This document shows positions 1-64,000 of a DNA stretch of 64,000 bases, one piece after another. The stretch is from the NCBI RefSeq assembly GCF_016406085.1, contig NZ_JAEHFJ010000002.1, positions 372,001 through 436,000 on the forward strand, written 5' to 3'. Position 1 is the stretch's first letter. Each line of letters starts with the position of its first letter. The translations under genes and the position numbers were made by a program. This stretch comes from Aureibaculum flavum. GTDB lineage: Bacteria > Bacteroidota > Bacteroidia > Flavobacteriales > Flavobacteriaceae. The notes under the pieces were generated by a model. It was not told the origin of the DNA and did not search any database. It saw nothing but the letters and a program-made list of their open reading frames with translations.

Positions 1-61
1 CAAGAACACTTTGTGTGCAAATCATCACCAAAGCGATCATTGCGATTTTAAGCTTCATCAT
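1..61 (-). CDS. 5' end of an exported protein (partial)
   Basis: An ATG at 61-59, followed at once by a second ATG, opens a frame that runs off the left edge. The visible ~20 residues begin MMKLKIAMIALVMIC and look like the start of a signal peptide: a short positive N-terminus and then a hydrophobic core. Nothing can be said about function. It lies on the same strand as the sensor gene whose stop is at 534 and is separated from it by about 470 bases, so it probably has its own promoter. Confidence 0.5.
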   Translation of the reverse strand, partial: MMKLKIAMIALVMICTQSVL

Positions 62-199
62 ATTTAATTATATTTAAGTTAGTAAAATTCTTAGTTTGAT
101 ATTTCTTTTTGGTAAAAAACATATACAATTGTATTCATAATATAAGAGAATTGCGTCCTGTACTACCCTGACCTTAATGGTATGCTTTTTACTAAAGTT

Positions 200-207
200 C
201 AAATATA
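200..207 (-). promoter_or_regulatory. Candidate -7 element of a Bacteroidota promoter
   Basis: Read on the minus strand this is TATATTTG, a full match to TAnnTTTG. It would place transcription start about 130 bases ahead of the truncated gene. No TTTG-type -33 element lies at the usual distance. In DNA this AT-rich such matches also arise by chance, so support is weak. Confidence 0.28.
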
Positions 208-341
208 AAGAGTAGTACTATAAATTATATAATACAAATCATGCATGCCGTAATACATTTGTTGCAAAATACCCTAAACATGGTTAAAATAGCGTATTAA
301 CATATTGAATGCATCATTTGTATTATTCAAAAAAAGTCTCA

Positions 342-367
342 AAAATTGTGTCAATTGACATAATTTT
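342..367. repeat. 26-bp imperfect palindrome, possible operator
   Basis: The core TGTCAATTGACA (349-360) is a perfect 12-bp palindrome. One mismatched pair then separates it from matching arms AAAATT (342-347) and AATTTT (362-367). Symmetry of this kind is typical of a site for a dimeric regulator. It is not followed by a T-run, so a terminator is less likely. Confidence 0.35.
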
Positions 368-533
368 CATTGTTTTTTTACGGATTTTACATTTTATACA
401 ACGCAAAAAAAGTGTTCATTACTCCAATTTTTAGGTTTATTTCACAAGTAATTATCGAACATTACGATAGGATGAAACAAATTGTAGATATACATTTTTT
501 GTTCAACTGAAGTTAATTGTACAACTTCTATTA

Positions 534-3500
534 TTATTTAACCTTAACCTCGGTAGGTAAAATTCCGAAGTGAGCTTTAAAACATTTTGTAAAATAAGAA
601 GGAGATGCAAAACCTACTTGATAGCAAATTTCGCTTATTGTGGCACTGCCGCTTTCTAGCAATTGATTTGCTCTTTGCAGCCTAATATTCCTTATAAATT
701 CATTAACCGTTTGCCCAGTAAGCATTTTAACTTTTCTATATAACTGACTGCGACTGAGATTTAACTGAGATGCTAGAATTTCGACACTGAGATTTGAATC
801 ACTAATATTATCATTAATGTAAGTCAAAATTTTCTGAATAAATTCTTTATCTATGGATGTTGCATTTTTATTTTCTTCTGCTCCGCTGATTTCACTAAAA
901 TATTTATTAAAGATTAATTTCCTACTATGTATTAATTGTGCCAATCTTAATTTAACCAACCTCATATCAAATGGCTTTTTCATATAGGCATCTGCTCCAA
1001 TTTCAACACTTTCTATTCTATCATCTAATTTAGACTTCGCGGTAAGCACTAAAATTGGAATATGACTGGTTCTAATATCACTTTTAATTTTTTTACAAAA
1101 CTCTAACCCATCCATTTCAGGCATAATAATATCAGTAATAATAATATCTGGCAAATTTTCATGAGCCAACTTTAAACCCTCAACACCATTGTTAGCTACT
1201 ATTATTTTATAATACTCCTTTAATTCACCTCTTAGATAGTCTCTTAATTCTACATTATCCTCAACAATTAAAAGCGTATCCGTTTTTATGATTTTATCCT
1301 CTAATTCAATTTTACTATGCTCTTCAGAACCCTGTTTTAAGAAAGGTTGCTTATTTCTAACAAACACTTCCGGCTCACCTACAATAGCCAGCTCACTTTT
1401 ATCTAAATGCTCTTTACCAAAGGGCAATAACACTTTAAAAGTTGTTCCACTACCTATTTCACTTTCAACATCTATAACACCGTGATGTAACCTAACAAAA
1501 CTTTGAACAACCTCCAGACCAATACCTGTTCCTCCATAATATGCTTTATTTAAGTTATCTACTTGATAAAATCTTTCAAATATTTTTGTTAATTGCTCTT
1601 GTTCTAAACCTGGTCCTGTATCAGCGACGCTAATCATTACATATTCTTTAATAGTTAGATTATTATTTAATTGCTCTACCGCATTGGCATCTCTCATTGA
1701 GATTTCTAAGGTAATGGCCCCTCCTTCTGGAGTTACTTTAAATGCATTGGATAAAATATTAAAAATAATCTTTTCAAGCATATTTTTATCTGCCCATAAA
1801 TCTAACTCTAAAACATCTGCATCTACATTCAGATAAATATTTCTCCGTGTAGCCTCCTCTTTAAAGTAACTCACTATATCTTCACAAAATGAAATTAGAT
1901 TAATTTTATTGGCTTTTATTTTTAATTTATGCTGCTCTAATTTTCTAAAATCCATTAACTCATTGGTCAATCTAGATAATCGTTTTGCATTTTTTTCAAT
2001 AATTTGTAATTTGTCTTTTACATTTCCAGAAAGGTCTGCGACTTTATCATTGAGGAGATTGGCTAACGGACTTAGAATAAGTGTTAACGGCGTTCTAAAC
2101 TCATGCGAAATATTTGTAAAAAATTGAAATTTCTTGTCATTCAGGTCCTCTTCTTGCAACCTTTTATCTCTTTCATTAGCAATAACACGCTTTTCTCGTA
2201 TTCTATTTTGGATTATGCTGTTAAATAAATATATAATCAATAACAACAAGGCAAAGTAGGTTAAAAATGCCCAGGTAGTTTTCCACCAAGGTGGTAATAT
2301 TTTAATAGACAAACTTAAGGGTACTTCATTCCAGATACCATCATTGTTAGCCGCTTTTAATTTAAAAACATACTCTCCATGATTTAAATGCGTATATGTA
2401 GCACTGCGTAAATTGCCCACATAATTCCAAGAACTTTCTAAACCTTCCAAGTAATAGGCATACTGATTTTTTTCAGGTCTTGTATAATTAATAGCGGCAA
2501 ATTCTATTGTAAATACAGATTGTGAATTATCTAATATAATACTTTCTGTTTCTGCAATAACTTTTTTTAAGGGAGAGTTTTTTTGATATGGCAGTACTGA
2601 TTCATTAAATAATTTAAACCCTACTAAATATAATGAAGGTACACTATTGTTAATTTTTATGTCTTTCGGATTAAAATAATCTACCCCTTTGTAATTACCG
2701 AAATACAGAATACCTTCTTTATCTCGTAATGCAGCATTAAAATTAAAATCGTTGGAAAGTAGACCATCATTAACTGTATAATTGATAAAAGTATTACTCT
2801 TTCTATCTAATTTTGAGATGCCTTCATTACCTGTTAGCCATAAATCTCCTTCTTTACTTTGAATAATTCCTGCAACATTTTCCTCTTGTAAACCAGATAG
2901 TCTATTGTACCACTCTAGCTCATCATTATTAATATTGTATTTACATAAACCGGCCCCTCTAGTACCAATCCATAAAATATTATCAGTACCTAAGTGTAAT
3001 GATAAAATATGATTAGCACTGGCATAATTACCATATTTTGCAGACAACCTTTTTTCCATAGAAACTATTGAAAACTGGCCATTTGGTAGTTTTTTTATCC
3101 TAAATAACCCCTTTGTAGTACCTAACCATATGTTACTTTCTGTATCAATCAACACTTTTCTAACATCACTTGTAGTAATACCATTTTCAACAAAAGGTTT
3201 TGACTTATAGTGCGTAATTTCTTTACTAACTGGATCAAAAGAGTGAAGTCCTTTAAAAAAAGTTCCTATCCAAATAGTACCGTTAGGATCTTCACTTATG
3301 GTTAAAATGGTATTTGATGTTAGCTTACCTTTGGTGTTATTTACATTGTAATTGATAAATTTAGTATGCCCTTTTTTAAGCAAAAAAATGCCACTATCCC
3401 AACTTCCTGCCCATATATTCTCTTTACTATCAATAAATATGGTTTCAATATAATCACTCGTTAATCCAGAATAGGGATAATTGTCGACTTTATTAATGTG

Positions 3501-4733
3501 TGTGTATTTATCTGTTTTCGGATTATAAATATCAATACCTCCACCATCCATACCAATCCACAACCTTTCTGATTTATCTTTTACAATTCCCATAACGGAA
3601 TTTGCTTTTAACGAATTTGGATTACGTGAAAGGCTCTCTATATTTCTAAACTTGTCATACAAATTATCGCTTACGGCAACACCACTATTATAGTACCCCA
3701 TCCAAATTCTTTTATTTGTATCTATAAATAATGACCATATAGAATTGGAATGGATACTTTTTTCATCTTGTTTGTTAATCAAATAATTTTTTATCACCTT
3801 TCCTGAGGTCTCCAAATGAAAAAGGCCATCATTCTCGGTACCAATCATAAGTGTTTCATCTTCCAATTGAACCATTGACATAATCATCTTATCCGATATT
3901 GTATAATGTTTAGGTTCAATTAATTTATTTCGGCCATTACCAATCCTAAATTTATAAATACCCTCAGATAAAGTACCCACCCAAAGGTTATTCTCTTTAT
4001 CTACTAACATCGTTTCAATAAAACTATCTATAGGCACATTCTTCTCACCATCATTTATTACCGAATCCACTAATGAATTTGTTTCAATGTCAACTTCTTT
4101 AAGTCCTAAATTTGTACCTACAAATACCCTTCCAGATCCGGCTAACTGAATACAATTAATGTTAATTATAACGGATTGATTATTTAAATTTGAATTAGAA
4201 ACCTTCTCGACCTCAAAACTTTCCAAATTCAACCTAAATAATCCTTGCCCATAAGTTCCAACATAAAGATTACCCAAACTATCTTGCTCAATACTGCGTA
4301 TGGAAGCATTGGTTCTTTTAATGTTACCTAGAGAAATTTTTTTAAATTGGTCTAAATCTTGATTGTACAAATTCAGTCCCTCTTCTGTTCCAACCCATAT
4401 TCTATTTTTAGAATCTACCTTTGCACAATTAACGAGACTATTACTTATAGAGCTGGTATCATTTAATTTATGTTTGTACGAAATATGATCAATACCGTCA
4501 TATCGTATCAATCCAGTTCCATTAGTTCCCATCCAAATAATACCGTACTGATCTTGAATAATTGTAGAAATGGCTACATTAGAAATACCATTTTTTATAT
4601 TGACAAAACTGTAGTCCAATTTTGGCAATTGTGCAGACAGATTACTTGTAAAAAAACAACAAACAGCAAGAAATAATAACATCAGTTTTTTCAAACTTAC
4701 TCTATTAACTGCACTGTTACTATCCTTTAGCAT
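534..4733 (-). CDS. Hybrid two-component system sensor/regulator (HTCS)
   Basis: A 1399-residue one-piece sensor and transcription factor that controls a glycan locus after binding an oligosaccharide in the periplasm. In order: an N-terminal hydrophobic signal segment (about 15-34); a long series of two-component-regulator propeller repeats (repeated D..N.IW.GT motifs); a Y_Y_Y domain before the membrane segment (about 820-845); a histidine kinase with phospho-His877 in NISHEFRTP; an ATPase domain with a GTGIGL box; a receiver with phospho-acceptor Asp1201 in TDIIMPEMDG; and a C-terminal AraC-type helix-turn-helix. All catalytic residues are present, so it should be active. The start ATG directly precedes a signal-like segment. 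A strong terminator upstream (4801-4838) separates it from galM, so it is probably transcribed alone. The adjacent GH3/transketolase/transaldolase/galM genes are its likely targets, by position only. Confidence 0.95.
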   Translation of the reverse strand: MLKDSNSAVNRVSLKKLMLLFLAVCCFFTSNLSAQLPKLDYSFVNIKNGISNVAISTIIQDQYGIIWMGTNGTGLIRYDGIDHISYKHKLNDTSSISNSLVNCAKVDSKNRIWVGTEEGLNLYNQDLDQFKKISLGNIKRTNASIRSIEQDSLGNLYVGTYGQGLFRLNLESFEVEKVSNSNLNNQSVIININCIQLAGSGRVFVGTNLGLKEVDIETNSLVDSVINDGEKNVPIDSFIETMLVDKENNLWVGTLSEGIYKFRIGNGRNKLIEPKHYTISDKMIMSMVQLEDETLMIGTENDGLFHLETSGKVIKNYLINKQDEKSIHSNSIWSLFIDTNKRIWMGYYNSGVAVSDNLYDKFRNIESLSRNPNSLKANSVMGIVKDKSERLWIGMDGGGIDIYNPKTDKYTHINKVDNYPYSGLTSDYIETIFIDSKENIWAGSWDSGIFLLKKGHTKFINYNVNNTKGKLTSNTILTISEDPNGTIWIGTFFKGLHSFDPVSKEITHYKSKPFVENGITTSDVRKVLIDTESNIWLGTTKGLFRIKKLPNGQFSIVSMEKRLSAKYGNYASANHILSLHLGTDNILWIGTRGAGLCKYNINNDELEWYNRLSGLQEENVAGIIQSKEGDLWLTGNEGISKLDRKSNTFINYTVNDGLLSNDFNFNAALRDKEGILYFGNYKGVDYFNPKDIKINNSVPSLYLVGFKLFNESVLPYQKNSPLKKVIAETESIILDNSQSVFTIEFAAINYTRPEKNQYAYYLEGLESSWNYVGNLRSATYTHLNHGEYVFKLKAANNDGIWNEVPLSLSIKILPPWWKTTWAFLTYFALLLLIIYLFNSIIQNRIREKRVIANERDKRLQEEDLNDKKFQFFTNISHEFRTPLTLILSPLANLLNDKVADLSGNVKDKLQIIEKNAKRLSRLTNELMDFRKLEQHKLKIKANKINLISFCEDIVSYFKEEATRRNIYLNVDADVLELDLWADKNMLEKIIFNILSNAFKVTPEGGAITLEISMRDANAVEQLNNNLTIKEYVMISVADTGPGLEQEQLTKIFERFYQVDNLNKAYYGGTGIGLEVVQSFVRLHHGVIDVESEIGSGTTFKVLLPFGKEHLDKSELAIVGEPEVFVRNKQPFLKQGSEEHSKIELEDKIIKTDTLLIVEDNVELRDYLRGELKEYYKIIVANNGVEGLKLAHENLPDIIITDIIMPEMDGLEFCKKIKSDIRTSHIPILVLTAKSKLDDRIESVEIGADAYMKKPFDMRLVKLRLAQLIHSRKLIFNKYFSEISGAEENKNATSIDKEFIQKILTYINDNISDSNLSVEILASQLNLSRSQLYRKVKMLTGQTVNEFIRNIRLQRANQLLESGSATISEICYQVGFASPSYFTKCFKAHFGILPTEVKVK

Positions 4734-4800
4734 AAATCTGTAATTATTTTTTAAACGTATTGAAAATTTTTATTGTATTAAAATAAGCGGATTCTAAAAT

Positions 4801-4838
4801 AAAAAAAATACTTAATATTTCATTGCTAATATTAAGTA
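4801..4838 (-). terminator. Rho-independent terminator after galM
   Basis: A perfect 11-bp stem (4809-4819 with 4828-4838) with an 8-base loop. On the minus strand it is followed directly by eight T residues (4808-4801). It sits just past the galM stop and ahead of the sensor gene and ends minus-strand transcription here. Confidence 0.8.
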
Positions 4839-4933
4839 CCTCTTCGTAAGCATATACATATTCGGCATAATAAGCACACCTATCTTGGCAAAAAGGATGA
4901 ACTATCACTAAATCGTTACTTATTAACAATAAG

Positions 4934-6094
4934 CTACTTAACAGAGAATTTATAAGTAGTATTGGACGTGTAAATATCATCAACATTCAATACCACCGAT
5001 GGAAAATTGGGCTGATTAGGAGAATCTGGATAATGCTGTGTTTCCAAACAAAACCCTGTTCTTTTACCATGGTTACCATTTAGGAAATTACCTGTATAAA
5101 ACTGAACTCCGGGTTCATCTGAAAAAACCTCAAGAACTCTTCCACTTTCTTCATGATATGCCTTTGCAATTAATCGCGTACCCTCATTTTGATTATTCAA
5201 AACCCAGTTATGATCATAGCCAGAACCAAACTTCATTTGTTCGTTTTCAGCTTCAATATCATCGCCAATTGTTTTAAATGTTCTAAAATCAAAAGGTGTT
5301 CCACTTACCACCACAGGTTCTCCTATTGGAATCAAATTTTTATTAACTGCCAACATTTTATCTCCTAGTATTTGTAATTTATGATCTAAAATATCATTTT
5401 TAAAATTACCCGATAAATTAAAATAGGAGTGATTTGTTAAATTAATTATTGTTTTTTTATCTGTAGTCGCCTCATATAAGATATCTAAAGCATTATCAGA
5501 ATTTAAGGTAAATGTTACGGTTGTATTTACATTTCCTGGAAATCCCTCTTCCATGTCTTTACTTAGATAGTTTAAAACCAAAGAAACAGAATTTTTATCT
5601 GATTTAGTAGTGGCGTTCCAAACTACATTATCAAAGCCTTTATCGCCACCATGCAAACTATTTGGAGCATTGTTTAAAGCTAAGGTATATTCTTTTCCAT
5701 CTAAGGTAAATTTACCATTTGCAATACGGTTTCCAAAACGCCCAATAGTGGCTCCCAAATAAGAATCACCATTTATATATTGGGGTAACGAATCGTAACC
5801 TAAAACAACATTCTCTATTACACCTTTTTTATTAGGCACTTTAATAGATTTTATTATTCCTCCATAATTTATTATTTCAACCTCAACACCATTTTTATTT
5901 TTTAAGGTAAAACAGTCTATAGAAATTCCATCAGGAGTAGTTCCATACTTACTTTTATTAATAGTCATAGCATGATTTTTTAAAGCGTCATCCTTTAAAT
6001 TTAAACTGCTTTTTATATCCTTTTTACATTGAAATAAAAAACAAACGGAAATTACAATTAATAAGTTACCAATAAATTTGTTCTGACGTTTCAT
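4934..6094 (-). CDS. galM: Aldose 1-epimerase (galactose mutarotase), lipoprotein
   Basis: A 386-residue mutarotase that interconverts the alpha and beta anomers of galactose, feeding the alpha form to galactokinase. The family's active-site residues are in place: His148 (SLHGG), His222 (NLTNHSYFN), Asp294 (GYDHN) and the catalytic base Glu351 (CLETQHYPD). Unlike cytoplasmic GalM, it carries a lipoprotein signal with lipobox LFQC (Cys23). It should therefore be anchored in the envelope and act on sugars released outside the cytoplasm. The gene follows the transaldolase gene with a terminator-like hairpin in its 5' leader (6101-6137), which suggests its expression is partly uncoupled from the genes before it. 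It matches galT and galK elsewhere in the window as the third Leloir-related gene. Confidence 0.93.
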   Translation of the reverse strand: MKRQNKFIGNLLIVISVCFLFQCKKDIKSSLNLKDDALKNHAMTINKSKYGTTPDGISIDCFTLKNKNGVEVEIINYGGIIKSIKVPNKKGVIENVVLGYDSLPQYINGDSYLGATIGRFGNRIANGKFTLDGKEYTLALNNAPNSLHGGDKGFDNVVWNATTKSDKNSVSLVLNYLSKDMEEGFPGNVNTTVTFTLNSDNALDILYEATTDKKTIINLTNHSYFNLSGNFKNDILDHKLQILGDKMLAVNKNLIPIGEPVVVSGTPFDFRTFKTIGDDIEAENEQMKFGSGYDHNWVLNNQNEGTRLIAKAYHEESGRVLEVFSDEPGVQFYTGNFLNGNHGKRTGFCLETQHYPDSPNQPNFPSVVLNVDDIYTSNTTYKFSVK

Positions 6095-6100
6095 TATATA

Positions 6101-6137
6101 AAAAAGTTAACCGATGAAATTTGATTCACCGGCTAAC
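6101..6137 (-). terminator. Terminator or attenuator in the galM leader
   Basis: On the minus strand a 13-bp RNA stem (6137-6125 with 6118-6106, including two G-U pairs) and a 6-base loop are followed directly by a run of T (6105-6100). It begins 17 bases after the transaldolase stop and ends only about 10 bases before the galM start codon. It may end the GH3 operon or act as a leaky attenuator for galM. Confidence 0.72.
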
Positions 6138-6153
6138 TCATTAAAAAAAATTC

Positions 6154-6807
6154 TTAATTACCTTTAGCGTAATCGGCTAAAAACTGAGCCAATCCACTAT
6201 CTGTTAGAGGGTGTTTCAATAATCCCGTGATTGATGATAAAGGTCCAGTCATTACATCTGAGCCTATTTTTGCACAGTTAATTACGTGCATTGTATTTCT
6301 AATAGAAGCGGCTAATATTTGAGTTTTGAAACCATAGTTATCATAAACAAGTCTAATTTCTTCTATTAAATTCAATCCATCTGTTGAAATATCATCTAGA
6401 CGTCCTAAAAATGGAGAAACATAAGTAGCTCCTGCTTTGGCAGCTAACAATGCTTGCCCAACTGAAAACACTAATGTTACATTTGTTTTAATGCCTTTAT
6501 CTGAAAAGTATTTACAAGCTTTAACACCTGCTGCAATCATTGGTAATTTCACAACAATTTGAGGATTTAAGGCTGCTAACTCTTCACCTTGTTTTACCAT
6601 TCCATCATAATCTGTTGCAATAACCTCTGCAGATACATCACCCTCAACGGCTTCACAGATATCACGGTAATGTTGTAAAATATTTTCAGCTCCAGTAATT
6701 CCTTCTTTCGCCATTAATGATGGATTTGTTGTTACACCATCTAATACTCCTAAATCTTGAGCTTCTTTAATCTGGTCAAGATTTGCTGTGTCTATAAAAA
6801 ATTTCAT
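6154..6807 (-). CDS. tal: Small transaldolase (TalC / fructose-6-phosphate aldolase type)
   Basis: A 217-residue cytoplasmic class I aldolase of the short transaldolase group. Family features seen: GVTTNPSLMAKEG near residue 24, the Schiff-base lysine Lys87 in VVKLPM, and a C-terminal GLLKHPLTD segment. The length matches the family. It could transfer a dihydroxyacetone unit between sugar phosphates or cleave fructose-6-phosphate; sequence alone does not separate these activities. It lies 11 bases after the transketolase gene and is clearly co-transcribed with it. Its presence in a glycan locus suggests a local supply of non-oxidative pentose phosphate capacity to absorb triose or glyceraldehyde from sugar breakdown. 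That role is inferred. Confidence 0.92.
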   Translation of the reverse strand: MKFFIDTANLDQIKEAQDLGVLDGVTTNPSLMAKEGITGAENILQHYRDICEAVEGDVSAEVIATDYDGMVKQGEELAALNPQIVVKLPMIAAGVKACKYFSDKGIKTNVTLVFSVGQALLAAKAGATYVSPFLGRLDDISTDGLNLIEEIRLVYDNYGFKTQILAASIRNTMHVINCAKIGSDVMTGPLSSITGLLKHPLTDSGLAQFLADYAKGN

Positions 6808-6818
6808 ATAATTTGTTT

Positions 6819-8855
6819 TTATAAGGTTTTTAAATATTCTAATACTTCATTGCTTACTTTCTCTCCAGTAAATCCGAATTTTTCATCAAGCACATTTGCC
6901 GGAGCAGAGTACCCAAAGTGATCTAATCCGAAGACACTACCGTTACCTCCAACTAATCCTTGTAGATTTACAGGTAAACCTGCCGTTAAACCAAACAATG
7001 GCTTATCATTAGGAATTACACTTTTTTGATAGTCTTTAGACTGTAATCTGAACAAACCTTCTGAAATTATTGAAGCAATGCTCACTTTTAATCCATTTTT
7101 AGACTCTAAAATTTCAGCTGCAGCAACCAAAGTGGCAACTTCTGATCCGTTGGCTATTAAAACAACATCTGGATTTTCAACTTCTTTCACTAAATAACCT
7201 CCTTTTTCTGACGCTAAAGCTTCACTATATCTTGAAGAACCAATTGCTTCTAAATCTTTAATACCTTGTCTTGAAAGTATTAAACCTGAAGGTGTACTTT
7301 TATTCTCCAACGCCATTTTCCATGCTACGCTTGTTTCTGCTGAATCAGCAGGTCTTAAGGCTAAAAAACTTGGATCACCGCTATGATTTTTTAATTTTTC
7401 TAACAATCGCAATTGAGCTTCTTGCTCAACTGGCTGATGTGTAGGTCCATCTTCTCCTACGCGGAAAGCATCATGTGTCCACACATACTTTACAGGTAAC
7501 TCTTGAATACAACTCAATCGAATGGCTGGTTTCATATAATCTGAAAACACAAAGAATGTTGCTACTACTGGGATAATTCCACCATGTAATGCAATACCAT
7601 TTGCAATACAAGCCATTGTTAACTCCGCAACACCTGCCTGTAGGAATGAACCACTAAAGTCTCCTTTTTGTAATGCATGTGTTTTCTTTAAAAAGCCATC
7701 CGTTTTATCACTATTTGATAAATCTGCAGATGACACAATCATATTTTCCACATTTTCAGCTAAATACGCTAACACATTAGAAGAAGCTGCTCTCGTTGCC
7801 AATCCTGCTTTTTGCTCTATAGATTCAAAATCTAATTCTGGTAACTCTCCAGATAAAAAGAAATCTAATTTTTTAGCTAATGCTTCATTTTCACTTTTCC
7901 AAGTCGCAATTTCTGATTTCTTTTTCGCCGCTTCAGCAGTTTTTTGTGCTATCAAGTTTTTATAAAATTGCTCTACATCAGCAAAAATATCAAATGGACT
8001 TTCAGTATTTGCCCCTAAATTTACCATTGTTTTTGCGTAATCTGCCCCCGTATTTCCAATAGGCTGACCGTGTAATTCACAATAGCCTTCAAACATACTT
8101 CCATCAGCGGCAACACAACCTTTACCCATTATGGTTTTACCAATAATTAAAGTAGGTCTTTCTGTCTCATTATTTGCATCAGTTAATGCTTTTCTAATTT
8201 CATCATGGTTATGACCATCTATAGTCAATACATTCCATCCCCAAGCTTTATACTTCATTTCAGTGTCTTCACTTGTCACCTCATCTGTAGAACTTGACAA
8301 TTGAATATCATTAGAGTCATAAAACATAATAAAATTACTTAGGCCTAGATGTCCTGCAATTCTACCTGCTCCTTGCGAAATCTCTTCTTGAACACCACCA
8401 TCAGAAATAAAACCATACGTTTTATAATTCATCCAATCTCCAAATCGAGCTTCTAAGAATTTAGTTGCAATAGCTGCTCCAACACCCATAGTATGTCCTT
8501 GACCTAATGGCCCAGAAGTATTCTCTATTCCTCTTTTTACATCAACTTCTGGATGACCAGGAGTTATTGAACCCCATTGTCTAAAATTGGCAACATCATC
8601 TTTCTTATAATTACCTAAAAGATAATACTGAGCATACATTAATGTTGATAAATGGCCTGCATCCATAAAAAAACGATCTCTAAACGGCCATGTCATATCT
8701 GTTGGATCATACTTAAAAAATTCTGAATATAAGATATGCATAAAATCTGCTCCACCCATTGGACCACCTGGGTGTCCCGAATTTGCCTTTTCTACCATTG
8801 CTACTGCTAATGCACGTATATTATCAGCTGCTTGTTGATCAATTTGTTTATTCAT
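6819..8855 (-). CDS. tkt: Transketolase, full length
   Basis: A 678-residue cytoplasmic thiamine-diphosphate enzyme that moves two-carbon units between sugar phosphates in the non-oxidative pentose phosphate pathway. It shows SGHPGGPMG with a substrate-binding His28, a thiamine-diphosphate motif beginning SDGGVQEE and ending in the expected Asn, and GEDGPTHQPVEQ, which contains the catalytic Glu and a conserved His. It keeps both halves in one chain (the split two-gene form is common in other bacteria). It sits 25 bases after the GH3 gene and 11 bases before the transaldolase gene, forming a three-gene unit. It may be a second, inducible copy in addition to a housekeeping one; this cannot be tested within the window. 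Confidence 0.95.
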   Translation of the reverse strand: MNKQIDQQAADNIRALAVAMVEKANSGHPGGPMGGADFMHILYSEFFKYDPTDMTWPFRDRFFMDAGHLSTLMYAQYYLLGNYKKDDVANFRQWGSITPGHPEVDVKRGIENTSGPLGQGHTMGVGAAIATKFLEARFGDWMNYKTYGFISDGGVQEEISQGAGRIAGHLGLSNFIMFYDSNDIQLSSSTDEVTSEDTEMKYKAWGWNVLTIDGHNHDEIRKALTDANNETERPTLIIGKTIMGKGCVAADGSMFEGYCELHGQPIGNTGADYAKTMVNLGANTESPFDIFADVEQFYKNLIAQKTAEAAKKKSEIATWKSENEALAKKLDFFLSGELPELDFESIEQKAGLATRAASSNVLAYLAENVENMIVSSADLSNSDKTDGFLKKTHALQKGDFSGSFLQAGVAELTMACIANGIALHGGIIPVVATFFVFSDYMKPAIRLSCIQELPVKYVWTHDAFRVGEDGPTHQPVEQEAQLRLLEKLKNHSGDPSFLALRPADSAETSVAWKMALENKSTPSGLILSRQGIKDLEAIGSSRYSEALASEKGGYLVKEVENPDVVLIANGSEVATLVAAAEILESKNGLKVSIASIISEGLFRLQSKDYQKSVIPNDKPLFGLTAGLPVNLQGLVGGNGSVFGLDHFGYSAPANVLDEKFGFTGEKVSNEVLEYLKTL

Positions 8856-8880
8856 GTTTCTATTCTTAAATTAACATCGT

Positions 8881-11523
8881 TTAGTTCGTTATCTTTATTT
8901 TTTTTGTTATTACCTGAGTCGATGATGCATCTGCAATTCCATTAAAAGAAGGCTGTTTACCTCCAATTGAGACGGTAACCATTCCTTTTCTAATTTCTGC
9001 TTCTCCATTTTCTTTTATATAGGCATATTTCTCTGAAGAAATATTAAATTTTACAATTTTTGTTTCACCAGCCTTTAACTGAATCCGCTTAAAACCAACT
9101 AGTGATCTAATTGGAGTTTTTTCGTTACTCTCATCTAACGACACATATAATTGCACTACTTCATCTCCATTTAACGCTCCTGCATTAGTAACTTCCACTG
9201 ATACTGGTATTTGTTCCCCAGTTTTTACGCCACTTGGCACAGCAAAATTTCGATATGTAAAGTTAGTATAACTTAATCCATGACCAAAAGGAAAAAGAGA
9301 TTTTCCTTTAAAAAATTTATAAGTTCTATTTTCCATGTCATAAGATTTAAAATCTGGCAGATCATCAACGGACTTATAAAAGGTAACTGGTAGTCTTCCT
9401 GCAGGGTTATAATCTCCAAATAATACATCAGCAATTGCATTACCACCAAACTCTCCGGGATACCATGCTTCTAAAATTGCTGGAATATTTTCACCTGCCC
9501 AATTTATTGCCAAGGCACTTCCATTCATTAAAACCAAAATAGTTGGTTTACCCAATGCTTGAATTTCTTTCATTAGTTTAATTTGCGACTTTGGTAATGT
9601 AATTTCAGAGCGATCTCCTTTATCAAAACCCTCTAAAACGACCGGCATTTCTTCGCCTTCAATTTCAGGAGACAAGCCTAAACAAAGTATAATAACTTCT
9701 GCTTTTTTAGCGACTTCAATTGCAGGCTTTAATAAATCCTTATCTGTTTTAGCCCACAATAAATGTACTTGCGAATCTGTATGATGGTTCGTATATTCAA
9801 TTTTTACAGTATATGCTTTTCCTTTTTCCAAATCCGCATCAAAATACCCCGTTTTAGGTTCGTGTTCATCAGTAAAATCAATTCTTAATGAATCATTAAA
9901 GTAAACTTTACCTCCAGTTCTCGCTTTAAGACCAATTCTATATTTACCTGTTTCTTCTGGAATTAACTCCCCTGTCCACTTGACTGAAAAATTATCACTT
10001 TTCAATTCTTTTATGGGCTTTTTTATTAACCAGCTAAAATCTACCATAACATCATTTCTACTAAATACTGGTTTCCCATCAAAATTTTCATTTTGATAAT
10101 ACTCACCATTTAAACCATTTACTTCTCCATTTTTAAGATTAGCTGATGGAATTGCAGTCAATAATGGCCAACCCGCAGCAATTTCACTTCCTTGAGAATA
10201 ATACACTTTTGCATTTGGCAACTTGCTTGTTATTGCTTTTAAAGGTGTTATTTTATTATGTGGAGTTCCGTGGTAATTACCTAATAGAACTTGTTCAAAA
10301 TCTGCATTTGGGCCAATAACAGCAATGGATTTGATATTTTTATTTAAGGGTAAAATATTATTCTCATTTTTTAACAATACCATTGCCTCTCTTGCTGCTT
10401 TTTCAGATAATGCATAATGCTCTGGACTACACACGACACTATAAGGTATTTTTGCCCATTTTACATTTTCATCTCCATCAAACATTCCTAATTTAAAACG
10501 AGCCATAAACAATCTCGATAACGCTAAGTCTATTTTATCTTCTTTAATGATATCTTTTAAAACCGCTTCCGTTAAGTTTGGATCAAAAACACTACCGCAA
10601 TTTAAATCTGTACCTCTATCAACCGCCAATGCAGCAGCTTCTTCTGGAGTGTCAACAAGCTCATGTTTGTTTGGCTCCCAAAAATCACTAATTGCCCAAC
10701 AGTCAGAAACTACATATCCGTCAAACTTCCACTCGTTACGTAATATATCTGTTAATAATAGATTACTACCACAACAGGCTTCATCATTATAACGATTATA
10801 TGCACACATTACAGAATGTACTTTGGCGTCATTAACCGCCGCCTCAAATGCAGGTAAATAGGTTTGACGTAAATCACGATTAGAGGTGTGATAATTATCC
10901 TCATGTCTTGACTTTTCAGGACCACTATGTACCGCAAAATGTTTTGCTGTTGCTATAACTTTTAAATATTTTGGATCATCTCCTTGTAATGCCTTAATAA
11001 AATTAACTGCCATTTGACTCGTTAAAAAAGGATCTTCACCATATGTTTCTTGACCTCTACCCCATCTAGGATCTCTAAATATATTGATGTTAGGTGACCA
11101 AAATGTTAATCCCTGATAAATACCTCTTCTATTACTATTTGCAAAACTATGATGCTTTGCTCTTGCTTCATCAGATATTGCTGAACCTACCTTAAACATC
11201 AAATCCGGATTCCAAGTAGCACCCATACCGATTGCCTGAGGAAAAACAGTAGCTTCACCGGCTCTAGCAACACCGTGAAGGCATTCGTTCCACCAATTGT
11301 AGGTAGGTATGCCCAAACGAGATATTGCTGGAGCATCATATCTCATTTGAGACACCTTTTCTTTTAAGGTCATTTGAGAAATTAAATCAGCCACACGCTC
11401 TTCATTCGAAAGCGATGTATTTTGAAATTTAAATTGGCTTTGACTGAAGGAATTTAACACTCCAAAAAAGAACATTATAACTAATGCTATACTTGGTTTT
11501 TTAAAATGTGAAATGAGTTTCAT
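8881..11523 (-). CDS. GH3 beta-glycosidase with PA14 domain
   Basis: An 880-residue exported glycoside hydrolase of family GH3. Order: signal peptide (about 1-27, ending FSQS); GH3 N-terminal barrel with YNWWNECLHGVAR near residue 75 and catalytic nucleophile Asp274 in VVSDCWAISD; GH3 C-terminal sandwich interrupted by a PA14 domain (about 470-600); and a fibronectin-III-like tail. The NWWNECLHG signature and the SDC nucleophile motif are typical of the beta-xylosidase/beta-glucosidase branch with PA14 inserts, so the exo-substrate could be xylose, glucose or galactose. It heads the operon with transketolase and transaldolase. No lipobox is seen, which suggests a soluble periplasmic or secreted enzyme. 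Exact specificity is uncertain. Confidence 0.93.
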   Translation of the reverse strand: MKLISHFKKPSIALVIMFFFGVLNSFSQSQFKFQNTSLSNEERVADLISQMTLKEKVSQMRYDAPAISRLGIPTYNWWNECLHGVARAGEATVFPQAIGMGATWNPDLMFKVGSAISDEARAKHHSFANSNRRGIYQGLTFWSPNINIFRDPRWGRGQETYGEDPFLTSQMAVNFIKALQGDDPKYLKVIATAKHFAVHSGPEKSRHEDNYHTSNRDLRQTYLPAFEAAVNDAKVHSVMCAYNRYNDEACCGSNLLLTDILRNEWKFDGYVVSDCWAISDFWEPNKHELVDTPEEAAALAVDRGTDLNCGSVFDPNLTEAVLKDIIKEDKIDLALSRLFMARFKLGMFDGDENVKWAKIPYSVVCSPEHYALSEKAAREAMVLLKNENNILPLNKNIKSIAVIGPNADFEQVLLGNYHGTPHNKITPLKAITSKLPNAKVYYSQGSEIAAGWPLLTAIPSANLKNGEVNGLNGEYYQNENFDGKPVFSRNDVMVDFSWLIKKPIKELKSDNFSVKWTGELIPEETGKYRIGLKARTGGKVYFNDSLRIDFTDEHEPKTGYFDADLEKGKAYTVKIEYTNHHTDSQVHLLWAKTDKDLLKPAIEVAKKAEVIILCLGLSPEIEGEEMPVVLEGFDKGDRSEITLPKSQIKLMKEIQALGKPTILVLMNGSALAINWAGENIPAILEAWYPGEFGGNAIADVLFGDYNPAGRLPVTFYKSVDDLPDFKSYDMENRTYKFFKGKSLFPFGHGLSYTNFTYRNFAVPSGVKTGEQIPVSVEVTNAGALNGDEVVQLYVSLDESNEKTPIRSLVGFKRIQLKAGETKIVKFNISSEKYAYIKENGEAEIRKGMVTVSIGGKQPSFNGIADASSTQVITKKIKITN

Positions 11524-11615
11524 AAACGTTGTGATAAATTAAATAGTTAGATTTTTTTGATAATAGCTCCAAAGCTTTTCCGTTTCAATTTTGAATTCAC
11601 CTTTGGTTTCTGGTA

Positions 11616-11623
11616 CAAATTTA
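11616..11623 (-). promoter_or_regulatory. Candidate -7 element ahead of the GH3 operon
   Basis: On the minus strand it reads TAAATTTG, a full TAnnTTTG match, 93 bases ahead of the GH3 start and downstream of the preceding terminator. The nearest TTG that could serve as a -33 element is about 26 bases away, further than usual. Confidence 0.33.
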
Positions 11624-11730
11624 CACCTAGGTTTATCTAATACTTATCACAAATCAATCAACCTATAAGACAAATGATGCGTCTAATTAATTTACAATTA
11701 AATTTATAACAATTGTGGTATTTCAAAATA

Positions 11731-11764
11731 CACAAAAGTGCTAAATTTATAAATAATTTAGCAC
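11731..11764 (-). terminator. Probable terminator after the anhydrosugar catabolic genes
   Basis: A 9-10-bp stem (11738-11747 with 11755-11764) with a short loop. On the minus strand it is followed directly by TTTTGTGTATTTTG. It lies 400 bases past the aldolase stop, in the right orientation to end the operon of aldolase, dehydrogenase and cycloisomerase. Confidence 0.55.
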
Positions 11765-12165
11765 CCTAAATAATGATTAAAAAACGCAGTTGAAGAAATT
11801 TGATTAAGGAAAGTTATGGTAATCTTTTGAAAACGTTTTTATTTTGAAGTGTCCGTTTAATCTTCAAATCAACCCCAAAATAAGGTATGCGAAATGAAGT
11901 TAAATTCATTATAAACTTAAGCTTTAAGAAATTCTAAGTTGTAGTAATTTAAAAAAGGATAAATTATGTTTTAGACATGACACCAATAACCATGACTGAC
12001 CACTTATAACAACTTCTATTTAAAAATATTTCAGCCCATTTTACAATCCAAATAAAAATCATTAGGATTGTAAAGTTCACTGTGGATAAAACATATAAGC
12101 CTACCCACTGAAGTAGTTGAGTTTTAAATTTACTAAGTTCCTCTACGTTTATGAATCAAGTAATT

Positions 12166-12930
12166 TTAGCTCCTCAGCTGACTTGTTATTTCTTTAAAAG
12201 TATTCATTACTAAACCAACATCTACCGAATAAGAAATATATTGTACTCCAATATCTTTCCACATCTTTGCTTTTTCTGGAGACTCAGTAAATGTTCCAAT
12301 AAACTTGCCATACTTTTTAGCTATTTCTACAGCACTTTTCATGGCATTAACTACTTTAGGGTCGTTAACCTGACCAGGAACTCCACAAGACTGAGATAAG
12401 TCATAAGGCCCCAAGAAGATCACATCAATCCCATCTACTTGTGCAATTTCCTCTAAGTTGTTAATACCTTCCATTCCTTCAATATGAATAATGGTAGTAA
12501 TATCATCATTTGCTTTTCCAAAATGATCTGGAGCACTAATGTTTGTATATTCTGCTGCTCTTACATAACGACACATCCCTCTTTCTCCCTTAGGATAAAA
12601 CTTAGTAGCCCTTACTACCTTTTCAGCATCAGCTTTTTTACATATTTGAGGTATTTGAATGCACTTAGCACCAACATCTAAGGTTCTAAGAATTAGTGTC
12701 TCAGAATTTTCTGTAACCCGCACAACTGGAGTAATTCCTCTAGCTTCAGCAGCTCTAATCATATTCTGAAGCGATTCAATACTGAAAGGACCATGTTCCA
12801 TATCAATAATTACAAAGTCAAAACCACTTAATGCAGCGATTTCTACAATTGCAGGATCTTGAATTTTACAAAAAGGACCAAATACCGTTTTACCCTCCTT
12901 TAAACTATTTTGTAATACATTTTTACTCAT
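12166..12930 (-). CDS. HpcH/HpaI-type class II aldolase (2-keto-3-deoxy-sugar-acid aldolase)
   Basis: A 254-residue metal-dependent pyruvate aldolase of the HpaI/GarL/YfaU group. Visible hallmarks are the DMEHG motif (Asp43, Glu45, catalytic His46), a following Arg in VVRVTE, the metal-binding Glu in HIEGMEG, and the Asp in FLGPYDLS. Family members split 2-keto-3-deoxy acids into pyruvate and an aldehyde. With the cycloisomerase and dehydrogenase just upstream (3 and 13 bases apart), the expected substrate is 2-keto-3-deoxy-galactonate, giving pyruvate and glyceraldehyde. The known anhydrogalactose route uses a kinase and a phospho-aldolase at this step instead; neither is in this window. The substrate is inferred from context, the family is secure. 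Confidence 0.88.
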   Translation of the reverse strand: MSKNVLQNSLKEGKTVFGPFCKIQDPAIVEIAALSGFDFVIIDMEHGPFSIESLQNMIRAAEARGITPVVRVTENSETLILRTLDVGAKCIQIPQICKKADAEKVVRATKFYPKGERGMCRYVRAAEYTNISAPDHFGKANDDITTIIHIEGMEGINNLEEIAQVDGIDVIFLGPYDLSQSCGVPGQVNDPKVVNAMKSAVEIAKKYGKFIGTFTESPEKAKMWKDIGVQYISYSVDVGLVMNTFKEITSQLRS

Positions 12931-12932
12931 AA

Positions 12933-14387
12933 TTATAATGCTGAAGTTACACGTTTTTTAACTAAATAATCTTCTAAAGCGAGATGAGAACAGTCATGTC
13001 CAAGACCACTATTTTTAAATCCACCATGTGGTAAATAAATAGCATATTTTACACCATTAATTTGAATTTCTCCAAATTCTAGATCTTCTGTAAATCTTTC
13101 AATTCTCTTGTTATTATTTGTAAAAATGTAAGAAGCTAAACCAAATTCTGTATCATTTGCTAATTCTAAAACTTCATCATCAGTATCAAAAGGCATTACA
13201 CCTGCTACTGGTCCAAAAATTTCTTCTCTAAACAATTTCATCTCTGTTGTAGTGCCTGAAACTATTGTTGGTTGAAACCAGTTTCCTCCTTCAGGTAATT
13301 CTTCAGGTATCTTACCACCATATTCTAATGTAGCACCTTTACTTACAGCATCTTCTATTAATTCAAACATTCTATCTCTAGCATCTCTAGATGCTAAGGG
13401 GCCCATAAAAACATCTTGATTTTCTTTAATACCAAAACCTATTTTTAATTCTGAAGCTCTTTTTACATACGCTTTTAAAAACTTATCATAGATACTTTTG
13501 TGAACAAAAATTCTATTTGCAGCCACACAAATTTGACCTGTATTACCAAATTTCAATCCAATTGCAAGGTCTAGAGCTAAATCTAAATCTGCATCCTCAA
13601 AAACAATAAAAGGAGCATTTCCTCCTAATTCCATTCCTAATTTTTTGATTGAAGTTGTACTATCTGCAATTATTCTTTGACCCGTTTGTGTAGAGCCAAT
13701 CATCGTAATTACTGCTGGTATTTTACTTGTAGTCATTGGTGTTGCAACTTCTCTACTAGAACCTGCTAAAATAGTAACAACTCCTGCCGGAAAATTGATA
13801 CTATGTAAAATTTCACCAACCATATAGGCTGATAATGGTGCTAATGTGGACGGTTTTATGATTAAAGAACAACCAGAAGCTAATGCTGGCCCTATTTTAT
13901 AACCAACATTTAATAACGGAAAGTTCCATGCTAAATAAGCTAAGGCCACTCCTGCTGGTTTAGAAATCATTTTATGCGTATGTGTTCCTTCATAATCAGG
14001 AATCTGTTCTTCCCTCATATTTTTCATTGCATTAGGATACCATTCTAATGCTTCTGTTAGTCTTAAAATATCTTCTTCAGAACCTGCATAGGTTTTTCCC
14101 ATTTCATGCACCATGGCATTTCTTAACTCGTCTTCTTTTTCTAAAATCGCATCACGCAATTTAAGCATCCATACTGTTCTTTCTTCTAATGAAAGTTTAG
14201 ACCAAAATTTAAAACCTTTTTGTGAAGATATCAATGCTTTTTCGGCATCTGCTTTTCCCGCTTTAGCTACCTGAGCAATTACTTCTCCTGTTGCAGGGCA
14301 AATAACATCTTCTCTTTCCCCACTAACCGCATCAACTAATTGACCGTCAATGTATAATTTTTTATACCCGAAATTTTGAGTTTTCAT
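12933..14387 (-). CDS. NAD(P)-dependent aldehyde dehydrogenase, likely 3,6-anhydrogalactose dehydrogenase
   Basis: A 484-residue ALDH-superfamily enzyme, closest in look to the succinate-semialdehyde/lactaldehyde branch. Catalytic residues are present: Asn155 (AWNFP), Lys178 (IIKPS), Glu253 (MELGG) and the nucleophile Cys287 (GNTGQICVA). There is no signal peptide, so it is cytoplasmic. It ends 2 bases before the aldolase start and begins 12 bases after the cycloisomerase stop, so the three are one unit. In known anhydrogalactose pathways a dehydrogenase of this superfamily oxidises 3,6-anhydrogalactose to 3,6-anhydrogalactonate. The D- or L-form cannot be read from the sequence; the linked GH127 favours the D-form of carrageenan. 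Confidence 0.87.
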   Translation of the reverse strand: MKTQNFGYKKLYIDGQLVDAVSGEREDVICPATGEVIAQVAKAGKADAEKALISSQKGFKFWSKLSLEERTVWMLKLRDAILEKEDELRNAMVHEMGKTYAGSEEDILRLTEALEWYPNAMKNMREEQIPDYEGTHTHKMISKPAGVALAYLAWNFPLLNVGYKIGPALASGCSLIIKPSTLAPLSAYMVGEILHSINFPAGVVTILAGSSREVATPMTTSKIPAVITMIGSTQTGQRIIADSTTSIKKLGMELGGNAPFIVFEDADLDLALDLAIGLKFGNTGQICVAANRIFVHKSIYDKFLKAYVKRASELKIGFGIKENQDVFMGPLASRDARDRMFELIEDAVSKGATLEYGGKIPEELPEGGNWFQPTIVSGTTTEMKLFREEIFGPVAGVMPFDTDDEVLELANDTEFGLASYIFTNNNKRIERFTEDLEFGEIQINGVKYAIYLPHGGFKNSGLGHDCSHLALEDYLVKKRVTSAL

Positions 14388-14399
14388 TCGTTTTTTATT

Positions 14400-15563
14400 T
14401 TAATATTTTTCAATTACATCTTGTTTAGATGTTTCACAGATTGTATACTTACGTAAAACCTCCTCATCTATATCAATACCTAATCCTGGCCTATTAGGAA
14501 CCTCTAACATACCATCTTTCATCTTTAATTTTGGAAACGATAAATTGTCTCTTAAACCATTTTCTGTTTGATCAAATTCCATCAAAAAATCGGGTTGATA
14601 CATTCTTCCAGGAATAGATTCTATATTGGCTATAAAATGCAAAGCTACATGCAAGCCAATTGAAGTACCCCATGTGTGAGGTATTAAATCAATACCATTT
14701 GTACTTGCTAAAGCAGCTATCCTTTTTGCTTCAGTTAAACCTCCACTTGCACAAATATCTGGTTGAAGAATGTCTACTGATTTATTTTTGATTAACTCAT
14801 TAAAGCCAAATCTTAAATATTCACATTCGCCACCAGCTATAGGAATACTTGTTCGTTGTCTTAACTCGTTATACTGTTCATAAAACTCAGGTGAAATTGG
14901 CTCTTCAAACCAAGCGATATCATATTTTTCTATTTTTATTGAAAGTTCAACGGCTTCTCTAAACGTATAGGCATGATTAGAATCGACCATAAGTTGTATA
15001 TCTGGCCCTATAGTTTCTCTAATTAATTTAACATTAGCTACATCTTGTTTAATACCAAGACCAACTTTCATTTTTATAGCTTTATATCCTTGAGAAACAT
15101 AAAGTTTAGCTTCTTCAACAAAACCATCCGAAAAATCGTTATGATTTGTAAAATATAAACCTGTTGCATAGGGTTGTATTTTTTTTCTATGAGCTCCACC
15201 TAATAAAGTTGAAACAGGAAGATTTAAAATTTTACCTTTTAAATCCCAAATAGCAATATCAATTGCACTTAAAGAGGCCATGTAAACACCACGTCTAGAA
15301 AAATCTAAGGTCTTTCGGTACATTTTGTTCCAAATGACTTCGTTTTCTAACGGGTTTTCACCAATAACGGTGGGTTTTAAAAGTTTAATACCAGCTTCTA
15401 CCATTGTTGCAGGACCATAAGCTTCGCCCCAACCATACTGGCCATTAGATGCTGTTACTTTAACAATACATATACACCGTTCGGAATATTCCCATTGCGA
15501 AAAGAAAAAACTTTTTGATAGTGTGTCTTTAAGGACAAATGCTTCTATTTTTTCAATTGTCAT
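14400..15563 (-). CDS. Enolase-superfamily enzyme, likely 3,6-anhydrogalactonate cycloisomerase
   Basis: A 387-residue member of the mandelate racemase/muconate lactonising group. The barrel ligands are visible: the KxK pair Lys164/Lys166 (IKMKVG), metal ligands Asp194 (MVDSNH), a Glu of the FEEP motif (220-221) and Glu246 (GGECE), then Asp269 (QPDI) and the general acid/base His296 (PHTWG). This layout allows proton abstraction next to a carboxylate. In anhydrogalactose catabolism a cycloisomerase of this superfamily opens the 3,6-anhydro bridge of anhydrogalactonate to give 2-keto-3-deoxy-galactonate. The gene starts the three-gene catabolic unit and is followed by the dehydrogenase and aldolase. 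Other sugar-acid dehydratase activities in the same group cannot be excluded. Confidence 0.86.
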   Translation of the reverse strand: MTIEKIEAFVLKDTLSKSFFFSQWEYSERCICIVKVTASNGQYGWGEAYGPATMVEAGIKLLKPTVIGENPLENEVIWNKMYRKTLDFSRRGVYMASLSAIDIAIWDLKGKILNLPVSTLLGGAHRKKIQPYATGLYFTNHNDFSDGFVEEAKLYVSQGYKAIKMKVGLGIKQDVANVKLIRETIGPDIQLMVDSNHAYTFREAVELSIKIEKYDIAWFEEPISPEFYEQYNELRQRTSIPIAGGECEYLRFGFNELIKNKSVDILQPDICASGGLTEAKRIAALASTNGIDLIPHTWGTSIGLHVALHFIANIESIPGRMYQPDFLMEFDQTENGLRDNLSFPKLKMKDGMLEVPNRPGLGIDIDEEVLRKYTICETSKQDVIEKY

Positions 15564-15717
15564 AATTATAATCTTTATTAATGCAGCCTTAATGAAGCAA
15601 ACAATTAACCTTTAATTTTAAGAAATAAAATTAACCATTTCTTCCTCGTTAATATTCACAATTTTATCTTAAACTAATCATATATTACCCCTTTTATCAT
15701 CTTAAAAAATCAATGAA

Positions 15718-17199
15718 TTAAGGTATTAGACTAAAGGTTTTATCAAAATGAGGCATACTATCTTTTCTCCATTCTATGCCTGTTTTTTCATCGTGAAACC
15801 ATTTTGGTTGCATATGTGTTTTACTCCATTCTTCCGTCTTTAACACGAGTTCCTTTAAGATGTCAGGATGACTATCACTTAGGTCATTTTTTTCAGCTAA
15901 ATCTTCATCTATATTAAATAATTGCCAAGGTTTCTGTTCAACTTTTAATGCTTTCCATTGATTATGCCTTGCACCAACATCGGTATACCCTTCACGATGA
16001 CGTAAAACATAAATATTCTCATCTTTGTGTGCATTTTTTCCAGCTAAAAAGTCATTCCAAATATCTTTTCCATCTAGCTTTTTTCCTTCAGGAATTTTAG
16101 CATTTGCAAGTCCTGCAAAAGTTGGATAAAAATCTAAAGCAGATACGGGATAGTCAAAACGTTTTCCAGCTGGCACTTTATTTGGCCAATGAAAAAACAT
16201 AGGCACTCTATAACCACCCTCTTGAGTACTGCCTTTACCTTTACTTAAAGGATAATTGGTAGCTCCTTGAGTTGTTTTACCTCCATTATCACTTAAGAAA
16301 ACAATTAGCGTATTCTCAAACTGTCCCGTTGCCTTTAAGGCCTCTTCAATTTCATTTACACCGCGATCAACAGCATAGACCATAGCAGCATAGGTTCTGC
16401 GTTTTTCATCTTTAATAGCCGCAAATTTTTCTAAATCTTCCTTCTTTGCTTCTAAAGGAACATGTGGTGCATTATAAGAAAGATACAAGAAAAATGGCTT
16501 TTCTTTTTTTGACGCATCCTTCACAAACCGAATTGCTTCATGAGATAGTGCATCTGTTAGATATTCAGTTTCACGCACCTCTTTACCATTATGTTCTAAA
16601 GGCACTAAATATTCAAAAATAACTTTTACACCTTGCTTTTTTTGTTTTTCATATGTAGCTAAATACTCCTCTGGAAAATATTTATGTCCACCACCAAGGA
16701 ATCCGTAAAAATCATCAAAGCCACGATTATTAGGATGATATTGAGGCGTTGAACCGAGATGCCATTTACCCATAACTCCCGTTTCATAACCAGATTCTTG
16801 TAAAACCTTACTTATAAATGTTTCATTCAAATCAACACCCTTTCCAATGGTTTCACTATTAGGTGGTAAGTTAAATTGGGCCCCAATTTTATGAGAATAT
16901 CGCCCAGTCATTAAACTAGTTCTACTCGGTCCACAAAATGGATGTGCAACATAAGCTGAAGAAAAAATGGTTCCGTCTTTAGCTAATTTGTCTAATGCCG
17001 GAGTCTTAATGTCTTTTGCTCCATTAAAACCAACATCCGAATACCCAAGATCATCACAAAGTATCACTAAAATATTAGGTCTTTCTACAATTTTATCTTG
17101 CTTATCAACTTTCGCTATTTCTTTTGATTTTGGCTGAGAACAGCCACCTATGAATGTAGCAACCCCAATTATAATTAATATAAATTTTTTCATAATCAT
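15718..17199 (-). CDS. S1 sulfatase, lipoprotein (CGPSR)
   Basis: A 493-residue formylglycine sulfatase. Cys89 in FCGPSRTSLMTG is the residue converted to formylglycine. The metal ligands include the DD of ILCDDLGYSD and the D-N of FLSDNGG, and GKWHLG carries the conserved Lys and His. A lipobox IGGC (Cys20) follows a clean signal; the start could also be the ATG two codons in, which gives an even more typical signal. Its overall look is that of the arylsulfatase A/GalNAc-6-sulfatase branch, which includes carrageenan sulfatases. It lies 22 bases after a GH16 gene and 154 bases before the cycloisomerase gene. The sulfate position removed is not determinable. Confidence 0.93.
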   Translation of the reverse strand: MIMKKFILIIIGVATFIGGCSQPKSKEIAKVDKQDKIVERPNILVILCDDLGYSDVGFNGAKDIKTPALDKLAKDGTIFSSAYVAHPFCGPSRTSLMTGRYSHKIGAQFNLPPNSETIGKGVDLNETFISKVLQESGYETGVMGKWHLGSTPQYHPNNRGFDDFYGFLGGGHKYFPEEYLATYEKQKKQGVKVIFEYLVPLEHNGKEVRETEYLTDALSHEAIRFVKDASKKEKPFFLYLSYNAPHVPLEAKKEDLEKFAAIKDEKRRTYAAMVYAVDRGVNEIEEALKATGQFENTLIVFLSDNGGKTTQGATNYPLSKGKGSTQEGGYRVPMFFHWPNKVPAGKRFDYPVSALDFYPTFAGLANAKIPEGKKLDGKDIWNDFLAGKNAHKDENIYVLRHREGYTDVGARHNQWKALKVEQKPWQLFNIDEDLAEKNDLSDSHPDILKELVLKTEEWSKTHMQPKWFHDEKTGIEWRKDSMPHFDKTFSLIP

Positions 17200-17221
17200 A
17201 TGTTTGTTATTATTTTCCGTA

Positions 17222-18166
17222 TTACTTTTTTTGCCAAACTCTTATATACTCAATTTCAAAATCAACAGCACCATCTTCTCCAACTTCTTCCTTTGAATCT
17301 GGAACGCCATGCCATGGAAATGTTTCTTGATCAAACCAGATTTTTACCGGTTTTGTAATCACAAAATTATCCTCAGGTCCATTACCTCCATTATTATTTT
17401 TTACATCGTCATGGGCATTTATTGTTTCTTTTGAAACATTACGAAACAACTTGCCATCAATATAAATTGCAACCCCTTCTTCACTCCATTCATATCCATA
17501 AACATGAAAATCATCAGCTACTCTAAATCCTAAATCGTGATATTCTGTATACGTAGTTTTACCTCCACCTGCAGAAGACCAATCATGAATAGACCACCAC
17601 AATTCTCGTTCTTTTCCGTTGGCTTCTTTTTCTGCTTGTTTATGATCTCCAAACATTTCGAAAAAATCGAATTCAGAACCATTTCCTGTTGCCCAAAACG
17701 AACTTGTAACTTCGGCATCAGCGGCTTTGCTTTTTACTTCAATATACCCATACAGCAGTTCCTTTTTTGTAATTACCGCTGCAGTAGTAATATACTCATA
17801 TGGATCTCCATCTTTATCAACTTTAGGATTAAAATTATAATTGGGTTGCCATCTGGTTTCTAACTTCAATTTCCCATCTTCTAATTTTACATTTTCTGTT
17901 GAAAACTGAGAGGGAGCTCTCCCTTTAAAATTAGATTGAAAGACTCCATTTCTTCCCTGAATTAACCATTTTGATTCATCTAATTGGACAGCATCAAACT
18001 CATCACTTAATGCTTCTATGAATTTCCAATTTCCATTATTAGATAGATCAGAAGCGGGTTCAAACTTATTTATTTCCACCGTATCAATCTTATTCTGATG
18101 CTCACTTTTTTGGCATGAAACAAAAAACAGTACCAGAATAAAAACCGTAATAGTTGTGCTTTTCAT
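17222..18166 (-). CDS. GH16 endo-galactanase, lipoprotein
   Basis: A 314-residue glycoside hydrolase of family GH16, a beta-jelly-roll enzyme that cuts beta-linked galactans from within. The catalytic ExDxxE signature is EFDFFE: nucleophile Glu165, Asp167 and acid/base Glu170. The lipobox FVSC (Cys18) predicts attachment to the outer membrane. The start of the mature domain (a DEFDA..LDESKW motif) and the GRAPSQFS segment resemble the two larger GH16 proteins at 26956-29961, but this one lacks their C-terminal module. It sits between two sulfatase genes, 12 and 22 bases apart. Agarase, porphyranase, kappa-carrageenase and furcellaranase all belong here; carrageenan-type activity is favoured by context only. 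Confidence 0.9.
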   Translation of the reverse strand: MKSTTITVFILVLFFVSCQKSEHQNKIDTVEINKFEPASDLSNNGNWKFIEALSDEFDAVQLDESKWLIQGRNGVFQSNFKGRAPSQFSTENVKLEDGKLKLETRWQPNYNFNPKVDKDGDPYEYITTAAVITKKELLYGYIEVKSKAADAEVTSSFWATGNGSEFDFFEMFGDHKQAEKEANGKERELWWSIHDWSSAGGGKTTYTEYHDLGFRVADDFHVYGYEWSEEGVAIYIDGKLFRNVSKETINAHDDVKNNNGGNGPEDNFVITKPVKIWFDQETFPWHGVPDSKEEVGEDGAVDFEIEYIRVWQKK

Positions 18167-18178
18167 TTCTAGTGTTTA

Positions 18179-19837
18179 TTACGGATTTACATTGGCCATA
18201 TTACCTTTCCAACCTTTATTAAATTGTTCCAAAAGTTTTGCAACAAGTTCTGGGTTTTCATCCGCTATATTCTTCGTTTCATTAGGGTCGTTTTTATGGT
18301 CATAAAGCTCAAAAAATACGGGTTCTGCAGCTGGGTCTCTATAATCTCTCCATACCATAAAACGATATTGTTCTGTTCGCATAGTGTACCCCATTAAATA
18401 ATTTTCAAACAAGTCTCTATCCCATTTATCACCTTGTTGTTTTTTTATTTTCCCTTCAACCTCTTCAATTAAAGGTCCGAAATAAGTTTCTCGCATACCT
18501 TTAGATAATGGGTTTGCAGCCCATTCACGTAATGCTGGCGTTGGAAATTGGGTAAAAGCTGCTGGTTTCCACTCCTTATTAGGATTAGTTAATAACGGAA
18601 CAAAGCTTTGCCCTTCTAAATGTTCTGGCAATGGAAGACCTGCCAATTCTGTAATGGTAGGATAGATATCAACAAGCTCTACCAAGGCATTAGATTTTGC
18701 ACCCCGTACCGATTTTGACATATCTGGTGTCCATATTATTAATGGAACACGTGTGGCAATTTCATAATTAGTTGCTTTACCCCAAATACCCATATCTCCT
18801 AAATGCCATCCGTGATCACTCCAAACAATTATTATCGTATTATCACGAACGCCAGCTTCATCTAAAGCATTTATCATTTTTCCTATTTGAGCATCGACAT
18901 AACTTACACTAGCCAAATAAGCATGTTTTAAAGTTCTTGCCATCTCATCACTTATTGGCCCTTTTTTAGGAATACCATATCTTGCTCTTAATTCAAATGA
19001 TGGATGAAGTCCCATTGCTGCACCATCTTCAGGTCCAGAAGTTTGTGTTGCCAATTTAATATCATCAGGGTTATACATATCCCAATATTTTTTTGGTGCC
19101 AACCAATCTAAATGTGGTTTTTTCATCCCCATTCCTAAAAAAAATGGTTTATCAGGATTTTTCGCTAACATATCCTTTAGAGTTACTATAGCCAACTCCG
19201 CATTATATCCGTCTTCGTAAAATGTATCTGGAACATCAGCTTTTTCATAAGCAGGTCCTTTACCCAGACCATTTCTAGGTGCATTTTTACCATATTTTTC
19301 TATTACCTCAGCCGTACTTTTTCTAAAAAGCTCTTGATTTTCAGGAAGAGCATATCCTCCCGGCGTTTTACTTTTTTCAATAGTCATTTTATTATATGCA
19401 GGCTCTCTACTCCATGATAATTTGGCATCGCCATACTTCTCGTTATGGTAAATTTTCCCGGTGCTAGTTGTTTCGTAACCATTGGCCCAAAAATATTGAG
19501 GTAAGGTTAAAATATCTGGGTTAAGATCTCTGAAATAAGTAAAATTCTCTATTACTTTAATAGTTTCAGGCCGTGCCCCTGTCATTAAACTAGCTCTTGA
19601 AGGGCTACAAATAGGCTCTTGACAATACGCATTGTTAAACAACAACCCTTGGCTCGCTAATTTATCTAAATTTGGAGTTATGGCTATCTCAGAACCATAT
19701 GCTCCTATTTCGGGCCTCAAATCATCAATAGCCAGAAATAAAATGTTAGGTTTTTTATTCGGTTCTTCTTCCGTAACTTCTTTAGTTTTACAACTAACAA
19801 TTAACACAAGTAGAAAAAGGATATTTACGATTCTCAT
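18179..19837 (-). CDS. S1 sulfatase, iduronate-2-sulfatase-like, lipoprotein (CSPSR)
   Basis: A 552-residue sulfatase with formylglycine precursor Cys77 in ICSPSRASLMTG and lipobox LIVSC (Cys16). AIDDLRPEIGAYG near residue 36 and the TGKIYHNEKYG segment are typical of the iduronate-2-sulfatase-like branch, which in marine loci removes sulfate from galactan units. WSDHGWHLGDMG gives the second metal/substrate loop. The gene is 12 bases ahead of the GH16 gene and 30 bases after the DUF4380-like gene, so it is mid-operon. An exo-acting galactan or anhydrogalactose sulfatase is likely, inferred from branch and neighbours. Confidence 0.92.
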   Translation of the reverse strand: MRIVNILFLLVLIVSCKTKEVTEEEPNKKPNILFLAIDDLRPEIGAYGSEIAITPNLDKLASQGLLFNNAYCQEPICSPSRASLMTGARPETIKVIENFTYFRDLNPDILTLPQYFWANGYETTSTGKIYHNEKYGDAKLSWSREPAYNKMTIEKSKTPGGYALPENQELFRKSTAEVIEKYGKNAPRNGLGKGPAYEKADVPDTFYEDGYNAELAIVTLKDMLAKNPDKPFFLGMGMKKPHLDWLAPKKYWDMYNPDDIKLATQTSGPEDGAAMGLHPSFELRARYGIPKKGPISDEMARTLKHAYLASVSYVDAQIGKMINALDEAGVRDNTIIIVWSDHGWHLGDMGIWGKATNYEIATRVPLIIWTPDMSKSVRGAKSNALVELVDIYPTITELAGLPLPEHLEGQSFVPLLTNPNKEWKPAAFTQFPTPALREWAANPLSKGMRETYFGPLIEEVEGKIKKQQGDKWDRDLFENYLMGYTMRTEQYRFMVWRDYRDPAAEPVFFELYDHKNDPNETKNIADENPELVAKLLEQFNKGWKGNMANVNP

Positions 19838-19867
19838 ATTATTTAGTTTAATTATTTTATATTAACA

Positions 19868-21328
19868 CTACTGTATTTTCAAATTTACTTCATCAAGATT
19901 ATGTTCATTAGAATTGCTATCTTTAATTAAAATAATAGCTTTAGAAGCATTCTTGTGTTTTTCTAACGTATAACTAACCCTGAAAGCACTTAAAGGATTT
20001 ACCTTTTGGAGAAATATATCTTTAATAATACTATTTGACTTATCCATTAAACGAACTACTGCATCTCCTTCATAAAAAACACCATAACTTCCCTTTAATT
20101 TATTGATTTTAGTATCAAAACTTAATTTATTTGTGATAACACCTGTTTCATTTACGTCAAGAACAGGAAATGAAGAAACTTTTGCAGCTCCATGAATTTC
20201 TTTATAGTCAAAACTTTTACCTGGTTGGAGCGTATACAAGGGCGTTTTTACCTCAGTTTCAAGATAGCCTGTTTCCATACCACTCATAAATATGGATACA
20301 TTTAAACCATGGTCATATTCTAATGAAGGATTATAGGGTTCTAAAATTTTAGCAAAGACTGTGTTATTAATTTTATTTACATAGCATACCCAAGACTTTG
20401 ATGAGATGATGTGAAATCCACTCATTAAATAATAATCATAATGCATTTCAAAAACTCCAGGTGCAACTTCACCCGTCCAGTTGGTACCATTATTATAAAA
20501 ACGTTTTACATCTTCTGGGTTATTTTTATCAATAGGCATTCTGTTCCTGTTAACATACCTCCATCTCGAATCAGCTGTGCCCATAATTTCATACTGCTTA
20601 TCATTTGGAAGTTTATATTTTTTATCGAAAGGAACATAGGCTAAAAAATTTTCGCCGTCTTCTAATTCTGGTTTACTACGAGAAACATGCTGACTAGACG
20701 TCATAATTCCTCTTTTTATCGTTTTATCTCCTGCGTTTTTTAGCGTGTGGTTGATATAAACCAAACTACTATTCGGTTTAATATATAGACTTCTACTATA
20801 TTGCAATTGTTCATCAATTGTAGCTGGTTGATTAAATAATTTCGTTTTGCCGTTATAGGTTGGAACAGGTAAGTTTTGAATACCAGAAGTTACTTTTATA
20901 CTTTTATAACCTTCAGCATTGGTAGTTATTTCTGCATTATAAGGACTATCACCAATAATTGCAGGCGGTGGCCAACGTTGCGTTTTATCTCCATTACTAT
21001 TGATAGCACAATTTTCTATCGGTAAGGGTACCAATCTATAACCACCAAAATTTCGCCATTCGTTTTTCTTTACTAAATCTGTTGGAGTAAAAGACTTACC
21101 AAACATCTTAGGATTTAACCATAATGATGGGACGTCTCCTAAATTATATTCAAGAATTCTTCCAGCAGCCTTAGGCACAACCGCTATACTTATATATTTG
21201 TTTTTTGCTACAAAAACACTATCCCATTGCCAATTATTATAATTCTTTTCAACTGAAACCGTAGCTTGCTGAGCTACACAACAATTGATAATTATTAAAC
21301 TGAAAATAGTAAATAGAATATTCTTCAT
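19868..21328 (-). CDS. Exported DUF4380-like protein of unknown function
   Basis: A 486-residue exported protein with a signal peptide ending around CCVAQ. The AAGRILEYNLGD and WRNFGGYRLVPLP segments and a later WPPPAIIGD motif resemble DUF4380-type proteins, a beta-sandwich group with a fold like sugar mutarotases. The second half is beta-rich with no recognised motif. It is embedded between a sugar porter (102 bases upstream) and a sulfatase (30 bases downstream), so a role on the released sugar or oligosaccharide is likely. A mutarotase, a lyase and a non-catalytic binding protein are all possible. No catalytic residues can be assigned with confidence. Confidence 0.7.
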   Translation of the reverse strand: MKNILFTIFSLIIINCCVAQQATVSVEKNYNNWQWDSVFVAKNKYISIAVVPKAAGRILEYNLGDVPSLWLNPKMFGKSFTPTDLVKKNEWRNFGGYRLVPLPIENCAINSNGDKTQRWPPPAIIGDSPYNAEITTNAEGYKSIKVTSGIQNLPVPTYNGKTKLFNQPATIDEQLQYSRSLYIKPNSSLVYINHTLKNAGDKTIKRGIMTSSQHVSRSKPELEDGENFLAYVPFDKKYKLPNDKQYEIMGTADSRWRYVNRNRMPIDKNNPEDVKRFYNNGTNWTGEVAPGVFEMHYDYYLMSGFHIISSKSWVCYVNKINNTVFAKILEPYNPSLEYDHGLNVSIFMSGMETGYLETEVKTPLYTLQPGKSFDYKEIHGAAKVSSFPVLDVNETGVITNKLSFDTKINKLKGSYGVFYEGDAVVRLMDKSNSIIKDIFLQKVNPLSAFRVSYTLEKHKNASKAIILIKDSNSNEHNLDEVNLKIQ

Positions 21329-21350
21329 TTTAGAACTCTTTTTAAGTACT

Positions 21351-21358
21351 CAAATGTA
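21351..21358 (-). promoter_or_regulatory. Candidate -7 element ahead of the DUF4380-like gene
   Basis: Minus-strand TACATTTG matches TAnnTTTG and lies 23 bases before the start codon, in the 102-base gap after the sugar porter gene. No clear -33 element is present. It could give internal transcription of the distal half of the operon. Confidence 0.3.
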
Positions 21359-21430
21359 AATCAGATTTACTCGAAATGACTTATTAATTTTACCTCTAAA
21401 GCGTACTATATTAACCTTAACTTAAAATAA

Positions 21431-23005
21431 TTATTCTTTGGATTTTACCTGAAGTTTTGCTTGAATTTCTTCAATGGTTAAATTTTTTGTTTCTGGCAAA
21501 TACTTAAATAGTATCAGCAAGCCTATAAATACTAGTCCTCCGTAAAACAAAAATATGGTACTGGCCCCCATATTTGCGAGTTGCCAGGGAAAGAAAAATT
21601 GAGTTAGTGCACTAATAGTACTCGAGAGTAAAGCGAAAAATGGTATGGCTATACCCCTTAAAGAAATTGGAAAAATTTCAGACAACAGCACCCACATTAT
21701 CGGTCCGACAGAAAAATGAAATGCTGCAATAAAACTTAAAATTCCTATCAAGATTAATGTGGCATTTAATACGGCAGACTTCTGTAAAAACACACTCGAA
21801 TTATCTCGTGCAGAAATCTCTCCCATCACACTTTTAACTGCTTCTTTAAACTCAATATCTGTGGCAAATTGTTTGCCTACCAAAGTGGTTAATTTATTTA
21901 CATCCTGAATATCTTGCATTTCTGCAATAGCTTCATTAGTAACTTCATATTTTGCAGTACCAAATCCGTAAGCACAAACTCCTAAGCTTAAAATAACCCA
22001 AATCAATCCCCAAATCATCATAGGCCGTCTACCCATTTTATCTATTAGTACTAATGATAAAATAGTAAAAATTACACTCACTAACCCTATCCAAATGGCC
22101 TGCTCAAATGCGGCATTTTGACCTAACCCTAACTGCTCCATCACGGTTGGTGCGTAAGTTAGTACGGCATTGATACCTGTCGATTGCTGAACGATAGCCA
22201 TGGTAAAGGCCACGATAGCCACAATACGCATTTTTTTACTGAAGATCTCTTTTAATTGGGTTCCAACTGACCTGTCTTGATTACTATTTTCAACACTTTC
22301 TTTCATTTCAGCAACATGTGCTTCAATTTCACTTTCTGGAATAACTTTGGCTAGGGTTAATTTTGCTTCATTGTACTTCCCTTTGTAAACTAACCAGGCC
22401 GGACTTCGAGGTACCATATATAATAATCCTAACCATATTAAAGCTGGAACAATTTCAATACCTAGCATCCATCGCCAAGTATGTTCTCGTAAACCCCATG
22501 TTGTAACCCACTCTGCATTAGAATTGGTAGTTTGTAACAACCAATAATTTATAAAATAAGCTGCGGTTAAACCAATTACGATATTTATTTGGGTCATAGA
22601 CACTAACTTCCCTCGCCATTCTGCTGGTGCTATTTCACCAATATACATGGCTGCTAATGTAATGGAACTGAAAGCCAATCCTCCAAGAAAACGTGCAGCA
22701 AACAAGGTTGCAAATGAAGGTGCAAAGGCAGAGCCCAACGCTGAAATTAAGTACATGGCAGCAATAATTTTTAATGTTGCTTTTCTCCCATATTTGTTAC
22801 TAGACCAAGCCGCAAGTGGCAATGCTACCAATACACCAATACCTGGTCCAAAACCTAAAGCTCCTACCTGCCAAGGGTTTAAATTAAATTCAGCTGTAAT
22901 GAATTTAAATGCTCCCGAAATTAATGCGGCATCAAGACCAAACACAAAACCTCCCATGGCAACGATGGTAGAATATGTAAAGGCATTTCTTTTGAATGAA
23001 CTCAT
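21431..23005 (-). CDS. MFS sugar porter
   Basis: A 524-residue inner-membrane transporter of the sugar-porter branch of the major facilitator superfamily, most likely a sugar/H+ symporter. Seen: about 12 hydrophobic segments; the loop motif KYGRKA between helices 2 and 3 and its repeat DKMGRRP after helix 8; VPRSPAWLV after helix 6 (the PESPRWL equivalent); and PETKNLT at the C-terminus. An extra polar loop of about 60 residues lies between helices 9 and 10. It is in the middle of the sulfatase/GH run, so it probably brings galactose, anhydrogalactose or a disaccharide from periplasm to cytoplasm, where the dehydrogenase, galK and galT act. Confidence 0.93.
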   Translation of the reverse strand: MSSFKRNAFTYSTIVAMGGFVFGLDAALISGAFKFITAEFNLNPWQVGALGFGPGIGVLVALPLAAWSSNKYGRKATLKIIAAMYLISALGSAFAPSFATLFAARFLGGLAFSSITLAAMYIGEIAPAEWRGKLVSMTQINIVIGLTAAYFINYWLLQTTNSNAEWVTTWGLREHTWRWMLGIEIVPALIWLGLLYMVPRSPAWLVYKGKYNEAKLTLAKVIPESEIEAHVAEMKESVENSNQDRSVGTQLKEIFSKKMRIVAIVAFTMAIVQQSTGINAVLTYAPTVMEQLGLGQNAAFEQAIWIGLVSVIFTILSLVLIDKMGRRPMMIWGLIWVILSLGVCAYGFGTAKYEVTNEAIAEMQDIQDVNKLTTLVGKQFATDIEFKEAVKSVMGEISARDNSSVFLQKSAVLNATLILIGILSFIAAFHFSVGPIMWVLLSEIFPISLRGIAIPFFALLSSTISALTQFFFPWQLANMGASTIFLFYGGLVFIGLLILFKYLPETKNLTIEEIQAKLQVKSKE

Positions 23006-23041
23006 AGTGATTGATATTTAGTTAGTTTGTTTTTAGATTGA

Positions 23042-24934
23042 TTAAATCCCAATCTTAATCTTTTTATTTACTGTTGAAATTGTCTTATTTTCAGTTTCCC
23101 CATTTGTCCAAGTTACTTTCACCTTAATTGTCTTGCACTTACTTAGACCAAAATTCACAAAATTATTATGACTTAGCGAATAAGAAGCTCCAGTGCTACC
23201 AACACGTTGAATTTGATGATTTCCACATGACTCAATTTCAACTAAAGCACCTAAGGCAGATGCTTTTTCGGTTTTAGAATTACCAACCTCAACCGTTATA
23301 TAATTATTATCTTTTGCTGCAGATAATTCATTTTTAAACAAATGCCATTTGCCGCGTTCGTTACCTAGTACAACATCTACTTTTCCATCTTGGTTATAAT
23401 CAAATGTTTCAACTGCCATACCAATGGCTCCTAATTCTGGAGAAATAACATTATGTTTTTCCAATTTTTTAAACCCTGAATCTTTTGAATTTAAATATAT
23501 AATGGACGCGTTAGCGTGAATTAAATCACCTCGCTTAACCACTAGTAAATCTTGAAATCCGTTATTGTCAAAATCTGCAACACTAACAGCCATTGTATGC
23601 TCTTTATTTGACAAACCAAATTCCTTAGTAACATTTTTAAATCGCTTTCCTGTATTTTCTAATAGAATATCATTAAAGCCTTCAGGATGTTTTCCTTCTG
23701 GATAATTCTCTACACCATGAACAACTCCTGTGGCAGGAGCCCAAAGAAAACCTGCTATTCGCCATTTTCTATTGCCCACATAACCAATATACCAACCTTT
23801 TTTTTCACTATAATCTGCATTATCTGGAAAACCAAGTGCATCACTATTAACCAATCTAATATTTTTACCTGAATGGGTTTCACCTTCAAACTCATAATCA
23901 TAAGAAGCCTCTCCAATAAAATATGTATCATTGTTCGGCCATTGCGATTGGAAATTTTCTAAATTTAAAACATCTCCTACTTCCAAGTCTTCTAATTGAA
24001 AAGCACCACGTTTGGTAAAAAAACCAAGAGTCTTGGATTCTTTATCAAAAAAAGTTTCACCAATTGCGAACTCATTACCTCGAGTAATGAATAAATCAAA
24101 ATCGCCATCATTATCAAAATCAATTTCAGCAATAGCGGTAACATCTTCAATTTTTTCAGGAAATAGTTTATTCGATACATCTTCAAACGACAAATCTCCA
24201 TTTCCTGAGTAAGCCTTTAATGGACCATTACCATATAAGATAATATCAAAATTATTGTCACCGTTAAAATCAGTAACTAAGGTTTTTTGACCGTTCATTT
24301 TTATTGCAGGTAATGTTGAATGTAGAATTAATTGCCCTTTGCCGTTATTTTCATATATATAATTTTCACTTTCTACTTTTTTTGTAGCATCCGGAAAAGC
24401 AAAGTTTAGTAAGTCTAAATCACCATCGTTATCACCATCAATAAATGCAACTGTACGACCTCGCATCATTGCTAAAGGCTCTTTAAAATCGCCTAATTCA
24501 ATAAAATTACGATCTTTAGTAACTCGAAATATCTTAGAATTTCTAGCATTACTACCAGAGCCTCCACCCCGTGACATGATAATTTCTAAATTACCATCTT
24601 TATCAAAATCACCTACAGAAATACCATGTAAATCTCCCATAATAATATCATATGGCTTAGTGAATTTACCATTGTTATTCCATTGCACTTGCACTGCATA
24701 ACCATGATCATTTATAAGTAAATCTAGATGCCCGTCTTGATCTAAATCTGCAATTACAGGCGAGTCCCATTTACGCAAGTCTTTTTCTTGTCTTGGAAAT
24801 TCTTTAAAAACTTCGGTAAAAGTATTTTTTAGTACATTCGTTTGTGCAGTAAGGCAAACTTGGATTAACAGGAGCATTAAAACACTACAAACGCTACTCT
24901 TTTTCGATATTGTAATATTGCTTATTAAGTACAT
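23042..24934 (-). CDS. Exported FG-GAP/VCBS repeat protein with ASPIC/UnbV C-terminus
   Basis: A 630-residue exported protein of the CRTAC1 type. After a signal segment (about 12-30) there are at least seven calcium-binding FG-GAP motifs, for example DLDQDGHLD, DFDKDGNLE, DGDNDGDLD, DFDNDGDFD, DFDNNGFQD and DYNQDGKVD, indicating a beta-propeller. A tryptophan-rich insert (about 330-420) separates the fourth and fifth of these. The C-terminal 100 residues match ASPIC/UnbV (GSTGASYSLSHN and FGLSKC). No enzyme motif is recognised. It lies 18 bases after the GH127 gene and 37 bases before the sugar porter gene and is firmly part of the operon. Glycan binding, or a so far undescribed activity on anhydrogalactose units, is possible. 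Confidence 0.88.
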   Translation of the reverse strand: MYLISNITISKKSSVCSVLMLLLIQVCLTAQTNVLKNTFTEVFKEFPRQEKDLRKWDSPVIADLDQDGHLDLLINDHGYAVQVQWNNNGKFTKPYDIIMGDLHGISVGDFDKDGNLEIIMSRGGGSGSNARNSKIFRVTKDRNFIELGDFKEPLAMMRGRTVAFIDGDNDGDLDLLNFAFPDATKKVESENYIYENNGKGQLILHSTLPAIKMNGQKTLVTDFNGDNNFDIILYGNGPLKAYSGNGDLSFEDVSNKLFPEKIEDVTAIAEIDFDNDGDFDLFITRGNEFAIGETFFDKESKTLGFFTKRGAFQLEDLEVGDVLNLENFQSQWPNNDTYFIGEASYDYEFEGETHSGKNIRLVNSDALGFPDNADYSEKKGWYIGYVGNRKWRIAGFLWAPATGVVHGVENYPEGKHPEGFNDILLENTGKRFKNVTKEFGLSNKEHTMAVSVADFDNNGFQDLLVVKRGDLIHANASIIYLNSKDSGFKKLEKHNVISPELGAIGMAVETFDYNQDGKVDVVLGNERGKWHLFKNELSAAKDNNYITVEVGNSKTEKASALGALVEIESCGNHQIQRVGSTGASYSLSHNNFVNFGLSKCKTIKVKVTWTNGETENKTISTVNKKIKIGI

Positions 24935-24951
24935 AAAAGTGTATTTTATTA

Positions 24952-26943
24952 TTAATTATTCCAAACGATTGGCATAAAAACAGTCATTTCTGCTTGCCCT
25001 CTATTACTCCAAGCGAAATAAGGAACTAGTTGTGTTTTATGAGATTTCCAAGATGGTTTTTTAACCGCCTGATACATATCATCTTTCTTATCTTCTCTAA
25101 TTAAAAGTTCTGTATTAATTACAGTTACGCCTTCTAAAAAACCATCCTTATGCACTGCTTCAAATTGATCATTACCGTTAAAATACACATCTAAGATTGA
25201 TGTATCTTTAGGTAAATCTGGAGTTTCTATACAATAAACAATTGGACCTCTTTTTACAGCCACTTGGTTTCTTACTTCTTCTATTCTATTATGACCTTCA
25301 ATTAAAGTCACTTCCATTGGCATATCTAAGGTAATAGTATCGCCAGCCTTCCAAGCTCTACTTATAGTTGCGAAAGTACCTGGTTTCACTTCAACATTTA
25401 CCTCTTTATCATTTATTTTTAATGTGCTACCAACAGCCCATTTTGGAATTCTAACTTTGATTTCAAAAGCGGAATCTTTACATTCATCAATTGTAATTTT
25501 TACCAGACCTTTCCAAGGATACTCTGTATCTTGAGATAGTTTTATTACAGAACCATCTAATAGTGTTGTATCTAAATTATTTGCTCCAAATAACACTACA
25601 GCAACTCCATTTTCAGATAAATTATAAGCCCATCCCGAACTTTTACATATTGTTCTTACTAAGTTTGGCGGACAACAAAAACATTCTAAATAGGGTTGTC
25701 TTACAGGACTTTCTGTTACATCTGCATGTGCATCATAATCTCTTGTATCATTAACCATTCGTAAAGGGTTTGAATAGAAATACTCTTTTCCTTCTAAACT
25801 TATACCTGACAAACCACTGTTATACAATACCAATTCAATAATATCTGCATATCTCGATTCTCCGTAAATCCCCATCATTCTGCTACTAAACATAGCATTA
25901 CAAAGGTTGGCACAGGTTTCATTATATGCTGTCATATTTGGCATCATATACGCATCGATAAAACCTTCTTCAATCATATCTAAACTAGTTGACGCACCAT
26001 AATGTGCTTGGCCAACAGCACCAGTTACATACATTTTTTTACCTGTAACATTTTCCCATAACTTATCTAATGCATCGATTAAGGCTTTCTCTCCAGTTTC
26101 AGCATAAACATCAGCTGCACCTGCATAATAATACAAAGCTAACACCGCATGACCCACAGCCTCCTTAGACTCTCTTAATGGAGTTCTTTCTTGCACCATA
26201 TCACCAATAGGATAACCTTCAGTTGTATCATCGTGTTTTATTTCAAAGGTTCCCCTTCTATTAATAAATTTTTCAGCTAGCTTTAAATATCTTTTATCTC
26301 TTGTAGTTCTGTACAACTCTACCAAGCCCATTATTTGCGTTTGATTAAATCCAAAACGCTGATAATGCTTGGTATCTGGCATAAAATATGTATATAACAA
26401 ATCAGCCGCTTTAATAGCAATATTCAAGAAGTTGGGCTGTCCCGTTAAACGATAATGTACAGTACCGGCAATAAACAAATGTCCATAATTGTACATTTCA
26501 TGGTATTTTCTGTTCTCAAAGCGGTCTACACCTTTTGTGATTTGAACATACGAATGTATATACCCATCATCCTCTTGAGCTTTACCAATAATTTCGATGT
26601 ATTCATCTAATTCTTTTAATAAAGAAGCTTTTTTAGTCAAGCCATATATGTACATTTTGGCTTCCATAAATTTATAGAAGTCACCATCATGCCAAAAAAA
26701 ACCTTTATGTTCGCCTTCTTTTTCTCCAGCAGCGATTTTAAAATTGTTTAATCCATGACCAATGTCACCACACAATAAATCTCCCATGTATGGAAGCATT
26801 TTTTCTTCAGCATTCTTAACTTTTTCTGACCAAAAACCTGAAGTCCATTTACAATCGCCAAAATTGATACTTTTTAATTTTACAAACGGGCTTTCTGAAG
26901 TGTTTGTAATTGCCTTATTATGAAGTTTTGAAACTGTGCTCAT
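24952..26943 (-). CDS. GH127 glycoside hydrolase, likely exo-3,6-anhydro-D-galactosidase
   Basis: A 663-residue enzyme of family GH127 (DUF1680). Start taken at the ATG at 26943; a TTG one codon earlier also gives an open frame. The zinc/cysteine site known from the beta-L-arabinofuranosidase HypBA1 is complete: Glu342 and Cys344 in NETCANLCN, and Cys423-Cys424 in ECFCCPPN. One of this Cys pair would be the nucleophile. GH127 includes enzymes that release 3,6-anhydro-D-galactose from carrageenan oligosaccharides, which fits the linked GH16, sulfatase and anhydrosugar catabolic genes. There is no signal peptide, so it should act in the cytoplasm on imported, desulfated oligosaccharides. It is 10 bases after the preceding GH16 gene. 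Confidence 0.92.
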   Translation of the reverse strand: MSTVSKLHNKAITNTSESPFVKLKSINFGDCKWTSGFWSEKVKNAEEKMLPYMGDLLCGDIGHGLNNFKIAAGEKEGEHKGFFWHDGDFYKFMEAKMYIYGLTKKASLLKELDEYIEIIGKAQEDDGYIHSYVQITKGVDRFENRKYHEMYNYGHLFIAGTVHYRLTGQPNFLNIAIKAADLLYTYFMPDTKHYQRFGFNQTQIMGLVELYRTTRDKRYLKLAEKFINRRGTFEIKHDDTTEGYPIGDMVQERTPLRESKEAVGHAVLALYYYAGAADVYAETGEKALIDALDKLWENVTGKKMYVTGAVGQAHYGASTSLDMIEEGFIDAYMMPNMTAYNETCANLCNAMFSSRMMGIYGESRYADIIELVLYNSGLSGISLEGKEYFYSNPLRMVNDTRDYDAHADVTESPVRQPYLECFCCPPNLVRTICKSSGWAYNLSENGVAVVLFGANNLDTTLLDGSVIKLSQDTEYPWKGLVKITIDECKDSAFEIKVRIPKWAVGSTLKINDKEVNVEVKPGTFATISRAWKAGDTITLDMPMEVTLIEGHNRIEEVRNQVAVKRGPIVYCIETPDLPKDTSILDVYFNGNDQFEAVHKDGFLEGVTVINTELLIREDKKDDMYQAVKKPSWKSHKTQLVPYFAWSNRGQAEMTVFMPIVWNN

Positions 26944-26955
26944 CAATGTATATTC

Positions 26956-28446
26956 TTAATGTTTAACTTTTTTTATGGCTATATCATCCATAAATAATTT
27001 TGCCGCCTTCGTTTTAGGGAGGTCGCTTTTCCTAATTTCTAAAGTTAAAGAATCATCAAATTCAGATGCCTTTGCTCTTGAAATTTTTTGTTCTACGGTA
27101 ACCCATTGTCTTCGCGGTAATTCTTTTAACCCATCGAATACTACTTCAATTTTAGGGTTACCTAAAGTTACATGAATTTTATTTGCTACCCGACCTTGAT
27201 CTAACCAAAGCTTCATAGATAATATAAAATCTCCTGCAGGAATCCTTAATGCTCCATCAGGTGATTTTGCTTCTACTTTATCAACCTCTAAATGCTCATT
27301 TTTTCCATAGCCTGAAAACCTCAAACTATTTACACCTGTATGATAATCGCCATGAACAATAGCTAAGTATTTTATAGAATCTTCTTTTATTAACCAAAAT
27401 TTTTGATATTCATTTGGTGTAGAATCTTCTGGCACCATAGTCAACGGTCTTGGATTCTCTTCAAATAGTATCGGACCTTCAAAACCATAAAATGCTCTAT
27501 CTTTTGCTAATAAATTATCTGAAGGTTTTTGCCAAACACGCATATAATCAATTTCAAAATCTACAGGTAACTCTTCTTTATGCGGCAAGCCTAACCATTT
27601 GAATATTTCTGAATCTAACCATACTTCCATTGGATTATTTAATACCCAATCTGTACCAACATCGTCTTGTGTAAAATGATGTACTTGTTTTCCATCAATA
27701 AAAAGCTTTAAGAAATCGATACCCCATTCTGCTCCATATACATGAAAATCATCAGCGGTTCTATAGGGTAAATTTTCTGTATGTTGAAATACATTAGTTG
27801 GACGTTGTGCTGGCGGACTCCAATCATGGCCTGTCGCTAAATAAGAATCTTCTCTTATATTTCCTTTTTTGTTTTTGGGATTGCCCATTAACTCGTAAAC
27901 ATCTAACTCTTGCTCATAACCAATAGCCCAAAACGCACCTGTAATTGCCGCATTACCTACTTTGGACCTTACTTCCATATATCCATTTAAAAATCTTTTT
28001 TTTGTAAGTACTCCTGCCGTAGTAATTGGCAATGGTTTACCTTCGTAAACCCCGTAAGTAGAAGCCCCCATATTACCATCAGCATAGGCTTCTTGTGCAA
28101 ATTTATAATTTGGTTCCCAAGCCGTTCTTAGTTTCAATTTACCATCTTCTACTATTACATTATGTGGTACAAATTGTGATGGAGCTCTACCTTTCCAGAT
28201 ATAATAATTTCCATTTAAACCTTCTACGAACCATTTTACCGTATCTATTTCGGCACCTTCAAACTCATCACTAACTTCTTCATTTAAAACCCAACCTCCA
28301 GTATTTTCTTGATCTGAAAATGGCATAGGTGTAGATTGTTCATTGCTATTATTAGTGATACCCTTTTGTTTCTGTGCTGAACAACTCAAATAAGTCATTG
28401 TCATTACACTGAACGCTGCTAAAAAGATGTATTTTTTCAAGTTCAT
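26956..28446 (-). CDS. GH16 endo-galactanase with C-terminal module, lipoprotein (copy 1)
   Basis: A 496-residue surface or periplasmic lipoprotein (lipobox YLSC, Cys22). GH16 catalytic domain about 50-305 with signature ELDVYE: nucleophile Glu180, Asp182 and acid/base Glu185. A further beta-rich module of about 185 residues follows (beginning FYGFEGPILFEENP) and ends in a segment like FMDDIAIKK, reminiscent of galactose-binding-like carbohydrate-binding modules. It is a close paralogue of the next gene upstream, with just 3 bases between them, so they arose by tandem duplication. The expected action is internal cleavage of beta-linkages in kappa-carrageenan, furcellaran or a related galactan. 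The exact GH16 subfamily is not determinable by eye. Confidence 0.9.
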   Translation of the reverse strand: MNLKKYIFLAAFSVMTMTYLSCSAQKQKGITNNSNEQSTPMPFSDQENTGGWVLNEEVSDEFEGAEIDTVKWFVEGLNGNYYIWKGRAPSQFVPHNVIVEDGKLKLRTAWEPNYKFAQEAYADGNMGASTYGVYEGKPLPITTAGVLTKKRFLNGYMEVRSKVGNAAITGAFWAIGYEQELDVYELMGNPKNKKGNIREDSYLATGHDWSPPAQRPTNVFQHTENLPYRTADDFHVYGAEWGIDFLKLFIDGKQVHHFTQDDVGTDWVLNNPMEVWLDSEIFKWLGLPHKEELPVDFEIDYMRVWQKPSDNLLAKDRAFYGFEGPILFEENPRPLTMVPEDSTPNEYQKFWLIKEDSIKYLAIVHGDYHTGVNSLRFSGYGKNEHLEVDKVEAKSPDGALRIPAGDFILSMKLWLDQGRVANKIHVTLGNPKIEVVFDGLKELPRRQWVTVEQKISRAKASEFDDSLTLEIRKSDLPKTKAAKLFMDDIAIKKVKH

Positions 28447-28449
28447 AGT

Positions 28450-29961
28450 TTAGTTTGCTTTTTTAATAACAATATCATCAATAAATAATTTAGCTGCTTT
28501 TGTTTTAGGTAAATCTTCTTTACGAATTTCGATCGCTATACCATCATTTTTTGTAGATGCTTCAGTTCTTGAAAATGCAGTTTCCACGTTTATCCACTGT
28601 AGTCTAGGCATTTCCTTTAGTCCTGTAAACATTAAATCCGTTTTTGGACTCATTAGTGTAACATGAATAGTATCTGTAATTCTACCTTGATCTAACCAAA
28701 CTTTAGCTGACAAGTTATAGGTACCTGCAGGTATATTTAAAGCCCCTTCTGGTGTTTTAGCAACTACTTTATCTACATTTAATGAATCATTTTTTCCAAA
28801 TCCAAAAAATTGTAGACTTTCTACTCCACTAGCATAGTGTCCTTCTGTTATTTTTAAATATTTAGACGACCCTTCATCAAATAACCAAAATTTTTGATAA
28901 TCATTTGCATCAGCGTCTTCTGGCACCATTGTTAAAGGTTTTGGATTTTCTTCAAATAAAATTGGCCCTTCAAAACCGTAAAAAGCACGATCTTTTTCCA
29001 ATAAATTATCAGAAGGTTTTTGCCAAACCCTCATGTATTCCACTTCGAAAGTTGCTGGTAATTCTTCTTTATGAGGTACGCCTATCCACTTGAAAATTTC
29101 TGAGTCTATCCAAATTTCCATAGGATTGTTCAATACCCAATCTGTACCTAATTCGTCTTGCGTAAATCCGTGAATAAATTTTCCGTCTCTGTAAATTTTA
29201 AGATAATCTTCACCCCATTCAACACCATAAATATGAAAATCATCTGAGGTGACGTAAGGTAATATCTCATCATATCCAAATGCTTTTGTAGGTCTCGTTG
29301 AAGGCGGACTCCAATCGTGAATAGCAGTTCTATTCATATTGTTAGTTATTGAACCTTCTTTAGCAATTTTTGGTACTCCCATTTGTTCATACATATCTAG
29401 CTCTTGCTCAAAACCAATGGCCCAAAACGCTGCTGTCATGGCTGCTTTTGGTGCTTTCGATTTTATTTCCATATACCCATTCAAGAACCTTTTTTTACTT
29501 ACTATAGCTGCAGTTGTTACAGGTAGTGGCTTACCTTCATGAACTCCATAAGTATCTTTGTTGGCTCCATCTGCATAACTTTCTTTTACAAAATTATAAT
29601 CTGGTTCCCATTGCGTTTTTAATTTTAAATTCCCATTTTCAACCACAACGTTATGTGGTGCGTATTGAGAAGGTGCTCTTCCTTTCCAAATATAATAATC
29701 ACCATTTTGACCTTCAACAAACCACTTCGTGGTATCAATCGCTGTCCCTTCAAATTCATCACTAATTTCTTCGTTTAGTACCCAACCTTCTTTATTTTCT
29801 GGGTCAGAAAAAGGATTAATGGTAGCTTCTTGATTTGTCAGATTTGTTTCTTCTGATTCATTTTTAGTTAAACCGTCTTTTTTCTTTTCTTCACAACCAA
29901 TCGATATAAGCCCTGTAAGACCTACTATTAAAATAAGATTAAAAGTTCTTTTAAATATCAT
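28450..29961 (-). CDS. GH16 endo-galactanase with C-terminal module, lipoprotein (copy 2)
   Basis: A 503-residue paralogue of the following gene with the same layout: lipobox SIGC (Cys23), GH16 domain with signature ELDMYE (Glu187, Asp189, Glu192), and a C-terminal module from about residue 315. The two share long identical stretches, such as GFEGPILFEENP and the region around LPKTKAAKLF, but differ in loop residues around the active site (for example PKIAKEGSITNNM here versus a shorter GNIRED segment). They may favour different sulfation patterns. It lies about 60 bases after the sulfatase gene. Confidence 0.9.
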   Translation of the reverse strand: MIFKRTFNLILIVGLTGLISIGCEEKKKDGLTKNESEETNLTNQEATINPFSDPENKEGWVLNEEISDEFEGTAIDTTKWFVEGQNGDYYIWKGRAPSQYAPHNVVVENGNLKLKTQWEPDYNFVKESYADGANKDTYGVHEGKPLPVTTAAIVSKKRFLNGYMEIKSKAPKAAMTAAFWAIGFEQELDMYEQMGVPKIAKEGSITNNMNRTAIHDWSPPSTRPTKAFGYDEILPYVTSDDFHIYGVEWGEDYLKIYRDGKFIHGFTQDELGTDWVLNNPMEIWIDSEIFKWIGVPHKEELPATFEVEYMRVWQKPSDNLLEKDRAFYGFEGPILFEENPKPLTMVPEDADANDYQKFWLFDEGSSKYLKITEGHYASGVESLQFFGFGKNDSLNVDKVVAKTPEGALNIPAGTYNLSAKVWLDQGRITDTIHVTLMSPKTDLMFTGLKEMPRLQWINVETAFSRTEASTKNDGIAIEIRKEDLPKTKAAKLFIDDIVIKKAN

Positions 29962-30022
29962 ATTATGTGTTTTTTGATTGTTAAATTAGTACTCTCATTC
30001 TTTTAAAGATTGAAAATGTCTA

Positions 30023-31441
30023 TTAATTCTTTATAGGCTCTGACGTTTCTTTTTTTACCAATTCAGGTGTTCTATAGCGATCCATCCTATCTAAATCGTT
30101 TTTTTCAAATTTCCGTTTTAACATCCACATAGGACGTTCTAGTGTTAACTCCCATTTAAAGAGCTTTTTATACATATCTTTTACGCGTTCAGGATACTTA
30201 TTAGCCAAATCTTCTAATTCTGGAGTATCTTTACTCATATCGTAAAGCTCAGCAGGTCTATCAGGAAAACGGATAAACTTCCAATCTCCTTCTCTGTAAA
30301 CACCCCGATTTTCTTTTTTCCAATATAGTGTTTCATGAGGTCGAGTGTCGTTTTTGCCTGTAATGTAAGGTACAAGATCAACTCCATCCACTTCTTTCAA
30401 ATCTGCGACATTACCACCACCGGCAGCATAAAAAGTGGGTAATAAATCTAAAGTACTTACGGGATAAGAATATTTTATATTACTTTTTATATGTTTTGGC
30501 CAACTTATTAAAAAAGGCACTCTTAACCCTCCTTCTAATTGATTTGATTTTGTTCCACTTAATGGTAAGTTTATTGATGCATTTTTATCCGTTGGACCGC
30601 CATTATCGTTAGAAAATACAATGATAGTGTTATCCTCTAAACCTAGTTCTTTTAACTTATCTAACACTTTGCCACAGGCACGGTCTAAAGCCAATGTCAT
30701 AGCGGCTACTTCCTTACGTTTACCTGTTAAATTGGGGAATTTATTTAAATCGTCTTCAGTAGCTTCCATGGGCGTATGCACCGCATTAAATGCTAAATAA
30801 ATAAAAAATGGTTTGTCTTTATTTCTTTCCATGAAGGATATTGCTTTGTCTGCAAAAACATCCGTTGCATATGCTTTTGGCTCTTCAAAATTTCCAAAAC
30901 CATTTTCCATCCTTTTATCTAAATGTCCTTTTGGCACTTCTTTATAAGCAAAGTAACTTCTATCACCACCTCTAAATCCGTAAAATTCATCAAAACCTCT
31001 TTTTAAGGGATGAAAACGATCAGCATCACCTAAATGCCATTTTCCGTACATGGCATTAGTGTATCCTAAATTCTTTAAATAATCAGCCATGGTAACCTGA
31101 TCTAATGGCAACCCCATGTCGTCTCCCAAAAATTTGGAATTCTCGCTCATATAACCCGGTACGTTGATTTCTTCATAACCAAAACGTTGCTGGTATTTAC
31201 CTGACATCAGACCTGCTCTAGAAGGGCCACAAACAGAAGCTGACACATAACCTTGAGTGAATGTTACTCCACTTTTTGCTAGTTTATCCAAATTTGGTGT
31301 CTTCATAATTGTGCTCCCTTGAAAACCAAAATCAGCATAACCTGCATCATCAGAGAATAGGAAAATTATATTCGGTTTTTCTTGAGCATTGATACTAAAA
31401 CACGCAAGAACAAAAACTAAAAGGGTTACTATATTTTTCAT
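30023..31441 (-). CDS. S1 sulfatase, soluble exported (CGPSR)
   Basis: A 472-residue sulfatase with formylglycine precursor Cys71 in [13 protein letters not shown]. Metal and substrate motifs seen are [23 protein letters not shown] and [10 protein letters not shown]. It differs from the other sulfatases here in having an ordinary signal peptide (ending SINAQ) and no lipobox, so it should be free in the periplasm or outside. Its sequence is of the arylsulfatase A/GalNAc-6-sulfatase type found in carrageenan loci. It is the first gene after the SusC/SusD terminator and opens the enzyme part of the locus. Confidence 0.93.
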
Positions 31442-31759
31442 TTCTTTTTAATTGTTTAAAATTCTATTACCTATAAATTGCTTTACATAAAGCATGTGGA
31501 ATTTCTTATGTCAAATTAAACGAAATTTGAGGTTTTCCTAATAATTAAATTTACCCTGTGTTTATCTTATTTTACCTTTTCACTGAAGCTCTCATTATTT
31601 AAAAATAAAAGAAACATGGATTCAATTATTTTCTAATTAATATTTTTTAAGGAATCATTTTTTTTAGACAAAAAAACCGAGGGCGAAAACCCTCGGTTCA
31701 TAACTAACTCAAATAACAACTTGTAAGAGAAACTGTATTCTCTAGCTTAAATTATTTTA
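31442..31759. other. Gap between SusD and the enzyme operon
   Basis: About 320 bases with no open frame. It carries a strong terminator just after susD (31667-31698) and then some 230 AT-rich bases that must hold any promoter for the sulfatase/GH16 run. The nearest -7-like string (TTAATTTG, minus strand) deviates from the consensus. Confidence 0.6.
31667..31698 (-). terminator. Strong terminator after SusC/SusD
   Basis: A perfect 9-bp GC-rich stem (31675-31683 with 31690-31698, arms AACCGAGGG and CCCTCGGTT) with loop CGAAAA. On the minus strand it is followed by a T-run. This position, right after susD, is common in Bacteroidota loci and lets susCD be expressed above the enzymes when read-through is partial. 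Confidence 0.88.
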
Positions 31760-33478
31760 TTAATACCCAAAGTTTTGATCTAGAGCTGGAGCTTTTTCTA
31801 TTTCCGCTTGCGGAATAGGCAAATAATATCTATAATCAAACCAAGGTCTGTTAACTACTGTCCCTTCAGTAAAAGATAGTGATCCATCCGCAGCTTTTTT
31901 CCATGTCAAACCTTTGATATCATAACCACCGATATGGTCTTGTTCCATCCATCTTCTTTCATCAAAAAAGTTATGGCCTTCAAAACAAAGTTCTATACGT
32001 CTTTCTCTTTTAATTGCGGCTAACAAATCTGTTCCACTTGCAGTAATATCAGGCTGTAAAGCTCTATTAGAAACCTTATTCACATACTCACGAGCTATAT
32101 CTTCTGCACCCAAATTATATTGTGCTTCCGCATAATTCAAATAAATTTCAGATAATCTATATAAAATATATGGACGATCAGCGGAAAGATCTGTCAATGC
32201 TGATAAACTCTCATCTTGAAATTTTCTGATGTTATATCCTGTTTTAGAAGAATGTAGCGTGTTACCCAATCCATTCGGTGAATCTAAACCATCGGGTGTT
32301 GACACGCTTGGGTTATCAGCTAAAGCATAATCAACTGAACGTCCTCTAAAGTTAGCTCCTTGAAAATTAAGATCCGCATAATACCTCATTTCTCTATTGT
32401 CATTTGGCTTTGTGGCATCAAATGTTGCACCACCAGTTGTTGTTCCATCAGCCATATTAAACTCCAACGCAAAGTTATGAGATGGAGAAACCAATCCCCA
32501 TCCGCCATAACCACTAGGAGATTGTGCTTGGTCTGGCAACGTATTAATATCATTTGCCATTTCAGCATACAAACTACCATATGATCTTGCAAATAAAATA
32601 TCTTGATTCGCAGATAAAAATAAGTTTTGATACTCTGTTGCATTTGCTACAGCAATCAAATCACGAGCACCTACTAAATCAATCACCGCTTTTGCAGCAT
32701 CGGAAGCATCTTGCCACTTGCTACCTTTAGTATAATCGTATAAAGGTCCATTTGGAACTGTACTTGGGTCATGTAATATACTAGCAGCATATAGTAAAGT
32801 ACGAGATTTCACTGCCAACGCAGATAATTTTGTAGCTCTTCCAAACCATGCATCTGGCTGTGTTTCAGGTAAGACTGCTGCTGCTGCATCTAATTCCCTA
32901 ACAATAAAGTCAACACATTCTTCATAAGAATTTCTTGGTAAATTAAAATCATCATCCAATCCTAAAGCATTTTCCATAATTGGAATACCTCCATAATACT
33001 TTATTAATTTAGAATAAATATTGGCTCTTAAAAACTGCATTTCTGCTTTAAGAATATTTACTTTATCTGGATCTGATTGCATAGCAGGACTATCATCAAT
33101 TTTACCTAAAAACTCACTTATTAATCTGACATAATCCCAAGAGTTAGCCCATCTATTGTTAAAGGCTAATCCGGCATTACTTGGTGACCATCCTCCCCTC
33201 ATTTTATAAGGATTGTCTAAATCTTTAAAATTAAATTTACCCTCCCATGAGGCACCTTCAATATTAATTCTAAATGTCCACCATTGAAAACGGTTTATAG
33301 ACCAACTCTCTGTACTATTATACGCTGTAAAAACAACTCTTTCTGCTTGATCAGGGTCACTGTAAATTAAATCCTCAGCAAAAGCATCTTTTGCTTCAGT
33401 ATCTAGTACATCTTCACAACTTACTAATGAAAAAACAGCGAACAGTACGATTGCATATTTTATTATTATATGTTTCAT
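31760..33478 (-). CDS. susD: SusD/RagB-family glycan-binding lipoprotein
   Basis: A 572-residue outer-membrane lipoprotein (lipobox LVSC, Cys21) that binds oligosaccharides and lids the SusC channel. It has the family layout: an alpha-helical TPR-like N-terminal half containing FLRANIYSKLIKYYGGIP, a variable middle, and the C-terminal block RRIELCFEGHNFFDERRW, then DYRYYLPIPQAEIEKAP near the end. It starts 41 bases after the susC stop and is followed by a terminator. It is the only SusD in the window. Its ligand is inferred to be a sulfated galactan fragment. Confidence 0.97.
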   Translation of the reverse strand: MKHIIIKYAIVLFAVFSLVSCEDVLDTEAKDAFAEDLIYSDPDQAERVVFTAYNSTESWSINRFQWWTFRINIEGASWEGKFNFKDLDNPYKMRGGWSPSNAGLAFNNRWANSWDYVRLISEFLGKIDDSPAMQSDPDKVNILKAEMQFLRANIYSKLIKYYGGIPIMENALGLDDDFNLPRNSYEECVDFIVRELDAAAAVLPETQPDAWFGRATKLSALAVKSRTLLYAASILHDPSTVPNGPLYDYTKGSKWQDASDAAKAVIDLVGARDLIAVANATEYQNLFLSANQDILFARSYGSLYAEMANDINTLPDQAQSPSGYGGWGLVSPSHNFALEFNMADGTTTGGATFDATKPNDNREMRYYADLNFQGANFRGRSVDYALADNPSVSTPDGLDSPNGLGNTLHSSKTGYNIRKFQDESLSALTDLSADRPYILYRLSEIYLNYAEAQYNLGAEDIAREYVNKVSNRALQPDITASGTDLLAAIKRERRIELCFEGHNFFDERRWMEQDHIGGYDIKGLTWKKAADGSLSFTEGTVVNRPWFDYRYYLPIPQAEIEKAPALDQNFGY

Positions 33479-33519
33479 CTCTTTATATTTTTTTGTGTTT
33501 TTTTAAACAATTATTATTC

Positions 33520-36500
33520 TTAAAAATTGAAATTTAATCCAAACGTATACGTTTTTAAAGAAGGGTAAGTACTACCTCTAAAGCTGTTATATCCCGCTGC
33601 TTCTGGATCCAACCCTAAATCATACACATCAGAGAACATTGTTACTAAATTATAACCTCTAAAATACACTTTAACATCTCCGAACTTAATTTTATCTTTG
33701 GTGAACGTGTAACCTAATTCAATTTCTTTAAGTCTTACATATGATGCATCGCGTAACCATAAATCAGCTCCTTGAAAATTCCCTGGATCACTGTTTCGGT
33801 TAGCACTGTAAGAATCACCAACAGCAAATGCTCTTGGGTATGCGGCATCTGTATTTTCAGGAGTCCATCTTTGGTCGTATATGAAGTCAGGTAAAGCTCC
33901 TTGTCCTTCGAAAAATACCCACATCTTAGCTTTGGCTTGTCCTTGAAATAAGAAATTGAAATTCCAGCTCTTATAATTTAACCCTCCAAAAATTCCGTAT
34001 TGTATTTCAGGCACATTGGAAGAGTATGTACGAACTCTATCTTCAGCGTTAATTTTACCATCTTCATTAGTATCTATATAATAAGGTTCACCAGGAACAG
34101 TACCTGCTAGAGTTGCAGGTGCAGCATCTATTTCTGCTTGATCATTAAAAATACCATTGGTTGGATAAACTATATAAGAATCCATTGAATGCCCTTCTCG
34201 CTTTAAAGCATCTGATACATCAGCAGCTTCATCCAAGTATTTTACTTCGTTTTTTGCTTTTGTAAAATTAAATCCTAAATTATAATTAAGGTTATCGTTT
34301 ATCTCATCATTCCAACCTAATTCAAGTTCCCAACCATAATTGTCAACTTTTCCTAAATTTTCTTGAGGTAAAGTCAATCCTGTAAAATTAGGAACAGAAG
34401 CATTTCTTGTAATTAAAATATCTTCTCTTTTTTGGTAGAAATAGTTAATATCACCCGACAATTTATTATCAAACAAAGTGAAATTTAAACCTAAGTTTTT
34501 CATGTCAGCTGACTCCCAAGTTACATCTGGGTTAGCTGCCTGAACCCCAATACTAGAAAAACCATTATAATATTGACCTCCAAAATTATAATAATTAGGT
34601 TGTGCACCTAACGCACCTGCATAATCATACCTTGTTAAATATTGAAATCCACCGATACGGTCATTACCCATTTTTGCCCATGAAGCTCTTAATTTCAATG
34701 CGTTTATCCAATCTACATCATCCATAAAAGATTCTTTATCTATAGACCAAGCTACCTGTATAGCTGGGAAGGTACCAAATCTTTTATCTGGGCCAAAAGT
34801 ACTAGAGCCATCATAACGTAAGGTTAGATCCATATAATATTTTTTCTTATAATCATAAGATAATGACCCAAAATAATTCACTCTCCCCCATTCAAAAGCC
34901 TCTCCGTAAGATGTTTGACCTTCAGCATCACCAGCAAATAATTCAGAGTGGTCAGAATCTGGAAACCCCCTTTTCTCAACCCAAAAACTACGTTGCTCTG
35001 AAGTTGTTTGTTCATAACCTATAAAGCCACCGATTGTATGATCTTCAAATGTTTTATTATAATGTAAAGTAGCATTTAACATTAACTCGTCATATTTCCA
35101 AAAGCTCTCACGTAAAATACGTTCATTACCTCTTTGAGAAAATCCTGATTGTTCTATATATTCATCTGTACTTTCTTGATAGTTATAAACCGACCAAGGT
35201 GTGTACCAAGATTTGGTGTCATTATTCATTCTTCTATACCCTCCAAATGTTTTAAGCTCTAACCCATCTACCAACTTATCTAACTTAAAGTTTAAAGATA
35301 CTTTACCTCTTAAATCATTACTAATGGTCTCAACAAAACCTGACTCATCGCTAGACATAACGATTGGATTAGCACCATTTTCGCCACCCCAACCTGGTAA
35401 ACCATTGTCATATACACCAACTTCTGTTGGAAAATTTGTATAGATGTGTTTAAAAATATAGCCATCATCAACACCTGGTTCTTTTGTATTACCAAATCTA
35501 CCTGATAAATCAACACCTAAATTTATAGCGTCACTAATTTTTATATCAATATTAGATCTTACTTGATTTTGTTTAAATTTTAAATCACCAGAATCATACA
35601 TACCCGTTTGTCTTACCATATCACCACTCACAAAATACTTTACATATTCACTACCTCCAGAAATTGAAAGCGAAGTTCTTGATTCAGGCGAGCTATCTGC
35701 AAAAGTCTCATCTTGCCAATTTGTATCCGTACCATTCCCTGAAGCAAAAGCATCAATTTGTTGCTGAGAATAAGGTAGTGCCGTTCCTGCTCTTTCTGCA
35801 ATTTCATTATTGTAAATTGCAAACTGCTCAGAGTTCATTAATGTTGGTGTCGCAGAAAAGGAAGAGAGATTGTAAGATGTTGATAAACTAATTTTCGGTT
35901 TACCTGTTTTACCTCTTTTCGTTGTAATTAAAATTACACCGTTTGCTGCACGTGCACCATAAATAGCAGCAGCACCATCCTTTAATACCGTTAAACTTTG
36001 AATGTCTTGTGGTGCTAATTGAGAAAAACTACCTGCTGTAATTCCATCAATTAATATTAATGGGGAGTTATTACCCAATGTAGATTTACCTCTAATTAAT
36101 AGCGTTAAATCTGCAGCATTAGTTGAACCAGGTAATCCACCTCTGTCTGAAATAATTAAACCAGAAACTTTACCGGCCAACGATTTTGCTAAATCTTTAC
36201 TACCCGCTTGTTCTAATTTTTCAGAACTTACTGTACTAACAGATCCTGTTACATCTCCTTTTTTTCTAGAGGTATAACCAATTACAACCACTTCATCAAG
36301 TTGTGAATCTGAAATTAAGATTACATTAATAGCTGTTTGATTTCCTACTACTATTTCTTGCGTTTTGTAACCCACAAAAGAAAATACTAAAACTGCATTT
36401 TCATTTTCTACATCGATAGCAAAATTACCATCAAAATCAGATGTTGTACCTACGGTAGTACCTTTTATAGATACGGTTGCCCCAGGCAATGGTCCATCAG

Positions 36501-36726
36501 CGTCAGAAATTACCCCTGTAATCTGAGTCTGCTGTTTAAGGAATGTGAATTCCGCTGTGTCGTCATCAAAGTCATTGTTTGAATTTGTATTCAAAGCAAT
36601 AACTTGAGTAAGGCCAAATGTAAAGGTCAGCACTGTTAAAAGCACTTTCTTTAGAGACCGTTTAAATACTAAACTATCCAATAAGGAATAATTTATTTGT
36701 CCGTCTAGGTTTCTAATTTTTTTCAT
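33520..36726 (-). CDS. susC: SusC-family TonB-dependent outer-membrane transporter
   Basis: A 1068-residue TonB-dependent receptor that imports glycan fragments. Order: a long N-terminal leader with a signal core (about 27-46); a carboxypeptidase-D-regulatory-like domain (about 68-138, GVISDADGPLPGATV); a TonB-box region (LDEVVVIGYTSRKKG, about 143-158); a plug domain with KSTLGNNSPLILIDGI and VLKDGAAAIYGARAANG; then the beta-barrel, ending in an aromatic C-terminus (TFGLNFNF). It is paired with susD and preceded by the AraC regulator gene on the same strand, 216 bases upstream. Length and ends are normal and the gene is intact. Confidence 0.97.
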   Translation of the reverse strand: MKKIRNLDGQINYSLLDSLVFKRSLKKVLLTVLTFTFGLTQVIALNTNSNNDFDDDTAEFTFLKQQTQITGVISDADGPLPGATVSIKGTTVGTTSDFDGNFAIDVENENAVLVFSFVGYKTQEIVVGNQTAINVILISDSQLDEVVVIGYTSRKKGDVTGSVSTVSSEKLEQAGSKDLAKSLAGKVSGLIISDRGGLPGSTNAADLTLLIRGKSTLGNNSPLILIDGITAGSFSQLAPQDIQSLTVLKDGAAAIYGARAANGVILITTKRGKTGKPKISLSTSYNLSSFSATPTLMNSEQFAIYNNEIAERAGTALPYSQQQIDAFASGNGTDTNWQDETFADSSPESRTSLSISGGSEYVKYFVSGDMVRQTGMYDSGDLKFKQNQVRSNIDIKISDAINLGVDLSGRFGNTKEPGVDDGYIFKHIYTNFPTEVGVYDNGLPGWGGENGANPIVMSSDESGFVETISNDLRGKVSLNFKLDKLVDGLELKTFGGYRRMNNDTKSWYTPWSVYNYQESTDEYIEQSGFSQRGNERILRESFWKYDELMLNATLHYNKTFEDHTIGGFIGYEQTTSEQRSFWVEKRGFPDSDHSELFAGDAEGQTSYGEAFEWGRVNYFGSLSYDYKKKYYMDLTLRYDGSSTFGPDKRFGTFPAIQVAWSIDKESFMDDVDWINALKLRASWAKMGNDRIGGFQYLTRYDYAGALGAQPNYYNFGGQYYNGFSSIGVQAANPDVTWESADMKNLGLNFTLFDNKLSGDINYFYQKREDILITRNASVPNFTGLTLPQENLGKVDNYGWELELGWNDEINDNLNYNLGFNFTKAKNEVKYLDEAADVSDALKREGHSMDSYIVYPTNGIFNDQAEIDAAPATLAGTVPGEPYYIDTNEDGKINAEDRVRTYSSNVPEIQYGIFGGLNYKSWNFNFLFQGQAKAKMWVFFEGQGALPDFIYDQRWTPENTDAAYPRAFAVGDSYSANRNSDPGNFQGADLWLRDASYVRLKEIELGYTFTKDKIKFGDVKVYFRGYNLVTMFSDVYDLGLDPEAAGYNSFRGSTYPSLKTYTFGLNFNF

Positions 36727-36942
36727 AAAATTGAGTTAAGTTAGAATGAGTAAATTAAATTTTTCGATTAAATCTGTAGTGCTTACAAGTCTTTATATTT
36801 TCTTTATTAAATACATTATTAGACTATTAGCACTTTAGTGAATACAAAGTAAGACAAATGTTTTGTGTAGAAAATAATGGCATTTACCTAAAAATTACAT
36901 TATTTTACCCCATCAGGCTTTTTAGAAAAAACTATTGAAGAA

Positions 36943-37800
36943 TTAAATTGTTTTACGATATCCTTTAGGAGTACAATTCATAATTTGTTTAAACTGCTTA
37001 TGAAAATTTGTTACAGAATTATACCCTACGAGATAACAAGCCTCAGAAATTGGCATATTATCTTGCACAAGTAAACGAGAGGCATTCCGTATGCGTACTT
37101 CGTTTAAAAACTGTGTGAAAGATTTGTTTGTCATTTTTTTAAAAAAGCGACAGAAAGAGTTCGTGGTCATACATGCCACATTAGCAATATCATTTAAAGT
37201 AATACGACTTGCATAATTATCAGATATAAACTTTAAAACAAGATCTAGCTTGTCAGAATTTTCAGAAGTATATTGTCGCATATCAGAAGAGGACAACATT
37301 ACTTTATTTGTTGTAATAGATAGTTGATGTAAAATATCTAATAGTTTTATGCTTTGCTCTGTAATTGGTAAATCTGGAAGTTTAATTATTTGATCATGTA
37401 GTTTCTTACTAACGCTATTATCGAAACATATTCCATATTTAGAGTCCTCCAACAATTTACTAATTTTAGAAAAATTAGGATTGTTAAAAGTACCTTCGCC
37501 AATAAAGTCTCTATTAAACTTTGTTACAATCGTGTTTACCTTAGTAGTTCTTTCACCACTATAATATGAAGCATCATTTCTCCAAAGATGTGGTAAATAA
37601 GGACCCACCAACACTAAATCACCAGCTGAAAAATCAGAAACACTATCACCAACAAAACGTATTCCAGTGCTTTTAGAGATATACAAAAGTTCGTATTGCG
37701 AATGATAATGCCAAGCCGCTTCTAAGCAAGCAACATCCTTCTTAAGGATATTCAGTCGCTTATGAACAAGAGTGTCAGTATTTTTAATTACGAGTTTCAT
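36943..37800 (-). CDS. AraC-family transcription regulator with cupin sensor
   Basis: A 285-residue one-component regulator. The N-terminal half is cupin-like (HYHSQYELLYIS, FSAGDLVLVGPYLPHLW), expected to bind a small sugar or sugar acid. The C-terminal 100 residues are an AraC helix-turn-helix (ITLNDIANVACMTTNSFCRFF and the closing EACYLVGYNSVTNFHKQFK). Start chosen at the ATG at 37800, because the longer frame begins with a TTG. It is cytoplasmic. It lies just upstream of susC on the same strand and divergent from galT, so it probably controls the susCD/enzyme locus and perhaps gal genes in response to a breakdown product. Unlike the two hybrid sensors, it senses inside the cell. Confidence 0.93.
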   Translation of the reverse strand: MKLVIKNTDTLVHKRLNILKKDVACLEAAWHYHSQYELLYISKSTGIRFVGDSVSDFSAGDLVLVGPYLPHLWRNDASYYSGERTTKVNTIVTKFNRDFIGEGTFNNPNFSKISKLLEDSKYGICFDNSVSKKLHDQIIKLPDLPITEQSIKLLDILHQLSITTNKVMLSSSDMRQYTSENSDKLDLVLKFISDNYASRITLNDIANVACMTTNSFCRFFKKMTNKSFTQFLNEVRIRNASRLLVQDNMPISEACYLVGYNSVTNFHKQFKQIMNCTPKGYRKTI

Positions 37801-38167
37801 TATTAACAAATATAGGATTTTTTTATATTGATTTTAAATAATTAACATATATGCGGTTCACGAAGAGGTAATATTAATTAATTATATGGTAATATCTGCC
37901 TAGCTAAATATTACCAACTTTCGATAATTTTGTAATACTGTTACTATTATATGAATAATAAATAAGATCGCTAAAAAAGTTCAGCACTGTAAAAACTTAC
38001 ATTAATAAAGAATGTATGATTTTCAGTTTTATATTAATTATTTTTGTAGTAATGGTTTTACTTCTTTTCATTTAGAAGTGGAAATAGCATCTTTTTTTAC
38101 TCTAATATGGAGTTTGCTATTGACTTAAGTATTATTTACGCGTAAAACAATTTAATAAGATAGAAAT
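37801..38167. other. Divergent promoter region between the AraC gene and galT
   Basis: About 370 very AT-rich bases between two divergently read genes. It must contain promoters for both. A -7-like element for galT is at 38039-38046. A TAnnTTTG match for the AraC gene overlaps 37807-37814, but it lies too close to the ATG to be convincing. No RNA gene is seen. Confidence 0.6.
38039..38046 (+). promoter_or_regulatory. Candidate -7 element for galT-galK
   Basis: TATTTTTG is a full TAnnTTTG match about 120 bases ahead of galT. A clear TTG at the -33 position is lacking. Chance occurrence is possible in this AT-rich gap. Confidence 0.3.
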
Positions 38168-39184
38168 ATGTCATCACAATTAAAAACACATCCACATCGT
38201 CGTTATAATATTTTAACTGGAGAATGGGTGTTAGTTTCACCACACAGAACCAAAAGACCATGGCAAGGTAAAACAGAAACTTCTACTAAAAAAGAGGCAA
38301 TACCTTACGACCCTGAATGCTACCTGTGCCCTACTAATACCAGAATTAATGGTGAAGTTAATCCAGATTATAAAAATACTTATGTTTTTAAAAATGATTT
38401 CGGAGCTCTTTTAGAAGACACTCCTTTATTTGAATATAAAGAAGGGTTGCTTCATGCGGAAGGTGAAAAAGGAATTTCTAAAGTGATCTGTTTTTCTCCG
38501 AATCATTCACTAACCATTCCAGATATGGAAATAGCTGATTTGGTGCAAGTAGTTGAAACTTGGCAAAACGAGTTTACGGAATTAGGGAATACTGAGGATA
38601 TAAACTATGTGCAAATATTTGAAAATAAAGGTGCCATTATGGGATGTAGCAATCCACACCCACATGGGCAAGTTTGGGCACAACATTCCATTCCTACAGA
38701 AGTTGAAAAAAAGACAAATGCACAAAAGAACTATTTAGAAAAAAAGGGTTCGGGATTATTACAAGATTATATAGAACAGGAATTAAAAGAAGATGTTAGA
38801 GTAATCTCACAAAATGAAAGTTTTGTAACTTTAATTCCTTTTTGGGCTGTTTGGCCTTACGAAGCTATGATTGTACCAAAACGAAAAATGGCAAACATAT
38901 TAGGGTTAACGGATAAAGAAAAATTAGATTTTGCAGAGCAATTAAAAACACTTACGCAAAAGTATGATGCTCTTTTTGACACTTCTTTTCCTTATTCTTC
39001 TGGGATACATCAAGCACCAACAGACGGAGCCTATTATAAAGAATGGCATTGGCATATGAGTTTTTATCCGCCATTGTTAAGATCTGCAACGGTAAAAAAA
39101 TTCATGGTTGGTTATGAAATGTTTGCCATGGCTCAACGTGATATTACTGCTGAATCAGCAGCCGAAAAATTAAAATCATTATAG
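38168..39184 (+). CDS. galT: Galactose-1-phosphate uridylyltransferase
   Basis: A 338-residue cytoplasmic Leloir enzyme that exchanges UDP between glucose and galactose, turning galactose-1-phosphate into UDP-galactose. The histidine-triad-like active site is NPHPHGQVW with nucleophile His166. The CYLCPTN motif near residue 50 is the zinc-binding Cys pair. A second HxWHxHxxxYPP-like block (WHWHMSFYPPLL) lies near residue 300. Length is normal. It precedes galK by 88 bases on the same strand. Together they direct galactose released by the glycosidases of both neighbouring loci into central metabolism. Confidence 0.97.
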   Translation: MSSQLKTHPHRRYNILTGEWVLVSPHRTKRPWQGKTETSTKKEAIPYDPECYLCPTNTRINGEVNPDYKNTYVFKNDFGALLEDTPLFEYKEGLLHAEGEKGISKVICFSPNHSLTIPDMEIADLVQVVETWQNEFTELGNTEDINYVQIFENKGAIMGCSNPHPHGQVWAQHSIPTEVEKKTNAQKNYLEKKGSGLLQDYIEQELKEDVRVISQNESFVTLIPFWAVWPYEAMIVPKRKMANILGLTDKEKLDFAEQLKTLTQKYDALFDTSFPYSSGIHQAPTDGAYYKEWHWHMSFYPPLLRSATVKKFMVGYEMFAMAQRDITAESAAEKLKSL

Positions 39185-39272
39185 ACCTAATCAAGAGATT
39201 CATTAACAAAGGTTTTGTATTTATTTATAAACAAAGAACCAAATAGTAAACACTTAAACTTCATTCAAGGAT

Positions 39273-40412
39273 ATGAAAGAAATAGAATTTAATGCAAGCA
39301 ATTGGGATTTAATTATAGATTCTCCTGGAAGAATAAATATTATTGGAGAACACACAGACTATAATCATGGTTTTGTTTTACCCACAGCTATTGATAAAAA
39401 AATACAGTTTAAATTTAATAAAAACGGAAGCTTAAACACGTGTAATATCCATAGTAATAACTTTAATACAGGTTTTAGTTTTGAGCTAGATGCAGTAGCA
39501 AAAAGCGAAAAGCAATGGGAAAATTACGTGTTGGGTGTTATTTATGAAATACAACAACTTTCAAATAAATTACAAGGGTTTGATTGCGTTTTAGATAGTG
39601 ACATCCCTGTCGGTTCTGGCATAAGTTCATCAGCAGCTTTAGAATGTGGGTTGGCTTTTGGCTTGAATGAATTGTTTGATTTGAAATTATCAAAACTAAC
39701 CATAGTAGAATTGTCTCAACGAGCAGAGCATAATTATGTAGGAACCAAATGTGGTATCATGGATCAGTTTGCATCTGTTATGAGCAAGAAAGACCATGTG
39801 ATTCTTCTCGATTGCCAATCTTTAGATTTTGAATATGTCCCTATTAAAATAGAACCCTTTAAAATTCTACTTTTAAATACAAATGTGTCACATAATTTGG
39901 CTTCTGGAGAATATAATATCAGAAGAAGTCAATGTGAAGAGGGTGTAAAAATTATTAAGAAAAAATATCCAGAAGTACAAACTTTACGTGATGTTTCTAG
40001 TACTATGCTAAACGAATTTAAAGATGAACTTTCTGAGGTTATTTTCAAAAGATGCACTTATGTTATTGAAGAAAAAGAACGTGTTTTAAACACTGTAGCA
40101 GCATTAAAAAAATCACTTTCACATAAGCTCGGTGAAAACATGTATAAGACTCATGATGGCTTACAGAATTTATATGAAGTGAGTTGCCCTGAATTAGATT
40201 TTCTGGTTGATTTTTCTAAAAACTATGATGAAGTAATTGGGGCCAGAATGATGGGTGGTGGTTTTGGTGGATGTACCATAAATATAATTCATCAAGATGC
40301 TGTAGCCTCTTTTATCAAAGAAGCCTCGAAAGCCTATTTTGAAAAATACAACATTAAACTCACTGCTTTTGAAGCCATGCCTAGTGAAGGAACTAGTATA
40401 AAGACTACGTGA
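39273..40412 (+). CDS. galK: Galactokinase
   Basis: A 379-residue GHMP-family kinase that phosphorylates galactose at C1 with ATP. All three signatures are present: GRINIIGEHTDYN near residue 20 (galactose binding), VGSGISSSAALE near residue 114 (the phosphate loop) and GARMMGGGFGGC near residue 325. The catalytic Asp lies in CGIMDQF. It is cytoplasmic and probably co-transcribed with galT. No galE (UDP-glucose 4-epimerase) is found in the window, so that step must be encoded elsewhere. Confidence 0.97.
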   Translation: MKEIEFNASNWDLIIDSPGRINIIGEHTDYNHGFVLPTAIDKKIQFKFNKNGSLNTCNIHSNNFNTGFSFELDAVAKSEKQWENYVLGVIYEIQQLSNKLQGFDCVLDSDIPVGSGISSSAALECGLAFGLNELFDLKLSKLTIVELSQRAEHNYVGTKCGIMDQFASVMSKKDHVILLDCQSLDFEYVPIKIEPFKILLLNTNVSHNLASGEYNIRRSQCEEGVKIIKKKYPEVQTLRDVSSTMLNEFKDELSEVIFKRCTYVIEEKERVLNTVAALKKSLSHKLGENMYKTHDGLQNLYEVSCPELDFLVDFSKNYDEVIGARMMGGGFGGCTINIIHQDAVASFIKEASKAYFEKYNIKLTAFEAMPSEGTSIKTT

Positions 40413-40740
40413 AAAAATTACGTATGACCTAAACCTAATCTCTTTAATGTGTCTAATCTTGAAATATCACTACAAGTTAATACTATGTTTAAGCTGATAA
40501 TTAACACATCACATGGAAATGAAATATATAGCACTCCATAATTGAACTACTTTATAATAAAGAAAGTCATTTTTAAGGTTGAAAGTAATCGTTCTGTTGC
40601 TCATTAATTCATAACTTTGTTTTGTCTCTTTTGAAAATCACTATCGTACGAATTGCGTTTTAAACCTATTTGTGACCTGAATAAATATAATATAGAGAGC
40701 GAATAATAAACAGAAACTATTCTAATTTAAAAAAAGCGAC
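40413..40740. other. Gap between galK and the isolated sulfatase gene
   Basis: About 330 AT-rich bases without an open frame. There is a -7-like TAACTTTG at 40614-40621 on the plus strand, 120 bases ahead of the sulfatase start but without a matching -33. This suggests, weakly, that the sulfatase has its own promoter. Confidence 0.5.
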
Positions 40741-42375
40741 ATGTTAAAAACGATAAAAATATTATTTGTTTGTCTAATGATGATGACTTCTTGCAAAGAA
40801 GAGAATAAAACTCAAGCTGTAAATGAAACGAAAGGGCGTGATAGTATTCAACCAAATATCATTTACATCATGGCAGATGACTTAACCACACAAGCCATTA
40901 GTGCTTACGGTGGAATTTATAAAGACATCGCTCCTACACCAAATATAGATAGACTTGCCGACGAAGGTATGTTATTTCAAGACGTCTTATGCACTAATGC
41001 TATTTGTGGCCCTTCACGTGCCTCAATTTTAACAGGTACTTACAGTAATAAAAATGGTTATTATAAAAACGAAAGCGGCGGTAAATTTGATAAAAGTCAA
41101 TGGACATTTCCACAAGAATTTCAAAAAAACGGATATCAAACAAGCTTATTTGGAAAGTGGCATTTAGGTACTGTACCACAGGGATTTGATAATTTTAAAT
41201 ATCATAATTCTGCAGGTCAACAAGGTAATTATTGGGATCCCATTTACAATGAAAATGGTAGAGACATCAAAGAAAAAGGTTATGCAACCAATTTAAGCAC
41301 TGACTTTGCCATAAACTGGCTCGAATCAGGTAGAAAAAAAGAAGCTCCTTTTATGATGCTCTTACAATACAAAGCACCACATAGATCTTGGCAACCAGAA
41401 ACTAAATATGAACAGTTATGGGAAGATATTGAAATGCCCTACCCTGCTACCTTTGATGACGATTATAAAGGTCGTGAGAAAACCGCTGGTGATACTGAAA
41501 TGACCATGGATTATTTCTCACGAAGAGATATGAAATACGCTGAACCTAAAAATTTAAAAGGTAAAGAAAAACTGGCTTGGGCATTTTATGGGGCTAAAAA
41601 AGATGAAATAGTGCAACCAGATGGAATGTCTGCCCAAGAAGGTAAAAAATGGCGATACCAGACCTATATTAAAGATTATTTGGCCTGTGTAAAATCTGTT
41701 GATGATAATGTTGGACGTATATTAGACTATTTAGATGAAAATAATTTAACAGAAAATACAATGATTGTTTTGACTTCAGATCAAGGTTTTTACCTAGGTG
41801 ACCATGGCTTTTTTGACAAGCGTTTTATTTATGAAGAATCATTGCGAATGCCATTTATAGTTAAATATCCTAAAAAAATTAAATCAAAAACTATAAATGA
41901 AGATATTATAACCAATATTGATTTTGCACCAACATTACTAGATTTAGCAGATATTAATACCGAACAAAAAATGCAGGGTAAAAGTTTCAAATCTATTTTG
42001 ATGGGCAATACACCGAAAGATTGGCAACAGGCTATGTATTATCATTATTATGAATTTCCGTATTGGCATCATGTTCAACCCCACTACGGTATAAGAACTC
42101 AAAAATATACTTTAGCACATTTTTATTATAATATAGATCTTTGGGAATTGTATGATCTAGAAAAAGATCCTCAACAAATGAATAACATTATAAATGACGA
42201 GGCCTACTCAGATACTATTTCCGATTTAAAAATGCAACTAACAGGTTTAATGAAAAAGTACGAAAATAATAAGTCATTGGAAGAATTTAGAGTAATAACT
42301 GATAAAGATTTTGGTTCAATCGTTGATCAAAAAGATGATGAAATGTCAGTAAAAGATATTTTAAATAAAGAATAA
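40741..42375 (+). CDS. S1 sulfatase, N-acetylglucosamine-6-sulfatase-like, lipoprotein (CGPSR)
   Basis: A 544-residue lipoprotein sulfatase (lipobox MTSC, Cys18) with formylglycine precursor Cys89 in ICGPSRASILTG. Other motifs: IMADDLTTQAISAYG, GKWHLGTVP, and LTSDQGFYLGDHGFFDK for the distal metal/substrate loop. The long middle insert and the C-terminal YHYYEFPYWH segment are typical of the mucin/GlcNAc-6-sulfatase-like branch. It stands alone, between galK and a gene-free stretch with tRNA remnants, so it could belong functionally to either locus. Confidence 0.92.
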   Translation: MLKTIKILFVCLMMMTSCKEENKTQAVNETKGRDSIQPNIIYIMADDLTTQAISAYGGIYKDIAPTPNIDRLADEGMLFQDVLCTNAICGPSRASILTGTYSNKNGYYKNESGGKFDKSQWTFPQEFQKNGYQTSLFGKWHLGTVPQGFDNFKYHNSAGQQGNYWDPIYNENGRDIKEKGYATNLSTDFAINWLESGRKKEAPFMMLLQYKAPHRSWQPETKYEQLWEDIEMPYPATFDDDYKGREKTAGDTEMTMDYFSRRDMKYAEPKNLKGKEKLAWAFYGAKKDEIVQPDGMSAQEGKKWRYQTYIKDYLACVKSVDDNVGRILDYLDENNLTENTMIVLTSDQGFYLGDHGFFDKRFIYEESLRMPFIVKYPKKIKSKTINEDIITNIDFAPTLLDLADINTEQKMQGKSFKSILMGNTPKDWQQAMYYHYYEFPYWHHVQPHYGIRTQKYTLAHFYYNIDLWELYDLEKDPQQMNNIINDEAYSDTISDLKMQLTGLMKKYENNKSLEEFRVITDKDFGSIVDQKDDEMSVKDILNKE

Positions 42376-42452
42376 AAAAAACAGTTCTTAAAAACTCAAG
42401 TGAGGTAACTCATACAATATAGCGAGTCTTTTCAATGAAATTTACACTCTAA

Positions 42453-42490
42453 AGGATTGGCTTAGGTGGTCCTGAATGTGCTCCGAATTC
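42453..42490. repeat. Repeat copy A of the tRNA-tail region
   Basis: Positions 42470-42490 are identical over 21 bases to 42793-42813, 323 bases further on. The first 8 bases (AGGATTGG) also recur in copy B at 42599-42606. It is part of a mosaic of broken copies. Confidence 0.7.
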
Positions 42491-42596
42491 TAATAGGATA
42501 GACATGGTAACCTCATAAAGCTCCACGCGACTGTTCAGGATTGAAAATAAAAATCCAAACTTGTAAATTCAAGCGAGCTTGATTTACCGTCTTGTT

Positions 42597-42632
42597 ACAG
42601 GATTGGCTTCGACAGAATTACATTTCCTGAAT
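42597..42632. repeat. Repeat copy B of the tRNA-tail region
   Basis: Positions 42611-42632 match 42779-42800 at 21 of 22 bases. The copy also contains ACAGGATTGG, shared in part with copy A. Confidence 0.7.
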
Positions 42633-42731
42633 AAACTCTCTTCTGTAAATATAAAACTGTAACGCAAAGCATTACCGCTTTTATTATTTTTTCTTGATTC
42701 TGAAGTTACACTTCAATCATTCAAAAATAAG

Positions 42732-42761
42732 AAAACCTGCAATTTTTCAATTACAGGTTTT
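42732..42761 (-). terminator. Hairpin after tRNA-tail copy C
   Basis: Two 13-base arms with one mismatch around a 4-base loop. On the minus strand it follows directly after the tRNA-tail fragment at 42770-42787 and is followed by a T-rich stretch (TTTTCTTATTTTT), like a tRNA gene terminator. Confidence 0.6.
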
Positions 42762-42769
42762 ATGCTTAA

Positions 42770-42813
42770 AGTGACCTCGACAGGATTACATTTCCTGAAT
42801 GTGCTCCGAATTC
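42770..42813 (-). repeat. Repeat copy C: partial tRNA 3' end
   Basis: On the minus strand, AATCCTGTCGAGGTCACT (42787-42770) equals the end of a tRNA: part of the T-loop, the 3' T-stem, the 3' acceptor strand and the discriminator A. It is 18 bases identical to 42937-42954. The 5' side instead continues into sequence shared with copies A and B, so it is a broken or recombined copy. Confidence 0.65.
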
Positions 42814-42847
42814 CGAAAGAAAAGTCAAAATTGTTACACAATTTAAT

Positions 42848-42904
42848 TTTTTATTTTACTGAAATATCCACAAGCAAGCTTGGAAGATTTCAGTAAAATA
42901 AAAA
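42848..42904. repeat. 18-bp perfect inverted repeat
   Basis: Arms 42848-42865 and 42887-42904 (core ATTTTACTGAAAT / ATTTCAGTAAAAT) are perfectly complementary around a 21-base loop, which itself contains the palindrome CAAGCTTG. Its right arm runs straight into the next hairpin. It could be a bidirectional terminator or part of a small mobile repeat. Confidence 0.6.
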
Positions 42905-42926
42905 GTCCAATGCTATGCATTGGACT
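42904..42926 (-). terminator. Hairpin after tRNA-tail copy D
   Basis: Perfect 10-bp stem (AGTCCAATGC / GCATTGGACT) with loop TAT. On the minus strand it is followed by TTTTT. It lies just past the tRNA fragment at 42937-42964 and looks like its original terminator. Confidence 0.75.
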
Positions 42927-42936
42927 CTTCTTTCTT

Positions 42937-42964
42937 AGTGACCTCGACAGGATTCAAACCTGTC
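42937..42964 (-). pseudogene. tRNA 3' fragment (T-arm plus acceptor strand)
   Basis: On the minus strand GACAGGTTTGAATCCTGTC forms a T-stem of five pairs (ACAGG/CCTGT) with loop TTTGAAT. It is followed by CGAGGTC, the 3' acceptor strand, and discriminator A. No anticodon arm, D-arm or 5' acceptor strand is found further upstream on that strand, so only the 3' end remains. The amino acid cannot be assigned. tRNA 3' ends are classic integration sites for mobile elements. Confidence 0.7.
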
Positions 42965-43584
42965 TTGTAAGTATCTTTTTTACAGTGTTTTATAAACTGA
43001 AATGATATTTGATAGTCGAATAACGACCTTTTATATTATACTAGATTGTTTTCAATTAACCTCAATCTTGGTCTAAAGATAATACAAATACATCTAATTT
43101 ACTACAGATTGAATTAATTTGATTTGCTGAATAAATCAAAATTAATGATGTTTATTGGAGAATTGTTGAACTGGAAATAACTCGACCGAAGGAAGCGTTA
43201 TTCTATTTCAATAATGCCCGTATATTAAGCTAATTAACTTTCAAAATACTTATATCTAATAGACATTTTTCATTGGAAAACGTATTTCTCATTTATATTT
43301 TTTAATAAAATAAATTGGAATCCAAAAAAATAAAATTTTACTTTTCCCCTGTTACTGTTTCTTAGTTCCTGTAATTGAAACATGTTTAGATTGTGATTAC
43401 TATTATCAAGTCAATAATAAAAGAAAAAAATAAAATTCAACTACTCAAAATTTATTAAAAATCAATACTTTTATAAAATGTACATACAAATCAATAGTAT
43501 AATACCTATTTTAGATACCTAATAGCTTATATACTATAAAAGCATAAACAATATGATTAGCGTTATTTTTTAGATTAACCTCAG

Positions 43585-46500
43585 ATGTTAAAAAGAATTT
43601 ATACATTTTTATTACTATTAATTTTCACATGGAGTGGATTATATGCTCAAAATACTGAACTCGAGTATTCTAAAAAGATTGATATTTCTGATGGGTTAGC
43701 ACACAATGGGGTTACTTCCATTCTTGAAGATTCTAAGGGTTATCTATGGTTTGGTACTTACGACGGACTTAACAAATATGATGGATATCATCTAGATACT
43801 TATAAAAATACGTTAGATAACGATATTTTAACAAGCAACCGTATCAGAGCGTTAAGTGAAGATAAAAATGGAAATATTTGGATTGGTACTGATGAAGGGA
43901 TTACTATTTTCAATTATTCGCAAAAAAAGTTCAAAAAAATCTACTCCAATAAACTATCTGGAAAAGGTGCACGTGGGCCTATTATTCGTAAAATAATTAT
44001 TACAGAAGAAAACAAATTTATCTTAGCCATTACCGAAAATAATGGAATCCTTGTCTTTAACAAAGACTATTCTTTAATTAAAAATTATTCACAACCAACG
44101 AATGTAACTAACGCCTACGTAAAATTTTACAACGGAATATACTTAGAAAATTCAAATTATATCTTTTCTACATCTGTAGGTCTAATACTTTTCAATTCTG
44201 AAACTGAATACTTTCAGAAAATTTCAGATATTGACATAAATCATAGTAAATCAATTATTAAAATTGATAATCATACGGTTCTGGCTACGCTATTCAAAGG
44301 CATTGCCATTATTGAATTTAATGCTATTAACAATTCTTACTCCTTTACTGTTAAAGAGAAAATATTGAACACTTACCATTTTAATAATGCCATGTTAGAT
44401 ACCTTAGGTAATTTATGGTTAAGTGAGTTAAATGAAGGTATTATTCATATCGATAACATAGATGCAATTATAAAAAAAACTCCTTTTAAACTTACAAAAT
44501 TCAATGATGGTCTTAAAATTTTAAGAGGTAGCGGTTTTCTTAAAACTTCTAGAAATAGTTGTTGGTTTGCAACCTTTAACGAAGGTTTGTATCAGTTTAA
44601 AATTAATAAGAATCCTTTTCATAGTTATAATACGGATATGGATTATGATTTAGGATTACAAACAAACAGCATCACTCATATTGCTCCTTTTGATGATAAT
44701 CGCGTTTTTTTATCTGCAAATTTTGGTGGATTGGCATTATTTAATACGCAAAATGAAAAATTTGAACCGTTACCATTTAAATTACCAAAGAGTTCAGACT
44801 TATCAATTTCAGCGGTATTTGTTGATTCGAAGCATAACACTTGGATAAGAATCAATGACGAAAAAGCGTTGCATCGAATTAAGAAAAATTCGAAAAAATT
44901 TGAAAAGATTCCATTTCCAAATATTTCTAATCCCAATGAGATTGCCATTCGCTCCTTTTCAGAAGATAAATTTGGAAATATTTGGATTGGGACAAATAAT
45001 GACGTTTATAAAATATCTATAAATAAATTTGATGTTGTAACGCAGGTAGAATCTCTCAATACTAATAATTTTTTTAAGAATAATGAATTGACGCTTGCTC
45101 GATATGTCTATGCCGATCCACTGTATGATTATGTTTGGGTTGGTACAGGGTCAGATGGTCTATTTAGGGTATATAATGAAATAAATAAACCCATTGAGAA
45201 ACTAGAAATAAATCAATATATAATTGATAAAACAAGCGAACATTCCCTTTCTAGCAATTTTGTTACTTCAATCTTAAGAATGCCTAATGAAGAATTATGG
45301 ATTGGTACTGAGGGAGGTGGTATTTGTAAAGTTTTAAAGAGTGATACGAAACCTGAATTTATAGCTTTTACCGAAAAAAACGGATTGTCTAATAACGTGG
45401 TTAAAAGTATTTCATTTGATAATGAAAATAATCTATGGGTGGCCACCAATATTGGATTAAATAAATTTAATACTATAGATAAAAAATTTAAAAAGTTTCA
45501 TAAATCCGACGGACTACCATTTGAAGATTTCTGGTTTGCTGCAAAGAGGATGGATAATGGAATTATTGTATTATCTGGTTTAGATGGTCTTTGCTATTTT
45601 AATCCTAATGAAATTGCAAATACTGAAGACTTACCATTACTTCAATTCGAAAACTTTAAAATATATAATAAAACAATCGTTTTAGGAGATACCATTGATG
45701 GAAGAGTTTTACTAAAAAGGAGTTTAAACGAATTAGATGAAATTACACTAAAACATGACGAAAATGTGTTTTCAATCGATCTAATTAGTTTGCATTACTC
45801 AAATCCAGCAAATCATAACTTAAAATATAGATTATTACCCTTAAATAAAGAATGGATTGAAGTTCCTTCAGGTCAGAACACTATTCAATATAGTGGGCTT
45901 CAACCAGGTGATTATGAATTTAATGTAATGGCATCTAACTCTTTAGATGAATGGACGATACCTAAGCAATTAAAAATAATAATTAAACCTTCCATTTGGA
46001 ACACAAAATTAGCTTACTTTATTTACACTCTTTTAGGTGTTTTATTGACTTATATTATAGGTCGTGGACTATTTAAAATCCAGGCGTTAAACTATAAAGT
46101 AGAAATTGAGAAGTTAGCAGTTAATAATGTAAAAGAAGTTAATGAAGAAAAATTACGTTTCTTTTCTAATATCTCACATGAAATAAAAACACCATTAACT
46201 TTAATTTCAGGCCCTATCAACATCTTATCAGATAGGTTTAAGGGTAATGCTGATGTAACTAGTAAGTTGAAACTTATGCAGCGTCAATCAAAAAAAATTC
46301 AACAATTGATTGATCAAGTCCAAGACTTTAGACGTGCAGATGCAAACCTTTTAAAAATGGAATACTCTCGTTTTAATTTTGATAATTTTATTCTTGAGCT
46401 TGTTGAAGACTTCAAATTTTTAGCTAAAACAGATAATAAATCACTTATAATTGATGGTGGTGAAACCCCCATTATTATAGCTGCAGATAAAGATAAATTG

Positions 46501-47718
46501 GGAAAAATTTTAAATAATTTATTAAATAATGCTTTTAAATATACACGAACAAATGATACAATTACTATAAATTATAAAAGTGACAACAAAGATTTAATCG
46601 TTACAGTTTCAGATACAGGGCAAGGTATAGAGGAAGAAGATTTACCACATGTTTTTGAACGATTTTATCAGTCATATAAAAAGAAAACTGAACATATAGG
46701 CGGATCTGGAATAGGTTTGGCATTTTCTAAAAGATTAGTTGAAATGCATTACGGATTTATTAATGCTAAAAGTGAACTTGGTAAGAATACTATAATCACG
46801 GTGCGGTTGCCAGTTGTTAAAAAACACTTAGCATCAGACAAACTTGAAGAATTAGTATTACCAAAAGAAGAAGAGTTTGAAATTGATAATCAATTTATTG
46901 AAAGTTTTACTCCTTCTACTATAGAAGTAAGTGGTGAATTTACTAAATCACTGATATTCTATGCTGAAGATAATTTAGAAATGAGAAATTTTGTATCAGA
47001 AGTACTTTCAAAGTACTTTATCATTAAAAACTTTAGGAATGGCCAGGAATGTATTGATGCAATGGAAGATGAATGGCCAGATCTTGTAATTAGTGATGTT
47101 CAAATGCCTGAACTTAATGGTTTAGAGTTATGTATTAGTATAAAATCAAATTTAAAAACAAGTCATATTCCTGTTATTTTACTAACGGCTCTAACCAACA
47201 TAAAGGATCATGTTCAAGGCATTAGAGATGGAGCTGATGCTTATATAAAAAAACCATTTAACGTACAGCAATTGGTCACTAATGTTGAGGCGTTGCTTAC
47301 CAATCGTAAACAACTCCGCGAACGCTATCAGGTTGGAATACCATTGACTAAGGAAAACAATAAGAATAACAGAAATGATAATGCATTTCTAGAAAAACTA
47401 TACAGTCTCATTGAAGAGAATCTCGATAATCAGGATTTTAACCTCAACAGTTTAGCCAAAGAACTCTATTTAAATCGCACCCATTTTTATCAAAAAGTAA
47501 AAGTATTAACTGATAAAACTCCTTTTGAACTCTTGAAAATGTACAGACTAAAAAAAGCAGCAGAATTTCTTGCACAAAAAGGACTCTCTGTTAATGAAGT
47601 TTATGCAATGACCGGTTTTAAGAGCCGTACCCATTTTACAAAAATATTCAAGGAAAAATATAATATTTCTCCAGGTAAATATGCTGCCGAAACTAGAAAA
47701 AACCACGAATCTAGTTAG
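43585..47718 (+). CDS. Hybrid two-component system sensor/regulator (HTCS)
   Basis: A 1377-residue one-piece sensor heading the plus-strand operon. It has a signal segment ending GLYAQ; periplasmic propeller repeats (repeated IWIGT/LWVAT motifs); a Y_Y_Y domain; and a membrane helix (about 800-825). The kinase has phospho-His865 in NISHEIKTP and ATPase boxes DTGQGI and GSGIGLAFS. The receiver has Asp1171 in ISDVQMPELNG, and there is an AraC-type helix-turn-helix at the C-terminus. All key residues are present. It is distinct from the sensor at 534-4733 in sequence and surroundings. It lies 196 bases before the beta-propeller gene and most likely activates the operon through 64000 upon sensing a sulfated galactan oligosaccharide. 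Confidence 0.95.
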   Translation: MLKRIYTFLLLLIFTWSGLYAQNTELEYSKKIDISDGLAHNGVTSILEDSKGYLWFGTYDGLNKYDGYHLDTYKNTLDNDILTSNRIRALSEDKNGNIWIGTDEGITIFNYSQKKFKKIYSNKLSGKGARGPIIRKIIITEENKFILAITENNGILVFNKDYSLIKNYSQPTNVTNAYVKFYNGIYLENSNYIFSTSVGLILFNSETEYFQKISDIDINHSKSIIKIDNHTVLATLFKGIAIIEFNAINNSYSFTVKEKILNTYHFNNAMLDTLGNLWLSELNEGIIHIDNIDAIIKKTPFKLTKFNDGLKILRGSGFLKTSRNSCWFATFNEGLYQFKINKNPFHSYNTDMDYDLGLQTNSITHIAPFDDNRVFLSANFGGLALFNTQNEKFEPLPFKLPKSSDLSISAVFVDSKHNTWIRINDEKALHRIKKNSKKFEKIPFPNISNPNEIAIRSFSEDKFGNIWIGTNNDVYKISINKFDVVTQVESLNTNNFFKNNELTLARYVYADPLYDYVWVGTGSDGLFRVYNEINKPIEKLEINQYIIDKTSEHSLSSNFVTSILRMPNEELWIGTEGGGICKVLKSDTKPEFIAFTEKNGLSNNVVKSISFDNENNLWVATNIGLNKFNTIDKKFKKFHKSDGLPFEDFWFAAKRMDNGIIVLSGLDGLCYFNPNEIANTEDLPLLQFENFKIYNKTIVLGDTIDGRVLLKRSLNELDEITLKHDENVFSIDLISLHYSNPANHNLKYRLLPLNKEWIEVPSGQNTIQYSGLQPGDYEFNVMASNSLDEWTIPKQLKIIIKPSIWNTKLAYFIYTLLGVLLTYIIGRGLFKIQALNYKVEIEKLAVNNVKEVNEEKLRFFSNISHEIKTPLTLISGPINILSDRFKGNADVTSKLKLMQRQSKKIQQLIDQVQDFRRADANLLKMEYSRFNFDNFILELVEDFKFLAKTDNKSLIIDGGETPIIIAADKDKLGKILNNLLNNAFKYTRTNDTITINYKSDNKDLIVTVSDTGQGIEEEDLPHVFERFYQSYKKKTEHIGGSGIGLAFSKRLVEMHYGFINAKSELGKNTIITVRLPVVKKHLASDKLEELVLPKEEEFEIDNQFIESFTPSTIEVSGEFTKSLIFYAEDNLEMRNFVSEVLSKYFIIKNFRNGQECIDAMEDEWPDLVISDVQMPELNGLELCISIKSNLKTSHIPVILLTALTNIKDHVQGIRDGADAYIKKPFNVQQLVTNVEALLTNRKQLRERYQVGIPLTKENNKNNRNDNAFLEKLYSLIEENLDNQDFNLNSLAKELYLNRTHFYQKVKVLTDKTPFELLKMYRLKKAAEFLAQKGLSVNEVYAMTGFKSRTHFTKIFKEKYNISPGKYAAETRKNHESS

Positions 47719-47914
47719 TAATTTCAGAATTAAATTTCTTAATGAATCTATAAAGACCAATAAACTTGGTATGTAATTTTGATTTTAGATAACATCTAAT
47801 AATAGATTTAAAGTGTAGTTGGAATTATAACATGTTTACTTAAGAATACATATAATATATTCTGAAATACATTTAATTTTAATTAAAGACCTTAATTTAC
47901 TATTAATAATTAAA

Positions 47915-50788
47915 ATGCATATTAACACCATTTATTCTATGAATACGAATCTAATTCAATTTCCAATAACAATACTCATTTTGTTTTTAAGCATTAATTG
48001 TGCATCAACTCAAGTTGAGCCATCTAACAACGAAGTACATAAATTTGCTGTTTATAGTATTGAAACAGGGTTTACAATTTCAAAAGTGCGTACTGCACAA
48101 AACCAGAATAAAACTTACGTAGTAGCCAGTAGCTACGAAGGTACTATTTTAGGGATTTCTTTAGATGGAAAAACACTATGGAAAAACGAATTATCTGGTT
48201 TTATGAATCATGATATTTGGGCTGCTGATATTAATAATGATGGTAATGATGAAATTATCGCAGCCAATGCAGATGGCACTGTATATTGCTTAGATAACAA
48301 AGGGAAGTTACTCTGGCAATTTAAGCAGAATGATGCACCAATGTATTCCGTATGTGTTATAAATAAAGAGAACGAAGCTTATGTGGTTTGTGGAGGATAT
48401 GATAACAGTTTCTACTATGTGTCACCAAAAGGAGAAATGGTAAGCGAAATACCTTCAAAAACATATTCTATAGAAAAACCATTTGGCAAATCACATAAAG
48501 AATTGCCACCTTCAGGTTTGCACATAACAAATTTTCTAAGGCCAGGAAAGCTTAATGGAAAAGATATTTTAATTGTTCATGGTGTTCAGAATAGTATGAA
48601 TGGGGATGGGTCAATCTATTTATTTAATCCTTTGGAAAAGCTGCCATTTGAAACTGTTAGTGTACAAAAACGTGGACCATATGGCGATTTAAGAGTAGTT
48701 GATGCTAATTCTGATGGGAGTAGTGAAATTTTATTAGGCCGAACTGGAGCTCAAGCAAAAGGAATGACTTTCCGTATTATTGACACAAAATCTCCTAATA
48801 AACAAAGTGTTCAAGATTTAAATAAAGCTAAAGATAAGGCTTCACTAAAAAGAGGTATGTATCGTGTTATTCAGCCAGAAGTTATTGATAATAATGGTAA
48901 ACCCGCGTATATGTCTTTATTTGGAAGTAATATTATTATTTCAAATATAGGAGAACCACAAGCTGCTGCCGAAGTAATACCAACACGGTTTTCTTTTAAT
49001 GATATGTTTAAAGATCCAAATTCTAACAAAGTAATATTAGCAAGTGCACAAAGTGGTGGCAGTGCCATTCATATTATTGATTTTAGTAATAAAGAATGGA
49101 AAAACGGTTATAAAAAATTAAATCCACCAGGAAAAATACAGGAGATACTGACTAATTCAGCAGAAATCAAACAGAATTTAAAAGGCTATAAAAAACCATC
49201 TTATCAAAAAGAATCAGCTCCAGTCTATTTTATGTCTGAAAACAGAAAGAAACAAGGTGCAGCAGAAGCTATTGAAAGGATTGAAGCGAAATATAGCAAT
49301 CCAATATTTTTAAATGGAGGAAACTTTGATAAAGAAAATTGGGATCGTTCTACTATGACAAGTGAGATCTATAAAAATAAGCGAGATGGTAGAATGAAAT
49401 ATATACTAACACAAAATGATGTTTTAGAAATAATAGAGGAAAAGCATCAAAAGTCGAATGGTAAAGGTATTTCGTATTGGGGAGGACATGGTAATGATCC
49501 ATTTATGTATCAAGTTTCAACCACTATGAAAGGTATGGATTTTGCCAATGGAAATAAAACAGTATTAATTTATCCAGAAGTAGTTGATTCTTCAGAAGAG
49601 TTTAATTTTGTGATGAATGAAATGTATTGGCCTTTAGCAAATTATGCTTCAACCCGAAATGGTAATTTGTACATGCGTAATAAGCATTTGTTTTGGCAAG
49701 CTGATGTATATATGCCAATGTGGGAACCTTTAGTTGCTGGTAAATATGCAAACGTATTTGTTCCAGCAATGGAAGAAACTACAGATAAATCTATGGAACT
49801 TAGTTTTACATCTCGATTGGGACTTTGGGCAAGTGGCTCTGTTGATAGTTGGGGAGCACGTTGTGCTAGAGATAACGTTAGTTTTGATCGTTTGCGTCAA
49901 CATTCAAATCAAACGCTACCCAACCATTTTTTAAGAACCATGGTGTATTCAATATCTAGTGGTGCACAGTACATTGATAACTTTCCAGTCGATCAAGAAT
50001 ATATGAGTTTACTATGGGATTTAATAGCTGAAGGTGCACTATACGTACCAGAACGCTCTGATATTTTAAGTTTTTCACCTGTACATTTAAGTATTAATAA
50101 TCCAGATGAGGAATATTTAACAACCTCAAGTAATGTAAAATGGTTGACCTTTTACAAGAAAGATGGAGATAATCTAGATGATTTTGCCTTTAGTAGGTTA
50201 AATGGCACATGGCCAGGAGCTCCTTTAACTAAATGGGATTTTTCTAGATATGCTGCCGGAGCAAATGAACGACGTTTAAATTTTATTCCAAAATATAATA
50301 ACGGAATGGTTTTAATTACTCCTACACAAAATGGTGTATTTGTAGATAAAGATGCCGTTAGAAAACCGTTGGAAGAAAATATTAACCCATGGTACAAAGG
50401 TAAATTAAAAGAATATTATTCAGATGGTAAGAATTATATGTCCGCAGATGGTAAGACCACTTATAAACCTAGTGATTATTACAAGGTAATTGAAAAAGAT
50501 ATTGAAGATAGTGCTGTTTTGTTACCATTGACTGTTTCTGGTAATGTGGGATGGGTAGTTGCACAAATTTCACCAAAACATTTACGTTTAACAATTGTCG
50601 AAAATGGCTATATTAATCCGAAGAAAGCTACTGCATCGGTTAAAATTAATAGTATTAAAGTAGTAAAAATCAAAGATATCTTAAACAATGAAGAGTTTAA
50701 ACCTAATGTAAACTCTGAAGTTGAAATAGATATTCCCTTAGGAGGTTTTCGTTTTATAGATATTGAACTGGAAAACGAATTAAAATAA
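47915..50788 (+). CDS. Beta-propeller glycoside hydrolase-like protein, candidate lambda-carrageenase (GH150-like)
   Basis: A 957-residue lipoprotein. The lipobox is SINC; the ATG at 47939 gives the more typical signal and may be the true start. The N-terminal ~430 residues are a PQQ/FG-GAP-like propeller (ADINNDGNDEIIAAN, GKLLWQF). The C-terminal half is a barrel-like domain with WGGHGNDPF (Trp522), IYPE (Glu555), LYMRNKHLFW, and AMEETT (Glu620-621). All these motifs recur at the same spacing in the homologue at 62095, so acidic residues Glu555 and Glu620 are candidate catalytic groups. The size and the propeller-plus-catalytic layout match what is known of lambda-carrageenase (GH150), and GH110 and sulfatase genes follow it. 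Family membership is inferred; the exported, two-domain architecture is seen. Confidence 0.65.
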   Translation: MHINTIYSMNTNLIQFPITILILFLSINCASTQVEPSNNEVHKFAVYSIETGFTISKVRTAQNQNKTYVVASSYEGTILGISLDGKTLWKNELSGFMNHDIWAADINNDGNDEIIAANADGTVYCLDNKGKLLWQFKQNDAPMYSVCVINKENEAYVVCGGYDNSFYYVSPKGEMVSEIPSKTYSIEKPFGKSHKELPPSGLHITNFLRPGKLNGKDILIVHGVQNSMNGDGSIYLFNPLEKLPFETVSVQKRGPYGDLRVVDANSDGSSEILLGRTGAQAKGMTFRIIDTKSPNKQSVQDLNKAKDKASLKRGMYRVIQPEVIDNNGKPAYMSLFGSNIIISNIGEPQAAAEVIPTRFSFNDMFKDPNSNKVILASAQSGGSAIHIIDFSNKEWKNGYKKLNPPGKIQEILTNSAEIKQNLKGYKKPSYQKESAPVYFMSENRKKQGAAEAIERIEAKYSNPIFLNGGNFDKENWDRSTMTSEIYKNKRDGRMKYILTQNDVLEIIEEKHQKSNGKGISYWGGHGNDPFMYQVSTTMKGMDFANGNKTVLIYPEVVDSSEEFNFVMNEMYWPLANYASTRNGNLYMRNKHLFWQADVYMPMWEPLVAGKYANVFVPAMEETTDKSMELSFTSRLGLWASGSVDSWGARCARDNVSFDRLRQHSNQTLPNHFLRTMVYSISSGAQYIDNFPVDQEYMSLLWDLIAEGALYVPERSDILSFSPVHLSINNPDEEYLTTSSNVKWLTFYKKDGDNLDDFAFSRLNGTWPGAPLTKWDFSRYAAGANERRLNFIPKYNNGMVLITPTQNGVFVDKDAVRKPLEENINPWYKGKLKEYYSDGKNYMSADGKTTYKPSDYYKVIEKDIEDSAVLLPLTVSGNVGWVVAQISPKHLRLTIVENGYINPKKATASVKINSIKVVKIKDILNNEEFKPNVNSEVEIDIPLGGFRFIDIELENELK

Positions 50789-50814
50789 GATTGACTGATA
50801 TTTAATAGAAAAAT

Positions 50815-52287
50815 ATGAAAACATACATCGTCAAAATAGTAGTACTTGTAACTATTATCAGTTTAAATAGTTGTGATACGAAACAAAAGGAAGTAGCAGA
50901 AAATAATACTAATGTTACTGATAGACCAAATATTATTCTTTTTGTTTCTGACGACCATGGTACCGACGCAATAGGTGCATATGGTAATCCAGTTATAAAA
51001 ACGCCAAATTTAGATAAGTTAGCAAATGAAGGTATCGTATTTACGGATGCATACTGTACCAGTGCCAGTTGTGCTGCTAGTCGTTCTGTAATACTTTCAG
51101 GAAAATTTGGTCATGCTACCGGCTCTTATGGTCATGTGCATGACTATCATCATTTCAGCACATATGATACTATCAAATCACTTCCAGTACTATTAAGTAA
51201 AGCAGGGTATGAAACAGCACGCATAGGTAAATATCATGTGGCACCAGAAAAAGTATATCATTTTGACCAAGTTTTAGAAGCAGATCCAAGAAATACGGTT
51301 GAAATGGCAGAGCAATGTGCTGATGTATTAAAATCAGACAAGCCCTTCTTTTTATATTTCTGTACGGATGACCCCCACAGAGGCCATCCTTTTGAACCGG
51401 ACCCATGGGATACACCAAATAGTTTTGGAAATAAAAAAGAAGGTTATAAAGATGTTGAAACTATTACTTACAACCCTGAAGATGTTCTTGTGCCAGCCTT
51501 TTTACCTGACACGAAACAGACAAGAGAAGAAATTGCCGAGTACTACCAAAGCATATCTCGAATTGATCAAGGTTTTGGAAAATTAATGCAAATGTTGCAA
51601 GAAACAGGGAAAGCAGATAATACTATTGTTTTTTATATTTCTGATAACGGAATGGCCTTTCCAGGAGCTAAAACTACAGTTTATGAACCTGGAATTAAGT
51701 TACCATGTATCATTAAAGATCCGACAAAGAATAGTAAAGGATTGACGAGTAATGCTATGATTTCATGGGTAGATTTAACACCTACGATTCTTGATATGGC
51801 AAAGGTTGATTTTGATGCCAATAAATTCCATGGGCATTCATTTTATGATATCATGGGAAAAGAAAAGTTTGAAGGTTGGAATGAGATATATGCCTCACAT
51901 ACCTTTCATGAAATTACTATGTATTACCCAATGCGTGTTGTAAGAAGTGAAAACTATAAACTCATTTGGAATATTGCTTATCGATTAGAATATCCTTTTG
52001 CTTCAGATTTGTGGGCATCTTCAACTTGGCAAGCCATTTACAGAAATAATATAGAATTTTTTGGACCAAAAACAGTGAAAGACTATTTGTTTAGAGCAGA
52101 ATTTGAACTCTACGATTTAAGTAAAGATCCGAATGAGTCGAATAATTTAGCTACTAACGCTTCTTTCCAAGACATTTTAAATACTATGAAAGGTAAAATG
52201 AAAGCCTTTCAAACCAAAACGAAAGACCCATGGATGATTATGTGGGGTCATGATGCTTCTTTACAAGGAAGTGGTGTTAATTTATAA
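50815..52287 (+). CDS. S1 sulfatase, heparan-N-sulfatase-like branch, lipoprotein (CAASR)
   Basis: A 490-residue sulfatase with lipobox LNSC (Cys20). Its formylglycine precursor Cys86 lies in the less common C-x-A-x-R form (SCAASRSVILSG) in place of C-x-P-x-R. Other motifs: FVSDDHGTDAIGAYG, GKYHVAPEK and YISDNGMAFP. The overall sequence resembles the N-sulfoglucosamine sulfohydrolase-like branch, members of which desulfate galactans in marine loci. It begins 26 bases after the propeller gene and 8 bases before the GH110 gene, so it is co-transcribed. A galactose 2- or 6-sulfate is the likely target by context. Confidence 0.9.
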   Translation: MKTYIVKIVVLVTIISLNSCDTKQKEVAENNTNVTDRPNIILFVSDDHGTDAIGAYGNPVIKTPNLDKLANEGIVFTDAYCTSASCAASRSVILSGKFGHATGSYGHVHDYHHFSTYDTIKSLPVLLSKAGYETARIGKYHVAPEKVYHFDQVLEADPRNTVEMAEQCADVLKSDKPFFLYFCTDDPHRGHPFEPDPWDTPNSFGNKKEGYKDVETITYNPEDVLVPAFLPDTKQTREEIAEYYQSISRIDQGFGKLMQMLQETGKADNTIVFYISDNGMAFPGAKTTVYEPGIKLPCIIKDPTKNSKGLTSNAMISWVDLTPTILDMAKVDFDANKFHGHSFYDIMGKEKFEGWNEIYASHTFHEITMYYPMRVVRSENYKLIWNIAYRLEYPFASDLWASSTWQAIYRNNIEFFGPKTVKDYLFRAEFELYDLSKDPNESNNLATNASFQDILNTMKGKMKAFQTKTKDPWMIMWGHDASLQGSGVNL

Positions 52288-52295
52288 AAATCAAT

Positions 52296-54110
52296 ATGAA
52301 AAAAATTAAGCAGATAACATTAATCGTATTATTTGGATTTTTAATATCATGTACTTCAAATGCCGCCGAAGTCATCCATATAAAGCATACAGATGGAGAC
52401 ATGACAATAGCAATTCGTGAAGTCATTGAAAATGCTAAAGGAAAAGATATCAAACTTGTTTTTGAAAAAGGTAATTATAAATTTCTTACTGATTATGCAG
52501 TTGGTAAATACATGCATATTACCAATCATGGTAACGGTTTTAAGAAAGTAATTTTCAATTTTGAAGGTTTTAATTCAGTTGAAATAGAAGGCAATGGTTC
52601 AGAATTTATATTTAGAGGGCAAACTGCACCTTTTGTATTTGAAGGTTGTAATAAAATCAATATTAGTAATCTTACTTTAGATTGGGATATTCCGTTTTCT
52701 TTTCAAGGTGATGTTATTGATGTAAATAAGGAAGAACAATATTTTGATTTAAAACCTTATACCGAGGGCTTTTCTTGGAAACTAACAAAAGGACAAATTG
52801 AATTCCCTGGAATTAATCATTTTAATTTCACAGCATTAGGAAGTACTTTGTCACATAACAAAGAAACCAAAGCAGTCGATTATGGTGCTTGGGATATATC
52901 TTTAAATCCAAATTACGTAGAAAAATTATCAAACGGAAATTTACGTTTTTATGATAAAAACATGAAACATTTTCCTAGAGTAGGAACTGTTTTACAGTCA
53001 AAAGGCGATAAAAAAAATAATCGTTATGCACCAGCTTTTTTAGTTAGAAATTCAAAAAATATAACAATTGACAACGTTGTGATTCATCACGCCTTGGGCA
53101 TGGGATTCTTGTTCGAAAGGTCTGAAGACATTAAAATCATAAATAGTGGAATCTATATTCGTGAAGGTTCAGATAGAGTCATTTCTATTATTGCAGATGC
53201 AACTCATTTTGCAAATTGTAAAGGGGATATTCTAATAGAAAATTGTCGTTTAGAAGGAATGTATGACGATGGAACCAATGTGCATGGAACTTATGTGGAA
53301 GTTGATAAAGTTTTAAATAAAAATACGGTTAGAGTTGCTTTAAGACACGACCAGCAATTGGGTTTTGAGTTTGCGGGAGTTGATGATGAAATTTGGTTTA
53401 TTAAAAGCCCTAATCCACAAAGAGCTGAAGAAAACAAAGTGTCTTCGGTGAAAGTTATTAATGATGTTTATACAGAATTAACGTTTAAAAATGAATTGTC
53501 TTCAGACCTCAAACCAGGAGATATTTTAGAGAACAAAACTTGGAACCCAACATTTACAATGCGTGGAAATACTATTAGGGATCATCGAGCGAGAAATATC
53601 ATCATTAAAACACCTAAAAAAATAATTATAGAAGATAATGATTTATCATCAATGATGTCTTCAATTATGTTACGTGGTGAAACATTCTATTGGTATGAGT
53701 CCGGCAATGTAGAAGATGTTGTAATACGGAATAATCGTTTTGTTCATTGTGCTTATGGTGGAGCAGAACATGCGATTTTAAAAGTCTCGCCTAGACTTGG
53801 TAAAACTTTTGATGATTCAATGCTTTATGATAGAAATATATTATTCGAAAACAACACCATTGAAACCTTTGATAACAGAATTATTTGGGCTGATCGTGTT
53901 GATGGATTAATAATTAAAAACAACACCATCAAACAAACAACCACTGAACAACCGCAATATCCTGACGCTTTTATGTTTGATTTAATTAATTGTAACAACA
54001 TTGAAATCACTAATAATATTTACGAAGGTGATTGTAAAAATGTCTTGAAAGCAGATGATGTTTCAAAAAAGACATTGGTTTTTAAAAAGAACAAAGGACT
54101 TAAAAAATAA
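52296..54110 (+). CDS. GH110 alpha-1,3-galactosidase, lipoprotein
   Basis: A 604-residue right-handed beta-helix enzyme of family GH110, with lipobox LISC (Cys19). Repeated beta-helix turns are evident (ITIDNVVIHH, DILIENCRLEG, IIIEDNDL, VVIRNNRFVH, LIIKNNTI). The conserved acidic pair is visible 24 residues apart: Asp301 in IIADATHF and Asp325 in GMYDDGTNVHG, likely the inverting acid/base pair. GH110 enzymes remove terminal alpha-1,3-galactose; one marine member acts on lambda-carrageenan fragments after desulfation. Here it stands 8 bases after a sulfatase gene and 3 bases before the GH42-like gene, which fits that role. Length is typical. Confidence 0.9.
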   Translation: MKKIKQITLIVLFGFLISCTSNAAEVIHIKHTDGDMTIAIREVIENAKGKDIKLVFEKGNYKFLTDYAVGKYMHITNHGNGFKKVIFNFEGFNSVEIEGNGSEFIFRGQTAPFVFEGCNKINISNLTLDWDIPFSFQGDVIDVNKEEQYFDLKPYTEGFSWKLTKGQIEFPGINHFNFTALGSTLSHNKETKAVDYGAWDISLNPNYVEKLSNGNLRFYDKNMKHFPRVGTVLQSKGDKKNNRYAPAFLVRNSKNITIDNVVIHHALGMGFLFERSEDIKIINSGIYIREGSDRVISIIADATHFANCKGDILIENCRLEGMYDDGTNVHGTYVEVDKVLNKNTVRVALRHDQQLGFEFAGVDDEIWFIKSPNPQRAEENKVSSVKVINDVYTELTFKNELSSDLKPGDILENKTWNPTFTMRGNTIRDHRARNIIIKTPKKIIIEDNDLSSMMSSIMLRGETFYWYESGNVEDVVIRNNRFVHCAYGGAEHAILKVSPRLGKTFDDSMLYDRNILFENNTIETFDNRIIWADRVDGLIIKNNTIKQTTTEQPQYPDAFMFDLINCNNIEITNNIYEGDCKNVLKADDVSKKTLVFKKNKGLKK

Positions 54111-54113
54111 GAG

Positions 54114-56387
54114 ATGAGACTTTTCAAATTCATAATTGTAGTTTTTTTAAGTTTTACATCTTGTAAAGCTCAAAATGTGCCAACTGGTATAAATGATAAA
54201 ATTGAAACACTTCAAAATCTAATTAAAAAAGCAGAAAAAAAAGGAATCGATGTTTTAAAAGAAAAAACAACTATAAGAACTGCTGAAATATTTTTAAAAT
54301 TTGCAAATTGGGATGAAAAAAATGTGGAGACCAACGTAACATTCTTCAAAAAAGTACCATCTTATAAAGCGGACGCTGAAAAACTAGCACAAGATTTACC
54401 AGCTTTCGAGAGAAAAGAAATCTACTTAATGCTCGATAAAGCAGAAAGTAATTTAAGAAAATTAATTTCAAAAGAAATCTATAGAAAACCAAGTCCAAAT
54501 GTAGATTGGACCAAAGTAAATGTTGAAGGAGACCAAATAACTTACAACAACAGACCTGTTTTTTTAACAGATTATACTTGGAAACCTGATGGGAAATTGT
54601 ATAACGAATATCATGGAAATCAAGATGGTTTTTTCTTAACACCTTCACAAGTTATAGATTCAAACGGAACTGTTAACCCACGAGTTATTAATGAACTAGA
54701 TTCTAAAGCAGATGGCTCTATTGGTTTTATTTTTATGAACCATAAAAATGTTCCTGATTGGACAACAAAAAAGTATGGAGAAGGTTTCAAAATGCGTGAA
54801 GATACCTATACAGCTTACGATATAGATAATCCTGGTGCTAGAGAGCTTCAAAAGTATTTATTGGGAGCAGTAGTTCCTAAAATGGCTGGTAAAAAATACA
54901 CACAACTCGGTTATATGTTGTGTAATGAACCTCATTTTTATGCCTACAGCGATAAAACCAAGAAAAAGAAACCTTGGGCTTCAGGTCCCGTTTCAGAATA
55001 TACAATTGCTAAGTTTAAAGATTGGCTGCAGCATAAGCATCATGGTATTTCAGAACTAAATCGAATCTGGAGAACAAATTTTACTAGTTTCGAAACAATA
55101 ACAGCCAATATCCCTTTAGATATAAGCTTAAAGGGAACACCAATTTGGTATGATTGGGTAGCTTTTAATATGGATAGGGTTACGGAATGGTATACATTTC
55201 TAAAAGATGAAGTCAAAACTCACGACCCTGAAGCCAAAGTACATTTAAAGATAATGCCAAATCTTTGGACAAATAATATGAGAGCTCATGGTATCGATTT
55301 TGAAGCACTAACAGATTTAAGTGACATTATCGGTAATGATTCTGGTGCAGACCACAAGTATACTTGGGGAAAACCACATGAATGGCAAAAAAAATATGCT
55401 TTTGAGTGGCGAGAATTATGCATGGGCTACGATTTCTTAAAATCTGTAAGTTCAGATAAAATTAACTTCAATTCAGAATTACACTACTTATCTACAGTAC
55501 GTTCTCGAGATTTATACCTAGATCCAAGTTATGCTAGAGCGACGTTTTGGTTGGCACATTCTTACGGAATGACAGCAAGTCAAATTTGGTTTTGGCCTCG
55601 TAAAGCAGATGGTGAAGTTACTGACAGAGCTGGCAAGGGTTATGCAGGGTCTAATAACCAGCAACCAAGAGTCACTAACGAAGTGGCAATGACTTTAATA
55701 GATTTAAATACCAATGCTGAAGCTATTATGGCAATGCAAAGACAACGTAAGCCAATACGTTTGTTTTATTCAAAAACGTCTGCCATAAATAATGGTAATC
55801 ATATGGATAATCAATTCAAAATGTATGAAGCATTGCATTTTGAAGGTACACCTTTGGGCTTCGTAACGCAGAATATTATTAAAAAACAAGATAACAGTAA
55901 TTGGAATGTAGTAGTTGTATACAATACTCCAAATGTTACTAAAGGAGAGCTTCAATCACTTCAGAATTACCTCGATAACGGTGGAACAGTTATCCTAGAT
56001 AATAAAAGTCTGTTGAAAGATGAATATGGACAAGCTTTATTAGAATTAAAAGCTTCAAAAGGAATTTTAATAATGCTGAATTCAGTTTTGGAAATCAAGA
56101 ACAAAGTATTATCCATTTTAAAAGATAAAAATAGTTTACCAGAAGTAAAAGTTGAAGAAACAAATACCATTGGTACTAAAGGTTGTATTTGGAAAGTCAT
56201 TAAAAATGAAGCAGGTAATAACGTGTTGTCTGTGGTAAATGTTGGAAAATCAGATGCTACATTAAATATCACACTTAATGGAAGTGACGCTATTATTTGC
56301 AAAGATCTAATTGATGGAATTGAGGTTAGCAAAACGCCAGTATTAAAGCCTTTCGATGTCTATTTTGTTGAAATAACTAAAAACTAA
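54114..56387 (+). CDS. GH42-like (clan GH-A) beta-galactosidase, lipoprotein
   Basis: A 757-residue lipoprotein (lipobox FTSC, Cys17). After about 110 residues of predicted helix (an uncommon N-terminal extension) comes a clan GH-A barrel with acid/base Glu272 in MLCNEPHF and nucleophile Glu455 in FNSELHYL. A Rossmann-like domain follows (VVVVYNTPN, YLDNGGTVIL), as in GH42 enzymes, then a small beta-rich end. These features support an exo-beta-galactosidase or a related carrageenan exo-enzyme family. With GH110 removing alpha-galactose, this enzyme could remove the beta-galactose from the other side of the repeat. The family could also be one split from GH42, so specificity is inferred. Confidence 0.82.
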   Translation: MRLFKFIIVVFLSFTSCKAQNVPTGINDKIETLQNLIKKAEKKGIDVLKEKTTIRTAEIFLKFANWDEKNVETNVTFFKKVPSYKADAEKLAQDLPAFERKEIYLMLDKAESNLRKLISKEIYRKPSPNVDWTKVNVEGDQITYNNRPVFLTDYTWKPDGKLYNEYHGNQDGFFLTPSQVIDSNGTVNPRVINELDSKADGSIGFIFMNHKNVPDWTTKKYGEGFKMREDTYTAYDIDNPGARELQKYLLGAVVPKMAGKKYTQLGYMLCNEPHFYAYSDKTKKKKPWASGPVSEYTIAKFKDWLQHKHHGISELNRIWRTNFTSFETITANIPLDISLKGTPIWYDWVAFNMDRVTEWYTFLKDEVKTHDPEAKVHLKIMPNLWTNNMRAHGIDFEALTDLSDIIGNDSGADHKYTWGKPHEWQKKYAFEWRELCMGYDFLKSVSSDKINFNSELHYLSTVRSRDLYLDPSYARATFWLAHSYGMTASQIWFWPRKADGEVTDRAGKGYAGSNNQQPRVTNEVAMTLIDLNTNAEAIMAMQRQRKPIRLFYSKTSAINNGNHMDNQFKMYEALHFEGTPLGFVTQNIIKKQDNSNWNVVVVYNTPNVTKGELQSLQNYLDNGGTVILDNKSLLKDEYGQALLELKASKGILIMLNSVLEIKNKVLSILKDKNSLPEVKVEETNTIGTKGCIWKVIKNEAGNNVLSVVNVGKSDATLNITLNGSDAIICKDLIDGIEVSKTPVLKPFDVYFVEITKN

Positions 56388-56390
56388 AAC

Positions 56391-57299
56391 ATGAAGAATT
56401 ATTTCTACACTTTTATCCTAGTGATATTTATTTTTACAAGTTGTAATACAGCTAAAGTAGATGCTTCTAAATCAAAAATTGGAAATTCAAAAGATGTACA
56501 CGTCGTTTTATTAGCTGGTCAATCAAACATGCAAGGTGCAGGAAATTTTGATAATTTAAATGCTTCTGAAATTGAAAGAATTGAAAAAGTTTCAAGTCGA
56601 GTTTCACTAAGTTTTAACGGAGGAAAAGTAGAACCACTCTCTTATTACGATAATAAACCATCAGAAAAATATGAATTTACAAAACGCTTTGGTCCAGAGA
56701 TATTTATAGGGTTAACCTTAGCGGAAAACAATCCAAATCAAGAATTTTTATTGATAAAGCGTTCTCAAGGCGGAACCGCTTTGTATGGTGCATGGAACCC
56801 AAATTGGACAGCCGAAAAAGCGAAAGCTGTTGAAAAAGAGAAAAAGCAAAAAATTCAGCTTTACAATTTGCATATCCAAGATATAAAGGAGAATTTGAAA
56901 GCATTAGAAACTCAAAATAAAACCTATAAAATTATTGGCTTAGCTTGGATGCAAGGGGAAAACGATGCAGCAAAAGAAATTAGTGCAACAACTTACGAAG
57001 AGAATCTTAAAATTTTGATTAAAAGTTATAGAGATGAATTTGGTATTATAAACATGCCATTTGTAATCGGACAAATAAATTCAAGATACGGAAAGTATAA
57101 AGCAAAAGGTCCAGCAATGGTTCGGAAAGCTATGGAAGATGTGGCTAATTCAGATAAAAATGTTGATATCGTTAAAACAACAACGGATACGAGTTGGAGT
57201 GATTATCCTAAACATATGGATAACGTCCATTATAATGCCGAAGGACAAAAACGCTTAGGTAAGGCATTTGGAGAAAAGCTAATTATTTTAAATAAATAG
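56391..57299 (+). CDS. SGNH/sialate O-acetylesterase-like hydrolase, lipoprotein
   Basis: A 302-residue lipoprotein (lipobox FTSC, Cys18) of the SASA/SGNH esterase type. Nucleophile Ser45 in LLAGQSNMQG, an oxyanion-region Gly-Glu-Asn block (WMQGENDA near residue 185) and the catalytic Asp277-x-x-His280 in MDNVHYN are visible. Family members remove O-acetyl groups from sugars. The gene starts 3 bases after the GH42-like gene and ends 4 bases before a sulfatase gene, so it is part of the operon. Acetylation is not a usual feature of carrageenan, so its substrate is open: natural O-acetyl or another ester in the algal wall. Confidence 0.88.
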   Translation: MKNYFYTFILVIFIFTSCNTAKVDASKSKIGNSKDVHVVLLAGQSNMQGAGNFDNLNASEIERIEKVSSRVSLSFNGGKVEPLSYYDNKPSEKYEFTKRFGPEIFIGLTLAENNPNQEFLLIKRSQGGTALYGAWNPNWTAEKAKAVEKEKKQKIQLYNLHIQDIKENLKALETQNKTYKIIGLAWMQGENDAAKEISATTYEENLKILIKSYRDEFGIINMPFVIGQINSRYGKYKAKGPAMVRKAMEDVANSDKNVDIVKTTTDTSWSDYPKHMDNVHYNAEGQKRLGKAFGEKLIILNK

Positions 57300-57303
57300 A
57301 GCT

Positions 57304-58830
57304 ATGAAAAACTATTTGATACTATTTGTTGTTATTGTTTTTTATTCATGTAAAAATGAAAAACCTTCTCATACGAAAATAGCTCAAAAACCAAATATTG
57401 TCTTTGTATTAGTGGATGATTTAGGCTATGCTGATGTAGGTTTTAACGGTTCAAAATATTTTGAAACACCTAATTTAGATGCTTTGGCTAAAGAAAGTTT
57501 AGTGTTAGATAATGCGTATATGTATCCCACATGTTCGCCATCAAGAACTGCAATTTTTACAGGAAAACAATCTTTCAGAACTGGAGTTTATACAGTACCT
57601 GTTCTTGAAAAGGGAACAGCGGAAGAAAATATTTTTTCACGTTGGACAGTTGGGAAAGAACATCCAATCTATGCAGAACCCTTGGCAGATGCTGGATATA
57701 AATCTATTCATCTTGGTAAATGGCATATTGTTGGTCCATATCCAGAGAAAGAATTGTCAATGGAGTTTCCATTTCATCAAAAACTGACACAACCAGAACC
57801 TGGAGATTATAGTTGGGTAGCAGCACATAAACAACCAGAAATCAGTCAGTATTATCCTGAAGGAAGAGGTTTTATAAAAAATGTAGGAGGCACATTTAGA
57901 GGTGATCCTGGATTTGAAGAAGGTGGTTATAAAAGTGAAGCAGGAGGTTATTGGGCACCATTTAGCAATCCTTTTATAGACAAAAAAACAGACGATAATT
58001 GGTTAACCGATAGACTTACAGACGATGCTATTGCGTTTATGGATTCTCATAAAGAAGAACCTTTCTTAATCAACTTAAATTTTTATGCAGTTCACAGACC
58101 AATTAAGTCGCGTAGTGAAAAGTTGTATAAAAAATATATGACTAAACCTGTTGATTCAGTTTTAGGTCAAGGTATTGGTAAGAACGCAAAAGCAAAGGAA
58201 TTAATGGCAAAATATGCCACAATGCTAGAATCTGTTGATGATAATATACAACGCGTAATTGACTATTTAGATAAAAACGGACTTAGAGAAAACACCATAA
58301 TTATTTTAACATCAGATAATGGTTACCATAGAATAGCAAGTGCAAATAAGCAATTAAGAGGAGCAAAAGGAGATATTTACGAAGGTGGAATAAAAGTACC
58401 AATGTTGGTGAATTGGCCAAAGAAGGTAATACCAAGACGAAGTGAAGTTGCGGTTTCGGGGTTAGATGTTTTTCCAACGCTAATGGATTTAGCAAAAATT
58501 GAAGATTATAATGGACAATTAGATGGTGCTTCAATGACTAGCTTATTTCAAACAGATGATAAATCTCTAAAAGAACGACCCTTGTTTTGGCATTTAGCAA
58601 GTCAATATAAACATGGTACTTGTTCTGTAATTAGAAAAGGAAATTATAAGTTAATTCAATTTTTAGCGGATGGTAAATTGGAACTATATGATTTAAAAAA
58701 CGATCAAAAAGAAAGTCATAATCTCGTTGAAGAACAACCAGAATTAACAACAAAATTATTGGTAGAATTAGTGGATTGGCGAAAAAACAATATGGTGCCT
58801 TTACCACCAAATTCTGTTTTGAAATTTTAG
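57304..58830 (+). CDS. S1 sulfatase, lipoprotein (CSPSR)
   Basis: A 508-residue sulfatase with lipobox FYSC (Cys16) and formylglycine precursor Cys77 in TCSPSRTAIFTG. Motifs: LVDDLGYADVGFNG, GKWHIVGPYP and LTSDNGYHRIA. A glycine-rich insert of about 50 residues (around 175-225) separates it from close family members. It looks like the GalNAc-6-sulfatase/arylsulfatase A type. It is 4 bases after the esterase gene and 59 bases before the next sulfatase. The attacked sulfate position is unknown. Confidence 0.92.
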   Translation: MKNYLILFVVIVFYSCKNEKPSHTKIAQKPNIVFVLVDDLGYADVGFNGSKYFETPNLDALAKESLVLDNAYMYPTCSPSRTAIFTGKQSFRTGVYTVPVLEKGTAEENIFSRWTVGKEHPIYAEPLADAGYKSIHLGKWHIVGPYPEKELSMEFPFHQKLTQPEPGDYSWVAAHKQPEISQYYPEGRGFIKNVGGTFRGDPGFEEGGYKSEAGGYWAPFSNPFIDKKTDDNWLTDRLTDDAIAFMDSHKEEPFLINLNFYAVHRPIKSRSEKLYKKYMTKPVDSVLGQGIGKNAKAKELMAKYATMLESVDDNIQRVIDYLDKNGLRENTIIILTSDNGYHRIASANKQLRGAKGDIYEGGIKVPMLVNWPKKVIPRRSEVAVSGLDVFPTLMDLAKIEDYNGQLDGASMTSLFQTDDKSLKERPLFWHLASQYKHGTCSVIRKGNYKLIQFLADGKLELYDLKNDQKESHNLVEEQPELTTKLLVELVDWRKNNMVPLPPNSVLKF

Positions 58831-58889
58831 ATTAAACCAATGTTGAAATTATAAGTCAAATTGATTTAGTCTTATATAAAACTTAAAAA

Positions 58890-60392
58890 ATGAATTCAAA
58901 ATTTTTAAAAATATCATTATTCGTTTGTTGTTGCATGTTTTTGTCTTGTAATGCACAAAAAGGGAATAAAACAACTCAAACAACCGTTAAAAAGAAACCT
59001 AACCTCATCATCATTCACACCGATGAGCACAACTTCAGAACATTAAGTTGCTATCAAAAATTATTGACAGAAGATCAAGCCTTTGTTTGGGGAAAAGGGA
59101 ATAATTCGACAACGCCAAATATTGATAGATTGGCAGATGAAGGTGCCATTAGCACGAGTTACTATGCATCTTCTCCCGTTTGTACACCATCGCGTGCTTC
59201 ATTAATGACGGGTTTATATCCACAAGCAACAGGAGCACCTAAAAATGGGCTTCATATTAGAGAAGATGTACCAACGTTTGCAACTATTCTAAGAGCTCAA
59301 GGATACGCAACATCATACGTTGGTAAATGGCATTTAGCAGGTCATGAGAAATACACATTTAATATTAAGTATAAAGCAGGTTTTGATGATAACCGTTATA
59401 TGATGCGTGGTGGACATGCACCCTATTTCAAACTTTCTCAAGACGGTTCTGTAATCACTGGAATTAATGAAAAGGTTGCGGCCAAATTAAATAAGGGTGA
59501 GTTCGTTCATGTAACAGATTTCTTTACAAATAAAACACTCGAAATTCTAGAACGAGATAAAAACAAACCATTTGCGTTGATGTTATCCATTCCAGATCCA
59601 CATACGCCAGATGTTGCGAGACCACCTTATGATAGAATGTATAAGGATTTAAAAATTGAAGCACCAAAAACAATGGCATCGGAATATACAGCTATTAAAC
59701 CGTCTTGGGCAACAGATAAAACTAAGAACGAAACTATTGGAGCAAAATCTTTTGAGAATAAAAAAGAAACAAGTGCTTTAAAACAGTATTTCGGTATGGT
59801 AAGTCATATCGATGATAGTGTAGGTCGAGTTCTTAAATTTTTGGAGGATAATAATTTAGTGGAAAACACTATAATTATTTTCACTTCAGATCATGGAGAT
59901 ATGTTTTTTGAACATAACCGTAGAAATAAAGGTGTGCCTTATGAAGCTTCTGCTAGAATTCCATTTGTTATTCGTTATCCTAACAAAATACCAGCCCATA
60001 AAGTGATTAATACAGCGTATACAAATGTAGACTTTGCACCAACGATTTTAAGCTTAATGAATGTCAAAACTGATGCTAAGTTTCATGGTTTAGATACCTC
60101 TAAAGATTTTACAAATACTAAAAAAGTAGTCGATAGTGATAGAATTACATATTACGCCAAATCTGGTGGATGGTGGGTAACTGCGGTAAATGATCGTTAT
60201 AAATTAGTTATTGATAAAAAGGAAAAGCCCTATTTGTTCGACCTAGAAAAGGATCCTGATGAGTTGATTAACTTTTACTACCATAAGGACTATAAAGACA
60301 TAGCAAATATGATGCAAACCGAGTTGTTTAAGCAGTTAAAAAAGTATGATGAGCCAGGATTAAAAGGCAAACAAAGCTTTATTACGGAGTGA
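58890..60392 (+). CDS. S1 sulfatase, choline-sulfatase-like branch, lipoprotein (CTPSR)
   Basis: A 500-residue sulfatase with a lipobox FLSC (Cys20) and formylglycine precursor Cys98 in VCTPSRASLMTG. Motifs: IHTDEHNFRTLSCY, GKWHLAGHEK and FTSDHGDMFFEH. The N-terminal part carries an extra segment (EDQAFVWGKGN, about 60-72) before the TPNIDRLADEG block. It differs clearly from the other three sulfatases of the operon, which suggests a separate sulfate position. It has a 100-base gap before the next sulfatase gene, with no clear promoter in it. Confidence 0.92.
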   Translation: MNSKFLKISLFVCCCMFLSCNAQKGNKTTQTTVKKKPNLIIIHTDEHNFRTLSCYQKLLTEDQAFVWGKGNNSTTPNIDRLADEGAISTSYYASSPVCTPSRASLMTGLYPQATGAPKNGLHIREDVPTFATILRAQGYATSYVGKWHLAGHEKYTFNIKYKAGFDDNRYMMRGGHAPYFKLSQDGSVITGINEKVAAKLNKGEFVHVTDFFTNKTLEILERDKNKPFALMLSIPDPHTPDVARPPYDRMYKDLKIEAPKTMASEYTAIKPSWATDKTKNETIGAKSFENKKETSALKQYFGMVSHIDDSVGRVLKFLEDNNLVENTIIIFTSDHGDMFFEHNRRNKGVPYEASARIPFVIRYPNKIPAHKVINTAYTNVDFAPTILSLMNVKTDAKFHGLDTSKDFTNTKKVVDSDRITYYAKSGGWWVTAVNDRYKLVIDKKEKPYLFDLEKDPDELINFYYHKDYKDIANMMQTELFKQLKKYDEPGLKGKQSFITE

Positions 60393-60492
60393 TAATTAGC
60401 TATAAAACCTATGGCGACATTAATTTTACCATAAACGACACACTACCCTATGCGTAGGTTACCTTTGATTTATAATCTTTAAAATACTTAAA

Positions 60493-62016
60493 ATGAAATT
60501 TACATTATCTAAAACTTTACTATATTTAGTTGTATGCGTTATCTGTTTTTCTTGTAATTCACAAAAGAAAGTAGCCGAAAAAAAACCAAATATCCTGTGG
60601 ATAGTTGCTGAAGACTTATCGCCTTTTATGGGCTGTTACGGAGATTCTATAAATGCTGGACATACCCCAGTTATAGATAAATTGGCTAGTGAAGGCGTGC
60701 TTTTTAAACGTGCTTATGCTAGTGCTCCAGTTTGTTCTGCAGCAAGATCTGCATTTATTACAGGTGTTATGCAAACTACAACAGGAACTCATAATCATAG
60801 ATCTAGTAGATTTACTGATGATAGTATTGTACCTCAAGATTTACGTATTCTTTTACCTAAAGACATGAAAACCATTCCTGAATTAATGAAGGATGCTGGA
60901 TATTTTACCTTTAATAGTGGAAAAGATGATTATAATTTCCATTATGATAGAAGAGCTTTATATGATGTGGGTACAAAAGAGAACTATAAGGCAGGTATGA
61001 ACGGTTGGCAAGGAAATCATGCTATTGATTACATGACGGTAAAGAATTATGTATGGAGTTCAAGACCTGATAAAAACCAGCCTTGGTTTGGCCAAGTACA
61101 AATAATGGGAGGAAAAAAAGATGCTAAGTATGTTCGAGAAGGTGAGAAATTAGAGCCAAACGATGTGCCTTTGCCTCCTTATTTCCCTAATATCCCATCG
61201 CAACGCGAAGCTTGGACAACACACTACAATGCAAATAGAGGGTCTGATGTTACGGTTGAAAATATATTAAAACAATTGGAAGCAGATGGCGAGCTGGAAA
61301 ACACTATCATCTTTTTCTTTTCAGATCATGGAAGCCCAACGTCTCTTCGTCATAAACAATTTTGTTATGAAGGCGGTTTGTTAGTGCCCTTAATGATTAA
61401 GGGGAATCATCCAGCTTTAAAAGCAGGTGTTGTAAGAAACGATTTGGTATCATTATTAGATGTGTCGGCTACAACTTTAGCCATGGGAGGAGCTGTTATG
61501 CCAAAATATTTAGACGGTAAAGATTTGTTTGTTAAAGACTTTAAAGAGTCAAAATATGTTATAGGAGCAAGAGATAGATGTGATTATACCATTGACAGAA
61601 TAAGGACTGTAGTTTCTAAAGACTTCCGTTATATTAAAAACTTTTTTCCAGAAAGACCAATGATGCAGGCGGGCTACAGAGATAATAAGCCAATTGTAAA
61701 GGATCTAAAAAAAGCTCATGAAGAAGGTAAATTAACCCCATACCAAGAAAAACATTGGTTTGGAGTACGACCTGTTGAAGAGTTATATGATTTAAAAGCA
61801 GATCCAGATGAAATGAATAACCTGGCTGAAAATCCTGAATTTTCTAAAGTTCTTTTAGAACACAGAACCGTTTTAGAAAATTGGATAAAAGATACGGATG
61901 ATAAAGGGCAATATCCAGAAGATGCGGCTCAATTAGAAGCGACATTTAATTTATGGAAAGACAGACCACGATTTAAAAATGCAAAAGTTAATCCTGAGTA
62001 TGATCAGTTTAGATAA
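60493..62016 (+). CDS. S1 sulfatase, heparan-N-sulfatase-like branch, lipoprotein (CSAAR)
   Basis: A 507-residue sulfatase with lipobox CFSC (Cys21). Like the sulfatase at 50815 it has the C-x-A-x-R form: Cys81 in PVCSAARSAFITG. Motifs: IVAEDLSPFMGCYGDS, FNSGKDDYNFHYD (the usual GKWH replaced by GKDDY) and FFSDHGSPTS. This branch includes galactan-acting sulfatases, so a role in removing galactose sulfates is likely. The replaced GKWH block is notable, since that Lys-His pair normally helps bind the sulfate. It is the last complete gene before the truncated propeller protein, 78 bases downstream. Confidence 0.9.
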   Translation: MKFTLSKTLLYLVVCVICFSCNSQKKVAEKKPNILWIVAEDLSPFMGCYGDSINAGHTPVIDKLASEGVLFKRAYASAPVCSAARSAFITGVMQTTTGTHNHRSSRFTDDSIVPQDLRILLPKDMKTIPELMKDAGYFTFNSGKDDYNFHYDRRALYDVGTKENYKAGMNGWQGNHAIDYMTVKNYVWSSRPDKNQPWFGQVQIMGGKKDAKYVREGEKLEPNDVPLPPYFPNIPSQREAWTTHYNANRGSDVTVENILKQLEADGELENTIIFFFSDHGSPTSLRHKQFCYEGGLLVPLMIKGNHPALKAGVVRNDLVSLLDVSATTLAMGGAVMPKYLDGKDLFVKDFKESKYVIGARDRCDYTIDRIRTVVSKDFRYIKNFFPERPMMQAGYRDNKPIVKDLKKAHEEGKLTPYQEKHWFGVRPVEELYDLKADPDEMNNLAENPEFSKVLLEHRTVLENWIKDTDDKGQYPEDAAQLEATFNLWKDRPRFKNAKVNPEYDQFR

Positions 62017-62094
62017 AAATGGCATCTTTTTTAAAACAAATTAAACGAAGTCCATTTTTTAAAGTCTAATAATCCAATTCTATAATCTTTTAAA

Positions 62095-64000
62095 ATGAAA
62101 AAAATATTTATGGCTTTCGTTTTTGCATTAATAGCATTTACGATTTCTGCACAGCACTTTATAACAGAAGGAAATGCTATTAGACATACTATTGCTGCTT
62201 CAGTAAATGGGGAATCTGTATTGTTTATAGGAGAATTAGATGGAAGCGTCTCTTCGTATACGCTAGGAGGAGAACAACGCTGGCGAGTGGCTACCCATGA
62301 TCCCGCTGTGCTTTTCGAAATTGAAGCTGCAGATATTAATAATGATGGTAATGATGATTTATTAGTTGCAAATGCCAACGGAAACATCTATTGTTACGAT
62401 AGTTCAGGAAAACTATTATGGCAATTTGCTTCGGATCATAAAGTACGTTTTTCTGAAGTTGCAGTTGTTAAAAACAAAGGTAATGTTCAGATTTTTGCAG
62501 GTGGAAATGATCGTACATTATATGAATTAGATACTAGGGGAAAGCTAGTTTCAGAAACGAAAACTGAAGGTGTTGTTAGAAAATTGGAAGCTGGTAATTT
62601 TGTCAACTCAGAAACAGAAAGCCTTTTTCTAATGACGTACAGTTATGATAAATTCCGTTGGGAGTTTTTAGGGTTCATGGATGCCAATTCAAAAGTAGTC
62701 ATTAAAAGCGTTGATGATAAGGAAAAGTATTTAAAAAAATTAACAAAAGCAATGGTTACTGATATTACGATTGCTGATATCAATGGGGATAAAAAAGACG
62801 ACATCTTATTTTTTGGAGACGATAAGTTTAAACCTTTATTTACAGCTTTAGATAGTGACTTCAACATTATTGCAGAATATCAAGGCAATAATAAACAAAC
62901 ACAGCGTTATGCACATTCTCAAGGAGCATTTTTACCAAGTAGAAATGAGATTATGTTTCAACATGGTGGTATTTTACTGGTTTTAGATAACAAAGGAAAG
63001 TTAATTAAATCATCAGGCGAACGTTATGGTAAAATGGTGTTTAGTGATTTTGCAGTCGAACAAAAATCGAATCAACTTATAGCTGGCGGAACTGTAGATG
63101 GAGGCAATGCGATTTGTTTTTATGATTTAACAAGAGATAATTGGTTTAAGACGAACCATAATAAAGAAGGCAGAATGCTCGAGGTCGAAAAAAATATTGC
63201 CACTCTTTATGAGCAAACACTAAATTTTAAATTACCTAGTTATCAAACTAAATCGGAAAAAGAATGGGTTATGATTACAAAAAGTAATACCGATTCTAGG
63301 CTAGAAAAACTAGATGGTGGAGATATTACATTTGTGATTCAAAAAGCACCTAAGGAATCTACTGATCGATCGCATTTAGTGGCAATTATGGGAGATGTTG
63401 CCTTAAAAAAAGATAAGCGTGGTAAATACCAAGATTCAAGAGAAGATATAATACAAATGGCTAGAGATTTTGAAGCAGAAGGTCAACCATTCACATTTTG
63501 GGCTGGTCATGGAAATGATCCATTTTATATTCAGATTGAAACTTTAGAGCAAATATTAGAAGTTGCACCAAATACCTGTTATGGTTTTGTATATGCAGAA
63601 ATGGCGAATGTTGAAGATCCTAGAGTTATTCATTATGTAAAGGAATATATGCCAAGACTTGCTAAGGCAATCCGGAAAAATAATAAGGCAAAACTATACT
63701 TTAGATATAAAAATATGTTTTGGGCTGCAACTTCACACTTACCATTATGGAAAGACATGTTCTTCTCAAAGAAATATAGCGATATTTTAGCACCTGCTTC
63801 TGAAGACACAAGTAATCGCACACAAGACTTAAATTTAGCAGGTCGTGTTGGTATGCATTCAGGAGGTTATGTAAATGATTATGCAATGCGACTAATTGAT
63901 GATAACCCTACAAGTTGGAGACCATTGTCGCCAGGCGGACAAAATTCAGTATCGCCATATTTAAGACAAGGCGTAATAATGGCAGCATATGGAGCAAGAT
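62095..64000 (+). CDS. Beta-propeller glycoside hydrolase-like protein, second copy (partial, GH150-like)
   Basis: An open frame from the ATG at 62095 runs, without a stop, off the right edge (635 codons seen). It begins with a signal peptide (ending FTISAQ) and no lipobox, so it should be soluble. The N-terminal propeller (AADINNDGNDDLLVAN, ADINGDKKDDILFF) and the catalytic-like half are clearly homologous to the protein at 47915: WAGHGNDPF (Trp469), YAE (Glu502, again 33 residues later), LYFRYKNMFW, and ASEDTS (Glu570). Overall it has diverged strongly from that copy. Both copies flank the operon's glycosidase and sulfatase genes. If the first is a lambda-carrageenase, this one probably attacks the same backbone with different sulfation or length preference. 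Confidence 0.72.
   Translation, partial: MKKIFMAFVFALIAFTISAQHFITEGNAIRHTIAASVNGESVLFIGELDGSVSSYTLGGEQRWRVATHDPAVLFEIEAADINNDGNDDLLVANANGNIYCYDSSGKLLWQFASDHKVRFSEVAVVKNKGNVQIFAGGNDRTLYELDTRGKLVSETKTEGVVRKLEAGNFVNSETESLFLMTYSYDKFRWEFLGFMDANSKVVIKSVDDKEKYLKKLTKAMVTDITIADINGDKKDDILFFGDDKFKPLFTALDSDFNIIAEYQGNNKQTQRYAHSQGAFLPSRNEIMFQHGGILLVLDNKGKLIKSSGERYGKMVFSDFAVEQKSNQLIAGGTVDGGNAICFYDLTRDNWFKTNHNKEGRMLEVEKNIATLYEQTLNFKLPSYQTKSEKEWVMITKSNTDSRLEKLDGGDITFVIQKAPKESTDRSHLVAIMGDVALKKDKRGKYQDSREDIIQMARDFEAEGQPFTFWAGHGNDPFYIQIETLEQILEVAPNTCYGFVYAEMANVEDPRVIHYVKEYMPRLAKAIRKNNKAKLYFRYKNMFWAATSHLPLWKDMFFSKKYSDILAPASEDTSNRTQDLNLAGRVGMHSGGYVNDYAMRLIDDNPTSWRPLSPGGQNSVSPYLRQGVIMAAYGAR

Follow-up and report, generated by a model that had tools for sequence, protein, structure and literature searches.

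A probable λ-carrageenan utilisation locus in Aureibaculum flavum that includes a GH167 glycosidase and a SASA esterase

We analysed a stretch of 64,000 nt from Aureibaculum flavum (hereafter, the window) and the genes adjoining it, and we consider it very probable that the run of + strand genes found there is a flavobacterial λ-carrageenan utilisation locus with a working pathway of the kind proposed below. This agrees with the initial annotation, which had read the run as a λ-carrageenan-type operon, and is supported by two GH150 enzymes and a GH110 similar to the λ-active GH110A. The evidence consists of gene content, homology, conserved gene order, tree and linkage counts and intact catalytic motifs, all directly observed. 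The main λ pathway is already known; the GH167 and SASA additions recur in relatives and are unexplained by the published pathway, so that the operon and its relatives form a flavobacterial version of it that occurs repeatedly and has two steps still to be explained. What is new here is the group of GH167s from λ loci with its linkage to GH150, the presence of SASA esterases in GH150 loci and the fold match between the GH150 barrel and GH98. λ-Carrageenan belongs to the most sulfated polymers in nature (PMC12549532); our literature search found neither a complete enzymatic λ pathway outside Pseudoalteromonas nor a paper naming Aureibaculum together with carrageenan.

Gene content and order of the locus

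All the genes initially annotated are long + strand open reading frames (ORFs) with family matches above the Pfam cut-offs, separated, as had been noted, by short gaps (3 to 196 bases by ORF coordinates). The first one, at 43585..47718 (+), encodes a hybrid two-component system (HTCS) with Reg_prop repeats, Y_Y_Y, HisKA, HATPase, receiver and AraC-type HTH domains (Pfam), and is probably the sensor and activator of the operon. The order originally given needs one correction, in that the first propeller protein is followed by a sulfatase (S1a, 50815-52287) and only then by GH110. Upstream of the sensor there are galT, galK and one S1 sulfatase (38168..42375, +); a second galT-galK pair, with 93% protein identity to the first, is found at the opposite end of the operon, beyond the window. 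At the galT-galK flanks, no empty site was shown in two genomes of the same genus. In one of these congeners (G119) a galT fragment shares a contig end with a κ SusC and the AraC gene.

Beyond the window the same run continues with GH2, a second GH110 (GH110B), five more sulfatases, Leloir genes, an SSF symporter and an epimerase, and nine S1 sulfatases in all lie between the HTCS sensor and the second galT. The operon had also been described as lacking SusC/SusD within the window, which is true, but both are present 10 kb past its edge, co-oriented with the CAZymes and the sensor (SusC, L003:12201-15323; SusD, L003:15343-17130; together, contig C12:446201-451130). We rejected an operon for κ/ι-carrageenan or agar, since the annotation of the + strand run contains neither GH16 nor GH82 nor GH127; GH16 and GH127 are located in a separate, divergent PUL.

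An HTCS homologue (at least 50% identity) is present in 15 of 25 GH150 loci and an S1a homologue (at least 60%) in 16 of 25. The order HTCS, GH150A (1 to 3 copies), S1a, GH110A, SASA is kept in 12 of the 25 loci (species genomes); one of these, L006, nearly duplicates the window, and some have other ORFs intervening. Family scores and conserved gene order together exclude a chance assembly.

Carrageenases, galactosidases and sulfatases

A profile comparison with GH150 had been proposed for the two propeller proteins, and each of them matched the three CGLA domains (propeller, middle and C-terminal) above the Pfam cut-off. GH150A (47915..50788, +; 957 aa; CGLA_M 616 bits, Beta-prop_CGLA 441, CGLA_C 121) has a β-propeller, a (β/α) barrel and a C-terminal β-sandwich, and is 47% identical to GH150A of P. 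carrageenovora. The 5′ part of GH150B is at 62095..64000 (+), where it is cut by the window edge, the whole protein (L003:95-2737) being 880 aa long; it is 52% identical to P. carrageenovora GH150B and 26% to GH150A of its own locus. These domain matches and identities bear out the suggestion of a λ-carrageenase type, and from them we infer an endo-acting λ-carrageenase for GH150A and a second λ-carrageenase for GH150B. Broken or chance propeller copies were ruled out, both ORFs being free of internal stops. D491, D528, E555, E620, D653 and D775 of GH150A are invariant over 30 aligned rows; the catalytic pair of GH150 is not established in the literature that we found.

In an AF2 model of GH150A (pLDDT 87.5), the 17 best Foldseek matches of the barrel in the PDB were all GH98 chains, representing a few different enzymes (best E 4.4e-7, the first non-GH98 match having E 6.1e-4), and GH98 was again the top match of the full model. 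The superpositions had TM-scores on the query of 0.44-0.54, rmsd of 7.7-12 Å and about 10% identity. By sequence, the GH150 middle-domain profile matched no GH98 among PDB chains up to E 10, and no PDB chain matching GH150 was found. Nor did any GH98 sequence exceed the cut-off in 149 genomes of the family and 395 of the phylum, one of these searches having no match in its controls either; hence GH98 gave no map of the GH150 catalytic residues. GH98 comprises endo-β-galactosidases and an endoxylanase, and we found no paper naming it together with GH150. The modelled likeness would be one of fold only, and we do not claim membership of GH98; if true, it would offer a starting point for locating the catalytic residues of λ-carrageenases.

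The GH110A-type enzyme (52296..54110, +) scored 726 and 723 bits with the PDB entries 9beh and 9bev, named GH110A, versus 271 bits with 7jw4, the next GH110, which we take to be GH110B. It is 55% identical to the enzyme of the P. carrageenovora λ-CarPUL and keeps the Arg of the 6-sulfate pocket (Arg460), the position of Thr498 being occupied by Ser. The link drawn earlier between this gene and λ-carrageenan thus stands, its nearest solved relative being the λ-active GH110A, and it is predicted to be an exo-α-1,3-galactosidase releasing galactose-6-sulfate. GH110B of the same locus is without the pocket Arg, which fits a possible action on desulfated ends. The GH2 has only 25% identity, over 442 residues, to that of P. 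carrageenovora.

Among the sulfatases, S1d (60493..62016, +) has S1_8B as its best match among the solved ones (PDB 9bbd, 401 bits; S1_8A, 268), 43% identity to a sulfatase of P. carrageenovora PUL 8 and the Cys site CSAAR at residue 81; by homology it would be an exo-2-O-sulfatase on terminal α-Gal2,6S. S1a (50815..52287, +) is S1_8-like, its nearest solved relative being human SGSH, followed, among named carrageenan enzymes, by S1_8A; with its active-site motif Cys-Ala-Ala-Ser-Arg at residue 86, it is a candidate 2-O-sulfatase. S1h (S1_15-like) shares 46-47% identity with two arylsulfatases from the region of PUL 9 in P. carrageenovora. Among the sulfatases of the operon none stood out as a clear counterpart of S1_8C: the P. 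carrageenovora sulfatase of 652 aa, assigned to S1_8C solely on its length and place, appears among the three top matches listed for S1d (28.6%) and S1g (27.0%) alone, and letting S1a stand in for it is guesswork. S1b (57304..58830, +) is nearest to the S1_16 κ-carrageenan sulfatase 9fo1 (238 bits), with 7stt close behind (234), and S1c (58890..60392, +) is of S1_30 type (PDB 9ihk, Sulfatase_S1_30A, 481 bits; second match, 150). These two, together with S1e, S1f and S1i, were matched to no sulfatase of the published λ cascade, and hence the actual substrate may be a galactan of hybrid type or with other decorations.

GH167, the SASA esterase and the nature of the substrate

The enzyme at 54114..56387 (+), initially annotated as GH42-like, is a GH167 by PDB search, which supersedes the weak GH42 match in Pfam. 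It is homologous over nearly its full length to PDB 9whd (872 bits) and 6ptm (784 bits), the latter being presumably BovGH167. By alignment Glu272 is the acid/base and Glu455 the nucleophile; these two are among the 66 columns invariant over 26 compared sequences. In the tree, 14 GH167s from λ loci form one group. A row was labelled λ if it had a neighbouring GH150, GH110A, SASA, S1a or S1d (one row by SASA alone and one by S1a alone). The λ-linked GH167s have GH150, GH110A, SASA or S1a as neighbours, and the κ-type ones GH16 and GH127. The tree was built without L103_5510 (long branch), G036 C5 (24% identity), a split Polaribacter gene (L021) and the copies of L006, L010, L018 and L024, whose genomes were already, or nearly, represented; except for two Cellulophaga sequences and those found earlier, GH167s from later searches, the phylum sample included, are outside it.

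Within GH150-bearing genomes, 17 of 19 close relatives of the operon GH167 lie at most 25 kb from a GH150, versus 6 of 32 other GH167s (p = 9.5e-7, indicative only because related sequences are not independent, and with both thresholds, 58% identity and 25 kb, chosen after the tree had been seen). The remaining two close relatives are on contigs without GH150. This count derives from 62 listed GH167s, 11 of which were excluded as belonging to genomes without an accepted GH150; outside the lists are two partial (G246) and two weak (G787) GH150 matches, one split-gene piece (G783) and the new matches of the phylum sample. Of the 395 genomes in that sample, six have a GH167, and all of these belong to the same family as A. 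flavum. The λ-linked group may differ in specificity from the GH167s that release β-neocarrabiose from β/κ-neocarra-oligosaccharides.

Since GH167 has been described for the κ/ι pathway (excerpts of PMC6923384), we weighed whether the target could be hybrid or θ/ξ-type carrageenans, with GH150 acting on λ blocks and GH167, the S1_16-like sulfatase and S1_30 on κ/ι-like blocks of the same chains. We regard this as possible, though doubtful. GH167 and S1_16 are both known from κ/ι-carrageenan enzymes (same excerpts), the ruminant Bacteroides BxMAG CarPUL combines GH16_17, GH82, GH150 and GH167, and bovine CarPULs contain S1_8, S1_16 and S1_30 (excerpts of PMC13168452). However, the annotated λ run is without GH16, GH82 and GH127, the λ-linked GH167s group separately, and one genome (G084) has a copy in each GH167 group, in different loci; five further genomes have one copy at least 58% and another 40-43% identical to the operon GH167 (not placed in the tree).

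It is unlikely that the operon GH167 serves instead the κ pathway, replacing a GH167 absent from the κ PUL of A. flavum, even if the genome has a single GH167 match and, in G119, a κ-type GH167 stands between GH127 and an FG-GAP/ASPIC gene, two genes which are 17 bases apart in the window. The operon copy is not that displaced gene, being 43% identical to the G119 one and in the other tree group; in L006, L018, L020, L021 and L022 a GH167 likewise sits between GH110A and SASA, and genomes with both kinds exist. Another α-1,3/β-1,4-galactan, such as an animal glycan terminating in Galα1-3Gal, is suggested by the blood-group B galactosidases of GH110 (excerpts of PMC6262041) and is highly improbable given two GH150s, a family termed exclusively λ-active (PMC12549532), a nearest solved GH110 that accepts 6-sulfate through the Arg kept here, and the nine S1 sulfatases.

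We return to λ-carrageenan as the substrate. The SASA/SGNH carbohydrate esterase (56391..57299, +; PF03629, 116 bits) contains the stretches GQSNM, QGEND and DNVH, to which we assign the roles of SASA/SGNH functional motifs. Such an esterase is present in 15 of 25 GH150 loci versus 0 of 10 κ-labelled loci, with 31 of these proteins themselves used to build the profile, in loci of unequal length and with absence counted per locus rather than per genome. This distribution suggests that the native substrate is esterified. A literature search for O-acetylated carrageenan found nothing relevant; the excerpts of PMC12843084 concern fucoidan, ulvan and derivatised sugars. A requirement for SASA would mean that native λ-carrageenan is not fully described by its accepted structure.

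Proposed pathway and comparison with known systems

Activities and cell locations are here transferred from characterised relatives. The HTCS would detect λ-oligosaccharides and turn the operon on, GH150A and GH150B would cleave the β-1,4 bonds of λ-carrageenan, and the resulting λ-neocarrageenan oligosaccharides would enter via SusC/SusD. In the periplasm, S1d would strip the 2-sulfate from the terminal α-galactose, after which GH110A could free galactose-6-sulfate; a 2-O-sulfatase, S1a being the best candidate, would desulfate the next β-linked Gal2S, and GH2 would then free galactose as a β-galactosidase. Fully desulfated ends would go to GH110B. S1h and S1g (S1_8-like) would desulfate the freed sugars, which would pass through the SSF symporter to GalK, GalT and the epimerase. 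The two most speculative steps go beyond the published Pseudoalteromonas cascade: GH167 probably adds a disaccharide exit, its β-1,4 cut freeing an α-1,3-galactobiose unit, and SASA may strip ester groups off the natural polymer. Activity of GH167 on λ fragments, if true, would give a second substrate to a family characterised in κ/ι metabolism. Only tentatively do we put forward the longer flavobacterial pathway as a whole, in which a λ-dedicated GH167 frees galactobiose in one cut, one or two SASA per locus remove acyl esters, native λ-carrageenan is O-acylated with groups lost in alkaline extraction, and GH150 is related in fold to the endo-β-galactosidases of GH98.

A λ cascade with these enzyme families is biochemically established in P. 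distincta U2A (PMC12549532). Like its λ-CarPUL and PULs 8 and 9 of P. carrageenovora 9T (also excerpts of PMC6262041), our locus combines a pair of GH150s, one of A and one of B type, with two GH110s, a GH2, sulfatases of S1_8 and S1_15, a galactokinase and a sodium/sugar symporter; four of its enzymes are 43-55% identical to their P. carrageenovora counterparts. It differs in having HTCS and SusC/SusD, whereas the (incomplete) table for P. carrageenovora lists TonB receptors and no SusD; in adding GH167, SASA, S1_30, an S1_16-like and further sulfatases; in its GH2 and in having no clear S1_8C; and in forming one run, the Pseudoalteromonas genes being spread over a plasmid. λ-Carrageenan is usable by other routes as well, since Zobellia galactanivorans is stated to grow on it though having no GH150 (excerpts of PMC6262041) and a GH16_17 λ-carrageenase is reported in Bacteroides (excerpts of PMC13168452).

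Within flavobacteria, a PUL with two GH150s adjoining GH2 and GH110 was described in 2018 for Flavobacteriaceae bacterium S85 (excerpts of PMC6262041), hence the flavobacterial version is already in print in outline; we liken the two by description only, and those excerpts name neither GH167 nor an esterase. GH150, GH167 and GH110 are also reported in ruminant Bacteroides (PMC13168452) and fish-gut Alistipes (PMC11748540), and BxMAG has GH150 and GH167 in one PUL, but mixed with κ/ι enzymes; the excerpts of these two papers contain no λ-specific GH167 group or esterase, a word that PMC13168452 does not use. Lastly, the GH167s of κ/ι CarPULs (P. fuliginea PS47 GH167 and BovGH167; excerpts of PMC6923384) are of the same family as ours and have both catalytic Glu, whereas our copy occupies another position in the tree and belongs to a group with GH150, GH110A, SASA or S1a as neighbours, not GH16 and GH127.

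Layout and gene content of the operon

The window represents bases 372001-436000 of contig C12, in a genome of 4.75 Mb. ORF reading recovered all the ORFs listed in the initial annotation, as described there, and Pfam gave the plus-strand order, from position 43585, as HTCS, lambda-carrageenase, S1 sulfatase, GH110, a weak GH42 match, SASA esterase, three S1 sulfatases and a second CGLA protein. This last protein (62095-64000) is cut by the window edge, and the whole GH150B, on the contig beyond, has 880 aa. After it, the contig encodes three sulfatases, GH2, a second GH110, SusC, SusD and two sulfatases, followed by galT, galK, an SSF symporter and a nucleotide-sugar epimerase. By ORF coordinates, a gap of 670 bases follows GH150B, and the other gaps are < 200 bases. 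The initial annotation had reported no SusC/SusD for the operon in the window; this holds inside the window and not for the operon itself, which therefore has its own SusC/SusD, downstream past the window edge.

Two galT-galK pairs, in the window (38168-40412) and on the contig beyond it (L004:366-2524), lie either side of the operon, about 44 kb apart and in direct orientation, with about 88% DNA identity and 93% protein identity; they could act as recombination sites for its loss or gain. In Aureibaculum luteum (locus L006) GH150A is 99% identical to our own.

Assignment of the enzymes

Both propeller proteins carry CGLA lambda-carrageenase domains (Pfam), as expected of the GH150 proteins that they had been proposed to be, and GH150A is a full-length lambda-carrageenase with all three domains (616, 441 and 121 bits). 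Identities to P. carrageenovora plasmid proteins were 47% for GH150A, 52% for GH150B, 55% for GH110A and 43% for the sulfatase S1d. In the PDB, our GH110 matched GH110A of P. distincta at 726 bits and the next GH110 at 271 bits; the Arg recognising the 6-sulfate is kept in our GH110A and absent from our GH110B. In Pontiella sulfatireligans (G787) there were eleven lambda-carrageenase middle-domain matches in one genome, nine of them of at least 190 bits, and four of these nine lay in open frames of 1275-1489 codons.

The "GH42-like enzyme" does have a weak GH42 match in Pfam, but its family is GH167 by PDB matches (9whd, 872 bits; 6ptm, 784 bits), and the GH42 identity was dropped. The GH167 label of 9whd is that of its depositors, and 6ptm is taken to be BovGH167 of PMC6923384, as its chain length and two catalytic Glu agree with the construct of that paper.

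Among the window sulfatases, S1a (50815-52287) is SGSH/S1_8-like, S1b (57304-58830) has S1_16 as nearest, and PDB search gave S1_30 for S1c (58890-60392; 481 bits) and an S1_8B-like protein for S1d (60493-62016; 401 bits). Two P. carrageenovora arylsulfatases in apparent PUL 9, for which the portion seen of PMC6262041 gives one S1_8 and two S1_15, share 46-47% identity with S1h, encoded beyond the window; S1g, also outside it, has the third sulfatase of that PUL as nearest (35%). The Cys sulfatase site is present in all nine sulfatases between the sensor and the second galT, and three FGE-sulfatase-family ORFs elsewhere in the genome may mature them.

GH150 had no sequence match to solved structures. 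The full AlphaFold2 model, obtained with 30 aligned rows, was confident (pLDDT 87.5), and the barrel domain modelled alone reached 84.3. The 17 best PDB matches of the barrel model were all GH98 catalytic modules, from few distinct enzymes (best E 4.4e-7; first non-GH98 barrel, 6.1e-4). Since TM-scores were near 0.5, rmsd was at least 7.7 Å and no GH150-GH98 profile match was found, the model suggests, rather than establishes, a kinship of GH150 with GH98. Both CglA and GH98 are inverting enzymes with respect to the anomeric carbon.

Recurrence of GH167 and SASA across GH150 loci

We read 25 GH150 loci of species genomes with up to 10 kb each side, counting homologues at set identities. S1a and GH110A were each present in 16 of them, the SASA esterase in 15, S1_30-type S1c in nine, GH167 in seven and S1b in six. 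Within 10 kb, SASA was absent from 10 loci and GH167 from 18, hence neither is universal in GH150 loci.

A profile of the SASA proteins also matched in 15 of the 25 GH150 loci, with two copies in six of these, and in none of the ten κ-labelled loci (L104, L106, L109-L114, L123, L125; Fisher p 0.0016 against the GH150 loci). In relatives, Pfam identified as SASA two ORFs (each about 460 aa) that had been left unassigned, and a 446-aa ORF of L007 had no Pfam match. A second, longer SASA (about 460 aa) lies near the first in the λ loci L009, L010, L014, L018 and L019; in the stretches read, our operon has only one. We infer that native λ-carrageenan would be acyl-esterified; we found no literature for or against such esters.

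Among 397 Flavobacteriaceae genomes, 18 had GH167 and 14 had GH150. Of the 10 genomes whose GH167 belongs to the λ-linked group, 9 had GH150, versus 1 of the 8 with other GH167s (Fisher p 0.003), this one being a partial match. When 34 GH167s were placed in a maximum-likelihood tree, one group (support 86/97) took in 14 of the 15 rows labelled λ, with a core of 12 (support 100/99); the label required 2 changes versus 11.4 in shuffles (as low in 0/500), a low count that near-copies favour. Because this label rests partly on SASA and S1a neighbours, we added a count by distance from GH150, pooling a second set of 17 genomes chosen for GH150 with the first: 17 of 19 GH167s at least 58% identical to our own lay within 25 kb of a GH150, versus 6 of 32 others.

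Outside the λ-linked group, the GH167 ORFs of L101, L102, L103, L105, L107 and L108 have about 1000 aa versus 757 in the window; those of L101, L107 and L108 adjoin SusC/D resembling that of the λ operon. In Polaribacter sp. AH-578-A01 (L021), GH167 is in two ORFs (283 and 503 aa) beside GH150, S1a, GH110A and SASA, either by frameshift or by assembly error.

Neighbouring PUL and comparison with the published cascade

A separate, divergent PUL occupies the minus strand at 534-36726, with three GH16, GH127, GH3, three S1 sulfatases, SusC/D, MR_MLE enolase, aldehyde dehydrogenase, aldolase, transketolase and transaldolase; its probable substrate is carrageenan of the κ family (anhydrogalactose). 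GH167 is missing from this PUL, and a same-genus genome (G119, locus L110) has one between GH127 and an FG-GAP/ASPIC gene; because our κ PUL lacks it at that place, a dual role of the λ-operon GH167, on λ and κ, is possible.

The reading of the λ operon as λ-carrageenan-type was right as an observation and, on the sequence evidence, as an interpretation. Its core is known in kind, since PMC6262041 (seen in part) had already proposed the cascade and pointed to a comparable PUL in Flavobacteriaceae bacterium S85, and parts of PMC13168452 and PMC11748540 report GH150 alongside GH167 in Bacteroides and Alistipes from the gut. The available part of PMC10752948 describes a λ-carrageenan-degrading Reichenbachiella with five GH110s and does not name GH150. 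The term esterase is absent from the main text of PMC6262041 and from PMC13168452. The GH167-GH150 grouping and linkage and the recurrence of SASA were not found in the portions seen of the cited papers, relative to which they are new; these two recurring extra parts are interesting, testable points.

The P. distincta cascade, in the Results and Discussion of PMC12549532, comprises GH150A/B, GH110A/B, GH2, S1_8A/B/C and S1_15A/B, with only glycoside hydrolases and sulfatases named there. Compared with the P. distincta/P. carrageenovora cascade, our operon shows no clear S1_8C counterpart, its GH2 is of another type and five of its nine sulfatases were assigned no role in the cascade; hybrid chains are a possible substrate.
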